54,335 nt of DNA from Bacteroidaceae bacterium (GTDB lineage: Bacteria > Bacteroidota > Bacteroidia > Bacteroidales > Bacteroidaceae): assembly GCA_017517605.1 (NCBI GenBank), contig JAFWYQ010000100.1, forward strand, positions 1 through 54,335. Direction: 5' to 3'. The position numbers were made by a program, and so were the translations under genes. Positions 1 through 54,335 of this stretch are shown one piece after another (the first letter of the stretch is position 1; every line of letters begins with the position of its first letter). The notes beneath the pieces were generated by a model. The model was not told the origin of the DNA, searched no databases, and saw only the letters and a list, made by a program, of their open reading frames with translations.

Positions 1-867
1 CGTCTGCGCTATGTGGCTGAGTATGCCGACTACCAGCGCTTGCAGGGAAACCAAATCAAGGAGAAGCAGACCGAGTTGGAGAACAAGCGTCAGGAGCAGC
101 TTCAGGTGAAGGAGGAGAAGGCCAAGCTGTTGGCCCAACGCGAAGCCGAGCGGAAGGAAATTGAGAAACAGGAGAAGCAGCAACGCACCTTGGTCAACCA
201 ATTGCAGAAGCGTCAGCGCAACCTGCAGGACGAGCTGAAGAAGCAACGCCAACAGTCGCAACGCCTGAATGCACAGATTGACAAGTTGATAGAACAGGAG
301 ATTGCCGCTGCCAAGAAACGTGCCGAAGAGGAGGAACGCAAGCGCAAGGCCGTCGAGCAGAAGAGTGCTTCGGCCAATAAGAAGGGCGAGACCACTCCCT
401 CCGACAAGAGTAAGGATGTGCCCATGATGGAGGAATACACGGGCGACCGTCAACTGTCGGGCGTGTTCGAGAAGAACAAGGGCAAACTGCCCATGCCCAT
501 CACTGGCTCATATGCCATCGTCAGCCGTTTCGGACAATATGCCGTGGCAGGATTGAAGAATGTGAAACTGGATAATAAAGGTATCGACATCAAGGGACAG
601 AAGGGGGCACAGGCCCGTGCCATCTTCAACGGCGAGGTGTCGGCAGTCTTCCAGTTTGGTGGCTACACCAATGTACTCGTCCGTCACGGTAGCTACATAT
701 CCGTTTATTGCAACTTGGTTTCTGCTTCCGTCAAGCAAGGGCAGAAACTGAAGACTCACGACCCCATCGGTATCGTTGCCACCGATTCGTCCGGCAACAC
801 CATCCTGCACTTCCAACTCCGCAAGGAGACAACCAAACTCAATCCCGAGCAGTGGTTGGGGAAGTAG
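1..867 (+). CDS. EnvC-like murein hydrolase activator, 5' truncated
   Basis: The reading frame is open from the window edge, so the N-terminus and signal peptide are missing; a GTG at 13 is internal, not a start. The first ~130 visible residues are a Lys/Glu/Gln-rich coiled coil, followed by a low-complexity linker and a C-terminal LytM/M23 fold (about residues 165-284). The metal site is degenerate: NKGIDI stands where active enzymes have HxGxD, SVYCNL replaces the usual YxHL, and LHFQLR replaces the H-x-H strand. Coiled coil plus inactive LytM is the EnvC layout; EnvC-type proteins are periplasmic and activate cell-wall amidases during cell separation rather than cutting murein themselves. 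The assignment to EnvC is family inference; the motif losses are seen directly. Confidence 0.85.
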   Translation, partial: RLRYVAEYADYQRLQGNQIKEKQTELENKRQEQLQVKEEKAKLLAQREAERKEIEKQEKQQRTLVNQLQKRQRNLQDELKKQRQQSQRLNAQIDKLIEQEIAAAKKRAEEEERKRKAVEQKSASANKKGETTPSDKSKDVPMMEEYTGDRQLSGVFEKNKGKLPMPITGSYAIVSRFGQYAVAGLKNVKLDNKGIDIKGQKGAQARAIFNGEVSAVFQFGGYTNVLVRHGSYISVYCNLVSASVKQGQKLKTHDPIGIVATDSSGNTILHFQLRKETTKLNPEQWLGK

Positions 868-914
868 TGAACTCTGAAGAAGTTTAAGGTTTAAAGTTCA
901 AGGCATACGTCCAC

Positions 915-999
915 CGTAGAGGCAATCCCTCGTGGTTGCCCATTATGGTTTTGCGATGCCTTATGTGTGTGGGCGCACCCACAAGGGGATGCCCCTACA
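915..999. repeat. Dispersed repeat family H, two copies
   Basis: Two adjacent copies of a hairpin-forming repeat lie at about 915-940 and 967-999. They share a frame of TAGGGGCA, CCC, TTGTGG and TGCCCA, and more copies sit at 14588-14661. A short frame across here (967-1155) has no coding character. The 868-1550 gap also holds a family E word (878-905), a promoter box, a family F word (1207-1232), a 22-bp array and a family D element. Confidence 0.6.
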
Positions 1000-1179
1000 G
1001 CTTGCGTTCACAGATGCTTCCTGACGTCAGCATTTTTTTGTACCTCTTTTTACCTGATTTCTCCCTTAAAACGCATTAAAATCCATTCCCCTCCAAAAAA
1101 AGTGTATGAAAATCATACAATTTTAAGGCTAAAAAAACGATTTAACGGGTTTTAACATAAAAGTTCTTGCAAGTATCAA

Positions 1180-1187
1180 TATCTTTG
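1180..1187 (+). promoter_or_regulatory. Candidate -7 box for the 1551 permease gene
   Basis: TATCTTTG matches the Bacteroidetes -7 consensus TAnnTTTG. No good -33 TTTG is seen at the expected distance. If used, the mRNA would carry a ~360-nt leader that includes the whole 22-bp array and a family D hairpin before the start codon. Confidence 0.45.
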
Positions 1188-1231
1188 TTAGTGGAAAATG
1201 AACTGCGCGAGTGAAGAATGAAGAGTGTTGA

Positions 1232-1404
1232 ACTTCCACGTACCACTCAAGTCTTTACTTGGAGTACGCATAAGGGTAATTCAGATATGCCAAAGGGCAC
1301 TTCAGTATTGCTTAACAGAAACTTCAGTTTTGCTTAAGAAGTACTGAAGTACGACTTAAGATAAACTCCAGTACCACTTAAGATAAACTGGAGTATCCGT
1401 ATGG
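1232..1404. repeat. 22-bp-period tandem palindrome array 1
   Basis: About seven units at a strict 22-bp period; the clearest are 1299-1320, 1321-1342, 1343-1364, 1365-1386 and 1387-1404. Each has ACTTCAG/ACTGAAG/ACTCCAG at the left and CTTAAG-like sequence in the middle, with arms that complement within and between units (for example GTACTGAAGTAC). Units differ in sequence, but the spacing holds. The array lies between the EnvC-like gene and the permease gene. Confidence 0.8.
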
Positions 1405-1491
1405 TAAAATTTAGGAGATACTGATAAGAGCTTATTTTCAACGATTTATAAAGAAAAAAAATAAAAGTATAAACCATATAATAACAACAGA

Positions 1492-1537
1492 CTATCCACT
1501 CCCCTCCATACAGGGAGGGGCAAGGGGGAGGGTCCCT
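1492..1537. repeat. Dispersed hairpin family D
   Basis: ACTCCCCTCC, six bases, GGGAGGGG, then a G-rich tail ending GAGGGTC. Similar elements lie at 11893-11930 (inverted), 11960-11999, 45451-45493 and 54167-54206. This copy ends 13 bases before the permease start codon, so it would be folded next to the ribosome binding region. Confidence 0.75.
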
Positions 1538-1550
1538 AATTAAAAGAACT

Positions 1551-3893
1551 ATGATACGACATTACCTAATTCTCGCATGGCAGCAACTGGAAAAGTACCG
1601 CCTGCAATCATTGGTCAGCATCGTGGGATTGGGCATCGGCTTTGCTTGCTTTGCCTTGACGATGCTATGGATTCGTTACGAACGGACATTTGACACTCAA
1701 CACCCCGAGGCGGACAGACTCTATGTGGTGTATGAAAAACAGTATTTATACGTGCGTGAACCAGTGGCAGGCTATTTAGCCATGAATTTCCCTGAAGTGG
1801 CAGAAGCCTCTAACGTATCTCACAGACAAATGCCCCTCTTGATTGACGGGGTAGAGCAAAAAGTCTATTCAATTGAGGGGGATAGCAGTTTCTTGAATAT
1901 GACTGGATTACTTTTGGTGGCTGGCAATACCGACTTTTGGATGCATAGCGACCAAGTTGCCGTTACCGAAAAGTTTGCCACCAGAGTATGGGGCACGGAA
2001 AGCCCTATTGGAAAAAGCCTCAATACACCTTATGGTGGAGGTCTGACGGTGACGGCCGTGGTGAACGGTTACGACAAGCATAGTAATTTCCCGTTTGAGA
2101 TATTAAACGGGCTCGGACGCAATCCCAGTTGGAGCAATCTCAGTGGAGTGGCCCTCGTGCGTTTACATCCGAATGTGGATGCTAAAGCATTCATGACCAA
2201 AATCGATTCATTGGTAGTGAAAGTTCCCGAAAGACATGAAACTTGGGGGATAGCAAAGACCTATGATTACAATAATTTGCGTGCCGTCCCCTTGAGTGAA
2301 TTCCGGCAGGTGCTCAGCGATTCGGGACTGACCGAATCATTCAGTACATCTACAGAACTTATCCAATTCCGCCACATCCGTCTGGTGGGGTTGGCCGGTG
2401 CATTGATTATCCTGTCGGCTTTGCTGAACTACCTGACCATGTTTCTCAACCGCATCTTTATCCGCCAACGCGAGATGGTGTTGCGCTCGGTGTTCGGTGC
2501 CACCAAGCGCGACTTGATGACGATGCTTTTTACGGAGTACGTGCTTCTGTTGGTTATCTCTTTGGGAGTGGGATTGTTCTTTATGGAGGCTATGTTGCCT
2601 TGGTTCTTCGACCTCACCGGCATTACCTCTACGCGCCAATCCCTCTATGCCGAGGCAGGCATCTACTCAGGCATAGTGATGCTGTTGGGTTTCCTGTTAT
2701 CGGCCCCGGCCATCAACTACTTCCGCCGCAAGGCGGCGCAACACACCTTGCAGGGACGCGGTGCACAACATATCTACCAGAACTTTCGCAAGGTGAGTGT
2801 GGTGGTGCAACTCATCATCAGCATGGGCTTCACCTTCTGCACGGTGGTGATGATGCTCCAGTTGGAGAAGCTCCGCCACACCGACCCGGGTTTCCAACGC
2901 GAGAACATGGCGGTGCTCAGCTTCTATAACACAGACGACCGCCAAGCCTTTGCCCAACACCTGAACGAAATGCCCGAAGTGAGAGAGTGGCACGAGGGTT
3001 ATTCACTCTTCCCTAAATCGTCTATGCTTGGCTTCGGCATGCGACACAATGGAGAAGGGAACAGTACATGGGGTTATATAATATTGGGAGCCAAAGAGTA
3101 CCAACAGTTCTATAACCTACGACTGAAAGAAGGCCGTTGGTTAGAAGAGGGCGATGAGGGCGTGGCCGTAGTGACCGAAGCCGCCGTCAAGGCTATGGAA
3201 TTGGAGAATCCTATCGGTGAGTGGGTGGGATTAGACACCGACAACGGCTACACCATCATCGGCGTGGCAGAGGATATTTATCCAGGAGGACCAACAGATA
3301 AGGTCCAACCGTACCTCTTCTGCAGCGACGTGTTTGGAAACAACTACGACTACAATGATTACCTTATCAAATATCACCCGGGCACATGGTCAAGCCTTCG
3401 TCAAAAAGTGATTGACCTGATGGGCGATGTAGAGAAAACCAGAAGCCACCACTTAATCAATTGCGAAGAGGAGTTCGACAAGGTAATTCTCTCCGAACTG
3501 ACACTGCGCAAGCTGATGGCGAGTGTGTCGGTGGTGTGCATCCTCATCTCGCTCTTCGGCATCTGGTCGATGATTATGCTCAATTGCGAGCAACGCCGCA
3601 AGGAGATTGCTGTGCGCAAGGTATATGGTGCCACGGTGGGCGACATCCTGCGCCAGTTTGCCATCGAATATGGCCTATTGCTCGTCGTTTCCGTGGCCAT
3701 CGCCTTCCCTGTGGGTTACGTCTGCATGAAGCCGTGGGTGGAGCAGTTCAACTACCAGATAACCTTTGCCTGGTGGATTTATGCCTCCATCTTCGTGGGC
3801 GCCACCCTGCTCGTCGCCCTCTGTGTGGGCTGGCGTGTGTGGAAGACGGCCAAGACCCACCCTGCGGATGAAATAGCGAAAGGAAGAGGGTAA
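1551..3893 (+). CDS. MacB/FtsX-type ABC transporter permease, orphan
   Basis: A 780-residue inner-membrane protein with the Bacteroidetes double-FtsX layout: a first membrane helix at ~18-40, a large periplasmic MacB-type domain (~45-270), three helices (~277-385), a short link, a second helix (~418-440), another periplasmic domain (~445-640), then three closing helices (~652-765). The cytoplasmic motifs RQREMVLRSVFGA and RRKEIAVRKVYGA precede helices in both halves, the usual FtsX coupling segments. Such permeases work with an ATPase in mechanotransmission or efflux of peptides, lipids or lipoproteins, but no ATPase gene is adjacent, so the substrate and partner cannot be named. ATG start with A-rich leader. 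A hairpin terminator follows at 3946. Confidence 0.9.
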   Translation: MIRHYLILAWQQLEKYRLQSLVSIVGLGIGFACFALTMLWIRYERTFDTQHPEADRLYVVYEKQYLYVREPVAGYLAMNFPEVAEASNVSHRQMPLLIDGVEQKVYSIEGDSSFLNMTGLLLVAGNTDFWMHSDQVAVTEKFATRVWGTESPIGKSLNTPYGGGLTVTAVVNGYDKHSNFPFEILNGLGRNPSWSNLSGVALVRLHPNVDAKAFMTKIDSLVVKVPERHETWGIAKTYDYNNLRAVPLSEFRQVLSDSGLTESFSTSTELIQFRHIRLVGLAGALIILSALLNYLTMFLNRIFIRQREMVLRSVFGATKRDLMTMLFTEYVLLLVISLGVGLFFMEAMLPWFFDLTGITSTRQSLYAEAGIYSGIVMLLGFLLSAPAINYFRRKAAQHTLQGRGAQHIYQNFRKVSVVVQLIISMGFTFCTVVMMLQLEKLRHTDPGFQRENMAVLSFYNTDDRQAFAQHLNEMPEVREWHEGYSLFPKSSMLGFGMRHNGEGNSTWGYIILGAKEYQQFYNLRLKEGRWLEEGDEGVAVVTEAAVKAMELENPIGEWVGLDTDNGYTIIGVAEDIYPGGPTDKVQPYLFCSDVFGNNYDYNDYLIKYHPGTWSSLRQKVIDLMGDVEKTRSHHLINCEEEFDKVILSELTLRKLMASVSVVCILISLFGIWSMIMLNCEQRRKEIAVRKVYGATVGDILRQFAIEYGLLLVVSVAIAFPVGYVCMKPWVEQFNYQITFAWWIYASIFVGATLLVALCVGWRVWKTAKTHPADEIAKGRG

Positions 3894-3945
3894 AAGGAAA
3901 TAAATTGGTATCTAACGTGAGTTTGATATAAGGAGTGGAGTATTT

Positions 3946-3977
3946 AAACTCTCTCTCTAAGTTAGAGGGAGAGTTTT
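3946..3977. terminator. Bidirectional hairpin between convergent genes
   Basis: AAACTCTCTCTCTAA and its complement TTAGAGGGAGAGTTTT form a stem with a one-base loop, A-rich on one side and T-rich on the other. It lies between the permease (plus) and the Nudix gene (minus) and could end both transcripts. Confidence 0.75.
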
Positions 3978-4049
3978 AGTTACCACTGAAACGCAAAAAA
4001 CACCATACCATATTTGTGTACAAAGATTAGTAAGCTTCGGGGAGGAGTT

Positions 4050-4586
4050 TTAGTTGCTTTTCCATCTTCTTTCTTCAAGAAACCGTTGCAGGCCTTGGCG
4101 GACGGAGTTGAGACCGAAGAGGGTGGGATTGACCTCCGCGAGGGGAATCCATTGGCTGTCGGCCACATCGTCGAGGGCTTGCAAGGCCTTTTCGTCATCT
4201 TCGACCGTGCAGAGGAAGAATTGGTCGAGTGTGTGCACAAGGAAATCGGAATAGAGGTAGGTGTTGGGCAGGGAGAAAAGGTAGTGGGCATGGGTGACGG
4301 TAAGTCCCGTCTCCTCCAATACCTCGCGGCTGACACCCTCTTCGCCTGTCTCGTGCATGTCGATGAATCCGCCGGGAAGGTCAAGGGTGCCTTTGGCTGG
4401 TTCTTTGGCACGGCGGCACACAAGCAGTTCGTTGCGACCGTTCACTATCAGAGCCACGGTGGCCGCACTGGGGTTGAAGTAGTAGGTGAAACCGCATTGG
4501 ACACAACGCTTCGACTTCTCGTTGTTCTCCTCGAAATGGGCTGAGCCGCACACGGGGCAGTAGTGGAACTTATGTAAGGGATGCAA
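4050..4586 (-). CDS. Nudix hydrolase with N-terminal zinc ribbon
   Basis: 178 residues. A zinc ribbon (Cys10, Cys13, Cys28, Cys31) precedes a complete Nudix box at 73-95, G-x5-E-x7-REV-x-EE-x-G-L, the signature of enzymes that cleave nucleoside diphosphates linked to another group. Zinc-ribbon Nudix proteins include NADH pyrophosphatase relatives, but the NADH-specific motif is not evident, so the substrate is unknown. The only sensible start is TTG at 4586: there is no in-frame ATG before the zinc ribbon and a stop lies 15 bases upstream. It begins 19 bases after the helicase stop and is probably co-transcribed with it. Confidence 0.88.
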   Translation of the reverse strand: MHPLHKFHYCPVCGSAHFEENNEKSKRCVQCGFTYYFNPSAATVALIVNGRNELLVCRRAKEPAKGTLDLPGGFIDMHETGEEGVSREVLEETGLTVTHAHYLFSLPNTYLYSDFLVHTLDQFFLCTVEDDEKALQALDDVADSQWIPLAEVNPTLFGLNSVRQGLQRFLEERRWKSN

Positions 4587-4605
4587 TTTGAATAAAAATT
4601 AAAAG

Positions 4606-7170
4606 TTAACAATTAAAAGCCGCCATCACCATGCGGATTTCACCGTAGGTGATGTCATCGCCGAGGATGGCTTTGGCTGTACCCAAGTCGTGGGTGTGGC
4701 GAAGTATCTCGCGGATAAGGCGGGCTTTCTCTTCGGATACAAATTCGTGTAGAGGGAGCTGGCCTTGGGCAACGTAGTGCGCCAGATGACTTTCGATGGT
4801 GCTGCGTACAAATCCGCGTTGGGCTGCAATCTCGTCGATGCTCTTCCCTTCCTTATATAATAGGTAGGTCTGCTCTTTGGTATCTACCTTGGGCGGCTTG
4901 TTCTTTTCACGCTCTGCACGGCGTTCGGCTTTGGCCTGTTTTTCCAGTTCGGTACGGCTGATGGGGGTGGGGCGTTCGCCCAATTCGTGACCGTGCTTTT
5001 CGATGAAACGATGGATGACTGCCAGAATTTCTTCGCCATATTTGTCGGCACTGATTTTGCCGAAGTAAGGCGTGTCTATCAGCTGTGCCATGTTGTCGGG
5101 CAGGGAATTGGCCATGCAGATAAGTGCCTTTTGTTGCAGGATGGTGTAGGCGGGCAAGGTGAGTTCGCCACTCTTCTGTCGGCGCCACTCCTGAAGCGCT
5201 CGGTATAATTGCGGATAGCGGATGTCTGTGGGTACGCTTTCGGCTACGGAACCGGCGGAGCGCCCCTTCTTCTTCTCTTTTTTACCTGTTGTGGATTTAG
5301 GATTGAACAGTGTGTCGCTACCTTCGAGGGTAATCACCGCCTTGGCTTGCAGATAGGCTGATGCGCTAAAGTGGTTGTCAGCAAAATGCTTCATCAGCTC
5401 GCGCTTGAGGTAGAACGACTCGCGCAGGTTAAACAGTGCCTCGTCCATACGTTTACGAACCATCTGGTTGTCGGTCTCCACTTTGGTCTCAGTCAACAGG
5501 CTAAGCAACAGGTTATCCAATGTCTGGAGGAAATAGGTGGAGGCTTTGGTGATGCGCTCCTGTAGGTGGGCATTGTTGGCATAATCGGCCGACTGTTGCA
5601 TCAGCGCGGTATATTGTTGGCGGAACTTGTCGGCCACGTTGTTGAGTTGTTCCTTGAACAGTTGCTCCTTTTCCTTGTATTGTGCAAGTAGGGTAGGGTA
5701 AAGCCGGTAGAAATACTCGTCGAGCAAACGGACCACTTGGCCATAGTCGCGTTGCAGGGACTGGAAACTGAACAGTTCGTCCAACAGTTTGTAGAAGTAA
5801 TTGTATTGCAATTGGTTGAGTTGGCGTGTGGCCTCTTCAGTAAGGGTGGCGCCACTATGCATGAAGTCGGCCACCGCATCGTCGCTGATGATGGCCGTGG
5901 CGGTGACGGGCGAAGCCAGGACGAGTCCTTCCAACGTCTTGCATCGGCTAAGAGCCACATACACCTGTCCGTGTGCAAAGGAGGCGGCTGCATCGATAAC
6001 GGCCTTTTCGAAGGTCAGTCCCTGGCTTTTGTGTATGGTGATGGCCCAAGCCAACCGCAGGGGGTACTGGCGGAAGGTGCCCTCAATCTCTTCGCGAATC
6101 TCTTTGGTGGCTTCGTCCAATGTATAGCGGCTGTTGGCCCATTCGCTCGGTTCAACATTCAGCACTATGCCATCCTCGCAACGCACCGTAATGCTGCTGG
6201 CCGTTACCGATTCCACTTGGGCGATCTTACCATTGTAGTAACGGCCTTGTCCCGATTCGTCGTTGCGGATAAACATGACCTGTGCTCCCCGCTTCAGTTG
6301 CAGTGTGGCATCGGCAGGATAGAGCGCTTCGCTGAAGTTGCCCTTTACCTCGGCTTGGAAGGAATAGCTCTGCGACGGCAAAGCGGCCAGGCGGCTGTCG
6401 TTGTATTGCTGGGCAGTGTGATTGTGGGTGGTCAGGCGGATGTAGCCATCGGCATTCTCGGCCTTGAATCCCGGGATGTATCGTTCGTTCAGCTTGGCCA
6501 ATAGGGCAGCATCAATCTTGCGTTCGCGGATGGCATTCAGAATGTTGACAAACTCGCGGTCGGTCTGTCGGTAGATGGTCTTCAGCTCGATGGTGACGTA
6601 ACTGCTCTGTTGCAAGGCATGGCTGCCAAAGAAATAGAAGGTGGGGTAGTGGGCTGCCAGCAGGTGTATCTCGTTCTCCTTCACAACGGGCGAAAGCTGT
6701 TGCAAGTCGCCAATCATCAGCAGTTGCACTCCGCCAAAGGGACGCGTGTGGTCCTTGTATCGGCGCAATACTGAATCGATGGCATCCAACAGGTCGGCCC
6801 GCACCATACTGATTTCGTCGATAACCAACAGGTCGAGGCTACGCAGAATGTTCTTCTTCTCCTTGCTATAGGAGTATTGCCTGCGTCCGCTCTCGCTGAA
6901 CGACATGCCTGGAATATAGGGGGAAAGGGGCAACTGAAAGAATGAATGTATCGTCACACCTCCGGCATTGATGGCCGCCACACCTGTGGGGGCTACCACC
7001 ACCATCCGTTTGGGACTGTTGGTGCGCAAGTTCTTCAGGAATGTGGTCTTTCCTGTTCCTGCCTTGCCGGTGAGGAACACATTCGTGTCGGTCTGTTCAA
7101 TGAATTGCCGTGCCAATTCCAATTCACGGTTACTTTCAAGAGAGAGTGCAGGGGATACCGTTGTTGCCAT
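4606..7170 (-). CDS. PIF1-like DNA helicase with C-terminal helix-turn-helix
   Basis: About 854 residues. The N-terminal half is a superfamily-1B helicase: Walker A GKAGTGKT (residues 35-42), DEISM motif II, and a UvrD-like C-terminal motif AITIHKSQGLTFEKAVID with VALSRC. The C-terminal half has a basic linker, an HRDC-like helical domain and a helicase-type HTH (SIDEIAAQRGFVRSTIESHL). PIF1-family enzymes unwind 5'-3', resolving G-quadruplexes and stalled forks. The start at 7170 (MATTVS) is chosen because the promoter box at 7189-7196 lies inside the longer frame that opens at 7200. It is divergent from dinB across a 74-bp gap and followed closely by the Nudix gene. Confidence 0.92.
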   Translation of the reverse strand: MATTVSPALSLESNRELELARQFIEQTDTNVFLTGKAGTGKTTFLKNLRTNSPKRMVVVAPTGVAAINAGGVTIHSFFQLPLSPYIPGMSFSESGRRQYSYSKEKKNILRSLDLLVIDEISMVRADLLDAIDSVLRRYKDHTRPFGGVQLLMIGDLQQLSPVVKENEIHLLAAHYPTFYFFGSHALQQSSYVTIELKTIYRQTDREFVNILNAIRERKIDAALLAKLNERYIPGFKAENADGYIRLTTHNHTAQQYNDSRLAALPSQSYSFQAEVKGNFSEALYPADATLQLKRGAQVMFIRNDESGQGRYYNGKIAQVESVTASSITVRCEDGIVLNVEPSEWANSRYTLDEATKEIREEIEGTFRQYPLRLAWAITIHKSQGLTFEKAVIDAAASFAHGQVYVALSRCKTLEGLVLASPVTATAIISDDAVADFMHSGATLTEEATRQLNQLQYNYFYKLLDELFSFQSLQRDYGQVVRLLDEYFYRLYPTLLAQYKEKEQLFKEQLNNVADKFRQQYTALMQQSADYANNAHLQERITKASTYFLQTLDNLLLSLLTETKVETDNQMVRKRMDEALFNLRESFYLKRELMKHFADNHFSASAYLQAKAVITLEGSDTLFNPKSTTGKKEKKKGRSAGSVAESVPTDIRYPQLYRALQEWRRQKSGELTLPAYTILQQKALICMANSLPDNMAQLIDTPYFGKISADKYGEEILAVIHRFIEKHGHELGERPTPISRTELEKQAKAERRAEREKNKPPKVDTKEQTYLLYKEGKSIDEIAAQRGFVRSTIESHLAHYVAQGQLPLHEFVSEEKARLIREILRHTHDLGTAKAILGDDITYGEIRMVMAAFNC

Positions 7171-7188
7171 AAATGTAAAACTTTTGGG

Positions 7189-7219
7189 CAAAAGTAACAT
7201 ATATTCTTCAAAGTACCAA
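7189..7219 (-). promoter_or_regulatory. Helicase promoter
   Basis: On the minus strand TTG (7217-7219), 20 bases, then TACTTTTG (7189-7196). The predicted start of transcription is near 7183, which excludes the longer start codon at 7200. Confidence 0.75.
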
Positions 7220-7229
7220 CGATTATCGT

Positions 7230-7237
7230 TAACTTTG
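7230..7237 (+). promoter_or_regulatory. dinB -7 box, near-leaderless
   Basis: TAACTTTG matches TAnnTTTG. It ends eight bases before the dinB ATG, which would give a leader of roughly zero to five bases. No clear -33 element. Confidence 0.6.
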
Positions 7238-7244
7238 CATCGTA

Positions 7245-8339
7245 ATGCACGAACGGAAGATTATACATATAGATATGGATGCCTTCTATGCATCGGTAGA
7301 GCAACGCGACAATCCGGATTTGCGCGGCCGCCCCTTGGCTGTGGGACATGCCGGTGAACGGGGCGTAGTGGCTGCCGCCAGTTACGAAGCGCGACGGTAT
7401 GGTGTGCGTTCGGCCATGTCGTCGCTCAAGGCAATGCGTCTTTGCCCGGACTTGATATTTGTCCCTGGCCGTATGGAAGTGTATAAAGAGGTGTCCTATC
7501 AGATTCATGAGATTTTCCACGAATATACGGATGTAATTGAACCTTTGGCCTTGGATGAGGCTTTTCTGGATGTGACTGTAAACAAACCCGGTATATTGTT
7601 GGCTGTGGATATTGCCCGCGAAATCAAGCAGAGAATCCGTAAGGAGTTGGGATTGGTAGCTTCTGCAGGTGTTTCATACAACAAGTTTTTGGCTAAGATT
7701 GCATCAGATTACCGTAAGCCCAATGGATTGTGTACCATCCATCCTGATCAGGCATTGGACTTCATTGCCCGCCTGCCTATCGAGAGCTTTTGGGGAGTAG
7801 GCCCTGTTACTGCCAAGCGGATGCATGCGTTGGGGATTCACGACGGGCGGCACCTGCGTGCCTGGTCGTTGGAGGGGCTGGTGCGCGAGTTCGGCAAGGC
7901 GGGTCGGCTTTATTATGATTTCTCACGCGGCATTGACTTGCGCCCGGTAGAGACGGTGCGGGTGCGTAAGTCCATCGGGTGCGAACGAACCTTGGAACGC
8001 GACATAGACAGACGTTCCTCTATTGTTATCGAACTGTATCATACGGCGGTAGAGCTGATTGACCGCTTGAAAGCAAAGGACTTTAGAGGAAATACGTTGA
8101 CGCTGAAAGTAAAATTTCACGATTTTACACAAATAACGCGTAGTGTTACGCAGGAAAAGGAGTTGACAACAATGGATGTTATACTTCCATTGGCTAAAAA
8201 ACTGTTGGCAGATGTCTCTTATGAAGAGCGTCCCATCCGTTTGTTGGGTCTCTCAGTTTCCAATCCACGTGAGGATGATAAGGAGGTGTTGCCACATACC
8301 ACATGGGAACAATTGACTTTGCCTTTTGAGGAAGAGTAA
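7245..8339 (+). CDS. dinB: DNA polymerase IV (Y-family translesion polymerase)
   Basis: 364 residues. The palm motifs DMDAFYASVE (10-19) and LDEAFLDV supply the catalytic acidic residues; SAGVSYNKFLAKIASDYRKP is the fingers/palm signature. A helix-hairpin-helix (ESFWGVGPVTAKRMHALGI) and the little-finger domain follow. The final LPF is close to a beta-clamp-binding peptide (QLTLPF). Length is normal for the family. It copies past damaged bases at the cost of accuracy. It shares a 74-bp divergent promoter region with the helicase gene, so both may respond to the same replication stress (inference); no LexA-type operator was recognised. Confidence 0.96.
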   Translation: MHERKIIHIDMDAFYASVEQRDNPDLRGRPLAVGHAGERGVVAAASYEARRYGVRSAMSSLKAMRLCPDLIFVPGRMEVYKEVSYQIHEIFHEYTDVIEPLALDEAFLDVTVNKPGILLAVDIAREIKQRIRKELGLVASAGVSYNKFLAKIASDYRKPNGLCTIHPDQALDFIARLPIESFWGVGPVTAKRMHALGIHDGRHLRAWSLEGLVREFGKAGRLYYDFSRGIDLRPVETVRVRKSIGCERTLERDIDRRSSIVIELYHTAVELIDRLKAKDFRGNTLTLKVKFHDFTQITRSVTQEKELTTMDVILPLAKKLLADVSYEERPIRLLGLSVSNPREDDKEVLPHTTWEQLTLPFEEE

Positions 8340-8343
8340 AAAA

Positions 8344-8373
8344 ACAAGGTTCAAAGTTTAAACCTTAAACCTT
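8344..8373. terminator. Hairpin between convergent dinB and glsB (family E)
   Basis: CAAGGTT and AACCTTG arms surround AAAGTTTAAACCTT. The same words recur at 878-905 and 54064-54095, so this is a dispersed repeat probably used as a bidirectional terminator. Confidence 0.6.
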
Positions 8374-8382
8374 GAATGTATA

Positions 8383-9360
8383 TTATATCTTCAGTACACC
8401 ACCTCCGTACTTCGATTTTATGACTTCGGGATGTTCTTTGACAAAAGAGTCCATGTGTCGGATACGTTTCTCTTCCAGAATCTCGTTGACAGCAATAAGG
8501 ATTCCGGTTTCTTCCACATCGCCAAACTCATAGTTGATGCCAGTGCCGAACACACGCATGGTGGGTGAGAGTCCCATATAAGCATTCACTAACGGGGGTA
8601 TGTTGCATCCTAAATTCCGAACTTCGTGGTTCAAAATACGGTAGTCGGCCTTGAAATCGTCTTCAGAAAACAATGCTTCTAATTCTTTTTCGTTTGCTTC
8701 CAGTTGCAAAGGCTCTGTGGGAACTACCAATTTATCCTTATCTCCAAAATGCTTTTTCAAGAAATATAGAATCATGTCTCGTCCGCGGCGGTTGAAGGAA
8801 GGGTACATGGTCATCTTTCCAAAAAAGTATTTAACGTTGGGCATCAGCACGGTGAGTGCTCCTAATCCGTCCCACAAGTTGTCCAAGGCAAAAATTCCTT
8901 TGGCATCAGCACGGGTAGACTGGTATTCCAATGTTACGAACGAGCGTCCCAATTCAATTGTCTGAGGAAGGAACTCTGTAAGGAATTGCTGAGAAAAATT
9001 GAACATGTGGGCTGTGGCCAATATTGGATGGCCGTGTTCGTCCATGCGTACATCGGTACCCAATATGTAACGGTATCCACCGATAATCTCTTCTGACTCG
9101 GGATTCCATACAATCAATTGGCGATAGGGATTCTCCATGGTGTCGTATTCGTCGATGTCCATAGAAAGACCTGTTCCTCCACCACCTGCACGGAATGCGA
9201 TTTCGCGCAGACGTCCGATTTCCTTCATTACGTTTGGCGCATTGTGTGCTGTAACGATGTAAATATCGTTGTTGCTCTTGTTCGTGCGGCGTAATTTTTT
9301 GTCTTCTGTCAGTTCAGATTTCAGAATCTCTTTACTTATCGGAGCAATTATCTCTTCCAT
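8383..9360 (-). CDS. glsB: Glycine N-acyltransferase, glycine lipid/commendamide synthesis
   Basis: 325 residues of the GNAT-like acyltransferase family that includes ornithine-lipid synthase OlsB and the Bacteroides GlsB enzyme. A conserved segment around residues 50-105 (AFRAGGGGTGLSMDIDEYD, then IIGGYRYILG) and ELGRSFVTLEYQ are typical. In Bacteroides thetaiotaomicron this family transfers a 3-hydroxyacyl chain to the amino group of glycine, making commendamide-type N-acyl glycine, and the partner adds the second acyl chain to give glycine lipid. Its ATG overlaps the stop of the PlsC-type gene by one base (TAATG), indicating translational coupling. Assignment to glycine rather than ornithine is inferred from the phylum and the pairing. 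Confidence 0.85.
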   Translation of the reverse strand: MEEIIAPISKEILKSELTEDKKLRRTNKSNNDIYIVTAHNAPNVMKEIGRLREIAFRAGGGGTGLSMDIDEYDTMENPYRQLIVWNPESEEIIGGYRYILGTDVRMDEHGHPILATAHMFNFSQQFLTEFLPQTIELGRSFVTLEYQSTRADAKGIFALDNLWDGLGALTVLMPNVKYFFGKMTMYPSFNRRGRDMILYFLKKHFGDKDKLVVPTEPLQLEANEKELEALFSEDDFKADYRILNHEVRNLGCNIPPLVNAYMGLSPTMRVFGTGINYEFGDVEETGILIAVNEILEEKRIRHMDSFVKEHPEVIKSKYGGGVLKI

Positions 9361-10202
9361 TATTTCTTAGAATTATCCTTTAAATTATATACAATGCCTT
9401 TCACGTGTTCGGCCCATTCGGTAGAAGACTTTGAATTGTCAAAAGTCTGCCAAGGGATGGGCTTTCCGATAACGACACGGAAGGTCTTATGGCGATTCTT
9501 ATACATTTCGTCTGCCAAATAGAGCATGGCGATATTGAACTTTATTCCCAAGCGTTTGCACCAATTGGCCAACGAATAGAAAAAGTCGGAGTTTCGTCCT
9601 TCGAAGTAGATGGGGACTACATCACGTTGTGTCTGAACACTTTTTGTGATAAAGGTCTTTTTCCATTCCAAGTCACGGATAGTCCCGTCTGGTTGCCGAC
9701 GTGAACATAGACCCGCGGGGAACATAATGATATGGTCTTCGGAACGGAATGCCGCTTCGACCATCTTGGGAAAGTCGCGTGATTGAGAACCGGTTTTGTT
9801 GATAGGGACAAACAGAGGTGCCAAACCATAGAGGTTCATCAGCAGGTCGTTCACCAGATATTTTATCTTGCCGTCATAGTGCTTGCCCAGAATGTACCCT
9901 AATGATATTCCGTCCTGTCCGCCCAATGGGTGGTTGCTTACGAAAGTACAGAGTCGTCCGTCATCGGGTAGATTCTCCAATCCTTCAATCTCCAGTTTGG
10001 TATCAAGATATTCCAGTGTGGATTCCAAAAAGGGTACACCGCGCTTCTCCTTTACGCTGAGCAGATATTCGTTGATTTCCTCTTGATGCACGATCTTCTT
10101 CAAGTATGAAATCAGGAATCCTGGTACATACTTAGCTTTCTTTCCGGCTTTTGAAGCCAAGATGTTGTCTATATCTACAAGGAAAAATGAATCGTCAGCC
10201 AT
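9360..10202 (-). CDS. glsA: PlsC-type O-acyltransferase, glycine lipid synthesis
   Basis: 280 residues; lysophospholipid-acyltransferase fold. The catalytic block is SNHPLGGQDGISLG near residue 90, with His and Asp separated by five residues instead of the usual four, and the acceptor-side motif is FPAGLCSRR. It is the first gene of a two-gene operon with the N-acyltransferase, the glsB/glsA pairing known from Bacteroides, so the likely reaction is O-acylation of N-(3-hydroxyacyl)-glycine at the membrane. A -7 box lies just upstream. The pairing makes the call strong; the exact substrate is inference. Confidence 0.82.
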   Translation of the reverse strand: MADDSFFLVDIDNILASKAGKKAKYVPGFLISYLKKIVHQEEINEYLLSVKEKRGVPFLESTLEYLDTKLEIEGLENLPDDGRLCTFVSNHPLGGQDGISLGYILGKHYDGKIKYLVNDLLMNLYGLAPLFVPINKTGSQSRDFPKMVEAAFRSEDHIIMFPAGLCSRRQPDGTIRDLEWKKTFITKSVQTQRDVVPIYFEGRNSDFFYSLANWCKRLGIKFNIAMLYLADEMYKNRHKTFRVVIGKPIPWQTFDNSKSSTEWAEHVKGIVYNLKDNSKK

Positions 10203-10222
10203 AGTTTTTCGTTAATATCGGG

Positions 10223-10230
10223 CAAAAATA
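10223..10230 (-). promoter_or_regulatory. glsAB -7 box
   Basis: TATTTTTG on the minus strand, 20 bases before the glsA start; no clear -33 element. Confidence 0.5.
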
Positions 10231-10334
10231 GTGTTTCTTTTTCATTTTTGAACACTTTTTCCCGAAAATTAGGACATTTAACTGCCTTTTTAAGACAATT
10301 TAAACACCCGAGTGTCTTGGAAATGGATTTTTGT

Positions 10335-11183
<849 letters not shown>

Positions 11184-11205
11184 GGCGTTTCGTCTTTTTT
11201 TTTAT

Positions 11206-11883
11206 TTATTTTCTTCCAAAGTCGGCAGGGACTTCCCCCCATCGGGAGGTTTCCCATTTGAGGATGGGGGTGGTGTATTTGTTTTCCTTCAGCCACTTTT
11301 CTGCCCGTTCAATAAGTTGGTAGAGTTCTTCGGTGCGGGGCGTGCGTTCGAGCTTGGTCTTGCACTTCTTTTGCCTGACCCAGCTGATGGCGTTTCGGCT
11401 ATCGGAGTAGATGGGCATGTTCACTCCTTTCTGCTTCATCAGGGCAAGGGCATGGACGATGGCCAGAAACTCGCCGATGTTGTTGGTGCCGTGCATCGGG
11501 CCGAAGTGGAAGATTACTTGTCCTGTGCGCAGATAGATACCGCGGTACTCCATAGGACCGGGATTGCCGCTACAGGCTGCATCTACGGCTACGGCTTCGG
11601 CTTGCACGTCGAGGGGCAGGGGGAGTACCGTGTCCGTGCGGTCGGTCGGAGGATTGGAAACGGTGTCCGTTTTAGTCTCTCCCCTTTTTGGGGGGCTGGT
11701 GGTGGCTTTGCCTATATATATATAAGGTGAAGAGTCGTAGGCCTCTTCGGCCTCTTGGCGGGTGGAAAAGCCTTTGTAGATGGCTCCTTCGCATCCGTTG
11801 ACTTGGGCCTTACACTCTGCCCACGAGGTGTAGATGCCGGGGGTCACTCCGTGCCAGACGACGTAGAATTTGGATTTTGCCAT
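11206..11883 (-). CDS. Ribonuclease HI with N-terminal viroplasmin domain
   Basis: About 225 residues. Residues 1-45 (KFYVVWHGVTPGIYTSWAEC) are the Cauli_VI/viroplasmin RNA-DNA-hybrid-binding domain; after a linker comes RNase HI with the catalytic carboxylates in AVDAACSGNPG, NNIGEFLAI, YSDSRNAI and PADFGRK. It removes RNA from RNA-DNA hybrids. The start at 11883 (MAKSKFY) is chosen over the frame start at 11916 because homologues begin at this residue. The linker (11674-11730) is encoded by a palindrome-like C-run/G-run repeat typical of intergenic DNA here, plus an alternating TA tract. Confidence 0.9.
   Translation of the reverse strand: MAKSKFYVVWHGVTPGIYTSWAECKAQVNGCEGAIYKGFSTRQEAEEAYDSSPYIYIGKATTSPPKRGETKTDTVSNPPTDRTDTVLPLPLDVQAEAVAVDAACSGNPGPMEYRGIYLRTGQVIFHFGPMHGTNNIGEFLAIVHALALMKQKGVNMPIYSDSRNAISWVRQKKCKTKLERTPRTEELYQLIERAEKWLKENKYTTPILKWETSRWGEVPADFGRK
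11674..11730. repeat. Repeat-derived linker DNA inside the RNase H gene
   Basis: CTCTCCCC, a T-run, then GGGGGG resembles the intergenic C/G hairpin elements, followed by a TATATATATATA stretch at 11712-11726. It encodes a Pro/Thr/Lys-rich linker between the two domains, a place able to tolerate insertions. Confidence 0.45.
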
Positions 11884-11892
11884 AGATTGAGA

Positions 11893-11999
11893 AGGACCCA
11901 TCCCGACCTTCCCCAAGGGAAAGGAGTAGATAGCGATGGTCTATGAAAAGGCGGACATTCTACTCCCCTCCCTTGTGGAGGGGTAAGGGGGTGGGGCTG
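11893..11999. repeat. Inverted pair of family D elements between argS and RNase H
   Basis: 11960-11999 is a good family D copy on the plus strand (CTACTCCCCTCC, then GGAGGGG and a G-rich tail). 11893-11930 is a more diverged copy in the opposite orientation. Together they fill most of the gap between the two minus-strand genes. No promoter box is visible in the gap, so RNase H and the channel may depend on readthrough from argS. Confidence 0.65.
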
Positions 12000-12007
12000 T
12001 TGTTTTT

Positions 12008-13825
12008 TTACATTCTTTCAGGGACTTCAATACCCAGCAAGCCCATGCCGAGGCGGACAATCTTGGCCACATTCTCAGAGAGGGCAAGGCGGAAGATTTT
12101 CAGTGCCTCGTTCTCCTCACGCAAGATGCTGAAGTCGTGATAGAACTGGTTGTATTCCTTCACCAATTCGTAGCAATAGTTGGCAATGCCTGAAGGGCTG
12201 TAGGTGGTGCCGGCTTCTTTCACTACGGAGGTGAAGTCGGCAAGCATCTGGATGAGGCCCTCCTCCTTTTCGCTCAACTGGATGTCGGCGGGCAGGGTTG
12301 CGGGGATGGCAATGCCGGCTTCCTTAGCCTTGCGGAGTACCGATTGGATGCGGGCGTAGGTGTATTGGATGAAGGGGCCTGTGTTTCCATTGAAATCGAT
12401 GGATTCCTTCGGATTGAAGGTCATGTTCTTGCGGGCATCCACTTTCAGGATGAAGTATTTGAGGGCACCCAATCCTACGATGCGGGCGATGTTGTCGGCC
12501 TCCTCTTGGGTGAGTCCGTCCAGTTTGCCCAGCTCCTGGCTGGTCTCCTTGGCGGTGCTGATCATTTCGGCCATCAGGTCGTCGGCATCCACTACGGTGC
12601 CTTCGCGGCTCTTCATCTTTCCTTCGGGCAATTCCACCATGCCGTAGGAGAAGTGGACGAGGCCCTTGCCCCATTCGAAGCCCAACTTGTCGAGCAGGAT
12701 GGAGAGCACTTGGAAGTGGTAGTTCTGCTCGTTGCCCACCACGTAGATCATCTTGTCGATGGGGAAGTCGGCGAAGCGGAGTTTGGCCGTGCCGATGTCC
12801 TGAGTCATATAGACGGAAGTGCCGTCGGCGCGAAGCAGGAGTTTGTGGTCGAGACCCTCGCCGGTGAGGTCGGCCCATACGGAGCCATCCTCCTTACGGT
12901 AGAAAAATCCCTTTTCCAGTCCTTCCATAACCTTTTCCTTGCCTTCGAGATAAGTGTCCGATTCATAGTAAATCTTGTCGAAGCTGACGCCCATCATCTT
13001 GTACGTCTCGTCAAAACCTGCATACACCCAGTCGTTCATGCGCTTCCAGAGACCGCGCACTTCGGGGTCGCCTGCTTCCCATTTTACCAGCATCTCGCGG
13101 GCTTCCTTCATCAGCGGGCTTTCGGCTTCGGCCTTGGCTTTGGCCTCTTCATCGCTCATGCCTTCAGCGACGAATTTGGCCATCAGCTCTTTCACTTCGG
13201 CCTTGTAGTGCTTGTCGAAGGCCACGTAGTAGTCGCCAATCAGGTGGTCGCCCTTCTTGCCTGATGACTCGGGCGTTTCGCCTTCGCCATACTTCAACCA
13301 AGCCAACATACTCTTGCAGATGTGGATGCCCCGGTCGTTCACGATGTTGGTCTTCACCACGCGGTTGCCATTGGCTGCTACGATGTTGGCCAAAGCGTTA
13401 CCCAGAAGGTTGTTGCGCACGTGTCCGAGGTGGAGGGGCTTGTTGGTGTTGGGCGATGAGTATTCAATCATTACCAACGGTGATGTCTCGGTAGCAGGGG
13501 TGAGTCCGTAGGTGGCGTTGGTGTGGATGCTGTTCAGCAGGTCAATCCAGCAAGCCGATGAGATGGTGAGGTTGAGGAAGCCTTTGATGACGTTGTAGGT
13601 GGCTATGGCCGGACAATTGGCTTTCAGATAGTCGCCAATCTCGGTAGCCGTCTGTTCGGGGCTTTTGCGCGACATCTTCAGGAAGGGGAATACAACGAGT
13701 GTGAGGTGGCCCTCAAACTCTTTCTTGGTCTTTTGCAACTGCACTTGGGCGGTGGTAGCATCCTGCCCGTAAAGGGCTTTGATTCCGTTGATTACGGACG
13801 AAACAATCTTTTCTTCGATAGTCAT
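12008..13825 (-). CDS. argS: Arginyl-tRNA synthetase
   Basis: 605 residues, normal length. An N-terminal Add-1 domain precedes the class I catalytic core with the HIGH motif as HLGHVRNN (~residue 137) and a KMSKS-like loop as KMKSREGTVV. The C-terminal DALR anticodon-binding helices (YSPSGIANYCYELVKEYNQF) end with GLLGIEVPERM. It charges tRNA-Arg in the cytoplasm. It has its own promoter, which overlaps the terminator of the upstream HU gene. Confidence 0.97.
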   Translation of the reverse strand: MTIEEKIVSSVINGIKALYGQDATTAQVQLQKTKKEFEGHLTLVVFPFLKMSRKSPEQTATEIGDYLKANCPAIATYNVIKGFLNLTISSACWIDLLNSIHTNATYGLTPATETSPLVMIEYSSPNTNKPLHLGHVRNNLLGNALANIVAANGNRVVKTNIVNDRGIHICKSMLAWLKYGEGETPESSGKKGDHLIGDYYVAFDKHYKAEVKELMAKFVAEGMSDEEAKAKAEAESPLMKEAREMLVKWEAGDPEVRGLWKRMNDWVYAGFDETYKMMGVSFDKIYYESDTYLEGKEKVMEGLEKGFFYRKEDGSVWADLTGEGLDHKLLLRADGTSVYMTQDIGTAKLRFADFPIDKMIYVVGNEQNYHFQVLSILLDKLGFEWGKGLVHFSYGMVELPEGKMKSREGTVVDADDLMAEMISTAKETSQELGKLDGLTQEEADNIARIVGLGALKYFILKVDARKNMTFNPKESIDFNGNTGPFIQYTYARIQSVLRKAKEAGIAIPATLPADIQLSEKEEGLIQMLADFTSVVKEAGTTYSPSGIANYCYELVKEYNQFYHDFSILREENEALKIFRLALSENVAKIVRLGMGLLGIEVPERM

Positions 13826-13873
13826 TTCTGTATATATTTATTCGTTCTTTTTCCTTGATTTTCAATTGAGCTA

Positions 13874-13904
13874 CAAAAGTACAACAAAAAAAGAGATGCA
13901 CAAG
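13874..13904 (-). promoter_or_regulatory. argS promoter
   Basis: Minus-strand TTG (13901-13903), 19 bases, TACTTTTG (13874-13881). The -33 end sits in the loop and arm of the HU terminator hairpin. Confidence 0.7.
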
Positions 13905-13923
13905 CGTTTGTGCACCTCTTTTT
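13885..13923 (-). terminator. HU gene terminator
   Basis: Reading the minus strand, AGAGGTGCACAAA, CG loop, then CTTGTGCATCTCT and a run of seven T. A strong intrinsic terminator 21 bases after the HU stop. Confidence 0.88.
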
Positions 13924-13943
13924 GTCCTTCCGGGCGGATTGTA

Positions 13944-14216
13944 TTACAATACAGCCTCTGCCAATTCTGCACCGGGCTTGAACTTTGCAACCTTCTTGGC
14001 TGCGATGGTGATAGTCTGCTTGGTAGCGGGATTAACACCAGTTCTTTCACCTCTTTCAGATACCATGAAAGTACCGAAACCTACGAGGGCAACTTTATCA
14101 CCCTGCTTCAAAGCTTCTGTGATAGAAGCAACTACGGCATCAATAGCCTTCTTTGAATCCACTTTGCTCAAGCCTGATTTCTCGGCTACGGCGCTGATAA
14201 GTTCTGCTTTGTTCAT
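13944..14216 (-). CDS. hup: HU-family DNA-binding protein
   Basis: 90 residues, the typical HU size. MNKAELISAVAEKSGLSK is the helical dimer core; GFGTFMVSERGERTGVNPAT contains the beta-arm signature with Arg-rich loop and the Asn-Pro tip that intercalates DNA. It bends and compacts DNA non-specifically. It has a perfect sigma-ABfr promoter and its own terminator, so it is monocistronic and probably strongly expressed. Confidence 0.96.
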   Translation of the reverse strand: MNKAELISAVAEKSGLSKVDSKKAIDAVVASITEALKQGDKVALVGFGTFMVSERGERTGVNPATKQTITIAAKKVAKFKPGAELAEAVL

Positions 14217-14275
14217 AACAATGAAAATTTAAATAATTATATGTAACTCAAAAACTTCCTTAACGAAAAGTGCCA

Positions 14276-14306
14276 CAAATATAGAGGAAGAAAATCATAT
14301 TCCAAA
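14276..14306 (-). promoter_or_regulatory. HU promoter
   Basis: Minus strand TTTG (14303-14306), 19 bases, TATATTTG (14276-14283); full match to the consensus. Confidence 0.85.
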
Positions 14307-14402
14307 CTTTTTAGCGAGAAATTTCAAAAAAAAATATAAAATAAGTATAAAAATATGTTGTTCAGCAGGTTTTTCCCTCTTTCTTAGTGCAAATGTGTGG
14401 GA

Positions 14403-14512
14403 AACAGGGAATAATTCCCTTGTTTAAATACGTGAGCAAATACCCTACATTACCCTTGGGTTAAGCCTGCCTTAGCCTTGGGATAAGGTAACCTTAACCC
14501 AAGGGTGATGTC
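14403..14512. repeat. 22-bp-period tandem palindrome array 2
   Basis: Units at 14403-14424, 14425-14446, 14447-14468, 14469-14490 and 14491-14512, each 22 bp. The last three share TTACCCTTGGGTTAA-like cores (CCTTAGCCTTGGGATAAGG, CCTTAACCCAAGGGT); the first is its own palindrome (ACAGGGAATAATTCCCTTGT). It lies between the divergent HU and rhomboid promoters. Confidence 0.75.
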
Positions 14513-14587
14513 CGCCTTTTCGTGATATACGTTTATTCAAGTAATTTATGGAAATAAAGGGCGAATGTTTTGCCATCATGCATCCCT

Positions 14588-14661
14588 TAGGGGCGAACCA
14601 ATGTGTTCACCCGATATTGTCAAACGATCTCATTTGGGCAGACACATAGGTCTGCCCCTAC
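14588..14661. repeat. Dispersed repeat family H, inverted pair
   Basis: TAGGGGCGAACCAATGTG-type sequence at 14588-14612 and its diverged reverse complement (ACATAGGTCTGCCCCTAC) at 14635-14661. Related copies lie at 915-999. The frame open across this region (14565-14843) looks non-coding. Confidence 0.6.
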
Positions 14662-14820
14662 GGGTAAGACTATTGGCCTTTATCTCCTCAAGAGCGAAGC
14701 GGTATCTCCCTTTGACTCCTTTATCTACACGATTAAATACGTTTGTTCGTGATATGTGGTTAAAAGATGAAAAAAACATAAGAGAACACATCTTTTCGCA
14801 TGTTATACGGAATAAAGTTG

Positions 14821-14828
14821 TATTTTTG
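14821..14828 (+). promoter_or_regulatory. Rhomboid operon -7 box
   Basis: TATTTTTG, 36 bases before the first rhomboid start; the -33 element is poor. Confidence 0.55.
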
Positions 14829-14864
14829 CAGCTTGAATTGTAAAAAAGAGAAAGGATTGCAGAT

Positions 14865-15545
14865 ATGAATAATATGCCTACGGTTACGAAGAACCTACTT
14901 ATTATAAATGTATTGGTGTTCTTGGCCGGTTATGCGCTCCAGGGGTATGGAGTGGATTTGGACAAGATGTTCGGCCTCCACTTCTTCATGGCTTCAGACT
15001 TCAGAGTGTACCAGTTGTTTACCTACCTGTTTCTTCATGGTGGATTCACACACCTGTTCTTCAATATGTTTGCCGTGTGGATGTTTGGCCGTATTCTTGA
15101 ACATGTGTGGGGACCGAAGCGTTTCCTCTTCTACTACCTCGTGTGTGGCGTGGGAGCAGGTTTGTGTCAAGAGTTGGTGCAGTTCATCGACTATACCGTA
15201 GAGTTGGCACCTTATGCCCGCGTGGATGTAGGTGGCGGATTTGTCATCTCGATGGGTGAATACCTGAATATGATGAACACCGTGGGAGCTTCGGGTGCTG
15301 TATATGGTATTCTGCTGGCCTTCGGTATGCTCTTCCCCAACGAGCAGATGTTCATCTTTCCGTTGCCTATGCCTATCAAGGCCAAGTATTTTGTGATAGG
15401 ATATGCGGCCATCGAATTGTTGCAAGGCTTGGCCAACCGTGGCGGACAGATTGCCCATTTTGCCCACTTGGGAGGTATGCTGTTCGGTTTCCTGTTGATT
15501 ATGTATTGGCGAAACAAAAAGAGAAATGAGCAATATTATTACTGA
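14865..15545 (+). CDS. Rhomboid intramembrane serine protease
   Basis: 226 residues, six membrane helices. HGGFTHLFFNMFAVWMFG is the conserved TM2 segment with the oxyanion Asn; GASGAVYG carries the catalytic Ser and AHFAHLGGMLFGF the catalytic His. It cleaves transmembrane segments of substrates inside the inner membrane. First gene of a three-gene plus-strand operon: its last 20 bases overlap the second rhomboid gene. Substrate unknown. Confidence 0.93.
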   Translation: MNNMPTVTKNLLIINVLVFLAGYALQGYGVDLDKMFGLHFFMASDFRVYQLFTYLFLHGGFTHLFFNMFAVWMFGRILEHVWGPKRFLFYYLVCGVGAGLCQELVQFIDYTVELAPYARVDVGGGFVISMGEYLNMMNTVGASGAVYGILLAFGMLFPNEQMFIFPLPMPIKAKYFVIGYAAIELLQGLANRGGQIAHFAHLGGMLFGFLLIMYWRNKKRNEQYYY

Positions 15546-16422
15546 TTTGCGGCAACGTTTCCGCGAAGGAAGCATCAGTTTGCAGCTTATATATATAAAT
15601 GTAGGGGTATTCCTGTTGTTGACATTGACAACGGTCTTCCTCCGCCTGTTCAATGTGGAGGGCTTGTCGTTCATCCGTTATCTGGAGATGCCGGCCGACA
15701 TCATGCAATGGTTGAGGCAACCGTGGTCGGTGTTGACCTACATGTTCCTCCACGCCGATGTATTCCATCTGCTCTTCAATATGCTTTGGCTCTATTGGTT
15801 CGGCCAATTGTTCCTCTATAACTTCTCGGCCAAGCACTTGCGTGGCTTGTATTTGTTCGGTGGCATTGTAGGCGGATTGTTCTATCTGTTGTCTTACAAT
15901 CTGTTTCCCCTGTTCCAACCGATGGTAGGGCATTCTATGCTGTTGGGCGCTTCGGCTTCGGTGTTGGCCATTGTGGTTGCATGTGCCGTCAGTATGCCCG
16001 AGTATCGGTTGAATCTGTTGCTCTTCGGTGCAGTAAGGTTGAAATATGTGGCCTTGATTGTTGTGCTGACCGACCTTTTGTTCATCACCTCTGCAAATGC
16101 TGGCGGACACATTGCTCATTTGGGAGGCGCATTGGCAGGATGGTGGTTCGTCCGTGGTATACATAGTGGCAAGTACGATGCTACGGCTTGGATAAACCGC
16201 GTGTTGGATGCCGTTGTAGGATGGTTTCTCCGTTCGCCAAAATCAAAGAAACCCCGTATGAAAGTCCATGTGGGCAAGCACGGCAAGGATTACGATTATA
16301 ATGCCCGCAAGAAGGCACAATCGGACGAGATTGACCGCATCCTGGACAAGGTGCGCCAATCGGGTTACGATGGTTTGACGGCAGAGGAGAAGCGGAAATT
16401 ATTTGATGCAAGTCAGAGATAA
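15526..16422 (+). CDS. Rhomboid protease with soluble C-terminal tail
   Basis: 298 residues. The second rhomboid core shows LHADVFHLLFNMLWLYWFG, catalytic Ser in LLGASASVLAIV (GAS-A-S rather than GASG) and His in GGHIAHLGGALAGWW. A ~75-residue Lys-rich tail after the last helix (RMKVHVGKHGKDYDYNARKK ... YDGLTAEEKRKLF) is typical of Bacteroidetes rhomboids and probably cytoplasmic. It overlaps the preceding gene by 20 bases and ends six bases before the next, so the three are translationally linked. Confidence 0.92.
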   Translation: MSNIITDLRQRFREGSISLQLIYINVGVFLLLTLTTVFLRLFNVEGLSFIRYLEMPADIMQWLRQPWSVLTYMFLHADVFHLLFNMLWLYWFGQLFLYNFSAKHLRGLYLFGGIVGGLFYLLSYNLFPLFQPMVGHSMLLGASASVLAIVVACAVSMPEYRLNLLLFGAVRLKYVALIVVLTDLLFITSANAGGHIAHLGGALAGWWFVRGIHSGKYDATAWINRVLDAVVGWFLRSPKSKKPRMKVHVGKHGKDYDYNARKKAQSDEIDRILDKVRQSGYDGLTAEEKRKLFDASQR

Positions 16423-16428
16423 AAGTGT

Positions 16429-17526
16429 ATGATTCTGAAGACTATAGGCAATTTCTTTGGACGGATACTGTTGGGTGTCAATGCATTGGTGGCGATATTG
16501 ATGTTGCTTAGCGGCTTCAGTTCGTATATCGACCCTTATGCAATGCCTGTGTTGTCGTGTGCAGGATTGGCCTTCCCCGTGTTTCTGTTGTTGAATCTCC
16601 TGTTCTTCTTTTTTTGGTTACTTTTCCGTCGGAAATATGCCTTGTTCCCTTTGGCAGTAATGTTTGCTTGCATTATGCCGATACGGGCCTATTTCCCCAT
16701 AAACATCCATAAACAACAGATTCCTGACGATGCCATCAAGATTCTGTCCTATAATGTAATGTCTTTTGATGGACATAAGCCGCATACGGAGGGGAACGAC
16801 AATGAGATTGTCCGCTATATACAGCAAATGGATGCCGATATTGTCTGTTTGCAAGAAGCTACATTCAATAATTCCAACTCCAAGAAGTTCCTTTCGGAAA
16901 AGAGCTTCCGTGAAGCCATGTCGGCATATCCCTACAGTTCGCATTACAAGGAGCGGAGCAATGGTTGGATGTGCCTGTCGCGCTATCCCATCTTGTCGGC
17001 TCATTTCGTGAAGTACGAAAGTTCGGGGAATGGTTCGATGGCTTACGAGCTGAAAGTGGGTACTGATACCTTGTTGTTGATAAACAATCATTTGGAATCC
17101 AACAAACTCTCTTTGGATGACCGTGCTGCCTACCGTGATATGATTGTTGACCCCAAGGAGGAAAAGGTGAAATCCACCTCCAGAATGCTGATGGGTAAAG
17201 TGGTCGATGCTGTCTCAATCAGGGCTGCTCAAGCGGATGCTGTCGCAAAGTATGTGCGGGATTCCAAACACAAGTATGTGGTGGTATGTGGCGATTTCAA
17301 CGATTCACCGCTCTCTTATGCGCATCGTGTGATAGGAGAGGGGTTGAATGATGCTTTCATTGATACAGGCAATGGATTGGGAATTTCATACAACAGAAGT
17401 GGATTTTATTTTCGTATCGACCACATCATGGCAAGCGATAATTGGCAGTTGCTCGATTGCAAGGTCGATAGGTCTATCAAAGCATCCGACCATTACCCGA
17501 TATGGTGTTATATGAAGAAAAAATAG
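16429..17526 (+). CDS. Membrane-anchored endonuclease/exonuclease/phosphatase-family protein
   Basis: 365 residues. Three N-terminal hydrophobic helices (~residues 10-90) anchor a C-terminal EEP domain: ILSYNVMSFDG, DADIVCLQEAT, VVCGDFNDSP and IDHIMAS ... ASDHYPIW are the metal-binding and catalytic motifs. EEP enzymes cut phosphodiester or phosphoester bonds in nucleic acids or lipids; the membrane anchor with a domain outside suggests an extracytoplasmic substrate (inference). Third gene of the rhomboid operon. Confidence 0.88.
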   Translation: MILKTIGNFFGRILLGVNALVAILMLLSGFSSYIDPYAMPVLSCAGLAFPVFLLLNLLFFFFWLLFRRKYALFPLAVMFACIMPIRAYFPINIHKQQIPDDAIKILSYNVMSFDGHKPHTEGNDNEIVRYIQQMDADIVCLQEATFNNSNSKKFLSEKSFREAMSAYPYSSHYKERSNGWMCLSRYPILSAHFVKYESSGNGSMAYELKVGTDTLLLINNHLESNKLSLDDRAAYRDMIVDPKEEKVKSTSRMLMGKVVDAVSIRAAQADAVAKYVRDSKHKYVVVCGDFNDSPLSYAHRVIGEGLNDAFIDTGNGLGISYNRSGFYFRIDHIMASDNWQLLDCKVDRSIKASDHYPIWCYMKKK

Positions 17527-17621
17527 AGATTTCGGGACGAAAAACATCCTTAAAACAGCCTTTTTGCCTTAAAAAGAGCAAATATTAGCCCGCAAAGCAT
17601 TATAGAATGTAAAAAAAAGGC

Positions 17622-17629
17622 TATATTTG
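17622..17629 (+). promoter_or_regulatory. secDF -7 box
   Basis: TATATTTG, 67 bases before the secDF start; weak -33. Confidence 0.6.
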
Positions 17630-17696
17630 CACCCTTGTTGCGGAATGCGGCTATTGAAAATTAAATAAATAACTAAAATAATAATCTAAAATCAAA

Positions 17697-20684
17697 ATGC
17701 AGAACAAAGGATTTGTTAAAATTTTTGCAGCGTTGCTTACACTTGTATGTGTGTTCTACCTGTCGTTCTCCTTTGTGACTCGCCACCACATGAACAAGGC
17801 GGCTGAGCATCCACAAGGAGAAACTCATTACCTCGATTCTATGAAGAATGAGAAAGTATGGTTAGGTGCCTATACGCTGCAGCAGTGTCGTGAGATGGAA
17901 ATCGGTTTGGGTCTTGACCTGAAGGGTGGTATGAATGTTATCTTGGAGGTTTCTGTGCCTGATGTAGTGAAGGCATTGGCAGACCACAAGAGCGACGAGG
18001 CTTTCAACAAAGCTGTTGCCGAAGCTGCCCGCAAGCAGATTACAAGCCAGGATGATTTCATTACTCTTTTTGTTGAAGAGTATCGTAAGTTGGCACCCAA
18101 TGCCACATTGGCTGAATTGTTTGCCACTCAGCAGTTGAAGGACAAAGTGAATACCAAGAGTACGGACGATGAAGTTATCAAGGTGCTCCGTGCCGAGGTT
18201 AAGGCTGCTGTTGACAACTCATTCAATGTATTGCGTACCCGTATCGACCGTTTTGGTGTGGCTCAGCCCAACATTCAGAATTTGGAAGGCTCTATGGGAC
18301 GTATCATGGTGGAGTTGCCCGGTATCAAGGAACCCGAACGTGTTCGTAACCTTCTTCAAGGTTCGGCTAATCTCGAATTTTGGGAGACTTATAAGGCTTC
18401 TGAAATTGCCTCTTTCCTGAATTCAGCCGATAGCCGTTTGCGTACTTTGTTGGCAGACAAGGCTGCTTTGGAAGGTGATGCTGCTGAGGCTACAGAAGCT
18501 GTAGAGGCTAAAGCTGAGGAGACTGAAGAGTTGGACGTTGCCGCTGCTTTGAGTGGCGAGACTACTGCCGCTCAGACAGGTCAGAATGTGGAAGAATTGA
18601 AGAAGGAGCATCCCTTGGCTGCTATTTTCCAAATCAACACATACGACACTCCCGTTGCCGGTTATGCTCACTACAAGGATACAGCTGAGGTAAACCGCCT
18701 GTTGGCTATGCCCGAGGTGAAGAGCCTGTTGCCCCGTGACCTCCGTTTGAAGTGGGGTGTGAAGGCTGCTGATTTCGATCAGACAGGTCAGGTATTCGAA
18801 CTTTATGCCATCAAGTTAACCGAACGTAATGGACGTGCTCCGTTGGAAGGTGATGTGATTGTTGAGGCTATGGATACTTATGACCGGCTTGGCAAACCTT
18901 GTGTAAGCATGGCTATGAACACCGACGGTTCACGTCGTTGGGCCACTTTGACCAAGAATAATGTAGGTCGTAGCATAGCTATCGTATTGGATGGTTATGT
19001 ATATAGCGCTCCGAATGTAATGAACGAAATTACTGGTGGACGCTCTGAAATTACTGGTAACTTTACTCCCGAGTTGACTAAAGACTTGGCTAACGTATTG
19101 AAGTCTGGTAAGATGCCTGCTCCTGCCCGCATCGTTCAGGAGGACATCGTTGGTCCTTCACTCGGCCAAGAGTCAATCAACCAAGGATTCATGTCATTCG
19201 TTGTAGCATTCGTATTGTTGATGATTTACATGTGCGCCATGTACGGTCTTATCCCGGGTATGGTGGCTAACGGTGCCTTGATTGTGAACTTCTTCTTCAC
19301 GCTCGGTATCTTGACCTCTTTCCAAGCAGCTTTGACTATGTCCGGTATCGCCGGTATGGTACTTTCACTCGGTATGGCTGTGGATGCTAACGTACTTATA
19401 TATGAACGCGCGAAGGAAGAGTTGCGTGCAGGCAAGAACGTACGTGCCGCTTTGGCCGATGGTTACAAGAATGCCTTCTCTGCCATCTTCGACTCTAACT
19501 TGACTTCTATCATCACCGGTATCATCCTGTTCAATTTCGGTACAGGTCCTATCCGTGGTTTTGCCACCACTTTGATTATCGGTATCCTCTGCTCATTCTT
19601 CACCGCAGTGTTCTTGACACGTATCGTTTACGAATGGCGTATGGGTAAGGACAAGTGGTTGGGCTTGACCTTCACTACCAACCTCTCTAAGAGCCTGATG
19701 CAGGGTACCAAGTTCAACTTCATGGGTTCTGCCAAGAAGTCATTCGCTATCTTTGGTACTGCTATTGTAATTTGCGTTGTTTCATTCGCACTTCGTGGTT
19801 TGAGTCAGAGCATCGACTTCACAGGTGGACGTAACTTCGTGGTTCAGTTCGAACAACAGGTACAGCCCGAGACAGTGCGTGCACTTCTTGCTCAGAAGAT
19901 TACTGATGCTAACGTAAGCGCTATCGCTTTGGGTACTGATGGCCGCACTATCCGTGTGTCAACCAACTATCGCATAAATGATGACGGAGCTAATGTTGAC
20001 TCTGAAATCGAAGCATTCCTCTATGAATCTTTGAAGGATGGCAATTTGTTGGGTGAGGGCACAACACTCGAAATCTTCATCGACCGTGATAATCGTGCCG
20101 GTGGTTCAATCATCAGCTCACAGAAGGTTGGTCCTTCTATTGCTGACGACATCAAGACTTCAGCCGTTTGGTCAGTTATCTTGGCTTTGGCTGCTATCTT
20201 CGTTTACATCTTGATTCGTTTCAGCAATGTGGCTTACTCTGTAGGTTCTGTGGCCGCTTTGGCTGTGGATACTTGCCTCATCTTCGGTATGTATTCATTG
20301 TGCTACGGCTGGTTGCCCATGTCTTTGGAAATCGACCAGACATTCATCGGTGCCATCTTGACTGCTATCGGTTATTCAATCAACGATAAGGTGGTTATCT
20401 TTGACCGTGTACGTGAGTTCTTCGGTCTCTATCCCAAGCGTAACAAGTTCCAGTTGTTCAACGAATCATTGAACACTACTTTGGCACGTACCATCAATAC
20501 TTCACTCAGTACATTGATTGTGTTGCTCTGTATCTTCATCCTTGGTGGTGACAGCATCCGTAGCTTCGCATTCGCTATGATTCTCGGTGTTGTATTCGGT
20601 ACATTGTCTTCACTCTTCATTGCTGCTCCTATCGCTTACCGCGTAATGAGCCGCAAGGAAAGAGGTGGTGACGTAGAAGCATAA
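17697..20684 (+). CDS. secDF: Fused protein translocase subunit SecDF
   Basis: 995 residues, SecD and SecF joined, as is normal in Bacteroidetes. SecD half: N-terminal helix, GLDLKGGMNVIL (D1), P1 head domain, and AVDANVLIYERAKEEL (D4, ~561-576). SecF half from ~710: TGGRNFVVQFE and YSINDKVVIFDRVREF. It uses the proton gradient to pull secreted proteins through SecYEG. Codon use is strongly biased to GGT, CGT and AAC, suggesting high expression. Residues ~256-300 are an Ala/Glu/Thr-rich low-complexity insert in the periplasmic head. Followed by a strong terminator. Confidence 0.97.
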   Translation: MQNKGFVKIFAALLTLVCVFYLSFSFVTRHHMNKAAEHPQGETHYLDSMKNEKVWLGAYTLQQCREMEIGLGLDLKGGMNVILEVSVPDVVKALADHKSDEAFNKAVAEAARKQITSQDDFITLFVEEYRKLAPNATLAELFATQQLKDKVNTKSTDDEVIKVLRAEVKAAVDNSFNVLRTRIDRFGVAQPNIQNLEGSMGRIMVELPGIKEPERVRNLLQGSANLEFWETYKASEIASFLNSADSRLRTLLADKAALEGDAAEATEAVEAKAEETEELDVAAALSGETTAAQTGQNVEELKKEHPLAAIFQINTYDTPVAGYAHYKDTAEVNRLLAMPEVKSLLPRDLRLKWGVKAADFDQTGQVFELYAIKLTERNGRAPLEGDVIVEAMDTYDRLGKPCVSMAMNTDGSRRWATLTKNNVGRSIAIVLDGYVYSAPNVMNEITGGRSEITGNFTPELTKDLANVLKSGKMPAPARIVQEDIVGPSLGQESINQGFMSFVVAFVLLMIYMCAMYGLIPGMVANGALIVNFFFTLGILTSFQAALTMSGIAGMVLSLGMAVDANVLIYERAKEELRAGKNVRAALADGYKNAFSAIFDSNLTSIITGIILFNFGTGPIRGFATTLIIGILCSFFTAVFLTRIVYEWRMGKDKWLGLTFTTNLSKSLMQGTKFNFMGSAKKSFAIFGTAIVICVVSFALRGLSQSIDFTGGRNFVVQFEQQVQPETVRALLAQKITDANVSAIALGTDGRTIRVSTNYRINDDGANVDSEIEAFLYESLKDGNLLGEGTTLEIFIDRDNRAGGSIISSQKVGPSIADDIKTSAVWSVILALAAIFVYILIRFSNVAYSVGSVAALAVDTCLIFGMYSLCYGWLPMSLEIDQTFIGAILTAIGYSINDKVVIFDRVREFFGLYPKRNKFQLFNESLNTTLARTINTSLSTLIVLLCIFILGGDSIRSFAFAMILGVVFGTLSSLFIAAPIAYRVMSRKERGGDVEA

Positions 20685-20700
20685 TCATAAATTATAAATA

Positions 20701-20737
20701 AAAAGGCTCGCGCTCAATCAAGCGTGAGCCTTTTTTA
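20701..20737 (+). terminator. secDF terminator
   Basis: AAAGGCTCGCGCT, loop CAATCA, AGCGTGAGCCTTT and a T-run; a textbook intrinsic terminator. Confidence 0.92.
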
Positions 20738-20762
20738 TTGAAATAAGAATACATTCTTTCCG

Positions 20763-20942
20763 GCTGAAGAATACTATTCTTTCGTACATAAGATTGGTAA
20801 TCTTCAAGCCTCAAGATACGGTTCTTCAAACTATAAGATACGTATCTTCAGAATCAGGGCATGGACTTTCAAAGTCAATGCATGGACTCTCAAAGTCACG
20901 GCGCTGACTTTCATAGTCAAGATGTTGTTCTTCGTGATTCAA
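20763..20942. repeat. 21/22-bp-period tandem palindrome array 3
   Basis: First block of 22-bp units (20786-20807, 20808-20829, 20830-20851) with cores AAGATTGGTAATCTT and AAGATACGTATCTT. After seven bases a second block of 21-bp units (20859-20879, 20880-20900, 20901-20921, 20922-20942) has cores GACTTTCAAAGTC, GACTCTCAAAGTC and GACTTTCATAGTC. It fills the space between the secDF terminator and the porin start; no TAnnTTTG box is seen. Confidence 0.85.
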
Positions 20943-20987
20943 AGAATCTTTTCCTTTTATATAATAGACATAACAAGAATTAAAGAG

Positions 20988-22031
20988 ATGAAGAAAATTG
21001 TTTCAATGGCTTTGTTGGCCATGATGTGCGGCATTGGTCAAGTGGCCAAGGCACAACTCCCTAAGTTGAAGGATACCCCTATTACTGCTAAGTTCGGTGG
21101 TTATATCGTGGGTGACTATTCCTATTACACCGATGAGGATGTGAATAAGACGGCAGGTTTCAACCTGCGTTATGCCCGTGTTTATGTCAACGGTACTGTG
21201 GCCAAGGATTTCAAGTACCGTCTCCAGGCAGAGATGGCCGGAGCACCCGGTGTAGATAAAGGCCCCCGTGTGATTGACGCTTATGCCGAGTGGGTGAAAT
21301 ATTCATGGCTCAATGTCCGCTTCGGACAGATGAAGCGTGTCTTCACTTTTGAGAACCCTTATAATCCATGGACTGTGGGATTCGGTTCTTATGCGCAGAT
21401 AATAACAAAACTGGCAGGAATGAACGACCGTTGCGGCGAACATGCAAGCGGTGGTCGCGATTTGGGCCTCATGCTTCAGGGCGACCTTTTCCCTGTGGGC
21501 AGTGATGAACACAACCTTTTGCACTACCAGGTGGGGGTATATAACGGACAGGGCATAAACCACAAGGATGCCAACGAGAACAAGGACATCATTGGTGGTC
21601 TTTGGCTTTCTCCCTTCAAGAATCTTCAGATTGGTGCCTTCGGATGGAAAGGTAAATACACTGGCAAAGGTATGACTGTTGACCGCGACCGTATGGCATT
21701 CGGCGTGAAGTACGAAGCTGACTGGACTGCCCGTGCTGAGTATATTACCTCCAAAGGCAAGAGTGTCAGCAATACCAGTCTGGGAGACGAGGCTGACGGA
21801 TGGTATGCTGCTGTGGGAGTGCCCGTGGGCGACCAGTTCAAGATTTACGGCAAGTGGGATGTCTATCGCGACGACAAGACTTCCGATACCCAGAAGAGCC
21901 TCTACGGCATAGCCCTTAACTATTGGCTCGACAAGAATCTCCTTTTCCAAGGTGGCTACAACTTCTGTGACGACAACGCACTTGACAAGACTTACCACAT
22001 GCTGCAAATGCAGGTGTATGTAAGATTCTAA
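20988..22031 (+). CDS. OprP/OprO-type outer membrane porin
   Basis: 347 residues. Signal peptide MKKIVSMALLAMMCGIGQVAKA, then FGGYIVGDYSYYTDED, GFNLRYARVYVNGTVAKDFKYRLQ and WLNVRFGQMKRVFTFENPY, the phosphate-selective porin O/P family pattern, ending in a terminal aromatic (VYVRF) as outer-membrane barrels do. It would form a 16-strand channel; the anion specificity is a family name only. The start at 20988 is chosen because it begins the signal peptide; the frame opens earlier at 20922 inside the repeat array. Confidence 0.88.
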   Translation: MKKIVSMALLAMMCGIGQVAKAQLPKLKDTPITAKFGGYIVGDYSYYTDEDVNKTAGFNLRYARVYVNGTVAKDFKYRLQAEMAGAPGVDKGPRVIDAYAEWVKYSWLNVRFGQMKRVFTFENPYNPWTVGFGSYAQIITKLAGMNDRCGEHASGGRDLGLMLQGDLFPVGSDEHNLLHYQVGVYNGQGINHKDANENKDIIGGLWLSPFKNLQIGAFGWKGKYTGKGMTVDRDRMAFGVKYEADWTARAEYITSKGKSVSNTSLGDEADGWYAAVGVPVGDQFKIYGKWDVYRDDKTSDTQKSLYGIALNYWLDKNLLFQGGYNFCDDNALDKTYHMLQMQVYVRF

Positions 22032-22046
22032 GGAATTTCATTTTTG

Positions 22047-22280
22047 GAACACAGAGACACGGAGACTATTATTTAAAACACAGAGACACAAAGACACAGA
22101 GAAGATATATTTGTCACTGAAAAAGGGAAAAACTCTGTGTTTCTGTGCCTCTGTGTTCTAAATAATTTGTTTCGCTGAATAGTTACGTTTAAGGCTCAAG
22201 GTCTAAGATTTTGTTAAAAACGACCGCATGGTTTTAAACTATGAATTTAATCTCTGTGCCTTAGTGCCTCTGTGTTCTAA
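22047..22280. repeat. Dispersed repeat family B (CACAGAGACACAGAG)
   Basis: Words CACAGAG/GACACAGAG at 22047-22066 and 22075-22102 face complementary CTCTGTGTTTCTGTG words at 22131-22167, and a third copy lies at 22251-22280. The element is flanked by TTCTAAATAATTTGTTTCG, as also seen at 27115-27240. It occupies the gap between the porin and gyrB. Confidence 0.8.
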
Positions 22281-22293
22281 AAGAAGAATAAAA

Positions 22294-22354
22294 AGGCGCG
22301 GATTACGCGGTATTCACGGTTTCTTATTCCGTGTTATCCGCGTAATCCGCGCCT
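22294..22354. terminator. Family C hairpin between convergent porin and gyrB
   Basis: Arms AGGCGCGGATTACGCGG (22294-22310) and its perfect 17-bp complement (22338-22354), A-rich before and T/A-rich after. A related hairpin follows tnaA at 32816-32869. Confidence 0.8.
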
Positions 22355-22377
22355 AATTATTATTTATTGTCAAAACG

Positions 22378-24468
<2,091 letters not shown>

Positions 24469-24503
24469 CTATAAAAAAATGAAATGTCAATTTGTGATAA
24501 ATT

Positions 24504-24592
24504 ATCAGTGGACTTCACTGTTCTATACAATTAACTCCGTTCGCGAACCGAGTTAACACGATAGGCGAACGGAGTTAATTGTGTAGGGGGAT
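24504..24592. repeat. 22-bp-period tandem palindrome array 4
   Basis: Units at 24527-24548, 24549-24570 and 24571-24592, all 22 bp, with TTAACTCCGTTCGCGAAC and its partners CGAGTTAA and GCGAACGGAGTTAATTG. A weaker leading unit (CAGTGGACTTCACTG) precedes. It lies between the gyrB promoter and the 3' end of the TlpA-like gene. Confidence 0.7.
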
Positions 24593-24608
24593 ACGCAATA
24601 CAGCTTCT

Positions 24609-26972
24609 TTACTCCATACTTTGCAATAAACTTTCCAAATAGTCAAGGTTGCGGGCATCTACCTTGATGTCCAACAAGTTCCCTTCGCGGTCGAACAGCT
24701 TGTAGGTGGGGAATGCATGGATGCCGAGGTAGCTCTCGATGGCACTCTGCTGTTGGCGAGGAAGGTTGTAGTGGGTGACATTGTCGCCACTCACGTTGTA
24801 CTCCTTGATGACGTTCTCCCATGATTCCATCGGACTGTTGTTGGCAAGATAGAGGAACTCGATGTCGTAGTCCTTCAGTCGGGCATACTCTTCCGTGGAG
24901 TGAGAGAGAGCCTCCTTACAAGGGCCGCACCATGTACCCCACACGTCGAGCAGTACGAACTTGCCTTTGAAGGGTTCGATGATTTTCTTCAGCAGTTCCT
25001 CGCCTTCCGAGATACCGGCCAGATGATCCGACGATTTGAGAACCAATTTGTTAAACTCGCGGTTTTCGATGGCTAGATAGTAGTTGTTTCTTTTTTCTAC
25101 CATCTCAATACCATACGGATGGTTGACCAATGCCTTCAGTGTGTCCATTGCTTCAGGGAGTAACAAGGTACGTGTGGCATCAATATGATCATAGGCCATC
25201 ATCGATAGGTGTACATCCTTGATGAATGGATCTACTTGTAATGAATCAAGTCTATGAAGGTTTGTCTTCATCCTTTCAATTAGGAACTTTCCACTTCTTA
25301 ATTTGCTGGTTCGTGGGCTGTTCAGGATTTTTGTTACGCTGTCCAGAAATTCGGCATTGGTGGAATTTAACTCATCTGCTATGCGTTGTTTCTCTTCTGT
25401 AGTCGGTGCAACATTAATGCGTTCCGTGGCTTCATTGTACCACTCTTTATAACGGTTAAGCAATGCCAATTCCTCGTCGTTCGAGGCTATTTCATCCAAA
25501 TGGTCCAGAATATTCCATGATAACCTTATCACGCGTCCTTGCATATCGTTGATGTAGTCTTTCAGAAAACTTCTGAGATCGCGGTGCAGCGTATAGGGGT
25601 GCTCCATCTTTGTCCAGAACGTGTCGTAAGCATAGCGGCGGGCATTTTCCGGTAATTGACCGTTGGGTGTTCCGAAGCGTGCCTGGCCGAAGTCTCGTGC
25701 CTGCATCATCAATGTGTGACCTTTCCTGAATTTGTTGAAACGGGTTGATAGTGTGGGATGAGCCAGACAGAGTTCGTCGATATAGGCAAACTGTGCCTTG
25801 ATGAGGCTATCTACAGAGGCTATGTATGAGTCAAGATTATCAACACGTTTCTCCAATCTTACAGATTTCCAATCGAGCGGATATTTGAACAACTCGTTCT
25901 GCAAGCGGCAGTCATCACCCATAAAGTAGCGGCGCCCCTCCTTGAAATCGTAGAGCAGGAAGTATGTCTTGCCCGCTTCGAACATGGTGCGGATGAAGCA
26001 ACGGCTCCAATCGATAAGGACTTCCGAACTGTTCAATACAGGAATCTTTGCTGTGAATCGTCCCTGTTCGTCCAAGTCAGCATAGACAGATTCCTCTTCG
26101 TCCGTAAAGAAGTTATTGATTGCAAATTCGAGAGTCTTTTCCTGCTTGTATTGCTCGGGCATATCCTTAATCCAACCAACTACGGTTACTGTATCTACCT
26201 TGTAATCCGTGTTGACGAAGTCCGTACGTGTGTCCTTGGTCGGGTAGTTGGGCATGAATCGGCTGGTAATCATGGAATAAAGGGCCTTTTCTGCCCCAAT
26301 CTGTATGGTGCGTGCGCCTTTCTTGTTTTTGCCTACCACTACTTTCAACTCTTTGTTGCCATTGCTGAGGGTCATCTCCGCTTCACCCGTCTTGGGATTC
26401 ACGTCGCATTGCTTGTAGTTCCAGAACTTGCAGTCGTAGATGGCGCAATCTTCCAGGAAGGCAATCGTCCAGTCGCCCTGCCCGTTGCGCCAATACGACG
26501 GGAACAGTTGTTTCCATCGTTCCTCCACAGGCTTGATGCCTTTGATTTGGAATGCACGTTCACCGTCGCCCTCAATGAAGTCGAACGACTTGGTGTCTTG
26601 GGGCAATGGTTGGAAGTGGAACGCTATGTCGCGCTTTCCCTCCTTGTCTGTCTGCACATACGTGTTAAGCTCTATGCCGTCGGCAGAAACGAGGGCATAG
26701 CGTTGCTCCCCTGCCTTCAGGTAAGTGTCACCGACGAACTGGAAACGGAAATCGGGGTAGTCCGAACGCTGGCTGACTGTGATATACACCACGGTTTCGT
26801 CTTTCTTCAATTCCACCTTTGTTACGTCAAGGGTAGTGTTGAAATATCCGTCACCATAGCTGGTCCCATACTCTGTAGTGGGCTCTTCCCACACAATGGG
26901 TTTCTTCTTCGCTTGTCCTGTTGTCAGCACTGCAAGGAGAAGCGCAATTGCAAGGAATGTTCTCTTCTGCAT
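24609..26972 (-). CDS. Secreted TlpA-like thioredoxin-fold protein
   Basis: 787 residues. Signal peptide MQKRTFLAIALLLAVLTTGQA without a lipobox Cys. A long N-terminal region (~25-640) has no motif I can name; it resembles the beta-rich plus helical domains common in Bacteroidetes TlpA proteins. The C-terminal domain has WGTWCGPC (redox cysteines 682 and 685) and the cis-Pro loop AFPTYKLF, a TlpA/ResA thioredoxin fold for thiol-disulfide exchange in the periplasm. Expression may be tuned by a G10 tract next to its promoter. Confidence 0.85.
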   Translation of the reverse strand: MQKRTFLAIALLLAVLTTGQAKKKPIVWEEPTTEYGTSYGDGYFNTTLDVTKVELKKDETVVYITVSQRSDYPDFRFQFVGDTYLKAGEQRYALVSADGIELNTYVQTDKEGKRDIAFHFQPLPQDTKSFDFIEGDGERAFQIKGIKPVEERWKQLFPSYWRNGQGDWTIAFLEDCAIYDCKFWNYKQCDVNPKTGEAEMTLSNGNKELKVVVGKNKKGARTIQIGAEKALYSMITSRFMPNYPTKDTRTDFVNTDYKVDTVTVVGWIKDMPEQYKQEKTLEFAINNFFTDEEESVYADLDEQGRFTAKIPVLNSSEVLIDWSRCFIRTMFEAGKTYFLLYDFKEGRRYFMGDDCRLQNELFKYPLDWKSVRLEKRVDNLDSYIASVDSLIKAQFAYIDELCLAHPTLSTRFNKFRKGHTLMMQARDFGQARFGTPNGQLPENARRYAYDTFWTKMEHPYTLHRDLRSFLKDYINDMQGRVIRLSWNILDHLDEIASNDEELALLNRYKEWYNEATERINVAPTTEEKQRIADELNSTNAEFLDSVTKILNSPRTSKLRSGKFLIERMKTNLHRLDSLQVDPFIKDVHLSMMAYDHIDATRTLLLPEAMDTLKALVNHPYGIEMVEKRNNYYLAIENREFNKLVLKSSDHLAGISEGEELLKKIIEPFKGKFVLLDVWGTWCGPCKEALSHSTEEYARLKDYDIEFLYLANNSPMESWENVIKEYNVSGDNVTHYNLPRQQQSAIESYLGIHAFPTYKLFDREGNLLDIKVDARNLDYLESLLQSME

Positions 26973-27027
26973 ATTCTTTTCGGGTTATAAAATTTCTTTT
27001 TTTGTTCTTTAATAAGTTCTTTGATTG

Positions 27028-27070
27028 CAAAGGTATACAATATATCTTGCTTGACAATTACCCCCCCCCC
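27028..27070 (-). promoter_or_regulatory. TlpA-like gene promoter with abutting G10 tract
   Basis: Minus strand G10 (27061-27070), three bases, then TTG (27055-27057), 19 bases, TACCTTTG (27028-27035). The homopolymer lies directly upstream of the -33 element, where length change by slippage could alter promoter strength. Confidence 0.7.
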
Positions 27071-27114
27071 ATTTTAATATATATTAACAGAATGTAAGCA
27101 AAATGGTAACTATT

Positions 27115-27240
27115 CATCGAAATGAATTATTTATTTAGAACACAGAGGCACAGAGACACAGAGTTTTTTCTTTTTGTAGTGCCAAATAGGCCATCTCTGT
27201 GTCTCCGTGTCTCTGTGTTCTAAATAATTTATTTCGATGA
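27115..27240. terminator. Long family B hairpin after the xylanase gene
   Basis: Arms of about 45 bases (27115-27163 and 27194-27240): TTTAGAACACAGAGGCAC and its complement, extended by TCATCGAAAT outside. It follows the xylanase stop (27244) directly and probably ends its transcript. The element is a copy of the one at 22047-22167, including its flanks. Confidence 0.8.
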
Positions 27241-27243
27241 ATG

Positions 27244-29574
27244 TTATTTCACCACCTTCTTGCCATTGATGATGTAGATGCCGTGAGGCAGTTCAGAGAA
27301 GATGGTCTCCTCGGGCAGACGTACACCGGTGATGGTGTAGATGCCGTTGAATGTGCGGGCCTTGTCGGCGGTTACTTCGTCACAGGTGATGTCTTCGATG
27401 CCTGCAATGTTGACACCGCCAAGACCTTCGGCAATGCCTGCATAAGCATGCTTGCGGTAATAGTCGAGTGTCCAGATTCCTACGGGTGTATCAGCTCTCC
27501 AACCACTGTTGGTGGGTGAGTCGGTGGGACACCAGAAGCAGATGCCGGCCTGTTGGGCTGGAGGAATGATTTCCAGGTATTTCTTCACAATCCATTCGTA
27601 GAAGTCGGCCATCTTGTGGTGCATCGCTTCGGTCATCTTCGAGGTGGACACACTGTTGCCGCTCGCATCGTTGTAGCCCATGTCCAATTCGCTGACGCGC
27701 ACGAGTTTTCCGCTGTTTGCCATCAGTTTGAACATGTGCACGATGGCATTCTCCTTGCTCTTTTGGGTAGAAGAGTTTGCGTAGTAGGAGATATGCATCT
27801 GGGTGCCGATGCCATCCACGTATGTCTCTCCGTCAGCCTCCCATTTCTTTATCCAGTTGATGAGGGACTTCAGCTTTTTGTTGCCGTCCCAGTCGCTCTC
27901 GAGGTTGTAGTCGTTGATGAAGAGCTTGATGTCCTCGGGACCATATTTGCGGGCTGAGCGGATGGCACTACGTACATACTCGAGGTCGCCCATGTGGTCT
28001 TGCCAGAAGAAGTCGTTCGAACCGTTGGCGTGCTGGAGGGTGTAGTTGCCGCTACCGTCATCGCCACCGCCGGAGATAGCTTCGTTCACTACGTCCCACG
28101 ATTTCACCTTGCCATCGCAAGCCTCCATCATACCTTTAATCCACTTGTCCATGGCCCACACGAGAGTGTCGCGCTTCTGTTGGGCGGTGAGCGGTGTGCT
28201 TTGGGGAAGTTGAATATAGAAAGCCTCTTCCTTGATGGTGGGAGCAATAGTACCTCCTCCCAACTTCCTCATCTTGAATGTGCTGAGATCGGTATCGTCG
28301 AAAGTGCCGTTTTTCATTTTTTCTACCCCGTTTACTTTGAAGCTTACATTGTCGAAATAATAAGTGTTGGCTTCGGCTAATTCGCTCAAATTGAATGCAA
28401 TCGACTGACCTGCCGCAGCCAATGTGCCGCTAACCTTTACCGTTTTCCATTCGGTGGTGAATTGTATGTCGCCAATTGCTTGATAATCAACATAACTACC
28501 TGGTGAGGTGTGGATTTGTGTCGAAGCCTTGGCGTTCTTGTCAGCACGTACATCGGCGCTAAACTCATATTTCGCTCCCTTGGCAAAGGTGGAAGGGCTA
28601 ACAATCCAGAATTGATTATCCCATACATCCGATGATTTAGCCGTAGTCTCCACACTGATGTAGCGACGCGGTTCATTGATTTTCATGGCACCGACGGGTT
28701 CTTCCATTTTGATGCTCTTGATGTAGAGGTCGCCCACGAAGTCGCCGCATTGCAAGAGGAGGAAGCTGCCGGCGGTGGAGTTCTTGTAAATCAGTTCGAT
28801 GTCTTTCCATTCGGTGGTGAAGGTGGTGTTGACATTCACCCCTTGTCCCCAGTCTCCCAATTTGGTGTAGAGCTTTCCTTGGCTGCTACCTTTGGCGGTG
28901 ATGGTCACTTTGTAGGTCTTTCCCTTTTCCATGGGGATACCGTCGAAGGCGACGAATTGCACTTCCCACGAGTTGACCTTTTTGGTGGTCTTCAGGTGGA
29001 GTCCGTCAGTGGCGGAGTAGTTGATGCTGAAGCCGTATTGGGTTTTGTCGGCTGTCCATCCCACACTCTGTTCAGTGCGGAAATCTTTCGACTTCACCGT
29101 CACATACACCATGGTGTCGGGATTTTCAAAAGGCTCAGCGGGTATATCCTTAATCAAACTGTTGAGCCATGCATTAGGTTGCTGTGCGTGCCAGGCAAGC
29201 GTATGGCCATAGACGGCAAGGCCGGCTTTGGTGGCAGCATTGACATAGTTCTTTACTTGGGTGAAGTTCATGCTTCCGTCGCTACCCACGCAACTGGCCA
29301 TCTTCATGGCATTTCCGGCCACGGTTTCGGTAAAGTTGTCGTTGGTGAAACCTTTTACGTTGGAGTTGTTCAGGTAGTCGTTTACGGTGGTACCGATACC
29401 TAATTTGAAGTTGGGATACTTCTCGGTATCGATATAATTCTTTAATGGAGCGTAATCCTTCAGATAACCGTAGTTGGCTTCGTCATTGGGATTTCCCATT
29501 TCATACTTTTTCTGTGTAAAGGCGGTGCTGCTCATCAGCAGGAGCATTACGGGGAGAATAGATTTCTTGTACAT
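27244..29574 (-). CDS. GH10 endo-1,4-beta-xylanase interrupted by two CBMs
   Basis: 776 residues. Signal peptide 1-20. The GH10 barrel starts at ~40 (HTLAWHAQQP at 124-133), is interrupted by two CBM4/9-like beta-sandwich modules (~155-295 and ~300-420), then resumes with the acid/base Glu498 (WDVVNEAIS) and nucleophile Glu629 (RVSELDMGYN). This inserted-CBM layout is known from gut and rumen Bacteroidetes xylanases. The C-terminus has a GIYIINGKKVVK tail typical of secreted Bacteroidetes proteins. It cuts xylan backbones outside the cell or at the surface. No SusC/SusD or other PUL genes flank it. Confidence 0.93.
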   Translation of the reverse strand: MYKKSILPVMLLLMSSTAFTQKKYEMGNPNDEANYGYLKDYAPLKNYIDTEKYPNFKLGIGTTVNDYLNNSNVKGFTNDNFTETVAGNAMKMASCVGSDGSMNFTQVKNYVNAATKAGLAVYGHTLAWHAQQPNAWLNSLIKDIPAEPFENPDTMVYVTVKSKDFRTEQSVGWTADKTQYGFSINYSATDGLHLKTTKKVNSWEVQFVAFDGIPMEKGKTYKVTITAKGSSQGKLYTKLGDWGQGVNVNTTFTTEWKDIELIYKNSTAGSFLLLQCGDFVGDLYIKSIKMEEPVGAMKINEPRRYISVETTAKSSDVWDNQFWIVSPSTFAKGAKYEFSADVRADKNAKASTQIHTSPGSYVDYQAIGDIQFTTEWKTVKVSGTLAAAGQSIAFNLSELAEANTYYFDNVSFKVNGVEKMKNGTFDDTDLSTFKMRKLGGGTIAPTIKEEAFYIQLPQSTPLTAQQKRDTLVWAMDKWIKGMMEACDGKVKSWDVVNEAISGGGDDGSGNYTLQHANGSNDFFWQDHMGDLEYVRSAIRSARKYGPEDIKLFINDYNLESDWDGNKKLKSLINWIKKWEADGETYVDGIGTQMHISYYANSSTQKSKENAIVHMFKLMANSGKLVRVSELDMGYNDASGNSVSTSKMTEAMHHKMADFYEWIVKKYLEIIPPAQQAGICFWCPTDSPTNSGWRADTPVGIWTLDYYRKHAYAGIAEGLGGVNIAGIEDITCDEVTADKARTFNGIYTITGVRLPEETIFSELPHGIYIINGKKVVK

Positions 29575-29617
29575 GGTTTCTTTTATCTTGGGTTATGTTA
29601 GTTCGGCTTATTTGCTG

Positions 29618-29625
29618 CAAATATA
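29618..29625 (-). promoter_or_regulatory. Xylanase -7 box
   Basis: TATATTTG on the minus strand, 44 bases before the start; the nearest TTG is 23 bases further, slightly long. Confidence 0.5.
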
Positions 29626-29680
29626 AGCAAAGTGTTGAAATTATGAAACAATCTATTGAAAAAAGTGAATATAAAAATAT

Positions 29681-29710
29681 AGGCCATACCTTTGTTGAAG
29701 GTATGGCCTT
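29681..29710 (-). terminator. rpsT terminator
   Basis: AGGCCATACCTT, loop, AAGGTATGGCCTT; on the minus strand it is followed by an A/T-rich tract. It lies 39 bases after the rpsT stop. Confidence 0.8.
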
Positions 29711-29748
29711 TCTGAATCCGTCTATGCGGAACTGATCTCTGCTGTAAA

Positions 29749-30003
29749 TTAAGCGAGCTTGCTGATGTGTGCAGACAACTTAGACTTCAAATTGGCAGCC
29801 TTATTCTTGTGGATAAGGTTGTTCTTTGCCAACTTGTCCAACATCTTCTGTACTTTGGGATACAATGCTACAGCTTCTTCCTTGCTGTGAGTTGCACGCA
29901 ACTTGCGAACAGCATTACGCATTGTCTTACCGTAGTATCTGTTGTGGAGTCTTCTCTTCTCCTCTTGTCTGATTCTCTTGATTGATGATTTGTGATTTGC
30001 CAT
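29749..30003 (-). CDS. rpsT: 30S ribosomal protein S20
   Basis: 84 residues, very basic, all-helical. [22 protein letters not shown] and [13 protein letters not shown] are the family's N- and C-terminal signatures. It binds 16S rRNA early in 30S assembly. It begins 45 bases after the tRNA-Glu gene on the same strand with no promoter box between, so both probably share the tRNA promoter. Confidence 0.97.
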
Positions 30004-30047
30004 CTCGACTAATCTCTTAAATTTTGTTCTTTAATCTTGTTACTTAG

Positions 30048-30119
30048 TAGCCCGTAGGAGAGTCGAACTCCTCTTTAGAGAATGAAAATCTCTCGTCCTA
30101 ACCGATAGACGAACGGGCC
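30048..30119 (-). tRNA. tRNA-Glu (anticodon UUC)
   Basis: 72 nt. The acceptor GGCCCGT pairs with ACGGGCT (one G-U), followed by discriminator A; the anticodon arm is GAGAG-ATTTTCA-TTCTC with anticodon TTC, and the T-arm has GTTCGACTC. CCA is not encoded. It has a perfect promoter. Confidence 0.96.
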
Positions 30120-30172
30120 ATCCTGAAACCACTTTCGCGGTGCAAGTGAGGTTTATTTCTCATTTGCGGATG

Positions 30173-30203
30173 CAAAGGTACGGCGAATTTTTGAATCAGC
30201 AAA
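30173..30203 (-). promoter_or_regulatory. tRNA-Glu/rpsT promoter
   Basis: Minus strand TTTG (30200-30203), 19 bases, TACCTTTG (30173-30180); full consensus. Confidence 0.85.
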
Positions 30204-30339
30204 ACATTCCAGAAACTTTTTTCTGATTATTTTTTCAGTTCTTATTAAAATTGTTGCTTATATTATTGAAATTCAAGCAAAAATGATGTTGTAGGAATTT
30301 TGTCTCAAAATGTACTTTTTAAAGAAGAGTGGCAAAATC

Positions 30340-30370
30340 TTGCGGTTTTACCATTTTTCTTGTAGTTTTG
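30340..30370 (+). promoter_or_regulatory. recO promoter
   Basis: TTG (30340-30342), 20 bases, TAGTTTTG (30363-30370). Transcription would begin near 30376, excluding the longer frame start at 30310. Confidence 0.75.
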
Positions 30371-30393
30371 CAATCGTAAAAGTCAAAGCAACC

Positions 30394-31122
30394 ATGCAAG
30401 AAAAAACGGCCGCCATCGTGCTTCATTGTTTGAAGTATAATGATACTTCCCACATTGTGAATGTGTACACCGAAAGTCAAGGACGGTGTGCATATATAAT
30501 TAAGGTATCGCGCGCGCGTAGTTCGGGTGTCCGCTCTTCGTTGTTTCATCCGTTGGCTTTGGTGGAGTTGGAGGCTGAGGGTAGGAATACTGCTCAGATG
30601 CGTCGCATCACCGAAGCCCGTCCGTCGTATCCGTTTTATTCTCTTCCGGTTGACCCTTTCAAATCGGCCATCGCCCTGTTCTTGGGCGAATTCCTTTATC
30701 ATGCTTTGCGCGAGGAGGGGGCCAATCGTCCGTTGTTTGCCTATTTGACGAACTCCATCCGCTGGTTGGATGCTTGCGAGGAGCGTAGTGTGGCCAACTT
30801 TCATTTGGTGTTTCTCATGCGTTTGTCGCGTTTTCTGGGGCTTTATCCTAATTTGGAGGATTATCTGGTGGGAGACTGTTTTGATTTGTTGAATGCATGT
30901 TTCTGTCGTCGTCCGCCGATGCATGGCCATTATCTCCGTCCCGAAGAGGCGGCGTTCATCCCTCGCCTGATGCGCATGAATTACGAGACCATGCACCTCT
31001 TTGCCTTCAACCGCCAGCAGCGTGTTCGTTGCCTCGAGGTGTTGAACGACTTCTACCGCCTCCATATCCCCTCTTTCCCTCAATTACGTTCGTTGGAGGT
31101 GTTGAAGGAGTTGTTTAGCTGA
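30394..31122 (+). CDS. recO: DNA repair protein RecO
   Basis: 242 residues, normal length. The N-terminal OB fold ([24 protein letters not shown]) is followed by helical segments with [14 protein letters not shown] and [17 protein letters not shown]. RecO anneals single strands and loads RecA with RecR in gap repair. The ATG at 30394 fits the promoter position. Its stop lies in the first palindrome of array 5. Confidence 0.93.
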
Positions 31123-31294
31123 TTTTATAATCAGTTGATAAGTAATCTATTGCATTTACATCTGCGTTACATTGTTATGTAAATCTGTTTACCACGTCTG
31201 GTAAATGGGTTTACTGTGTGTGGTAAGTGGGTTTACCACGCGTGGTAAATGTATTTACTACGCATGGTAAATGTGCTTACAACGCGTAGTAAAA
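31119..31294. repeat. 22-bp-period tandem palindrome array 5
   Basis: Clear 22-bp units at 31163-31184, 31185-31206, 31207-31228, 31229-31250, 31251-31272 and 31273-31294. The core is TTTACCACGCGTGGTAAA with variants TTACTGTGTGTGGTAA, TTTACTACGCATGGTAAA and TTACATTGTTATGTAA; substitutions are often compensated so the palindrome survives. Weaker units continue left into the recO stop (CTGATTTTATAATCAG). It sits between recO and the tnaA promoter. Confidence 0.9.
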
Positions 31295-31357
31295 CATCCT
31301 TCTCTTCAATTGCTGACAATTTTATCTGCTTTCGTTCGGTTTTCCAATATTAAGTTG

Positions 31358-31365
31358 TACCTTTG
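31358..31365 (+). promoter_or_regulatory. tnaA -7 box
   Basis: TACCTTTG, 40 bases before the start. No TnaC-like leader peptide was found in the short leader, so control differs from the E. coli operon. Confidence 0.65.
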
Positions 31366-31405
31366 CGCCACAATTTTAATGTAACATAAATCTTAATAAA
31401 TCATT

Positions 31406-32785
31406 ATGGAAATACCTTTTGCAGAATCGTGGAAAATCAAGATGGTTGAGCCCATCAAGAAGAGTACACGTGAGGAGCGTGAACAGTGGATTAAGGAGGC
31501 AAACTACAACCTCTTTCAGTTGAAATCAGACCAAGTGTACATCGATTGCTTGACCGACTCGGGTACGGGTGCCATGAGCGACCGCCAGTGGGCCGCCATG
31601 ATGATGGGCGACGAGGCGTATGCCGGCTCGGCTTCGTTTTTCCAGTTGAAGGATACCATCACCCGATTGACAGGTTTTGAATACGTTATCCCCACCCACC
31701 AGGGTCGTGCTGCTGAGAATGTATTGTTCAGCCACTTGGTGAAGAATGGCGACATTGTGCCTGGTAACTCACACTTCGACACCACCAAGGGACACATCGA
31801 GAGCCGTAAAGCTACTGCCCTTGATTGTACGGTAGATGAAGCCAAGGATACTCAGTTGGAAGTACCCTTCAAGGGAAATGTAGACCCCAAGAAGTTGGAG
31901 AAGGCGTTGGCTGAACATGCTGACAAGATTCCTTTCATCATCATCACCATCACCAACAATACTGCCGGTGGTCAGCCCGTGTCAATGCAGAATTTGCGCG
32001 AAGTGCGTGTCTTGGCCGACAAGTATGGCAAGCGCGTGGTGTTCGACTCTGCCCGCTTCGTAGAGAATGCCTACTTCATCAAGACCCGTGAGGAGGGTTA
32101 TGCTGACAAAACCATCAAGGAAATCGTGAAAGAGATGTACGATTTGGCCGACGGTATGACCATGAGTGCCAAGAAGGACGGTATCGTGAACATGGGCGGT
32201 TTCATCGCTACCCGTCACGAGGATTGGTACGAAGGTGCCAAGCGTTTCTGCATCCCCTTCGAAGGATATTTGACTTACGGCGGTATGAACGGTCGTGATA
32301 TGGCTGCTTTGGCCGTAGGTCTGGACGAGAATACCGAATTGGACAATATCGAAACCCGCATCCGTCAGGTGCAGTACTTGGCCGCCAAGTTGGACGAGTA
32401 TGGTATCCCTTACCAGCGTCCTGTGGGTGGACACGCCCTTTTTGTGGATGCCGATATGGTGCTCAGCAACGTACCTAAGGAAGAGTTTCCTGCTCAGACA
32501 TTGGCTATCGAGCTTTATCTGGAAGCCGGTGTGCGTGGATGCGAAATCGGTTACATCCTGGCCGACCGCGACCCTGTGACTCGCGAAAACCGCTTCGGAG
32601 GTCTCGACCTGTTGCGCCTCTGCATCGCCCGTCGTGTTTATACCAACAACCACATGGATGTGATTGCCGCTGCGTTGAAGAACGTGTATGATCGTCGCGA
32701 CAGCATCAAGCACGGTGTGAAGATTGTATGGGAAACAGAATTGATGCGCCACTTCACCGTGAAGTTGGCTCGCATTGAGGATTAA
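31406..32785 (+). CDS. tnaA: Tryptophanase
   Basis: 459 residues, matching Bacteroides tryptophanase throughout (start MEIPFAESWKIKMVEPIKKS). PLP-binding motif SAKKDG at 254-259, substrate-binding THQGRAAEN and FDSARFVENA. It splits tryptophan to indole, pyruvate and ammonia and is the main source of gut indole. Tyrosine phenol-lyase is the closest alternative. Highly biased codons suggest strong expression. Followed by a family C hairpin with a T8 run. Confidence 0.95.
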   Translation: MEIPFAESWKIKMVEPIKKSTREEREQWIKEANYNLFQLKSDQVYIDCLTDSGTGAMSDRQWAAMMMGDEAYAGSASFFQLKDTITRLTGFEYVIPTHQGRAAENVLFSHLVKNGDIVPGNSHFDTTKGHIESRKATALDCTVDEAKDTQLEVPFKGNVDPKKLEKALAEHADKIPFIIITITNNTAGGQPVSMQNLREVRVLADKYGKRVVFDSARFVENAYFIKTREEGYADKTIKEIVKEMYDLADGMTMSAKKDGIVNMGGFIATRHEDWYEGAKRFCIPFEGYLTYGGMNGRDMAALAVGLDENTELDNIETRIRQVQYLAAKLDEYGIPYQRPVGGHALFVDADMVLSNVPKEEFPAQTLAIELYLEAGVRGCEIGYILADRDPVTRENRFGGLDLLRLCIARRVYTNNHMDVIAAALKNVYDRRDSIKHGVKIVWETELMRHFTVKLARIED

Positions 32786-32815
32786 TCCTATACCTTATAT
32801 ATATTAGGCACGGAT

Positions 32816-32878
32816 TACGCGGATTGCACAGTTTCAAATAAGACTGTGCCGTCCGTGTAATCCGTGCCTGTTTTTTTT
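32816..32878 (+). terminator. tnaA terminator (family C hairpin)
   Basis: AGGCACGGATTACGCGGA faces GTGTAATCCGTGCCT, inner arms GCACAGT/ACTGTGC, then eight T. Related in sequence to 22294-22354. Confidence 0.88.
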
Positions 32879-32901
32879 AACGTCGCTAAACAAAAGTCCG
32901 G

Positions 32902-32909
32902 TATGTTTG
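32902..32909 (+). promoter_or_regulatory. -7 box for the 32937 gene
   Basis: TATGTTTG, 27 bases before the start; weak -33. Confidence 0.45.
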
Positions 32910-32936
32910 TTAATAATTAAAAACACTGGATAAGTT

Positions 32937-33599
32937 ATGAATATAAATCTATGGAGTGTACTGATGGAGTCCGACTTCGTCTTCAATAGGGAATCTTACC
33001 TTACTTTGCGCCAATCTTGCTTGCATTTTCTGCAACAGCATGTGCCCCAGTTGTTACAATTGGATGAAAAGGAGGTGTCGGATTTCCTTTCTTACGCAAG
33101 TTCGGAGGTAAGTGAATGTTTCAAAACAGGACGGCGCTTTGATAGTGAAGCCTATCTTTGCCAACTCGAAAGCGTGTGTGGTAATGATGCCGAATGGCGT
33201 AAACAGGTGTATCTGCATTGGGTTCACGACACCTTTGAACAGAAGATGGTGATGCTGTTTGTGGCCATCATGGGCATCTATGCATCCAAGTGCGACGATG
33301 ATGATGACTTTTGGGAACCTCATGGCTTGAGTGGAAGCTACCTGGCTATGGATAAAGGTTTGTTGGCCAATTTGATAAGCAAGTGTATCGTACCTTTGAA
33401 CGATGTATCTCTGGTTCACTTTGACCGGCGGATGGCTGTTGCTCTTAGCGGACTTTATTCATGTGCGGTGACATGGATGGGGGCAGAGGGATTCGGTTTG
33501 CACTTGCATAACTTCTTTCATTATATCCGCCAAAACGACAAACAGGAGATGATGGCATGGGTGTATGGCGATAAAATCGAAAAAAAGCCAACTTCTTGA
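32937..33599 (+). CDS. Uncharacterised 220-residue protein
   Basis: I do not recognise a family. No signal peptide or clear transmembrane helix; mostly helical, acidic, with a run of five Asp (KCDDDDDFWEPHG) near the middle and a Lys/Pro-rich end. One moderately hydrophobic segment (MVMLFVAIMGIYA) could be buried or membrane-associated. It has its own promoter box and lies 73 bases before the C10 protease gene on the same strand. Codon use looks native. Confidence 0.75.
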   Translation: MNINLWSVLMESDFVFNRESYLTLRQSCLHFLQQHVPQLLQLDEKEVSDFLSYASSEVSECFKTGRRFDSEAYLCQLESVCGNDAEWRKQVYLHWVHDTFEQKMVMLFVAIMGIYASKCDDDDDFWEPHGLSGSYLAMDKGLLANLISKCIVPLNDVSLVHFDRRMAVALSGLYSCAVTWMGAEGFGLHLHNFFHYIRQNDKQEMMAWVYGDKIEKKPTS

Positions 33600-33672
33600 T
33601 GGCTAATACGAAAATTATTTGTTCCTTTGTAGCTTCAAGTTTACAAGTTGAGAAAAAGGAAAAACTATAGCT

Positions 33673-36600
33673 ATGAAGAGAATAATAGTAACGCTTCTTT
33701 GTGGGCTTCTTTCGTCTGTAGCCATTATGGCCGAGGTATTGACCGAAGAACAGGCCCGTAGGATTGCACAAGATTTTCGTAAAGGGGGAGCACGCAGTGT
33801 AGTGTCTCCTGCTTTGGTGTATACAGGGATGGCTGAACACACAGGTTCGCGCAGTGCTGAATCTCCCGCTTTTTATGTGTACAATTATGGCTTCGATGAT
33901 GGGTTTGTAATCGTGTCGGCCGAGGATACGACATTGCCTATTTTGGCTTTCTCGGACAAAGGACAGTTTGCGATAGATGAGCGAATGCCTGTGCAGGTGA
34001 AGGAGTGGTTGCGTGGGTATTGTGCCTATATTCAGCAAGTGCGTTCGGGTGCCCGTTATTTGGAACCGGCTCCTGATTTGGGGATAGACATTACGATTGC
34101 CGTAGAGCCGTTGGTGCAGGCACATTGGGATCAAGCAGAACCTTATAACAACCTCTGTCCGCCCTTCGATGCTGTGGAGAATTGTGCCACAGGGTGTGCT
34201 GCTACAGCCATAGCACAGATTATGCGACATCATGAATGGCCTGAGACGGGTGAGGGCAGTGTGGTGTTCGATGGAAAAATCATAGATTTCTCACAAAGCC
34301 GTTACGATTGGGGGAATATGCTTGATACCTATGATTATGGGGTAAGCTATCCTGAGGAGAAATGTCATGCAGTGGCCAAACTGATGTACGATGTGGGTGT
34401 AGCGTCTGAGATGCAGTATGGATACGAGAGTGGTGCACAGAATGTGTATATTTACCGTTCGTTGTATACACACTTCAAGTATAGCAAACAGATGCAGTAT
34501 CTGGTGCGTAATACCATGTCAACTGCAGAGTGGAAGGAACGCATCCGCAGGGAGTTGGACAATGGTCGCCCCGTCTATTACGGAGGTTTTGCTGAAGATA
34601 TGTCCATGGGACATGCTTTTGTATGCGACGGTATCGATGAAAGCAATAATTATTTCCACTTCAATTGGGGATGGAGCGGACATTGCAATGGATATTATTT
34701 CTTGAATGCCTTGAATCCGCCCATGCCGGGTATTGGTGGTGGTATGGGCAACTTCAATGCTGACCATGTGGCCATTGTTGGTATACAACCGGCGGTAGAC
34801 GGGGAGGAGGACAATCTGAACCATTCGGTGTTGTTGATGCGCAAAGGATTCAATACCAATACCAGCCAAACTTCGTTGGGACGGAATTTCTATGTCCAAA
34901 TTGCAAATATATGGAATTTTGGCCCCGAATCTGTAGATACGCAACTTGCCATCGGAATGTATGACAAGGAAGGCACTTTTGTAGGCATTGTAGGACAGCC
35001 GATGGATTTTTCATTGAATGCCTTTTTGGGTAAATCAATGTCTGTCCCTGTCTCTATTCCAAAAGAAACAGTTGCAGGTGATTATGAACTTCGGGTAGTG
35101 TATGGAGGGGACAACCTTGGATGGAATCAGTTCCTCTATTATTACGATTGTTATCAGTATGCAATCTCGTTCACGGTGGAAGGTAATCAGGTCATCTTTC
35201 ATGCACCGTCGCAATCCGATGTGGTGCTTGACGCGAAATTGACACAACCATTCCCTACGGCCATTCTTCCTGGAAAATTGTATAGAATGCGTTTGGCTAT
35301 GGAGAATGTGGGTGGATGGAATTTTGAAGGTTCAATAGGGTATCGTCTGTTGCAATTGCCCGAATTGAAGGATGGGCCTCAATTCTCGGAATACAATGCC
35401 GACACATTGATTGTTTCCGAAAATGAAGAATCGGATTTTATCTATAGTGAAAATAGTAAGGAACTGGGTGTTGAATTCCGACTGACTACTCCTGCTGACT
35501 ATATATTGCAGGCATATTACGTTGATCCATTGTCGCATAAAGAGTTTGTTGTGGGCGAATGGCCGTTTACCTTGGCTGAGCCGACGGAGAAGTTTGAACG
35601 TCGGGTAGTGGTGGAACTGAACGGAGATGATGCCTCGAGTGAAGATTTTGCAGCATTGCAAGAACTTACGAATCAGTATTCAGGACAATTCATTGGAATA
35701 ACAGCTGCGACAGATTTGTGGGGACATTCTTTACCTGCTTATATAGATTCGCTCTCTTTGCCCGTTGGGACAGTTGCTCTGACCAACCGTAGCCAAGATT
35801 TTACTGTGAAGAAGGCAGTAGATATAAAACGGAGTTTCATGGAAATAAAAGAATGGCCGGCCATTGCGTCGTTGGATGCCAAGGCACGCTATACCAACGA
35901 AACCAAGGATAGTGTGACCGTGACACTTAACACTCGTTTTGCCTATGAGGCAGCGGGAGTGGATATGCGTCTTGCTTTGGTAGCAATGGAACATGGCATG
36001 GTGGATGGTGCATCAAACTTTAGTGAAGTATATATGGCTACGGGATTTTATCCTGCCGATGCCTGGGGAGGAGTGAAGGGAAGTATTCCTGCCGAAGTGA
36101 ATACAACGGACGAGTACTCCTATACGTTGACGATTAAACCCCAATATCGGAAAGAACTGACACTTGTTGGTCTGTTGATAGATTGTGAGACGGGTGAAAT
36201 CTGTAATGCTGTAGCTGTTCATCAAAATGAAATTGCACCGATAGATGGTGTAATCGTTCCTTCAGAAATTGTATTGGAATGTGAGGAGACTGTGATGAAT
36301 ACGGGCATTTGTATTGATCTGAAGGTAAATGTCTATCCCGATGCCGCTTCGCAGGATATCGTGTGGACAAGCAGTAATACGGAGGTGGCAACCTTTGTTG
36401 AATCTGGGAAATTGGCTACGTATGCTGCGGGTACAACTGTTATTCGTGCCACTTCGGCGGTGGATGAAACTGTGTATGCAGAAATGCAGGTAACTGTGCA
36501 AGAGGCAGATTATTCGCAAGTACAATATGTGAGAGCCGGTTTCCTGCATCATTTGGTAAGGTTTCATACATGTCCTGACAAACTTGTATTGAGTGGAGAA

Positions 36601-37644
36601 ATTAATGGTACGGATATTGCATTATTGCGTTATTTGAGTGGCGGCAATAATATTATTGAAGAGGAAGGCGTGATGTCAATGACGGCTTGTCCATTAGATT
36701 CTTTGGATATCAGTCAATGTCGCATAGTAGAAGGTGGTGAGCCCTATTATAAGAATTATCTGACCGAGAATAATGTAATAGGTAAGGAGATGTTCAAGTG
36801 GTGTCTCTTCTTGAAGGATATTAAGTTGCCCAATACCATTACAGCGATTGGTGACAATGCGTTCTTTGAATGTGGACTGAAAACATTGGAAATCCCTGCT
36901 TCGGTTAAAACGATTGGTTATGCACCTTTCTATGGAAGTACAGGAATCGACTCCTTTACGGTTGCAGAGGGCAATACGGCCTTCAAAACGGAGGATGGCG
37001 TGCTTTACAATTATGCAGGAACTGAATTGGTGGCTTATCCGAGTGCCAAGACATCAGAGGTATATGTGGCAATTGAAACATTGAACCGCGTATTGCCTTA
37101 CGCCTTCAGCGAGGCTTCTTTCCTGACGGAGTTTTCAGGGAATCTCCGCCTATCAAGCATTGGTTATGGGGCATTCTATAATGCAAGGGAATTGGAGAGT
37201 GTAAGTTTGAGTAATCGTTTGAGTTCTGTTGGCGAATATGCTTTTGCCGGTTGTTCAGCTTTACGGGAGATAAGTTGTAATCGATTGTCTCCGGCTGAAT
37301 GTGCGGACAACGCTTTCGATGGTGTACCCGAAAATTGTCTGTTGCTTTTGCCGGATGGCTTTGATGAAGAGTACTACACGGCACCGGGTTGGAGACGCTT
37401 TGCAGAAGTGCTGGCCTCTGTTGAAGATGTGCAAGCCAAAGGACCAGTCCAGGTATATGCTGTTGCAGGCGGATTGAAGATTGTGGGAGTTTGCGAAGGA
37501 GAGCTTGTGACGGTTTATACTCCAACCGGTGTTTTGGTTGCTCAGGTGAAGGCTTCAAGTGAAGAAGTTGGTATCCCACTGTCCGATTCGGGTATTTATA
37601 TTGTCCGTTCGTCAGGATTTAACGCAAAAGTGGTTGTCAAATAA
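33673..37644 (+). CDS. Secreted C10 (streptopain-family) cysteine protease with Big and BspA-like repeats
   Basis: 1323 residues. Signal peptide 1-20, an inhibitory pro-domain (~21-140; EEQARRIAQDF, YVYNYGFDDGFVIVSAED), then the C10 papain-fold core: catalytic Cys175 (CATGCAATAIAQIM), His314 (MGHAFVCDG) and NWGWSG. Next come beta-sandwich regions, a bacterial Ig-like domain (~855-945) and a BspA-type leucine-rich repeat region (~985-1235), ending with a short beta tail (GIYIVRSSGFNAKVVVK). The enzyme core is about a quarter of the protein; the rest probably binds host or microbial surfaces. The last codons contain the promoter of the next gene. Confidence 0.9.
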   Translation: MKRIIVTLLCGLLSSVAIMAEVLTEEQARRIAQDFRKGGARSVVSPALVYTGMAEHTGSRSAESPAFYVYNYGFDDGFVIVSAEDTTLPILAFSDKGQFAIDERMPVQVKEWLRGYCAYIQQVRSGARYLEPAPDLGIDITIAVEPLVQAHWDQAEPYNNLCPPFDAVENCATGCAATAIAQIMRHHEWPETGEGSVVFDGKIIDFSQSRYDWGNMLDTYDYGVSYPEEKCHAVAKLMYDVGVASEMQYGYESGAQNVYIYRSLYTHFKYSKQMQYLVRNTMSTAEWKERIRRELDNGRPVYYGGFAEDMSMGHAFVCDGIDESNNYFHFNWGWSGHCNGYYFLNALNPPMPGIGGGMGNFNADHVAIVGIQPAVDGEEDNLNHSVLLMRKGFNTNTSQTSLGRNFYVQIANIWNFGPESVDTQLAIGMYDKEGTFVGIVGQPMDFSLNAFLGKSMSVPVSIPKETVAGDYELRVVYGGDNLGWNQFLYYYDCYQYAISFTVEGNQVIFHAPSQSDVVLDAKLTQPFPTAILPGKLYRMRLAMENVGGWNFEGSIGYRLLQLPELKDGPQFSEYNADTLIVSENEESDFIYSENSKELGVEFRLTTPADYILQAYYVDPLSHKEFVVGEWPFTLAEPTEKFERRVVVELNGDDASSEDFAALQELTNQYSGQFIGITAATDLWGHSLPAYIDSLSLPVGTVALTNRSQDFTVKKAVDIKRSFMEIKEWPAIASLDAKARYTNETKDSVTVTLNTRFAYEAAGVDMRLALVAMEHGMVDGASNFSEVYMATGFYPADAWGGVKGSIPAEVNTTDEYSYTLTIKPQYRKELTLVGLLIDCETGEICNAVAVHQNEIAPIDGVIVPSEIVLECEETVMNTGICIDLKVNVYPDAASQDIVWTSSNTEVATFVESGKLATYAAGTTVIRATSAVDETVYAEMQVTVQEADYSQVQYVRAGFLHHLVRFHTCPDKLVLSGEINGTDIALLRYLSGGNNIIEEEGVMSMTACPLDSLDISQCRIVEGGEPYYKNYLTENNVIGKEMFKWCLFLKDIKLPNTITAIGDNAFFECGLKTLEIPASVKTIGYAPFYGSTGIDSFTVAEGNTAFKTEDGVLYNYAGTELVAYPSAKTSEVYVAIETLNRVLPYAFSEASFLTEFSGNLRLSSIGYGAFYNARELESVSLSNRLSSVGEYAFAGCSALREISCNRLSPAECADNAFDGVPENCLLLLPDGFDEEYYTAPGWRRFAEVLASVEDVQAKGPVQVYAVAGGLKIVGVCEGELVTVYTPTGVLVAQVKASSEEVGIPLSDSGIYIVRSSGFNAKVVVK

Positions 37645-37663
37645 GGGAAAATGGCTATCTTTG
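37634..37663 (+). promoter_or_regulatory. Lipoprotein promoter inside the protease 3' end
   Basis: TTG (37634-37636), 19 bases, TATCTTTG (37656-37663). The -33 element overlaps the last protease codons (stop 37642-37644). It sets the lipoprotein start to 37693. Confidence 0.75.
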
Positions 37664-37692
37664 CCCCGATTATAAATTTTAAAACGAATAAA

Positions 37693-38496
37693 ATGATGAA
37701 AAAGTATAGTAAATATGCCACACTCCTGTTGTTGGCGATTGTACCTGCGATGGTGTCGTGCTCCGATGATGATGCTCCCAAGAAACCTTCGCGCGAGATT
37801 GTGCAAGTGGATTTGTATAAGGCTGAGGCTGAAACATTCCAAATAGAGGCTCAGTATAAATTGACGTATGACGGGAAAGGTCGTATCAGTGGTGTACGTA
37901 CCGAATATAATTCGCAAGAAATCAGTTATACGCATGGGGTGAACAGCATTACATACCGCTGGGAAGGCAATGATCCTGAGGAAGGTGTTTTTGTTACCCG
38001 TTTCGAGGCAAGTTTGCGGGATGGTCGTGTGCAAGTTGGCTCTGTGGATCGTAATGTGGGTACTGAATCCAAAACCTATAATTACAATTATCACTATACA
38101 AACAGAGGATATGTGCTGGATGCAACCTTTGGCGGTGAGCAATCGTTCAACTATGATTGGGGAAAGACTGAACTCCTGATAAAGGGACATCCTGCAACCT
38201 ACGATGCACAGTATGCATATTCTGATGTGGCTAACGATTACAGCTTCGACTTGAATGTGCTTCCTCAGTTGGTGGATGCACGTGCCGATGTGCAATTGGC
38301 TATGAATAGTTACGCTCAATTGGCTGGTGTGTTAGGAGCTCGTTATCCTTATTTCTTGGAGGATGTGGATTATACATACAATTATCTGTTTGACGCCAAT
38401 GATCGATTGGTACAGATTGTACAGACACCTGTCAGCTTGAAGCCGGAAAAACAGATAACCTATTGGTTCATGCTTCATTATGCTGATTTGAAGTAG
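37693..38496 (+). CDS. Surface or periplasmic lipoprotein, DUF4595-like
   Basis: 267 residues. Lipoprotein signal MMKKYSKYATLLLLAIVPAMVSC with the acylated Cys followed by SDDD, the acidic pattern often linked to surface export in Bacteroidetes. The rest is beta-rich with repeated Tyr-containing hairpins (YKLTYDGKGRISGV, YNYNYHYTNRGYVLDATF, YTYNYLFDANDRLVQIV), like the DUF4595/YD-like family. Function unknown. It follows the protease by 48 bases but has its own promoter. A terminator follows. Confidence 0.8.
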   Translation: MMKKYSKYATLLLLAIVPAMVSCSDDDAPKKPSREIVQVDLYKAEAETFQIEAQYKLTYDGKGRISGVRTEYNSQEISYTHGVNSITYRWEGNDPEEGVFVTRFEASLRDGRVQVGSVDRNVGTESKTYNYNYHYTNRGYVLDATFGGEQSFNYDWGKTELLIKGHPATYDAQYAYSDVANDYSFDLNVLPQLVDARADVQLAMNSYAQLAGVLGARYPYFLEDVDYTYNYLFDANDRLVQIVQTPVSLKPEKQITYWFMLHYADLK

Positions 38497-38518
38497 TATT
38501 TGTCGATTCAATGATATG

Positions 38519-38557
38519 AAAGGGTGCGTGCTGATTGAATATAAGCCGCACCCTTTT
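38519..38557 (+). terminator. Lipoprotein gene terminator
   Basis: AAAGGGTGCG and CGCACCCTTTT arms around an 18-base loop, 22 bases after the stop. Confidence 0.8.
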
Positions 38558-38701
38558 ATTATATAATAAGGTATATGAGATAAATGATTTATTTGTAAAG
38601 TAGAGGAGATGGAAAAGTAGAATTTGCTTTTTTGTACTATGGTGTAAATTAGAGGGTTGTGAATGTGGTGCAAAAATAAAATAAAAAAAGTCTTCAAAAA
38701 G

Positions 38702-38733
38702 TTTGCTCACGTCGTAGAAAACCTCTACCTTTG
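38702..38733 (+). promoter_or_regulatory. tRNA-Val promoter
   Basis: TTTG (38702-38705), 20 bases, TACCTTTG (38726-38733); full consensus, 31 bases before the tRNA. Confidence 0.88.
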
Positions 38734-38764
38734 CATCGCTTTTGAAAAGAAAGGGCACTCCTTC

Positions 38765-38839
38765 GGGCGTTTAGCTCAGCTGGTTCAGAGCATCTGCCTT
38801 ACAAGCAGAGGGTCGGCGGTTCGAATCCGTCAACGCCCA
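38765..38839 (+). tRNA. tRNA-Val (anticodon UAC)
   Basis: 75 nt. Acceptor GGGCGTT/AACGCCC and A discriminator; anticodon arm TCTGC-CTTACAA-GCAGA with TAC; T-loop GTTCGAATC. CCA is not encoded. A hairpin with seven T follows. Confidence 0.96.
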
Positions 38840-38847
38840 CACTAAGC

Positions 38848-38880
38848 AAAGCACTGCATGTTGAATGTGGTGCTTTTTTT
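38848..38880 (+). terminator. tRNA-Val terminator
   Basis: AAAGCACTGCAT and ATGTGGTGCTTT form the stem; a T-run follows. Confidence 0.78.
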
Positions 38881-38928
38881 GTATCACGTATAAGTTTTGA
38901 CAATTATTCATAATACAAGTATAAGACA

Positions 38929-40290
38929 ATGGCTGCAAAACCTGGTATTCCAAAGGGAACACGCGACTTCTCGCCTGTAGAGATGGCGAAGCGCAATTAT
39001 ATATTTGATACCATTCGTGAGGTGTATGCTCTCTATGGTTTTCAACAGATTGAGACCCCCGCTATGGAGAACCTCTCCACATTGATGGGTAAGTATGGCG
39101 AAGAGGGTGACAAATTACTCTTCAAAATTCAGAACTCTGGCGATTACTTCAAAGGGTTGACTGATGAGGAACTGCTTGGACGCAATGCCGCCAAGTTGGC
39201 CTCCAAGTTTTGTGAAAAGGGACTTCGTTACGACCTTACCGTGCCTTTTGCCCGCTATGTGGTGATGCACCGTGAGGAGTTGGCTTTGCCTTTCAAGCGT
39301 TATCAGATTCAGCCGGTATGGCGTGCTGACCGTCCGCAGAAAGGACGTTATCGCGAGTTCTATCAGTGCGATGCCGACATGGTAGGTAGCGATTCATTAC
39401 TCAACGAGGTAGAGCTGATGCAGATTGTAGATACCGTGTTTACCCGTTTTGGTATCCGTGTATGCATTAAGATAAACAATCGTAAAATCTTGAGCGGTAT
39501 TGCCGAAATCATTGGTGAGGCCGACAAGATTGTGGATATTACTGTGGCCATCGACAAGTTGGACAAGATTGGTCTTGACAACGCGAATGCCGAACTCGCT
39601 TCCAAGGGTATCAGTCAGGAGGCTATCGACAAACTCCAACCCATCATTCTGCTTAGCGGAACCAATGCCGAGAAGTTGGCTACATTGAAAGAGGTGCTTG
39701 CCACCAGCGAAGTGGGTTTGAAGGGTGTGGAAGAGAGTGAATTTATCCTCAATACATTGCAAGCACTTGGCTTGAAGAACGAAGTGGAGCTTGACCTCAC
39801 ATTGGCTCGTGGATTGAACTACTATACCGGTGCCATCTTTGAGGTAAAGGCTCTTGATGTACAGATTGGTAGCATCACTGGTGGTGGCCGTTATGATAAC
39901 TTGACAGGCATCTTTGGTATGCCTGGCATCTCTGGTGTAGGTATCTCGTTTGGCGCCGACCGTATCTTTGATGTGCTCAACCAACTCGACCTTTATCCTA
40001 AAGAGGCCGTTACGGGCACCCGTGTACTCTTCGTTAACTTCGGTGATGCAGAAATGGCATATAGCCTTCCCTTGCTTGCCCGTTTGCGTGGTGCTGGCAT
40101 CTCTGCTGAAATTTATCCTGATAGTGCCAAGATGAAGAAACAGATGGCATACGCCAATGCCAAGGCTGTTCCCTTTGTGGCGATTGTTGGTGAAAACGAA
40201 ATGGCCGAAGGCAAAGTGATGCTGAAGAATATGACCACTGGCGAACAGCGTCTGCTCACAGGTGAAGAGTTGGTGGGAGCCTTGCAATAA
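38929..40290 (+). CDS. hisS: Histidyl-tRNA synthetase
   Basis: 453 residues. Class II core with motif 1 region ([20 protein letters not shown]), motif 2 ([20 protein letters not shown]), the HisA motif [15 protein letters not shown] and GGGRYDNL, motif 3 ([15 protein letters not shown]), then a C-terminal anticodon-binding domain. It charges tRNA-His. It follows tRNA-Val by 89 bases and a terminator, without a clear promoter box of its own. Confidence 0.97.
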
Positions 40291-40327
40291 TCCTTGGGGA
40301 TTCCCCCTTTGGTATAAATAGAACAAG

Positions 40328-40476
40328 AATGCCAATCTTACCCACGTAAGATTGGCATTCTTTCGATGGTGGCATTGGCATTCTTCTCCGTTCATGTCGC
40401 TTCTAATCTTTACTGCCAATAGCGTGGCAGTCCTCTGCCAGTACGTTGGCAGTACACTGCCATCACTGAGGCAGTA
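40328..40476. repeat. 22-bp-period tandem palindrome array 6
   Basis: Starts with a long palindrome (AATGCCAATCTTACC and its complement, 40328-40359) that may terminate hisS. Clear 22-bp units follow at 40411-40432, 40433-40454 and 40455-40476 with cores ACTGCCAATAGCGTGGCAGT, CTGCCAGTACGTTGGCAG and ACTGCCATCACTGAGGCAGT. The middle (40360-40410) is more diverged. It lies between hisS and the cusB promoter; the rest of the 325-base gap has no other feature. Confidence 0.85.
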
Positions 40477-40581
40477 ACTCTCAATTAAGCCCTTTATCTT
40501 CTTCCTTTACTTTCTCTTCCTCTTGCATAAGCACTTTGTAATATATAGGGCTTTTGCAACTCAGTTGTAAAAGTATATCAC

Positions 40582-40589
40582 TATCTTTG
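40582..40589 (+). promoter_or_regulatory. Metal efflux operon -7 box
   Basis: TATCTTTG, 27 bases before the adaptor gene start; no well-spaced -33. Confidence 0.6.
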
Positions 40590-40615
40590 CGCGATTTTAA
40601 GAAAACGTATAGAAT

Positions 40616-41902
40616 ATGAGATATATTACTGGATTAATCAGTGCTTGTAGTATGGCACTTTGTATGATGACGGCTTGTGGTGGACATCATCACGATGAGC
40701 ATGACCACGAAGGGCATAAGGATGATAATCATGTGATTCATGCAGGGCATGACCATGATTCACATAACGGCCATGAGCATGATGCTGTTCATAATCACGA
40801 ATCACATCATCATGCTGAGGGGGTACATGATGGACACGTACACTCTTCGTCAAACGGACATGCCCACGAAGGTCATGCCGGTGAGATAATCATTGTTCCC
40901 GACCAGGCGAAGGCGGCGGGTATCGTGTCCGAAGTGCTCGCTCCGAAAAGTTTCCGTCAGGTGATACCCGTGAGTGGAGAGATTCTTCCTGCTCAGGGAG
41001 AACAACAGACGGTGGTGGCCAATGTGGCCGGTGTAGTGACGTTTGCCCGAACACTGACCGAGGGTATCGAGGTTGGGAAGGGTTCAACCTTACTGACCGT
41101 TTCATCGCAAAATATGGCCGATGGCAATCCTGCTGAACGGGCGCGTATTGCTTACGAAGCAGCCAAGCAAGAGTATGAGCGTGCGTCCAAGTTGGTGGAT
41201 GACAAGATTGTGTCGGAGAAGGAGTTTATCCGCATCAAGGAGGCTTACGAGAATGCCCGTCTGACCTACGAAGCGCTGAAAGCCGACCGTCCAATGAAGG
41301 GTGGGGTAGGTGTGACAGCTCCCATCAGCGGCTACTTGAAGAACTGTCTGGTAAAAGAGGGCGACTACGTAAGTGTGGGACAACCTTTGTTGACTATAAC
41401 AAAGAATAACCGCCTCTACTTGCGTGCCGATGTACCTGAACAACATTATGCAGCACTCAGCCGTATCCGTTCGGCTAACTTTCGTACCTCTTATAGCAAT
41501 AAAGTTAATGCAGTGGACGAGTTGAATGGTCGTCTGCTCTCATATGGACGTACGGCGGGTGAACAGAGTTTCTATCTGCCCGTAACCTTCGCGATGGACA
41601 ACAGGGAGGGGCTTGTACCCGGCTCGTTCGCTGAGATATGGCTCTTGTCCGATGAGATGCCCGATGTGCTGACTGTGCCCCATACGGCACTGACGGAGGA
41701 GCAGGGCATCTATTTTGTCTATGTACAGTTGGACGAAGAGTGCTATGTCCGTCGGGAAGTGAAGTTGGGAGCTGACAACGGTCGTGAGGTGCAATTGCTC
41801 AGTGGTGTACATGCCGGTGAACGGATTGTGATGCAAGGTGCTTACCATGTGCGCTTGGCATCGGTGAGCAAGGCGATACCGGGACATAGCCATGAACATT
41901 AG
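40616..41902 (+). CDS. cusB: Metal efflux RND periplasmic adaptor lipoprotein, His-rich
   Basis: 428 residues. Lipoprotein signal with lipobox Cys21 (MMTAC). Residues ~24-88 are dominated by His, Asp and Gly (HDHEGH, HDHDSHNGHEHD), a likely Zn/Cu/Co/Ni-binding sponge, and the C-terminus ends HSHEH. The membrane-fusion core follows: barrel-sandwich hybrid, helical hairpin (ARIAYEAAKQEYERASKLVDDKIV) and beta-barrel. It would hand metal to the RND pump and bridge it to the outer-membrane channel. The stop codon TAG is formed by the first bases of a family A repeat. Confidence 0.9.
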   Translation: MRYITGLISACSMALCMMTACGGHHHDEHDHEGHKDDNHVIHAGHDHDSHNGHEHDAVHNHESHHHAEGVHDGHVHSSSNGHAHEGHAGEIIIVPDQAKAAGIVSEVLAPKSFRQVIPVSGEILPAQGEQQTVVANVAGVVTFARTLTEGIEVGKGSTLLTVSSQNMADGNPAERARIAYEAAKQEYERASKLVDDKIVSEKEFIRIKEAYENARLTYEALKADRPMKGGVGVTAPISGYLKNCLVKEGDYVSVGQPLLTITKNNRLYLRADVPEQHYAALSRIRSANFRTSYSNKVNAVDELNGRLLSYGRTAGEQSFYLPVTFAMDNREGLVPGSFAEIWLLSDEMPDVLTVPHTALTEEQGIYFVYVQLDEECYVRREVKLGADNGREVQLLSGVHAGERIVMQGAYHVRLASVSKAIPGHSHEH

Positions 41903-42033
41903 TTGACAAGGTTTTAGTTGACAAGTTGACAAGATACAAGTTGACAAGGCCATCCGGCACTATACCCTCGTCAACTCGTCAACTTGTATTATAACCCTTG
42001 TCAACTCGTCAACTTGTTAACTCGTTAACTCAT
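41900..42033. repeat. Dispersed repeat family A, intercistronic copy
   Basis: Iterated AGTTGACAAG words (41901-41949), a central AGGCCATCCGGCA (41947-41959), then iterated CTCGTCAACT and CTTGTCAACT words (to 42030): a large inverted repeat. The centre and both arms match the in-frame copy in cusA (43308-43394). It ends six bases before the cusA ATG, so it forms the whole cusB-cusA spacer. Confidence 0.88.
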
Positions 42034-42038
42034 ATATT

Positions 42039-45000
42039 ATGCTGAACAGAATCATACATTTCTCACTCCATAACCGTCTGTTGGTACTGGTGGCCAGTAT
42101 CCTTGTGATGATAGGCGGACTCTACACGACATACCACACCGAGGTGGATGTCTTCCCTGACTTGAATGCCCCCACCGTGGTTGTGATGACCGAGGCTAAC
42201 GGTATGGCGGCCGAAGAGGTGGAGCAATTGGTGACATTCCCCATCGAGACGGCGGTCAACGGAGCGACGTATGTCCGCCGCGTGCGTTCGTCATCGACCA
42301 ACAGCTTCTCCATCGTGTGGGTGGAGTTCGACTGGGGTACCGACATCTATTTGGCACGACAGATTGTGTCGGAGAAACTTTCGCTCGTTGCGGAGAAGTT
42401 GCCCGACAATGTCAATAAACCTACGTTAGGACCTCAATCGTCCATCTTGGGCGAGTTGATGATTATCGGCTTGACGGCAGACAGTACCTCGATGCTTGAC
42501 CTGCGCACGTTGGCTGATTGGACTATTCGTCCGCGCCTTCTTTCCACTGGTGGTGTGGCACAGGTGGCCGTGTTGGGTGGTGATGTCAAGGAGTATCAGA
42601 TATTGATTGACCCTGCCCGTATGCGACACTATGGTGTGACCATTGATGATGTGCTGGCCGCCACACGGGGAATGAACGTGAATACCAACGGTGGTGTGAT
42701 GTACGAGCATAGCAACGAATATATTGTGCGCGGTATGGTGGCCACGACCGATGTGGACGAGATAGCCAAGGCTGTAGTCAAGCGTATGGGTACGGTGCCC
42801 GTCACGTTGGCCGATGTGGCCGATGTGCGTATCGGTGCTCAAGAGCCTAAGATTGGTTGTGCATCGGTGGAGGGCAAGCCTGCGGTGCTGATTACCGTCA
42901 CCAAACAGCCCCACACGGGAACGTTGGAGTTGACCGAACGCATAGACCGCTCGTTGGAGGAGATGAAGAAGACCTTCCCTGCTGATGTGCAGGTGAATTC
43001 TGACATATTCCGTCAATCACGCTTCATAGACAGTAGTATCGGTAATGTGAAGAACTCGTTACTTGAGGGAGCCATATTTGTAGTTATCATCCTTGCCCTC
43101 TTCTTGGCTAATGTACGCACTACGGTGATTTCGCTTGTCACGTTGCCGTTGGCCTTGGTATTCTCTGTCCTTGCACTCCACTTCATGGGATTGACTATCA
43201 ACACCATGAGCTTGGGAGGTATGGCGATAGCTATCGGGTCGTTAGTGGACGATGCCATTGTGGATGTGGAGAATGTGTGGAAGAGGCTGAGGAACCCCTC
43301 TTCAGCCTTAGTTGACAAGGTACAAGTTGACAAGTTGACAAGGCCATGCGGTACAGAAGCCTCGTCAACTCGTCAACTCGTCAACTCGTCAACTATAAAC
43401 ATTATCTATGAGGCCAGCCGCGAGGTGCGTATGCCAATATTGAACTCTACCTTGATTATCATAGTGAGTTTCGTTCCCCTGTTCTTCCTGACAGGTATGG
43501 AGGGTCGTATGCTGGTGCCGTTGGGCATTGCCTTTATAGTGGCATTGGCTGCTTCTACATTGGTGGCCTTGACGTTGACTCCTGTACTGTGCAGCTACCT
43601 GTTGGGCGGTAATCATGACAAGGAGGAGACCATGCGCGAGGCACGTTTGAGTATCTGGCTGAAGCGCTATTACCGTGTTGCGTTGGAGTGGGCGCTTCGT
43701 CACGAGCGGGGTGTGTTGGCCTGTGTCGTCGCCCTTTTTGTCGGAACATTGGTTGTGTTCTTCACGTTGGGGCGCAGCTTTCTGCCATCGTTCAACGAGG
43801 GGTCGTTCACTATCAATGTCAGCTCGTTGCCGGGCATATCCTTGGAGGAGAGTGACCGCATAGGCCGTCGTGCTGAGGAGTTGTTGCTTACTGTACCTGA
43901 GATTGAGACCGTGGCTCGTAAGACCGGCCGTGCGGAGTTGGATGAGCATGCCTTGGGGGTGAATACGTCGGAGATTGAGGCACCCTTCACGTTGGCGGAG
44001 AGGTCGCGCCGCGAGGTGATGGCCGAGGTACGCGCTAAGTTGGGTACACTCGTAGGGGCGAATATCGAGATAGGCCAGCCCATCAGTCACCGTATCGATG
44101 CCATGCTGAGTGGTACACGGGCGGGCATTGCCATCAAACTGTTCGGTACCGACCTCAACCGTATGTATGCCTTGGGTAACGAGATAAAGGAGGCGATTGC
44201 TGATGTGGAGGGCATTGCTGACCTCAACGTGGAGCAGCAGATTGAGCGCCCGGAACTGAAGATTGTACCTCGCCGTGAGATGTTGGCCCGCTATGGTGTG
44301 ACCCTGCCCGAGTTTGCCGAGTTTGTCAGCGTGAACATGGGCGGAGAGGTGGTGTCGCAAGTCTATGAAGAAGGCAAGAGTTTCGACCTCGTGGTGCGTA
44401 CGTCCGGCGACCGCCGCGACCGTATGGAGGATGTCCGCTCGCTGATGATTGACACACCCGACGGGCGCATCCCCCTGAGCTATGTGGCCGAGGTGCAGAG
44501 TGTTATGGGACCGAACAGCATCAGCCGCGAGAATGTGCGCCGCAAGCTCGTCATCAGCGCGAACACCAGCGGGCGCGACCTTCGTGGGGTGGTGGAGGAC
44601 ATACAGGACAGGGTGGCCTCGCACATCACGTTGCCCGAAGGGTACCACATCGAGTACGGCGGTCAGTTCGAGAGCGAGCAGGCTGCTTCCAACACCCTCT
44701 TGTTGGCCTCGCTCTTCAGCATCATAGGCATCTTCCTGCTGATATATATGGAGTTCAAGAGTGCCCGCGAAAGTGCCGTCATCCTGATTAACCTGCCCCT
44801 GGCGCTCATCGGTGGCGTAGTGGCGCTGTGGATAACCTCGGGCGAGGTGAGCATCCCGGCCATCATCGGATTCATCTCCCTCTTCGGCATTGCCACACGT
44901 AACGGTATGCTACTTATTTCGGGGTATAACCGTCTGAGAACCGAGGGCTTGAGTCTGCACGACAGCATTATCCACGGTTCGCTCGACCGATTGAACCCCA

Positions 45001-45185
45001 TCCTTATGACCGCCCTCTCGTCAGCCCTCGCCATGATACCGCTGGCCCTGCACGGCGACCTGCCGGGCAACGAGATACAAAGCCCCATGGCCAAGGTCAT
45101 CCTTGGTGGCCTCTTGACATCCACCCTGTTGAACGGTTTCGTCATCCCGATTGTTTATAGGATGATGCACAGGGACAAGGGGTGA
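42039..45185 (+). CDS. cusA: Heavy-metal RND efflux pump
   Basis: 1048 residues. TM1 region, VDVFPDLNAPTVVVMTEANG, two periplasmic halves and the proton-relay helix GSLVDDAIVDVENV (~403-416) identify the CusA/CzcA (HME-RND) family; PILNSTLIIIVSFVPLFFL and ISLFGIATRNGMLLISG are the matching TM signatures. It exports metal ions by proton antiport together with the adaptor and TolC proteins. Oddity: residues 425-452, in the cytoplasmic loop after TM4, are encoded by an in-frame family A repeat (43311-43394). The 3' half is richer in C and G than the 5' half. Metal specificity cannot be read. Confidence 0.93.
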   Translation: MLNRIIHFSLHNRLLVLVASILVMIGGLYTTYHTEVDVFPDLNAPTVVVMTEANGMAAEEVEQLVTFPIETAVNGATYVRRVRSSSTNSFSIVWVEFDWGTDIYLARQIVSEKLSLVAEKLPDNVNKPTLGPQSSILGELMIIGLTADSTSMLDLRTLADWTIRPRLLSTGGVAQVAVLGGDVKEYQILIDPARMRHYGVTIDDVLAATRGMNVNTNGGVMYEHSNEYIVRGMVATTDVDEIAKAVVKRMGTVPVTLADVADVRIGAQEPKIGCASVEGKPAVLITVTKQPHTGTLELTERIDRSLEEMKKTFPADVQVNSDIFRQSRFIDSSIGNVKNSLLEGAIFVVIILALFLANVRTTVISLVTLPLALVFSVLALHFMGLTINTMSLGGMAIAIGSLVDDAIVDVENVWKRLRNPSSALVDKVQVDKLTRPCGTEASSTRQLVNSSTINIIYEASREVRMPILNSTLIIIVSFVPLFFLTGMEGRMLVPLGIAFIVALAASTLVALTLTPVLCSYLLGGNHDKEETMREARLSIWLKRYYRVALEWALRHERGVLACVVALFVGTLVVFFTLGRSFLPSFNEGSFTINVSSLPGISLEESDRIGRRAEELLLTVPEIETVARKTGRAELDEHALGVNTSEIEAPFTLAERSRREVMAEVRAKLGTLVGANIEIGQPISHRIDAMLSGTRAGIAIKLFGTDLNRMYALGNEIKEAIADVEGIADLNVEQQIERPELKIVPRREMLARYGVTLPEFAEFVSVNMGGEVVSQVYEEGKSFDLVVRTSGDRRDRMEDVRSLMIDTPDGRIPLSYVAEVQSVMGPNSISRENVRRKLVISANTSGRDLRGVVEDIQDRVASHITLPEGYHIEYGGQFESEQAASNTLLLASLFSIIGIFLLIYMEFKSARESAVILINLPLALIGGVVALWITSGEVSIPAIIGFISLFGIATRNGMLLISGYNRLRTEGLSLHDSIIHGSLDRLNPILMTALSSALAMIPLALHGDLPGNEIQSPMAKVILGGLLTSTLLNGFVIPIVYRMMHRDKG
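43308..43394. repeat. Family A repeat inside cusA, in frame
   Basis: TTAGTTGACAAGG, further GTTGACAAG words, the shared centre AAGGCCATGCGGTACA, then four CTCGTCAACT-type words. 84 bases (43311-43394) equal 28 codons with no stop in this frame, giving a Val/Asp/Lys/Thr/Ser-rich segment absent from the conserved pump sequence around it. Confidence 0.88.
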
Positions 45186-45285
45186 GCGAGGATGTGAAAT
45201 GTATAAAATAATTACCGACAACGGTAGCCATAGCATCCATTTCTTGGCATCTCTCCTGAAACCCGCATGAACAGAGTGTTCCAGA

Positions 45286-45378
45286 GAATGTCAGTGAGTC
45301 GTCGTCAAGAGTAACCGTGACCCATGCTCACGACTTACGGTAAGTTATGGTCGTGACCTACGGTAACTCGCCGAAGCG
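45286..45378. repeat. ~22-bp-period array 7 between cusA and the TolC-like gene
   Basis: Units at 45311-45332, 45333-45355 and 45356-45378 (22 to 23 bp) share TTACGGTAAG/CTACGGTAAC and CGTGAC/GTCGTGA words; weaker related sequence precedes. The rest of this 236-base gap shows no promoter box. Confidence 0.6.
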
Positions 45379-45421
45379 ACTCATGTATGGTAGTGAAATT
45401 GTAAATAATTATAACCAATAT

Positions 45422-46654
45422 ATGAATATATACGAACTGATACAAAGACTATTCACTCCCCTCCATATAGGGAGGGGTACGGGAGTGGGGCTCTTCTCCC
45501 TCATGTTGGCGACAGTCTCTATGGCTCAGACAGCCGACCCCATCACCCCCATATTGGGGCAGATTGAACAGAACAACCGCCGTCTGCAAGCAGCCCGCGA
45601 GGCACTGAAGGCCGATGTCCTCGAGATAAAGGCCACGAACAACCTCGACAACCCCGAGGTGAACTATGCCCACCTCTTCAACAGCGATCGTGCGAGCCAG
45701 CAGCAGAGCGAGCTGACCGTAGTGCAGGGCTTCGACTTCCCCACAGCCTACGCCGCACGTAGCAAGGCCAACAAGCTGGAGGCCCACGCGGCAGAGAGCA
45801 GCTACATGGTCGAGCGACGCGAAGTCCTGTTGCAGGCCAAACAGCTCTGCCTCGACCTCATAGGACTCAACCGCGAAGCCAACCTGTTGCACCTCCTGCA
45901 ACACCATGCCGACAGCCTCGCCCACCTGTGCGACACACGCCTCCAGTCGGGCGACGCAACAGCCCTCGAAGCCAACCGTGCCAAGCTCGACCTCATGGCC
46001 ATCCGTACTGAACTGGCCGACAATGCCGCCGCCCATCGTGCAGCCCTACAGCAGCTGTTGGCCATGAATGCCAACGTGTATATCGACCGGATGGTGACCG
46101 ATGTCTATCCCGCCACCCCCACGTTGCCCGACTACGAGACCCTTTGCGACGAACTCCTCCCACAGAATAAGGAACTCCAGCAGGCCGATGCCGTCACCCG
46201 TGCCGCACAGAAACAGGTCACTGTCGACAAACAGGGATGGTTGCCCCGCCTCCAACTCGGCTATCGCCGCAACACAGCACCCACCGAACAGTTCAACGGA
46301 TTCGTCGTGGGTGGCTCACTCCCCCTCTTTGCCAACCGTAGCAAGGTGAAGGCATCGCAGGCACGCGCCCTCAGTGCACAACTCTTCAAGGAGGACATCA
46401 CCCTCACCGCCGAAGCCACCTTACAGGCACTCTACAACGAGGCACATAGCCTCCGTGAGGCCATGAACGCCTACGACCTCCCCCTCATGCACCAATCCTT
46501 CACCCTCCTGGGCAAGGCACTCGCGGGAGGCCAGCTCACCTGGCACGAATATTTTGTGGAAATGGAATCGCTCGTCCGACGCGGACAGAGCTATATACAA
46601 TTGGAAAACCGCTACCAGAAGGTCATCGCGGCACTCTACGCAGACAAGCTGTAA
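45422..46654 (+). CDS. cusC: TolC-family outer membrane efflux protein
   Basis: 411 residues from the ATG at 45422; the frame opens earlier at 45347 but lacks coding character. N-terminal export region ends LATVSMAQTADP. Two long alpha-hairpin repeats (QIEQNNRRLQAAREALKADV; TRAAQKQVTVDKQGWLPRLQLG) with short beta segments (VVGGSLPLF) define the outer-membrane channel family. It completes the three-part metal pump in the order B-A-C. The stretch from 45451 to 45493 coding for LFTPLHIGRGTGVGL is a family D repeat, so part of the signal region is repeat-derived. The coding DNA is unusually C-rich. Confidence 0.87.
   Translation: MNIYELIQRLFTPLHIGRGTGVGLFSLMLATVSMAQTADPITPILGQIEQNNRRLQAAREALKADVLEIKATNNLDNPEVNYAHLFNSDRASQQQSELTVVQGFDFPTAYAARSKANKLEAHAAESSYMVERREVLLQAKQLCLDLIGLNREANLLHLLQHHADSLAHLCDTRLQSGDATALEANRAKLDLMAIRTELADNAAAHRAALQQLLAMNANVYIDRMVTDVYPATPTLPDYETLCDELLPQNKELQQADAVTRAAQKQVTVDKQGWLPRLQLGYRRNTAPTEQFNGFVVGGSLPLFANRSKVKASQARALSAQLFKEDITLTAEATLQALYNEAHSLREAMNAYDLPLMHQSFTLLGKALAGGQLTWHEYFVEMESLVRRGQSYIQLENRYQKVIAALYADKL
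45451..45493. repeat. Family D repeat inside the TolC-like gene
   Basis: ATTCACTCCCCTCC, six bases, GGGAGGGGTACGGGAGTGGG. Nearly the same as the intergenic copy at 1492-1537. Confidence 0.8.
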
Positions 46655-46655
46655 T

Positions 46656-46727
46656 AAAGTGAAGAGTGAAGAACGAAGAATCCTAATGTACGGACTATTG
46701 GATTCTTCACTCTTCATTCTTCACTTT
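46656..46727. terminator. Family F hairpin between convergent TolC-like and PP2C genes
   Basis: Arms of 28 bases (46656-46683 and 46700-46727) agree at 25 positions when paired: AAAGTGAAGAGTGAAGAA against TTCTTCACTCTTCATTC. Words of this family recur at 1207-1232, 48206-48234 and 54141-54160. The right arm includes the PP2C stop codon. Confidence 0.82.
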
Positions 46728-47465
46728 AACCGTCACAGCCGACACATTGTCCCTCCCCCCAGCACCAAGGGCGGCACGCACCAGTGCCGGAGCCGTGAGG
46801 TCAGCCCGAAGGAAGCGCGACAACTGTTCGTCGGGTATCAAGTCAGTCAACCCGTCGGAGCAGAGCAGATACACCGTCCCCTCCTCATCACCTCCATGCG
46901 TAGGGAGGATAGGATACATGTCAAGGTACACACTCTCGCCACACCCCACACAGTTGGTAATCACATTGGGACAGTCCTTCCGCCCCGTCAGCCGTTCGTA
47001 TGAGTGGTCCTCCGACAGTTGTTGCAACTCGCCTCCACTCATGCGGTAGATGCGGCTGTCACCACAATTCATCCAATACATCCTCCCCTCATACAGGCAC
47101 ATCCCCACCAACGTGGTGCCCATGCCCGCACAGGCAGGGTCGGCATCGCCCATCTGTTGCAGGTGGGTGTGCGTCGCCCGTATCCATTGGCCGAACGTCG
47201 CCGTCAGCTCCTCCACCGACAGTCCGCGAGGCAGTGTGCCGACAAACTCTGCGAGGCTCTTCAACGTCTCCTCACTCGCCACTTCACCCGCATTGTGCCC
47301 CCCCATGCCATCGGCCAAGGCAATCACATACGGCGTGTCGTGTGAGAGAGCAATCTCCACCTCATACACCTCGTCGCGTACCTGACGGGTGCCTATCAAT
47401 ACCATGTCTTCGTTGTTCGTGCGCACAAGTCCCACATGACTTTGTGCACTGATGGATAGTTTCAT
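46707..47465 (-). CDS. PP2C-family Ser/Thr protein phosphatase
   Basis: 252 residues. All metal-site motifs are present: RTNNED (Glu19, Asp20), ALADGMGGH (52-57), GMGTTLVG, GDSR (135-138), SDGLTD (203-208) and GGRDN (237-240). Cytoplasmic, no membrane segment. It would remove phosphates placed by the kinase at the other end of this minus-strand locus. Its last residues (VKNEE) and stop are written in family F repeat DNA. It begins 111 bases after the FHA gene, across a large hairpin. Confidence 0.95.
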   Translation of the reverse strand: MKLSISAQSHVGLVRTNNEDMVLIGTRQVRDEVYEVEIALSHDTPYVIALADGMGGHNAGEVASEETLKSLAEFVGTLPRGLSVEELTATFGQWIRATHTHLQQMGDADPACAGMGTTLVGMCLYEGRMYWMNCGDSRIYRMSGGELQQLSEDHSYERLTGRKDCPNVITNCVGCGESVYLDMYPILPTHGGDEEGTVYLLCSDGLTDLIPDEQLSRFLRADLTAPALVRAALGAGGRDNVSAVTVKVKNEE

Positions 47466-47472
47466 CTTTTAC

Positions 47473-47575
47473 AGTTCTGAGTTAAGAGTTCTGAGTTATG
47501 AGTTGTGAGTTTGAGTTATGGGTTATGAGTTGTGAATTTTAAGCACTCACAACTCATAACTCACAACTCAGAACT
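47473..47575. repeat. Repeat family G hairpin between FHA and PP2C genes
   Basis: Iterated GAGTTATGAGTTGTGAGT words (47473-47535) face ACTCACAACTCATAACTCAC words (47545-47575), loop ~10 bases. In the transcript it would form a long stem immediately after the FHA stop, able to attenuate or protect mRNA. Confidence 0.8.
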
Positions 47576-47576
47576 C

Positions 47577-48137
47577 TTATATTATCGCCACCGTCATCGT
47601 GATATTCGCCAATTGTATGGTGGCACCGTTCTCAAGGATGCACGGCTTACCGGGCAGAAGAGGCTGGTCGTTGTACTTGCTGCCGTTGGACGAGTGCAAG
47701 TCCGTGATGCTCCACCTGTTCATGTTCGGGTCGAAATGCAGTTGGGCATGCCTGCCGGATACGTAAGGGAAACGCGAGAACAAGGATTGATAGATGCCAT
47801 GTCGTCGTCCGATAACAGCCCCATCCACACCTTCTATTGTAATACCCAACTGGCCGTTGGACAACACCAACCGCATGGATGCCGGTGCCTTGATGGTGGC
47901 AATGTCCGCACCCGTCTCCTGTTCGTCACCCGATGAGGCGCTATTCACTTCACTCGTTACAGGCAGTACGGGATTCTTGAAATATTCAATGGCAGGCACC
48001 ATGCGTCCACCGCATGCCGTACACCTGTTACCCTTTCCCAACTTCCGGCACGACTGGCAATAGCGCATCTCTTGTCCGCATTGGTCACAATAACACGAGT
48101 CAGTATCTATCTCTGCTTTACATTTAGGGCAAATCAT
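47577..48137 (-). CDS. FHA-domain protein with N-terminal zinc ribbons
   Basis: 186 residues. Two zinc-ribbon-like knots (Cys3, 6, 15, 17, 20 and Cys27, 30, 39, 42) precede a linker and a C-terminal FHA domain (~88-186) with VIGRR (108-112), VSGRHAQLHF (126-135) and DLHSSNGSKY (146-155), the phosphothreonine-binding loops. It would bind proteins phosphorylated by the nearby kinase. The N-terminus MICPKCKAEI mirrors that of the AAA protein (MICTQCHKEN), hinting at a shared docking module. The leader carries the TTTATAGAACC motif also found before the kinase gene. Confidence 0.93.
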   Translation of the reverse strand: MICPKCKAEIDTDSCYCDQCGQEMRYCQSCRKLGKGNRCTACGGRMVPAIEYFKNPVLPVTSEVNSASSGDEQETGADIATIKAPASMRLVLSNGQLGITIEGVDGAVIGRRHGIYQSLFSRFPYVSGRHAQLHFDPNMNRWSITDLHSSNGSKYNDQPLLPGKPCILENGATIQLANITMTVAII

Positions 48138-48162
48138 ATATCTTAATTCTTTTCTGTCTTTC

Positions 48163-48195
48163 TTTAGGCAGGTTCTATAAATTGGTTCGAGCAGG
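48163..48195 (-). promoter_or_regulatory. Leader motif shared by FHA and kinase genes
   Basis: On the minus strand TCGAACCAATTTATAGAACC, then a few bases and CCTAAA, ending ~25 bases before the FHA start. The kinase gene has TCGAACAATTTATAGAACCC, then ACCTAAA, 12 bases before its start (53840-53868). Confidence 0.55.
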
Positions 48196-48205
48196 AACGT
48201 TCACC

Positions 48206-48234
48206 CCTCTTCACTCTTCGTTCTTCACTATTAC
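48206..48234. repeat. Family F word after the AAA gene
   Basis: CTCTTCACTCTTCGTTCTTC, one half of the family F palindrome, abuts the stop codon of the AAA gene at 48231. Confidence 0.6.
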
Positions 48235-50738
48235 TCCTGCTTCCTCATCGCGCGCAGTATGTCTTGCATTTCTATCAATTGGTAATCCCTTTGTGTCTGC
48301 CTGTCGGCGGGGATAGCAGATACACGTATCGACAATTGCTGGATGGTAGCATCGAACAAACGCCGTATCTCGCGGGCATTCCCGAAGTTACGTGTCTTTT
48401 GGCTAAAGAGTTCATGTATCTGTTCGATAAGGGCAGCTTCGGCCTGTTCCGACAGCAGATATTGCTTCTTCCTGGTCAACATCTTGAATATCTCGACCAA
48501 TTCAGCTTCAGTATAGTCTTCGATATGCAGGCGATGGGTGAACCGGCTTTCCAATCCGGGGTTTACTTGCATGAATGCGTTCATCTCCTTCATGTATCCG
48601 GCGGCAATCACCACAAACTTCCCTTTATCGTCCTCCATACGTTTCATCAAGGCCTCAACCGCCTCTTTACCATATTTGTCTCCACTTCCTCCATCTGCAT
48701 CATACAAGGTATATGCCTCGTCAATGAATAGGATTCCTCCCATGGCACGGTCGCATAGGGCATTGACCAACTTAGGGGTTTCGCCCATGTATTTCCCTAC
48801 CATTTGGTTACGGTCAACCTCTATCACATTGTCGGTGGGCAGGATGCCAATGGCTTTCAGGATCTCTCCCATCTTGCGTGCTATCGTAGTCTTTCCTGTA
48901 CCGGGATTTCCGGTAAGGACGATGTTGAGCGATATGGGTTCGGCCGTTCCTATACCCAATTGTAGGCGTTGCTTGATGAATACTGCCTGTACGGCCAATC
49001 TGCGGATGGCTTCCTTGATGGAGGTCATACCAATGAAATCGTCCAATTCAGCCAACACCTCGTCCAGTGTCTTGGCCTTGGTTCTGCCCGTGCCGATGAT
49101 GTCTTCTTCTGTCAGTTCATACATCATCTCTTGTCTGAACGACGGTGAGTCGGTGGTGCCGGCAAGGCGTTTGCTTTGGTTTGACGTGGCATTCTCGAAC
49201 AAGGTGCGTACATCGCGTGCATTGCCAAAATTGTGGTCGCGTGTGGTATACACTTTCTCCAGATGGAGTTTCAGCGATTGTTGGGCAAGTGGCGACACTA
49301 CGAAATTGTTCTTCTGTGCCAAGTTCATGAATATCTGTGTCAGTTCATCCGGGTTGTAGTCCTCGAAATGGACTGTTTTGTTGAAGCGTGATTTTAATCC
49401 AGGGTTTGAATTGATGAAGCGATGCATCTCTTCGGTGTATCCTGCGACAATGCAGATGAATTTTCCTCTGTCGTCCTCCAACCGCTTGAGCAACGTGTCG
49501 ATAGCCTCTTTGCCGAATATGTCGTTGTCGCCTTGGTATAGCGTGTAGGCTTCGTCGATAAACAGCACGCCTCCTATGGCCGAGTCAATCAGTTGGTTTG
49601 TCTTGATGGAGGTTTGTCCGGCAAATCCGGCTACGAGTCGGCTACGGTCGGCCTCTATCATTTGTCCGTTGGGTACAGCACCCAAGGCCTTCAGTATGTC
49701 GGCCATGATGCGTGCCACGGTTGTCTTTCCCGTACCGGGGTTTCCTGTAAATACATAGTGTCGTTCCAACGCATTGGATGAGGCTCCTCGCTTGAGTTGC
49801 AAGTCGATGTATGCAGCAATCTGTGCCATCTCCTCCTTTACGTTCTTCAAACCGACCAATGAGCTCAATTCTGTCAGAATGTCGTCGATTGTTCTGATGG
49901 GTGGTACATATCCTAAGATGTCCTCTTCTTGGATTTCTCCTGGCCGGACAACAGGATGCGAGATGTATGATGTAAACAGATCCTCGGCCTTGTCCAGTGC
50001 ATGATGTGCATTACCGAAGGAATCGTCCTTGTTTTTCACTTCGTATTTGATTTGTCTCAACAGTTTTTGTGCGGCTTCGTCCGACAATCCGTTGATGGCA
50101 TATCGCTGTTGCAATGTGCGTAAGGTCAATTCGTACAATTCTTCGGCATTCAGCGGCTCCAATCGGAATAGGTATTTGAAGCGGCTGCGTGCAGCCGGGT
50201 TGTTCTCCAGAAACTCTTCAAGTCCTCCGGGCAAACCTGCCAGTACCACTATGGGGTCGTTGTTCCATTTGTCCATTTCGATGAACAGTTTGTCCAAGGG
50301 GTTGACATTCTTTGCGTAGCTGTCCGGTAGCAGTTTCTGTACATTGTCAAAAAAGAGAATACCTCCCTTGGCATCGTGGATGTTTGTCTCCCATTTTTCG
50401 ACAAATCGTCCGTAGTCCACTGCATCCACCACCTTCAGTTTAGGCTTTTTCAGAATCTGCTCATTGGCCAGGTATTCGCTCATGATTTGCGGTATGGTAG
50501 TTTTTCCCGTACCGGTTTCTCCAATGATGATGGTGTTTATGTTCAACCCGATTTGTTCGCTATGGCCTGCTGTACGCAGGTGCGACATCACGGCAGCTAT
50601 TTGCTTCAATTGCCTTTTCACCTCATCCATGCCCACCAGTTTTTCCAACGGGTCGGTATGTCGCACGATGGTAGCACCGCACCATTTGCAATAGTGGGCT
50701 ATTTCGCGATTTTCTTTATGGCATTGTGTACAAATCAT
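48231..50738 (-). CDS. Triple AAA+ ATPase (CbbX/SpoVK-like) with zinc ribbon
   Basis: 835 residues. Zinc ribbon Cys3, 6, 17, 20; then three AAA+ modules. Module 1: Walker A GETGTGKT (73-80), Walker B ILFFDN (127-132) where the catalytic Glu is Asn. Module 2: GNPGTGKT (332-339), VLFIDEAY (391-398). Module 3: GNPGTGKT (610-617), ILFIDEAY (669-676). Modules 2 and 3 are the CbbX/SpoVK type (FGNARDVRTLFE, FGNAREIRRLFD sensor-2 motifs), which remodel protein complexes. Module 1 probably binds but hydrolyses ATP poorly. Position between kinase and FHA genes suggests it is a regulated remodelling engine; its target is unknown. Confidence 0.92.
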   Translation of the reverse strand: MICTQCHKENREIAHYCKWCGATIVRHTDPLEKLVGMDEVKRQLKQIAAVMSHLRTAGHSEQIGLNINTIIIGETGTGKTTIPQIMSEYLANEQILKKPKLKVVDAVDYGRFVEKWETNIHDAKGGILFFDNVQKLLPDSYAKNVNPLDKLFIEMDKWNNDPIVVLAGLPGGLEEFLENNPAARSRFKYLFRLEPLNAEELYELTLRTLQQRYAINGLSDEAAQKLLRQIKYEVKNKDDSFGNAHHALDKAEDLFTSYISHPVVRPGEIQEEDILGYVPPIRTIDDILTELSSLVGLKNVKEEMAQIAAYIDLQLKRGASSNALERHYVFTGNPGTGKTTVARIMADILKALGAVPNGQMIEADRSRLVAGFAGQTSIKTNQLIDSAIGGVLFIDEAYTLYQGDNDIFGKEAIDTLLKRLEDDRGKFICIVAGYTEEMHRFINSNPGLKSRFNKTVHFEDYNPDELTQIFMNLAQKNNFVVSPLAQQSLKLHLEKVYTTRDHNFGNARDVRTLFENATSNQSKRLAGTTDSPSFRQEMMYELTEEDIIGTGRTKAKTLDEVLAELDDFIGMTSIKEAIRRLAVQAVFIKQRLQLGIGTAEPISLNIVLTGNPGTGKTTIARKMGEILKAIGILPTDNVIEVDRNQMVGKYMGETPKLVNALCDRAMGGILFIDEAYTLYDADGGSGDKYGKEAVEALMKRMEDDKGKFVVIAAGYMKEMNAFMQVNPGLESRFTHRLHIEDYTEAELVEIFKMLTRKKQYLLSEQAEAALIEQIHELFSQKTRNFGNAREIRRLFDATIQQLSIRVSAIPADRQTQRDYQLIEMQDILRAMRKQE

Positions 50739-50789
50739 TGTAATATATATGAATTATGATTGCTGTTCATTGTTTATTAAATCTCGTCA

Positions 50790-53700
50790 CTATTCACTAG
50801 TCACTTTTTCCACCCATCCTCTGATACTCTCTTTTACGGTATCTACATTGGGTGTGGCTATATCCAACAGACTGTTGTGATAGAGTATGAATAGTACTAT
50901 AAGTATCAGCATCAAGGCTATCCACAATCCAAAATGGACTACAAACTCCAGTTTGGTTGCCTTCATGGTGTTGATGGCATCCTCTATGGCTCTGTAGTTC
51001 GAACCTTTGTATGTCTGTACCTTTCTTTTGTAGGTGTAATGCAAGGTATCCAGCATGGTAGCGTTGTAATCCGCTTGGAAGAGGGGTTTCAGTTCTCCCC
51101 ATTTGTAGATGCTTTTCTGTCTTCCGATGAGGAATGCCAGCACGGTGCATCCCACAATCATCCCTACGGTAGCCATCACCAGGGTTTGCGGGTGCTGGGG
51201 ACCTATATGGCGCAGGATGGCCACCGGTACCCATCCGATTCCGGCACCGAATGCCGCAGACAACAGGGTCATCAGCGGGCCGTTGCCATGGAAGTAGCTC
51301 CATGTGGCTGCCAACAGCATGGTGCAGCATCCTACGGGCAAGGCGATGGCAAAGGCCGCATTGTTGAGCAACAGGGTGGGGTTGGAGTAACCGAAAATCA
51401 GCATCATGGCACACAGGATGGCCGATGTGGAGGCAAGCGCCCATTTCAATTTCTCTTCACGCGATTTTATCCGATTGCTTGTGTGCAGGTATCCGGATTG
51501 TTGCTTGTCGCCCGTTTCGTTGGCATATCTCCAACGCTTGTAGTAGAGGTCGTCGGTGTCGTATTTCCCGATAATTTTCAGATACTCTATCAGCGACTTT
51601 TCGTAGCTGTATTTTTCGGCAAACGGTTCTTTGGGGTTTTCGTGGAAGAAGATGGCGAGCCATTGTTTCAGACTTCCTTGCGTGATTTCGGAGCGTAGGA
51701 TATGGGCATCCTTGGCATAGAAACCCTCTATGGAATCCACCACTTGGCCGCCCGTGCGGAAATAATATTCAGGGGTGTGTCCCATGGAAGCGCAGAAACG
51801 GTATGCCGCCACGCGTTTGTCGTACACGCCATATCGGTTTACATGGTCGGGGTGGTGCAGGTCGAAGGTGTAGGTATGCAACATGCACACATCCTTCCAA
51901 CCACGCATTTCGGCATAGTAGTACAAACGGCTGTTTGGCGCAATGTACTCTTCCATTATTCTTTCAAATTCTTTGTCCGAGGCGTATTGTGCCTCTACCA
52001 GTGCATTGGCCATCAGAGCGGCCACCTGTTCGCGTTCGGTGGCTCCCTTCAGGTTGAATCCTGTGTGGCGGTTAAGGTGATACAATGCCCTGTATGCTTC
52101 CGAACGCGAGTAGGGCAGGTGTTGGTCGTATATCTCCTTCAGCTCCACGTAAGTCATCGGGTCACACTTGTAGTATACCCACGACAGCAGTCGCCCGTCC
52201 GTCAGTGCCCGCCATTCGTCCTCGCGGCAGGGCATTTCGGCAAAAGCCTTGGTTATTTCGTCGATGGTTGACGATGGCTTGTCCAGCAGGAAGGGTATGG
52301 TGTTGTCAATTTCGTAGATGAAGCGCCAAAGGGCAATCTCAGGTGTACTTGTTCGGAAAAGTTCCTTCAACCGTACAACCTCCAGTTCGGTGGTCATCTC
52401 CAGATAGATGTACAGCGGATGGTTCTCGTCCTGCAGCAGCAGTTTGTAGTCCTCCATATTGGCGAGGATGGTCATTACCACTTCGTGCACATTGTTGCAT
52501 CGGTTTCCTCTGTTGTCCTGGTAAGGCAATTTGTTGTCTAGTGTATAGAGGGCGGCCTGGAATCCCATATCAGGATTCAGCGGATAGCGCTTGTTCACAA
52601 TGTCGTCCAACTCTACGGCCAACTTTTGGTTGCCGCACTCCTCCAACCATTCCGAGATAACTTTGCCATACAGGTATTTGATGCCCAGATGTTTTCTTTC
52701 GGCCAGCAGGGCAGCCAATTCCTTGGCGTTGCTTGCCAGCACGTTCTTTTCGGAGTCGACAACAAACGATTTGTACTTCAGATAGATTGAACTTTCGTCC
52801 ACCTCCACCCGTTCGCCTTTGTACCAACGTTCTATCTCGTTGTATTTCCATCGCTTTTCGGGGTTCACCACGGTGAGTCCTCTTACCAGCAGGCTTACCT
52901 CTTCGGGCAGCAGGTTCAAGTTCGGTAGTTTGCCTTCGCTCTTCATGCGCATCATGGCACGTTCGTTGCCCGAGAAGGGGCTTTTCCCCAACCAGAGGAA
53001 GAACAGTACGATGCCCAGCGAATAGTAGTCGGTGGCGGGTGTCAGTTCCACCTCTCCGTCGATGACATTTTCGTACATTTCGGGCGAGGCATACAGCGGT
53101 GTACGTGCTTGGGTGGTCTTGTGCAGGGCTTCGTCGTCCGACACGATGGTCGAGATACCAAAGTCCGTCAGCACCAGTTCGTCCATCTCCTTGTCGCGGA
53201 AGATGAAGTTTCCCATCTTCACATCCTTGTGTATCAGATTGCAGTTGTGGCAATATTCCAAGGCCGATGCTGCTTGCAAGGCGATTCGTTTGAACATTTG
53301 CAGGTCGCCCTTCAGACTGTAGTCGGCCAGCGAGATGCCTTCCAACCACTCCATCAGTTCGTATTCGCGGGTGATGCCTCCAACGATGGTAGTGCCATAG
53401 TCGTACAGGTGTACAATCATTTCGAAGTCCATGTTCCACACCACCTTCAGTACCCCATGTTCGGGTATGTATCCAGGGTAGTACAGCTTCATCACCGCCT
53501 TCTTTCCGTGGCGTTCCACCAGCAGCACTTGTGCTTCGCCCGACGATTGCGACAGGGTTCTTATCTCGTGATAAATCTTTCCGCCCAGCACAAAGGTCCG
53601 TCCATGAGGTACGGGTGTCTCCCTCTCGGTCAACGGGTTGTGCGAGGGTTGCTTCAGGGGCGCGGACAATGTTCCCGATGGGGATTCGGTGCTGTATCCG

Positions 53701-53828
53701 CCTCTTGCTCCTTTGTTGGATGGCGACTTGTCTGCATCAAATCTCCGTGTCACAAGGTTGGTATTCTTGGGTCTGTCTTCCTCGTTGCGGTTCTTTTCGT
53801 TGGTGTGTAGCGTGGTTTGTTCGTCCAT
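50790..53828 (-). CDS. Membrane Ser/Thr protein kinase (Hanks type)
   Basis: 1012 residues. Basic, Ser-rich N-terminus, then a kinase domain (~80-340): Lys114 (AVMK), catalytic loop HKDVKMGN (200-207), TDFG (221-224), SPE (248-250), Asp267 (TDYYSLGIVLFF) and Arg326. The glycine loop is poor (SQSSGEAQ). A helical region of ~490 residues (340-830) with no motif I recognise links to four membrane helices (~835-955), a cytoplasmic stretch and a fifth helix near the C-terminus. It likely senses an envelope or internal cue and phosphorylates substrates read by the FHA protein. First complete gene of the minus-strand locus; no TAnnTTTG promoter was found. Confidence 0.93.
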   Translation of the reverse strand: MDEQTTLHTNEKNRNEEDRPKNTNLVTRRFDADKSPSNKGARGGYSTESPSGTLSAPLKQPSHNPLTERETPVPHGRTFVLGGKIYHEIRTLSQSSGEAQVLLVERHGKKAVMKLYYPGYIPEHGVLKVVWNMDFEMIVHLYDYGTTIVGGITREYELMEWLEGISLADYSLKGDLQMFKRIALQAASALEYCHNCNLIHKDVKMGNFIFRDKEMDELVLTDFGISTIVSDDEALHKTTQARTPLYASPEMYENVIDGEVELTPATDYYSLGIVLFFLWLGKSPFSGNERAMMRMKSEGKLPNLNLLPEEVSLLVRGLTVVNPEKRWKYNEIERWYKGERVEVDESSIYLKYKSFVVDSEKNVLASNAKELAALLAERKHLGIKYLYGKVISEWLEECGNQKLAVELDDIVNKRYPLNPDMGFQAALYTLDNKLPYQDNRGNRCNNVHEVVMTILANMEDYKLLLQDENHPLYIYLEMTTELEVVRLKELFRTSTPEIALWRFIYEIDNTIPFLLDKPSSTIDEITKAFAEMPCREDEWRALTDGRLLSWVYYKCDPMTYVELKEIYDQHLPYSRSEAYRALYHLNRHTGFNLKGATEREQVAALMANALVEAQYASDKEFERIMEEYIAPNSRLYYYAEMRGWKDVCMLHTYTFDLHHPDHVNRYGVYDKRVAAYRFCASMGHTPEYYFRTGGQVVDSIEGFYAKDAHILRSEITQGSLKQWLAIFFHENPKEPFAEKYSYEKSLIEYLKIIGKYDTDDLYYKRWRYANETGDKQQSGYLHTSNRIKSREEKLKWALASTSAILCAMMLIFGYSNPTLLLNNAAFAIALPVGCCTMLLAATWSYFHGNGPLMTLLSAAFGAGIGWVPVAILRHIGPQHPQTLVMATVGMIVGCTVLAFLIGRQKSIYKWGELKPLFQADYNATMLDTLHYTYKRKVQTYKGSNYRAIEDAINTMKATKLEFVVHFGLWIALMLILIVLFILYHNSLLDIATPNVDTVKESIRGWVEKVTSE

Positions 53829-53841
53829 TGGATTTTGGTTT

Positions 53842-54062
53842 AGGTGGGTTCTATAAATTGTTCGAACAGAGTTCTCATCAACTCGTCGCTTTGTCGGAAA
53901 ATCGGAGTTTAGCCGAGATGTTCCTGTCAGTCATAAAGGAAGTGTAGCGGGCTACACGACCGATATGCGTGGCAGGAAGAGCCGGATAAAGCTGATTTAA
54001 CGGCAAAAAGATTAAAGTACTCACCATCGTTAATAATTTGTGGGAATTTATAGAACCCACCT
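53842..54062. mobile_element. 221-bp MITE-like element with 18-bp inverted ends
   Basis: AGGTGGGTTCTATAAATT at 53842-53859 and its exact complement at 54045-54062. The interior has a small palindrome (GTGTAGCGGGCTACAC) and no convincing gene; a 60-codon minus frame (53878-54060) spans it but has no start context or recognised domain. A relative of the left end occurs before the FHA gene. It could be a non-autonomous transposon relic or a regulatory leader; no target duplication was confirmed. Confidence 0.5.
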
Positions 54063-54063
54063 T

Positions 54064-54206
54064 TAATGTTCAAGGTTCAAAGTTTAAGGTTCAAAACCAT
54101 GCATCCTTGTCAACCTGTATCTTGTCAATTTGTCAACTGATTCTTCATTCTTCACTCTCTTGTATCTACTCCCCTCCCTTGTGTGGGGGTAAGGGGAGAG
54201 TCCCCT
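54064..54206. repeat. Cluster of family E, A, F and D words
   Basis: In order: GTTCAAGGTTCAAAG words (54064-54095), half a family A element (CTTGTCAACC, CTTGTCAATTTGTCAACT; 54103-54140), family F (TTCTTCATTCTTCACTC; 54141-54160) and family D (54167-54206). Four repeat families are packed between two minus-strand genes. Confidence 0.75.
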
Positions 54207-54335
54207 TTATAAATCATCTTCCATTTTGGCATCCTTTCCCAGTACCACCCATTTGCCACCCAGTTGGGGACATGCGCATCCGCAGGGGCTGCTGTGTATG
54301 GCCTGTTTGAAGTTGCATTTCCATCCGATGCGTGC
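54207..54335 (-). CDS. Cys-rich C-terminal fragment of an unknown gene
   Basis: 43 codons (42 residues plus stop) run in from the window edge. The visible end has WKCNFKQ and CGCACP, a tight Cys cluster that may bind metal, then KWVVLGKDAKMEDDL and a stop directly beside a family D repeat. The protein is cut by the window, so no family can be named. It is on the same strand as, and upstream of, the kinase gene. Confidence 0.55.
   Translation of the reverse strand, partial: ARIGWKCNFKQAIHSSPCGCACPQLGGKWVVLGKDAKMEDDL

Follow-up and report, generated by a model that had tools for sequence, protein, structure and literature searches.

The question raised by this locus is why seven gaps between genes should carry short palindromic units that share a period and differ in sequence. 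The window analysed here, a stretch of 54,335 nucleotides from a Bacteroidaceae genome (G000), had been described in a sequence-only reading as holding seven such intergenic arrays, each with its own private sequence and all with a constant period of 21-22 bp.

Seven periodic arrays in the window

Windowed autocorrelation (88-bp windows, z≥4.5) recovered all seven arrays, including the cores quoted for them. Regions with lag 22 were found at 1250-1437, 14412-14535, 20765-20874, 24490-24600, 31135-31337 and 40389-40512; all six coincide with arrays described before and all are intergenic, and the seventh array appeared as a lag-23 region at 45268-45404. Other lags also yielded regions at this threshold, partly in coding sequence (for example seven each at lags 12, 21 and 33), and there were none at lags 17, 19, 20, 25 and 26. 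The units differ among the arrays, which rules out one mobile repeat copied seven times and agrees with the earlier reading. The intergenic position likewise held for all seven, six lying between co-directional genes and array 2 in a divergent gap.

Array 1 (1232..1404; CTTAAG / ACTTCAGT type, period about 22 bp; lag 22, z 9.2) separates an M23 peptidase gene from an FtsX gene, both on the plus strand, and its palindromy against column-permuted controls gave p 0.069. Array 2 (14403..14512; CCTTAACCCAAGG type; lag 22, z 6.1) lies between an HU gene assigned by Pfam (13944-14216, minus strand) and a rhomboid operon, the gene across the gap being on the plus strand. In the secDF-porin gap, array 3 (20746..20921) sits behind what appears by eye to be the secDF terminator hairpin; its signal is divided among lags 21, 22 and 23, and its units shift along the array from AAGAAT..ATTCTT to AAGATACGTATCTT and then GACTTTCAAAGTC. 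Array 4 (24504..24592; GAGTTAAC / GCGAACG type; lag 22, z 5.5) occupies the trx-gyrB gap. Array 5 (31140..31297; TTTACC-ACGCGT-GGTAAA-N4; lag 22, z 10.1; palindrome test p 0.01) lies between recO and a beta-eliminating-lyase gene, where it may take an upstream-promoter position. For array 6, in the hisS-hlyD gap, the 22-bp part (CTGCCA-N6-TGGCAG-N4) extends over about 40412..40478 only, and the stretch 40328-40390 formerly counted with it belongs to a different feature, a long inverted repeat that does not follow the 22-bp grid (AAGAATGCCAATCTTAC...GTAAGATTGGCATTCTT, 40326..40363, by eye). Array 7 (45286..45378; lag 23, z 6.5; palindrome test p 0.01), in the acrB-OEP gap, has a period of about 23 bp and overlaps the start that was assigned mechanically to the OEP ORF. 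A fixed period, at 21-23 bp, was supported.

Relatives and orthologs of the arrays

The supposed privacy of the sequences was only partly borne out when the arrays were compared with 384 gaps, a comparison in which a single match (E 7e-3) arose from the seven reversed controls. Arrays 2, 4 and 6 have clear sisters in the same genome: L040 and L048 for array 2, which also matches two gaps of G014, L039 and L040 for array 4, and L038 plus seven more loci for array 6. Array 1 has no relative among these gaps. Array 5 gave weak matches only, the next best lying on another contig of the same genome (E 0.127), and no copy of its region was found in that genome. Apart from its orthologs, array 3 shows weaker matches to L047, L048 and L050.

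Orthologous gaps of other species were compared as well. An array is present in the secDF-porin gap of all five genomes read, the trx-gyrB gap has one in G005 (z 9.0, with one extra 22-bp unit) and in G012 (z 5.0), and array 7 has one ortholog, in G014 (z 9.4); the recO-lyase gap, however, lacks the array in G007 and has a weak and different one in G005. Of the window's seven arrays, array 6 clearly belongs to a recurrent half-site dialect and arrays 2 and 4 to smaller families; the remaining four (1, 3, 5 and 7) have orthologs, weak relatives or, to date, no relative. Between species, no particular conservation was seen in arrays 3, 4 and 7: changes affected 42 of 202 half-site, 83 of 342 linker and 169 of 881 flank positions, a similar pace for half-sites and flanks. 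Double changes in these arrays were complementary in 9/17 cases, with directions counted twice.

A 22-bp grid across the family

The strongest period fell at 21-23 bp in 21/125 longer gaps sampled from the window's genome, in 31/260 gaps elsewhere in the genus, in 7/89 gaps of other genera of the family and in 2/194 gaps of Flavobacteriia, Cytophagia and others. Among shuffled gaps of these groups (one shuffle each) there was none, which rules out chance or low complexity as the source of the period and confirms the anticipated genome-wide excess. The laboratory strain Phocaeicola vulgatus ATCC 8482 has an array at L097:8070. In a genus set of 75 gaps with z≥6 (the window, L036-L075, L093-L095 and L181-L200), 47 had their strongest lag at 22 and 58 at 21-23. 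Palindromy exceeded that of column-permuted controls (p≤0.05) in 40 of these 58 arrays, in agreement with the original description of the units, and 18 showed none beyond their periodicity; at other lags the figure was 5/11 testable arrays, the test covering periods 12-40 and leaving out the 6/75 gaps outside this range.

Chains of RNA hairpins had been offered as one explanation; they would work in leaders or 3' UTRs. Hairpins can indeed be drawn, and neighbouring genes are co-directional for 30/47 arrays, but arrays also occur in divergent gaps (6/72), array 3 follows an apparent terminator, and no G:U bias is seen. With arms read in sense orientation in 20 arrays, G:T and A:C mismatches were equally frequent (40 vs 45, p=0.66), and we therefore regard this explanation as very unlikely. 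Rfam returned two tRNAs and nothing else for the window at gathering scores, and no match at E≤1 for six loci of another genome of the genus, G009.

Half-site dialects and a shared element frame

The dialect of array 6, CTGCCA-N6-TGGCAG-N4, occurs in 7/15 genus genomes: the window's genome has 19 pair matches spread over 9 loci, six relatives have 2-18 and the eight others none. Its 22 loci comprise 73 units, 2-4 per locus, and their flanks are unshared except at homologous loci and for short stretches. Eleven of the twelve half-site positions are identical in 63-73 of the 73 units and the twelfth in 56, while core and spacer vary; as the copies of this dialect and of the AAACAA dialect below were gathered by half-site matching, such conservation is partly built in. 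Three homologous locus pairs showed changes at 6/132 half-site vs 24/98 linker positions. Two further dialects occupy the same grid in G009, AAACAATATTGTTT (118 sites) and AAGTATNATACTT (13 bp), whose half-sites may resemble parS. Within their own clades AAACAATATTGTTT, AAGTATNATACTT and CTGCCA gave 118, 113 and 2-19 matches, as opposed to 0-1 outside and none with reversed controls. Copying alone could account for shared units.

In G009, the middle of one element of about 530-570 bp is occupied by one or the other of two unrelated 22-bp arrays. Among 45 copies with AAACAA palindromes, identity was 95% in palindrome columns (still 94% once one exact unit per copy was left out), 63% in spacers and 64% in the rest. 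Six further copies have the same element ends around a different 22-bp array; both ends were matched in four of them, with a spacing of 529 bp in three and 532 bp in the fourth. A palindrome-independent search by the ends alone found AAACAA palindromes in 6/14 element matches. Local hopping of this element was rejected, since identity was unrelated to distance among 44 copies, one truncated copy being omitted (Mantel r 0.016, p 0.69).

Neutral minisatellites, in which hairpin-prone 22-bp units grow by slippage and replication geometry sets the period, are in our view unlikely. Local duplication, which had also been suggested, does occur, as seen in the unit gained by G005 at trx-gyrB and in G009 runs of 17 near-identical and of 7 units, and arrays 3, 4 and 7 appear unconstrained. 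It leaves unexplained, however, why linkers vary between adjacent units with half-sites constant and why unrelated sequences share a period, even within one element frame; moreover, units are few (2-4 per locus for CTGCCA, mostly 3-4 in the G009 dialects) and arrays are rare outside the order.

Alternatively, the arrays could be non-autonomous mobile repeats of the BrickBuilt or MITE kind, with palindromes serving movement as transposase-binding or hairpin sites, without host function, and with degenerate arrays as relics. We consider this possible, if somewhat doubtful. It fits the dispersal of copies within one genome, the two array types in one G009 frame, the clade-specific distribution, the mirror-image flanks seen by eye on some AAGTAT copies in G009 and the precedent of BrickBuilt in Porphyromonas gingivalis (PMC4596501). 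Against it stand the retention of arrays at some orthologous gaps and the distribution of the Y1 (RAYT-type) transposase PF01797, which was found in 5/15 genus genomes, including that of the window, and went undetected in ten, including G009 (Y1 family only). Two dialect patterns had no exact match in IMG/VR, which also led us to reject carriage by phages.

Arrays as putative protein-binding platforms

The explanation that we tentatively prefer, at a little under an even chance, is that the arrays, spread through genomes as miniature repeats, are phased multi-site platforms for putative dimeric DNA-binding proteins. A unit of half-site, linker, inverted half-site and linker makes up 22 bp, with dyads about 11 bp apart; a lineage-specific, sequence-specific dimeric protein would recognise the half-sites, and the step of about two helical turns would put adjacent dimers on nearly one face and permit co-operation. 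The earlier proposal that all palindromes share one face is only approximately right, because two turns at 10.5 bp each make 21 bp, so that every 22-bp unit runs 1 bp past them. Each recurrent dialect would have spread to many intergenic sites as small dispersed repeats, to be retained or lost locus by locus, and would be replaced between clades, even between copies of one element, with the grid constant; an effect on transcription or nucleoid structure may follow. Period, dyad symmetry, dialects, their dispersal and clade limits, the varied arrays in a shared G009 frame and the absent RNA wobble signature are direct observations on which this platform explanation draws; the keeping of half-sites while linkers vary is partly observed.

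Dialects may also differ in chromosomal position. In G009, the interval 1.87-2.84 Mb (to 2.96 Mb for triple-unit loci) holds 20/36 AAGTAT vs 1/30 AAACAA loci (runs p 0.01, scan p 0.003; one genome only); looser loci in a post-hoc interval gave 20/40 vs 3/37 (Fisher 5e-5, runs p 0.25; again one genome only). This 0.97-Mb interval is centred on a GC-skew switch; the switches, placed by 20 samples near 0.5 and 2.35 Mb, disagree with dnaA at 2.947 Mb, and gene-strand bias was of no help. Such territories are suggestive only. It is decidedly unlikely, in our estimate, that Bacteroidaceae chromosomes carry a fast-evolving positional code, in which few dialects per genome, on a 22-bp grid and in shared mobile frames, would mark megabase territories, and dialect-specific proteins, co-evolving with their sites, would build territory-specific nucleoid structure.

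The Bacteroidaceae, abundant gut bacteria, would have a general intergenic trait in a sequence-independent 22-bp grid whose half-sites are clade-specific, and even mobile relics would define a widespread class of miniature repeats. The arrays provide concrete baits for putative DNA-binding proteins, and the roles of grid and sequence could be told apart with homologous elements that carry different arrays.

Comparison with known systems

REP, BIME and REPIN elements form several families per genome and are species-specific. A GTAG start, compared with REP/RAYT, was noticed by eye only in the dialect of G003, and the flanks of a RAYT gene at L283 in the window's genome (one of five loci looked at) had best lags of 35 (z 5.0) and 22 (z 4.1), neither of which reached the threshold; with no Y1 detected in G009, membership in the RAYT/REP system was rejected. 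These elements are short dispersed extragenic palindromes with RAYT transposases (PMC3733652, PMC2817692), whereas the present arrays lie on a fixed 22-bp tandem grid.

MatP of the Escherichia coli Ter macrodomain has a 13-bp target, matS, with 23 repeats in an 800-kb domain (PMC3330122). The G009 dialect AAGTATNATACTT is similar in having 13 bp and 20 loci in the 0.97-Mb interval; unlike matS, G009 sites stand in tandem arrays and many loci lie outside the interval too.

The closest known element is BrickBuilt, and a literature search judged by titles and opening lines of abstracts gave no other description of a 22-bp grid. BrickBuilt consists of intergenic tandem repeats with predicted stem loops in Porphyromonas gingivalis and P. 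gulae, in 19 dispersed copies; these are formed by one 23-nt brick family, repeated directly up to 22.8 times, with a leader and tail and IS5-like terminal repeats (PMC4596501). Intergenic position, dispersal, a similar repeat length and a Bacteroidales genome are common to both, and the G009 arrays lie in a larger element with conserved ends. Set apart by description, not by brick sequence, the present arrays comprise several dialects per genome, mostly of 22 bp and some of 23, usually with 2-4 units of alternating half-sites and variable linkers, and they extend across the family.

Near-constant period in the window and across the family

Autocorrelation of the window returned six regions at lag 22, each of them one of the seven intergenic arrays described in a sequence-only reading (arrays 1 to 7: 1232-1404, 14403-14512, 20746-20921, 24504-24592, 31140-31297, 40412-40478 for the 22-bp part of array 6, and 45286-45378), and the seventh array, lacking from this set, was strongest at lag 23; the near-constant period claimed for all seven thus stands. 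The palindromic units were likewise borne out by array 3 (GACTTTCAAAGTC), array 5 (TTTACC-ACGCGT-GGTAAA-N4) and array 6 (CTGCCA-N6-TGGCAG-N4); an inverted repeat distinct from array 6 lies at 40326-40363. Six of the seven arrays lie between co-directional genes, and array 2 occupies the divergent HU-rhomboid gap. In a wider set of gaps sorted by type, arrays were found in 30/216 tandem, 11/68 convergent and 6/72 divergent gaps, as typed by a crude gene caller that is blind to genes shorter than 100 aa and therefore tallied array 2 as tandem.

Other repeats also occur. The hlyD-acrB gap (41900-42031) carries a hairpin-forming 8-bp repeat (AGTTGACA / GTCAACTC), and a very similar in-frame repeat at 43308-43396 within the acrB ORF gives the impression of a dispersed repeat that became part of the gene and is now translated. 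Tandem repeats of 7-8 bp at 22040-22110, 27140-27220 and 47473-47576, the latter two with inverted pairs (ACACAGAG/TCTCTGTG, AGTTATG/ACTCACA), form another dispersed intergenic class, common to other gaps of the window's own genome (G000) too. In the same genome, a 171-bp repeat with 93% identity (L048:2125 and L052:9540) overlaps a 22-bp array.

Arrays with a period of 21-23 bp are genome-wide and family-wide. Among gaps of at least 150 bp (loci shorter than 3 kb dropped; strongest lag within 15-44 at z>=6), lags 21-23 were strongest in 21/125 gaps of a 333-kb sample of G000, with 8 for the other 27 lags combined. The corresponding figures were 31/260 (other lags 4) for other genomes of the genus, 7/89 (2) for other genera of the family, 10/161 (8) for named Bacteroidaceae and Prevotellaceae, and 7/112 (8) for other families of the order, where one of the seven was at lag 22. 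They were 1/45 (2) for named Tannerella, Dysgonomonas, Paludibacter and Parabacteroides types, 0/53 (3) for other named Bacteroidales, 1/61 (1) for other orders of the class, 1/54 (0) for other classes, and 2/194 (4) for named Flavobacteriia, Cytophagia and others. Shuffled controls, one per gap, gave 0 at these lags in every group but the order group, which gave 1, so the excess over shuffled gaps proposed as a check is present in G000, genus and family. Among the matches listed, the named relatives by gyrB include Bacteroides sp. An322 (86%) as well as Phocaeicola vulgatus (83%); named genomes with arrays at z>=5.5 include P. vulgatus ATCC 8482, Mediterranea massiliensis and Parabacteroides distasonis, the array of the last being no more palindromic than expected from periodicity.

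Recurrent dialects and orthologous gaps

Judged by sequence matches, the arrays are not all locus-private, and dialects (half-site sequences on the 22-bp grid) recur. Among 384 gaps, arrays 2, 4 and 6 have sister arrays within G000, where the sequence-only reading had seen only private cores; arrays 3, 4 and 7 have orthologous arrays, arrays 3 and 5 weaker matches in G000, and array 1 no relative. Seven reversed controls gave one match (E 7e-3), from one of them. Adjacent pairs of the CTGCCA dialect of array 6 (<=2 mismatches) were sought in 15 genus genomes: G000 holds 19 matches at 9 loci, G002 18, G007 11, G014 11, G012 10, G006 9 and G005 2, the remaining eight and the reversed control 0. 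G009 has 118 AAACAATATTGTTT sites, G011 and G001 have a single one each, and the 12 others have 0; AAGTATNATACTT pairs number 113 in G009 and 0 in the 14 others. The GTAGCCG pair with 22-bp spacing, which has 18 matches in G003 and 0-2 elsewhere, is a weaker fourth case, since its reversed controls reach up to 3 in one genome.

In orthologous gaps, whose comparison had also been proposed, arrays are kept in part. The secDF-porin gap has an array in 5/5 genomes examined, and the trx-gyrB gap in G000 (z 5.5), G005 (z 9.0, one extra unit) and G012 (z 5.0). The recO-lyase gap has a clear array in G000 only (G005 weak and different, G007 none), and the hisS-hlyD array of G000 is absent from G012. 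Arrays are present in G000 and G014 in the HU-rhomboid gap (absent from G006) and the acrB-OEP gap (absent from G012). In the recO-gyrB gap the arrays of G008 and G011 differ in sequence, and G010, G001, G014 and G006 have none.

Palindromes, half-sites and linkers

In 75 gaps of genus sequences at z>=6, the peak lay at 22 in 47 and at 21-23 in 58; palindromy exceeded that of column-permuted unit copies in 40 of these 58, and likewise in 5/11 testable arrays at other lags. Chains of RNA hairpins, one option of the sequence-only reading, were tested by arm mismatches in sense orientation in the 20 palindromic arrays of tandem gaps that remained of 47 rows once those from G009, those outside tandem gaps and those with weak palindromes had been set aside: 40 were G:T and 45 A:C, and because these are near equal the RNA signature is absent from these 20 arrays.

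Operator arrays for a dimeric DNA-binding protein would be expected to show half-sites that alternate in orientation, variable linkers and a constant step of about two helical turns. Across 22 CTGCCA loci (73 units, 63 distinct) half-site positions are near-fixed, and the variation lies in the core of six bases and the spacer of four; 21/22 loci have 3-4 units, and several add a 19-bp unit. In three homologous locus pairs changes hit 6/132 half-site, 24/98 linker and 412/1432 flank positions, in a set gathered by half-site pattern (<=2 mismatches) and thus lacking loci with eroded half-sites. The AAACAA palindromes of G009 sit within an element of about 570 bp, whose 45 aligned copies have mean identities of 95% in palindrome columns, 63% in spacers, 64% in the rest of the element and 43% outside; the copies were gathered by one exact palindrome, and with one exact unit per copy removed palindrome identity is 94%. 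Counting against binding platforms, the half-sites of arrays 3, 4 and 7 are not visibly constrained from one species to another (half-site 42/202, linker 83/342, flank 169/881 positions changed), and no clear compensatory change was seen in these arrays.

One element frame with two arrays in G009

Searching G009 stretches L056-L075, L190 and L306-L325 by the two element ends alone matched 14 places. Six contain AAACAA palindromes, and six others lack AAACAA and carry another 22-bp array mid-element (CGTACGGAC / GTCCGTACG type; L057, L059 twice, L060, L061, L063; lag 22 z 5.5-8.1), palindromic at p<=0.05 in 5/6; L058 is a partial match without array, and L066 is cut by the stretch end. The matched ends lie 529-532 bp apart with the alternative array, and most AAACAA copies span about 540-600 bp by a looser measure than end-to-end distance. 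Homologous frames of similar length thus hold unrelated sequences on the same 22-bp grid, and the paradox raised by the sequence-only reading, that sequence changes and the grid stays, is purest here.

Six loci of this element had no match in Rfam. The element is dispersed (L201-L240, L056-L064) and measures about 530-570 bp; in some copies its right end can, by eye, fold into a long hairpin (GAATCGCCTGAGAAGGCCCTT...AAGGCCCTTCTCAGGCGATTC). Also in G009, AAGTATAATACTT units have expanded to 17 and 7 near-identical copies in a row (C1:1443816-1444180 and 589538-589682), which is evidence of recent tandem growth.

The two G009 dialects were mapped in this one nearly closed genome. Up to 2.96 Mb, triple-unit matches give 30 AAACAA and 36 AAGTAT loci among the matches listed (57/65 AAGTAT triple matches listed), and the interval 1.87-2.84 Mb holds 1 and 20 of them, respectively (Fisher 3e-6, for an interval picked after the data were seen). 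When labels were permuted, the number of runs (24, against 33.7 expected) had p 0.01 and an interval scan p 0.003 (300 permutations). If loci are defined more loosely, by a single exact AAACAA site or one AAGTAT pair, the interval holds 3/37 AAACAA and 20/40 AAGTAT loci (Fisher 5e-5), and the runs test drops to p 0.25 (36 observed, 39.5 expected). The interval is centred on a GC-skew switch at about 2.35 Mb, away from dnaA at 2.947 Mb. AAACAA copies do not become less similar the farther apart they lie, a pattern that counts against recent local hopping for this element. Between 0.54 and 0.91 Mb no AAACAA array is among the matches listed, and the alternative array occurs at L059 (twice) and L060; these numbers are small.

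Possible mechanism and comparison with known elements

Dispersal and shared frames indicate that such putative platforms were spread through copying. Taken together, the arrays are best read as putative binding platforms carried by miniature dispersed repeats, and selection would act either on binding for the host or on movement for the element. Titles and abstract openings of the papers listed gave no account of such arrays in other Bacteroidales and no macrodomain marks for Bacteroides; among these papers are one on P. gingivalis repeats (PMC5771137) and one on prokaryotic MITEs (PMC10969869).

The nearest known element is BrickBuilt of Porphyromonas gingivalis, which comprises 23-nt bricks in 19 intergenic copies with predicted stem loops, and a leader, a tail and IS5-like ends; 22-, 23- and 41-nt repeats are also mentioned there for strain W83 (PMC4596501). 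Tandem 23-bp units (GTATATCTC...GCACTTGCA; TCACAATCTTGTCAATTTTTATC), near-identical at more than one place per genome, occur at L036 and L040 in G000 and at L254 in the compared genome G054, and are the closest BrickBuilt look-alikes seen.
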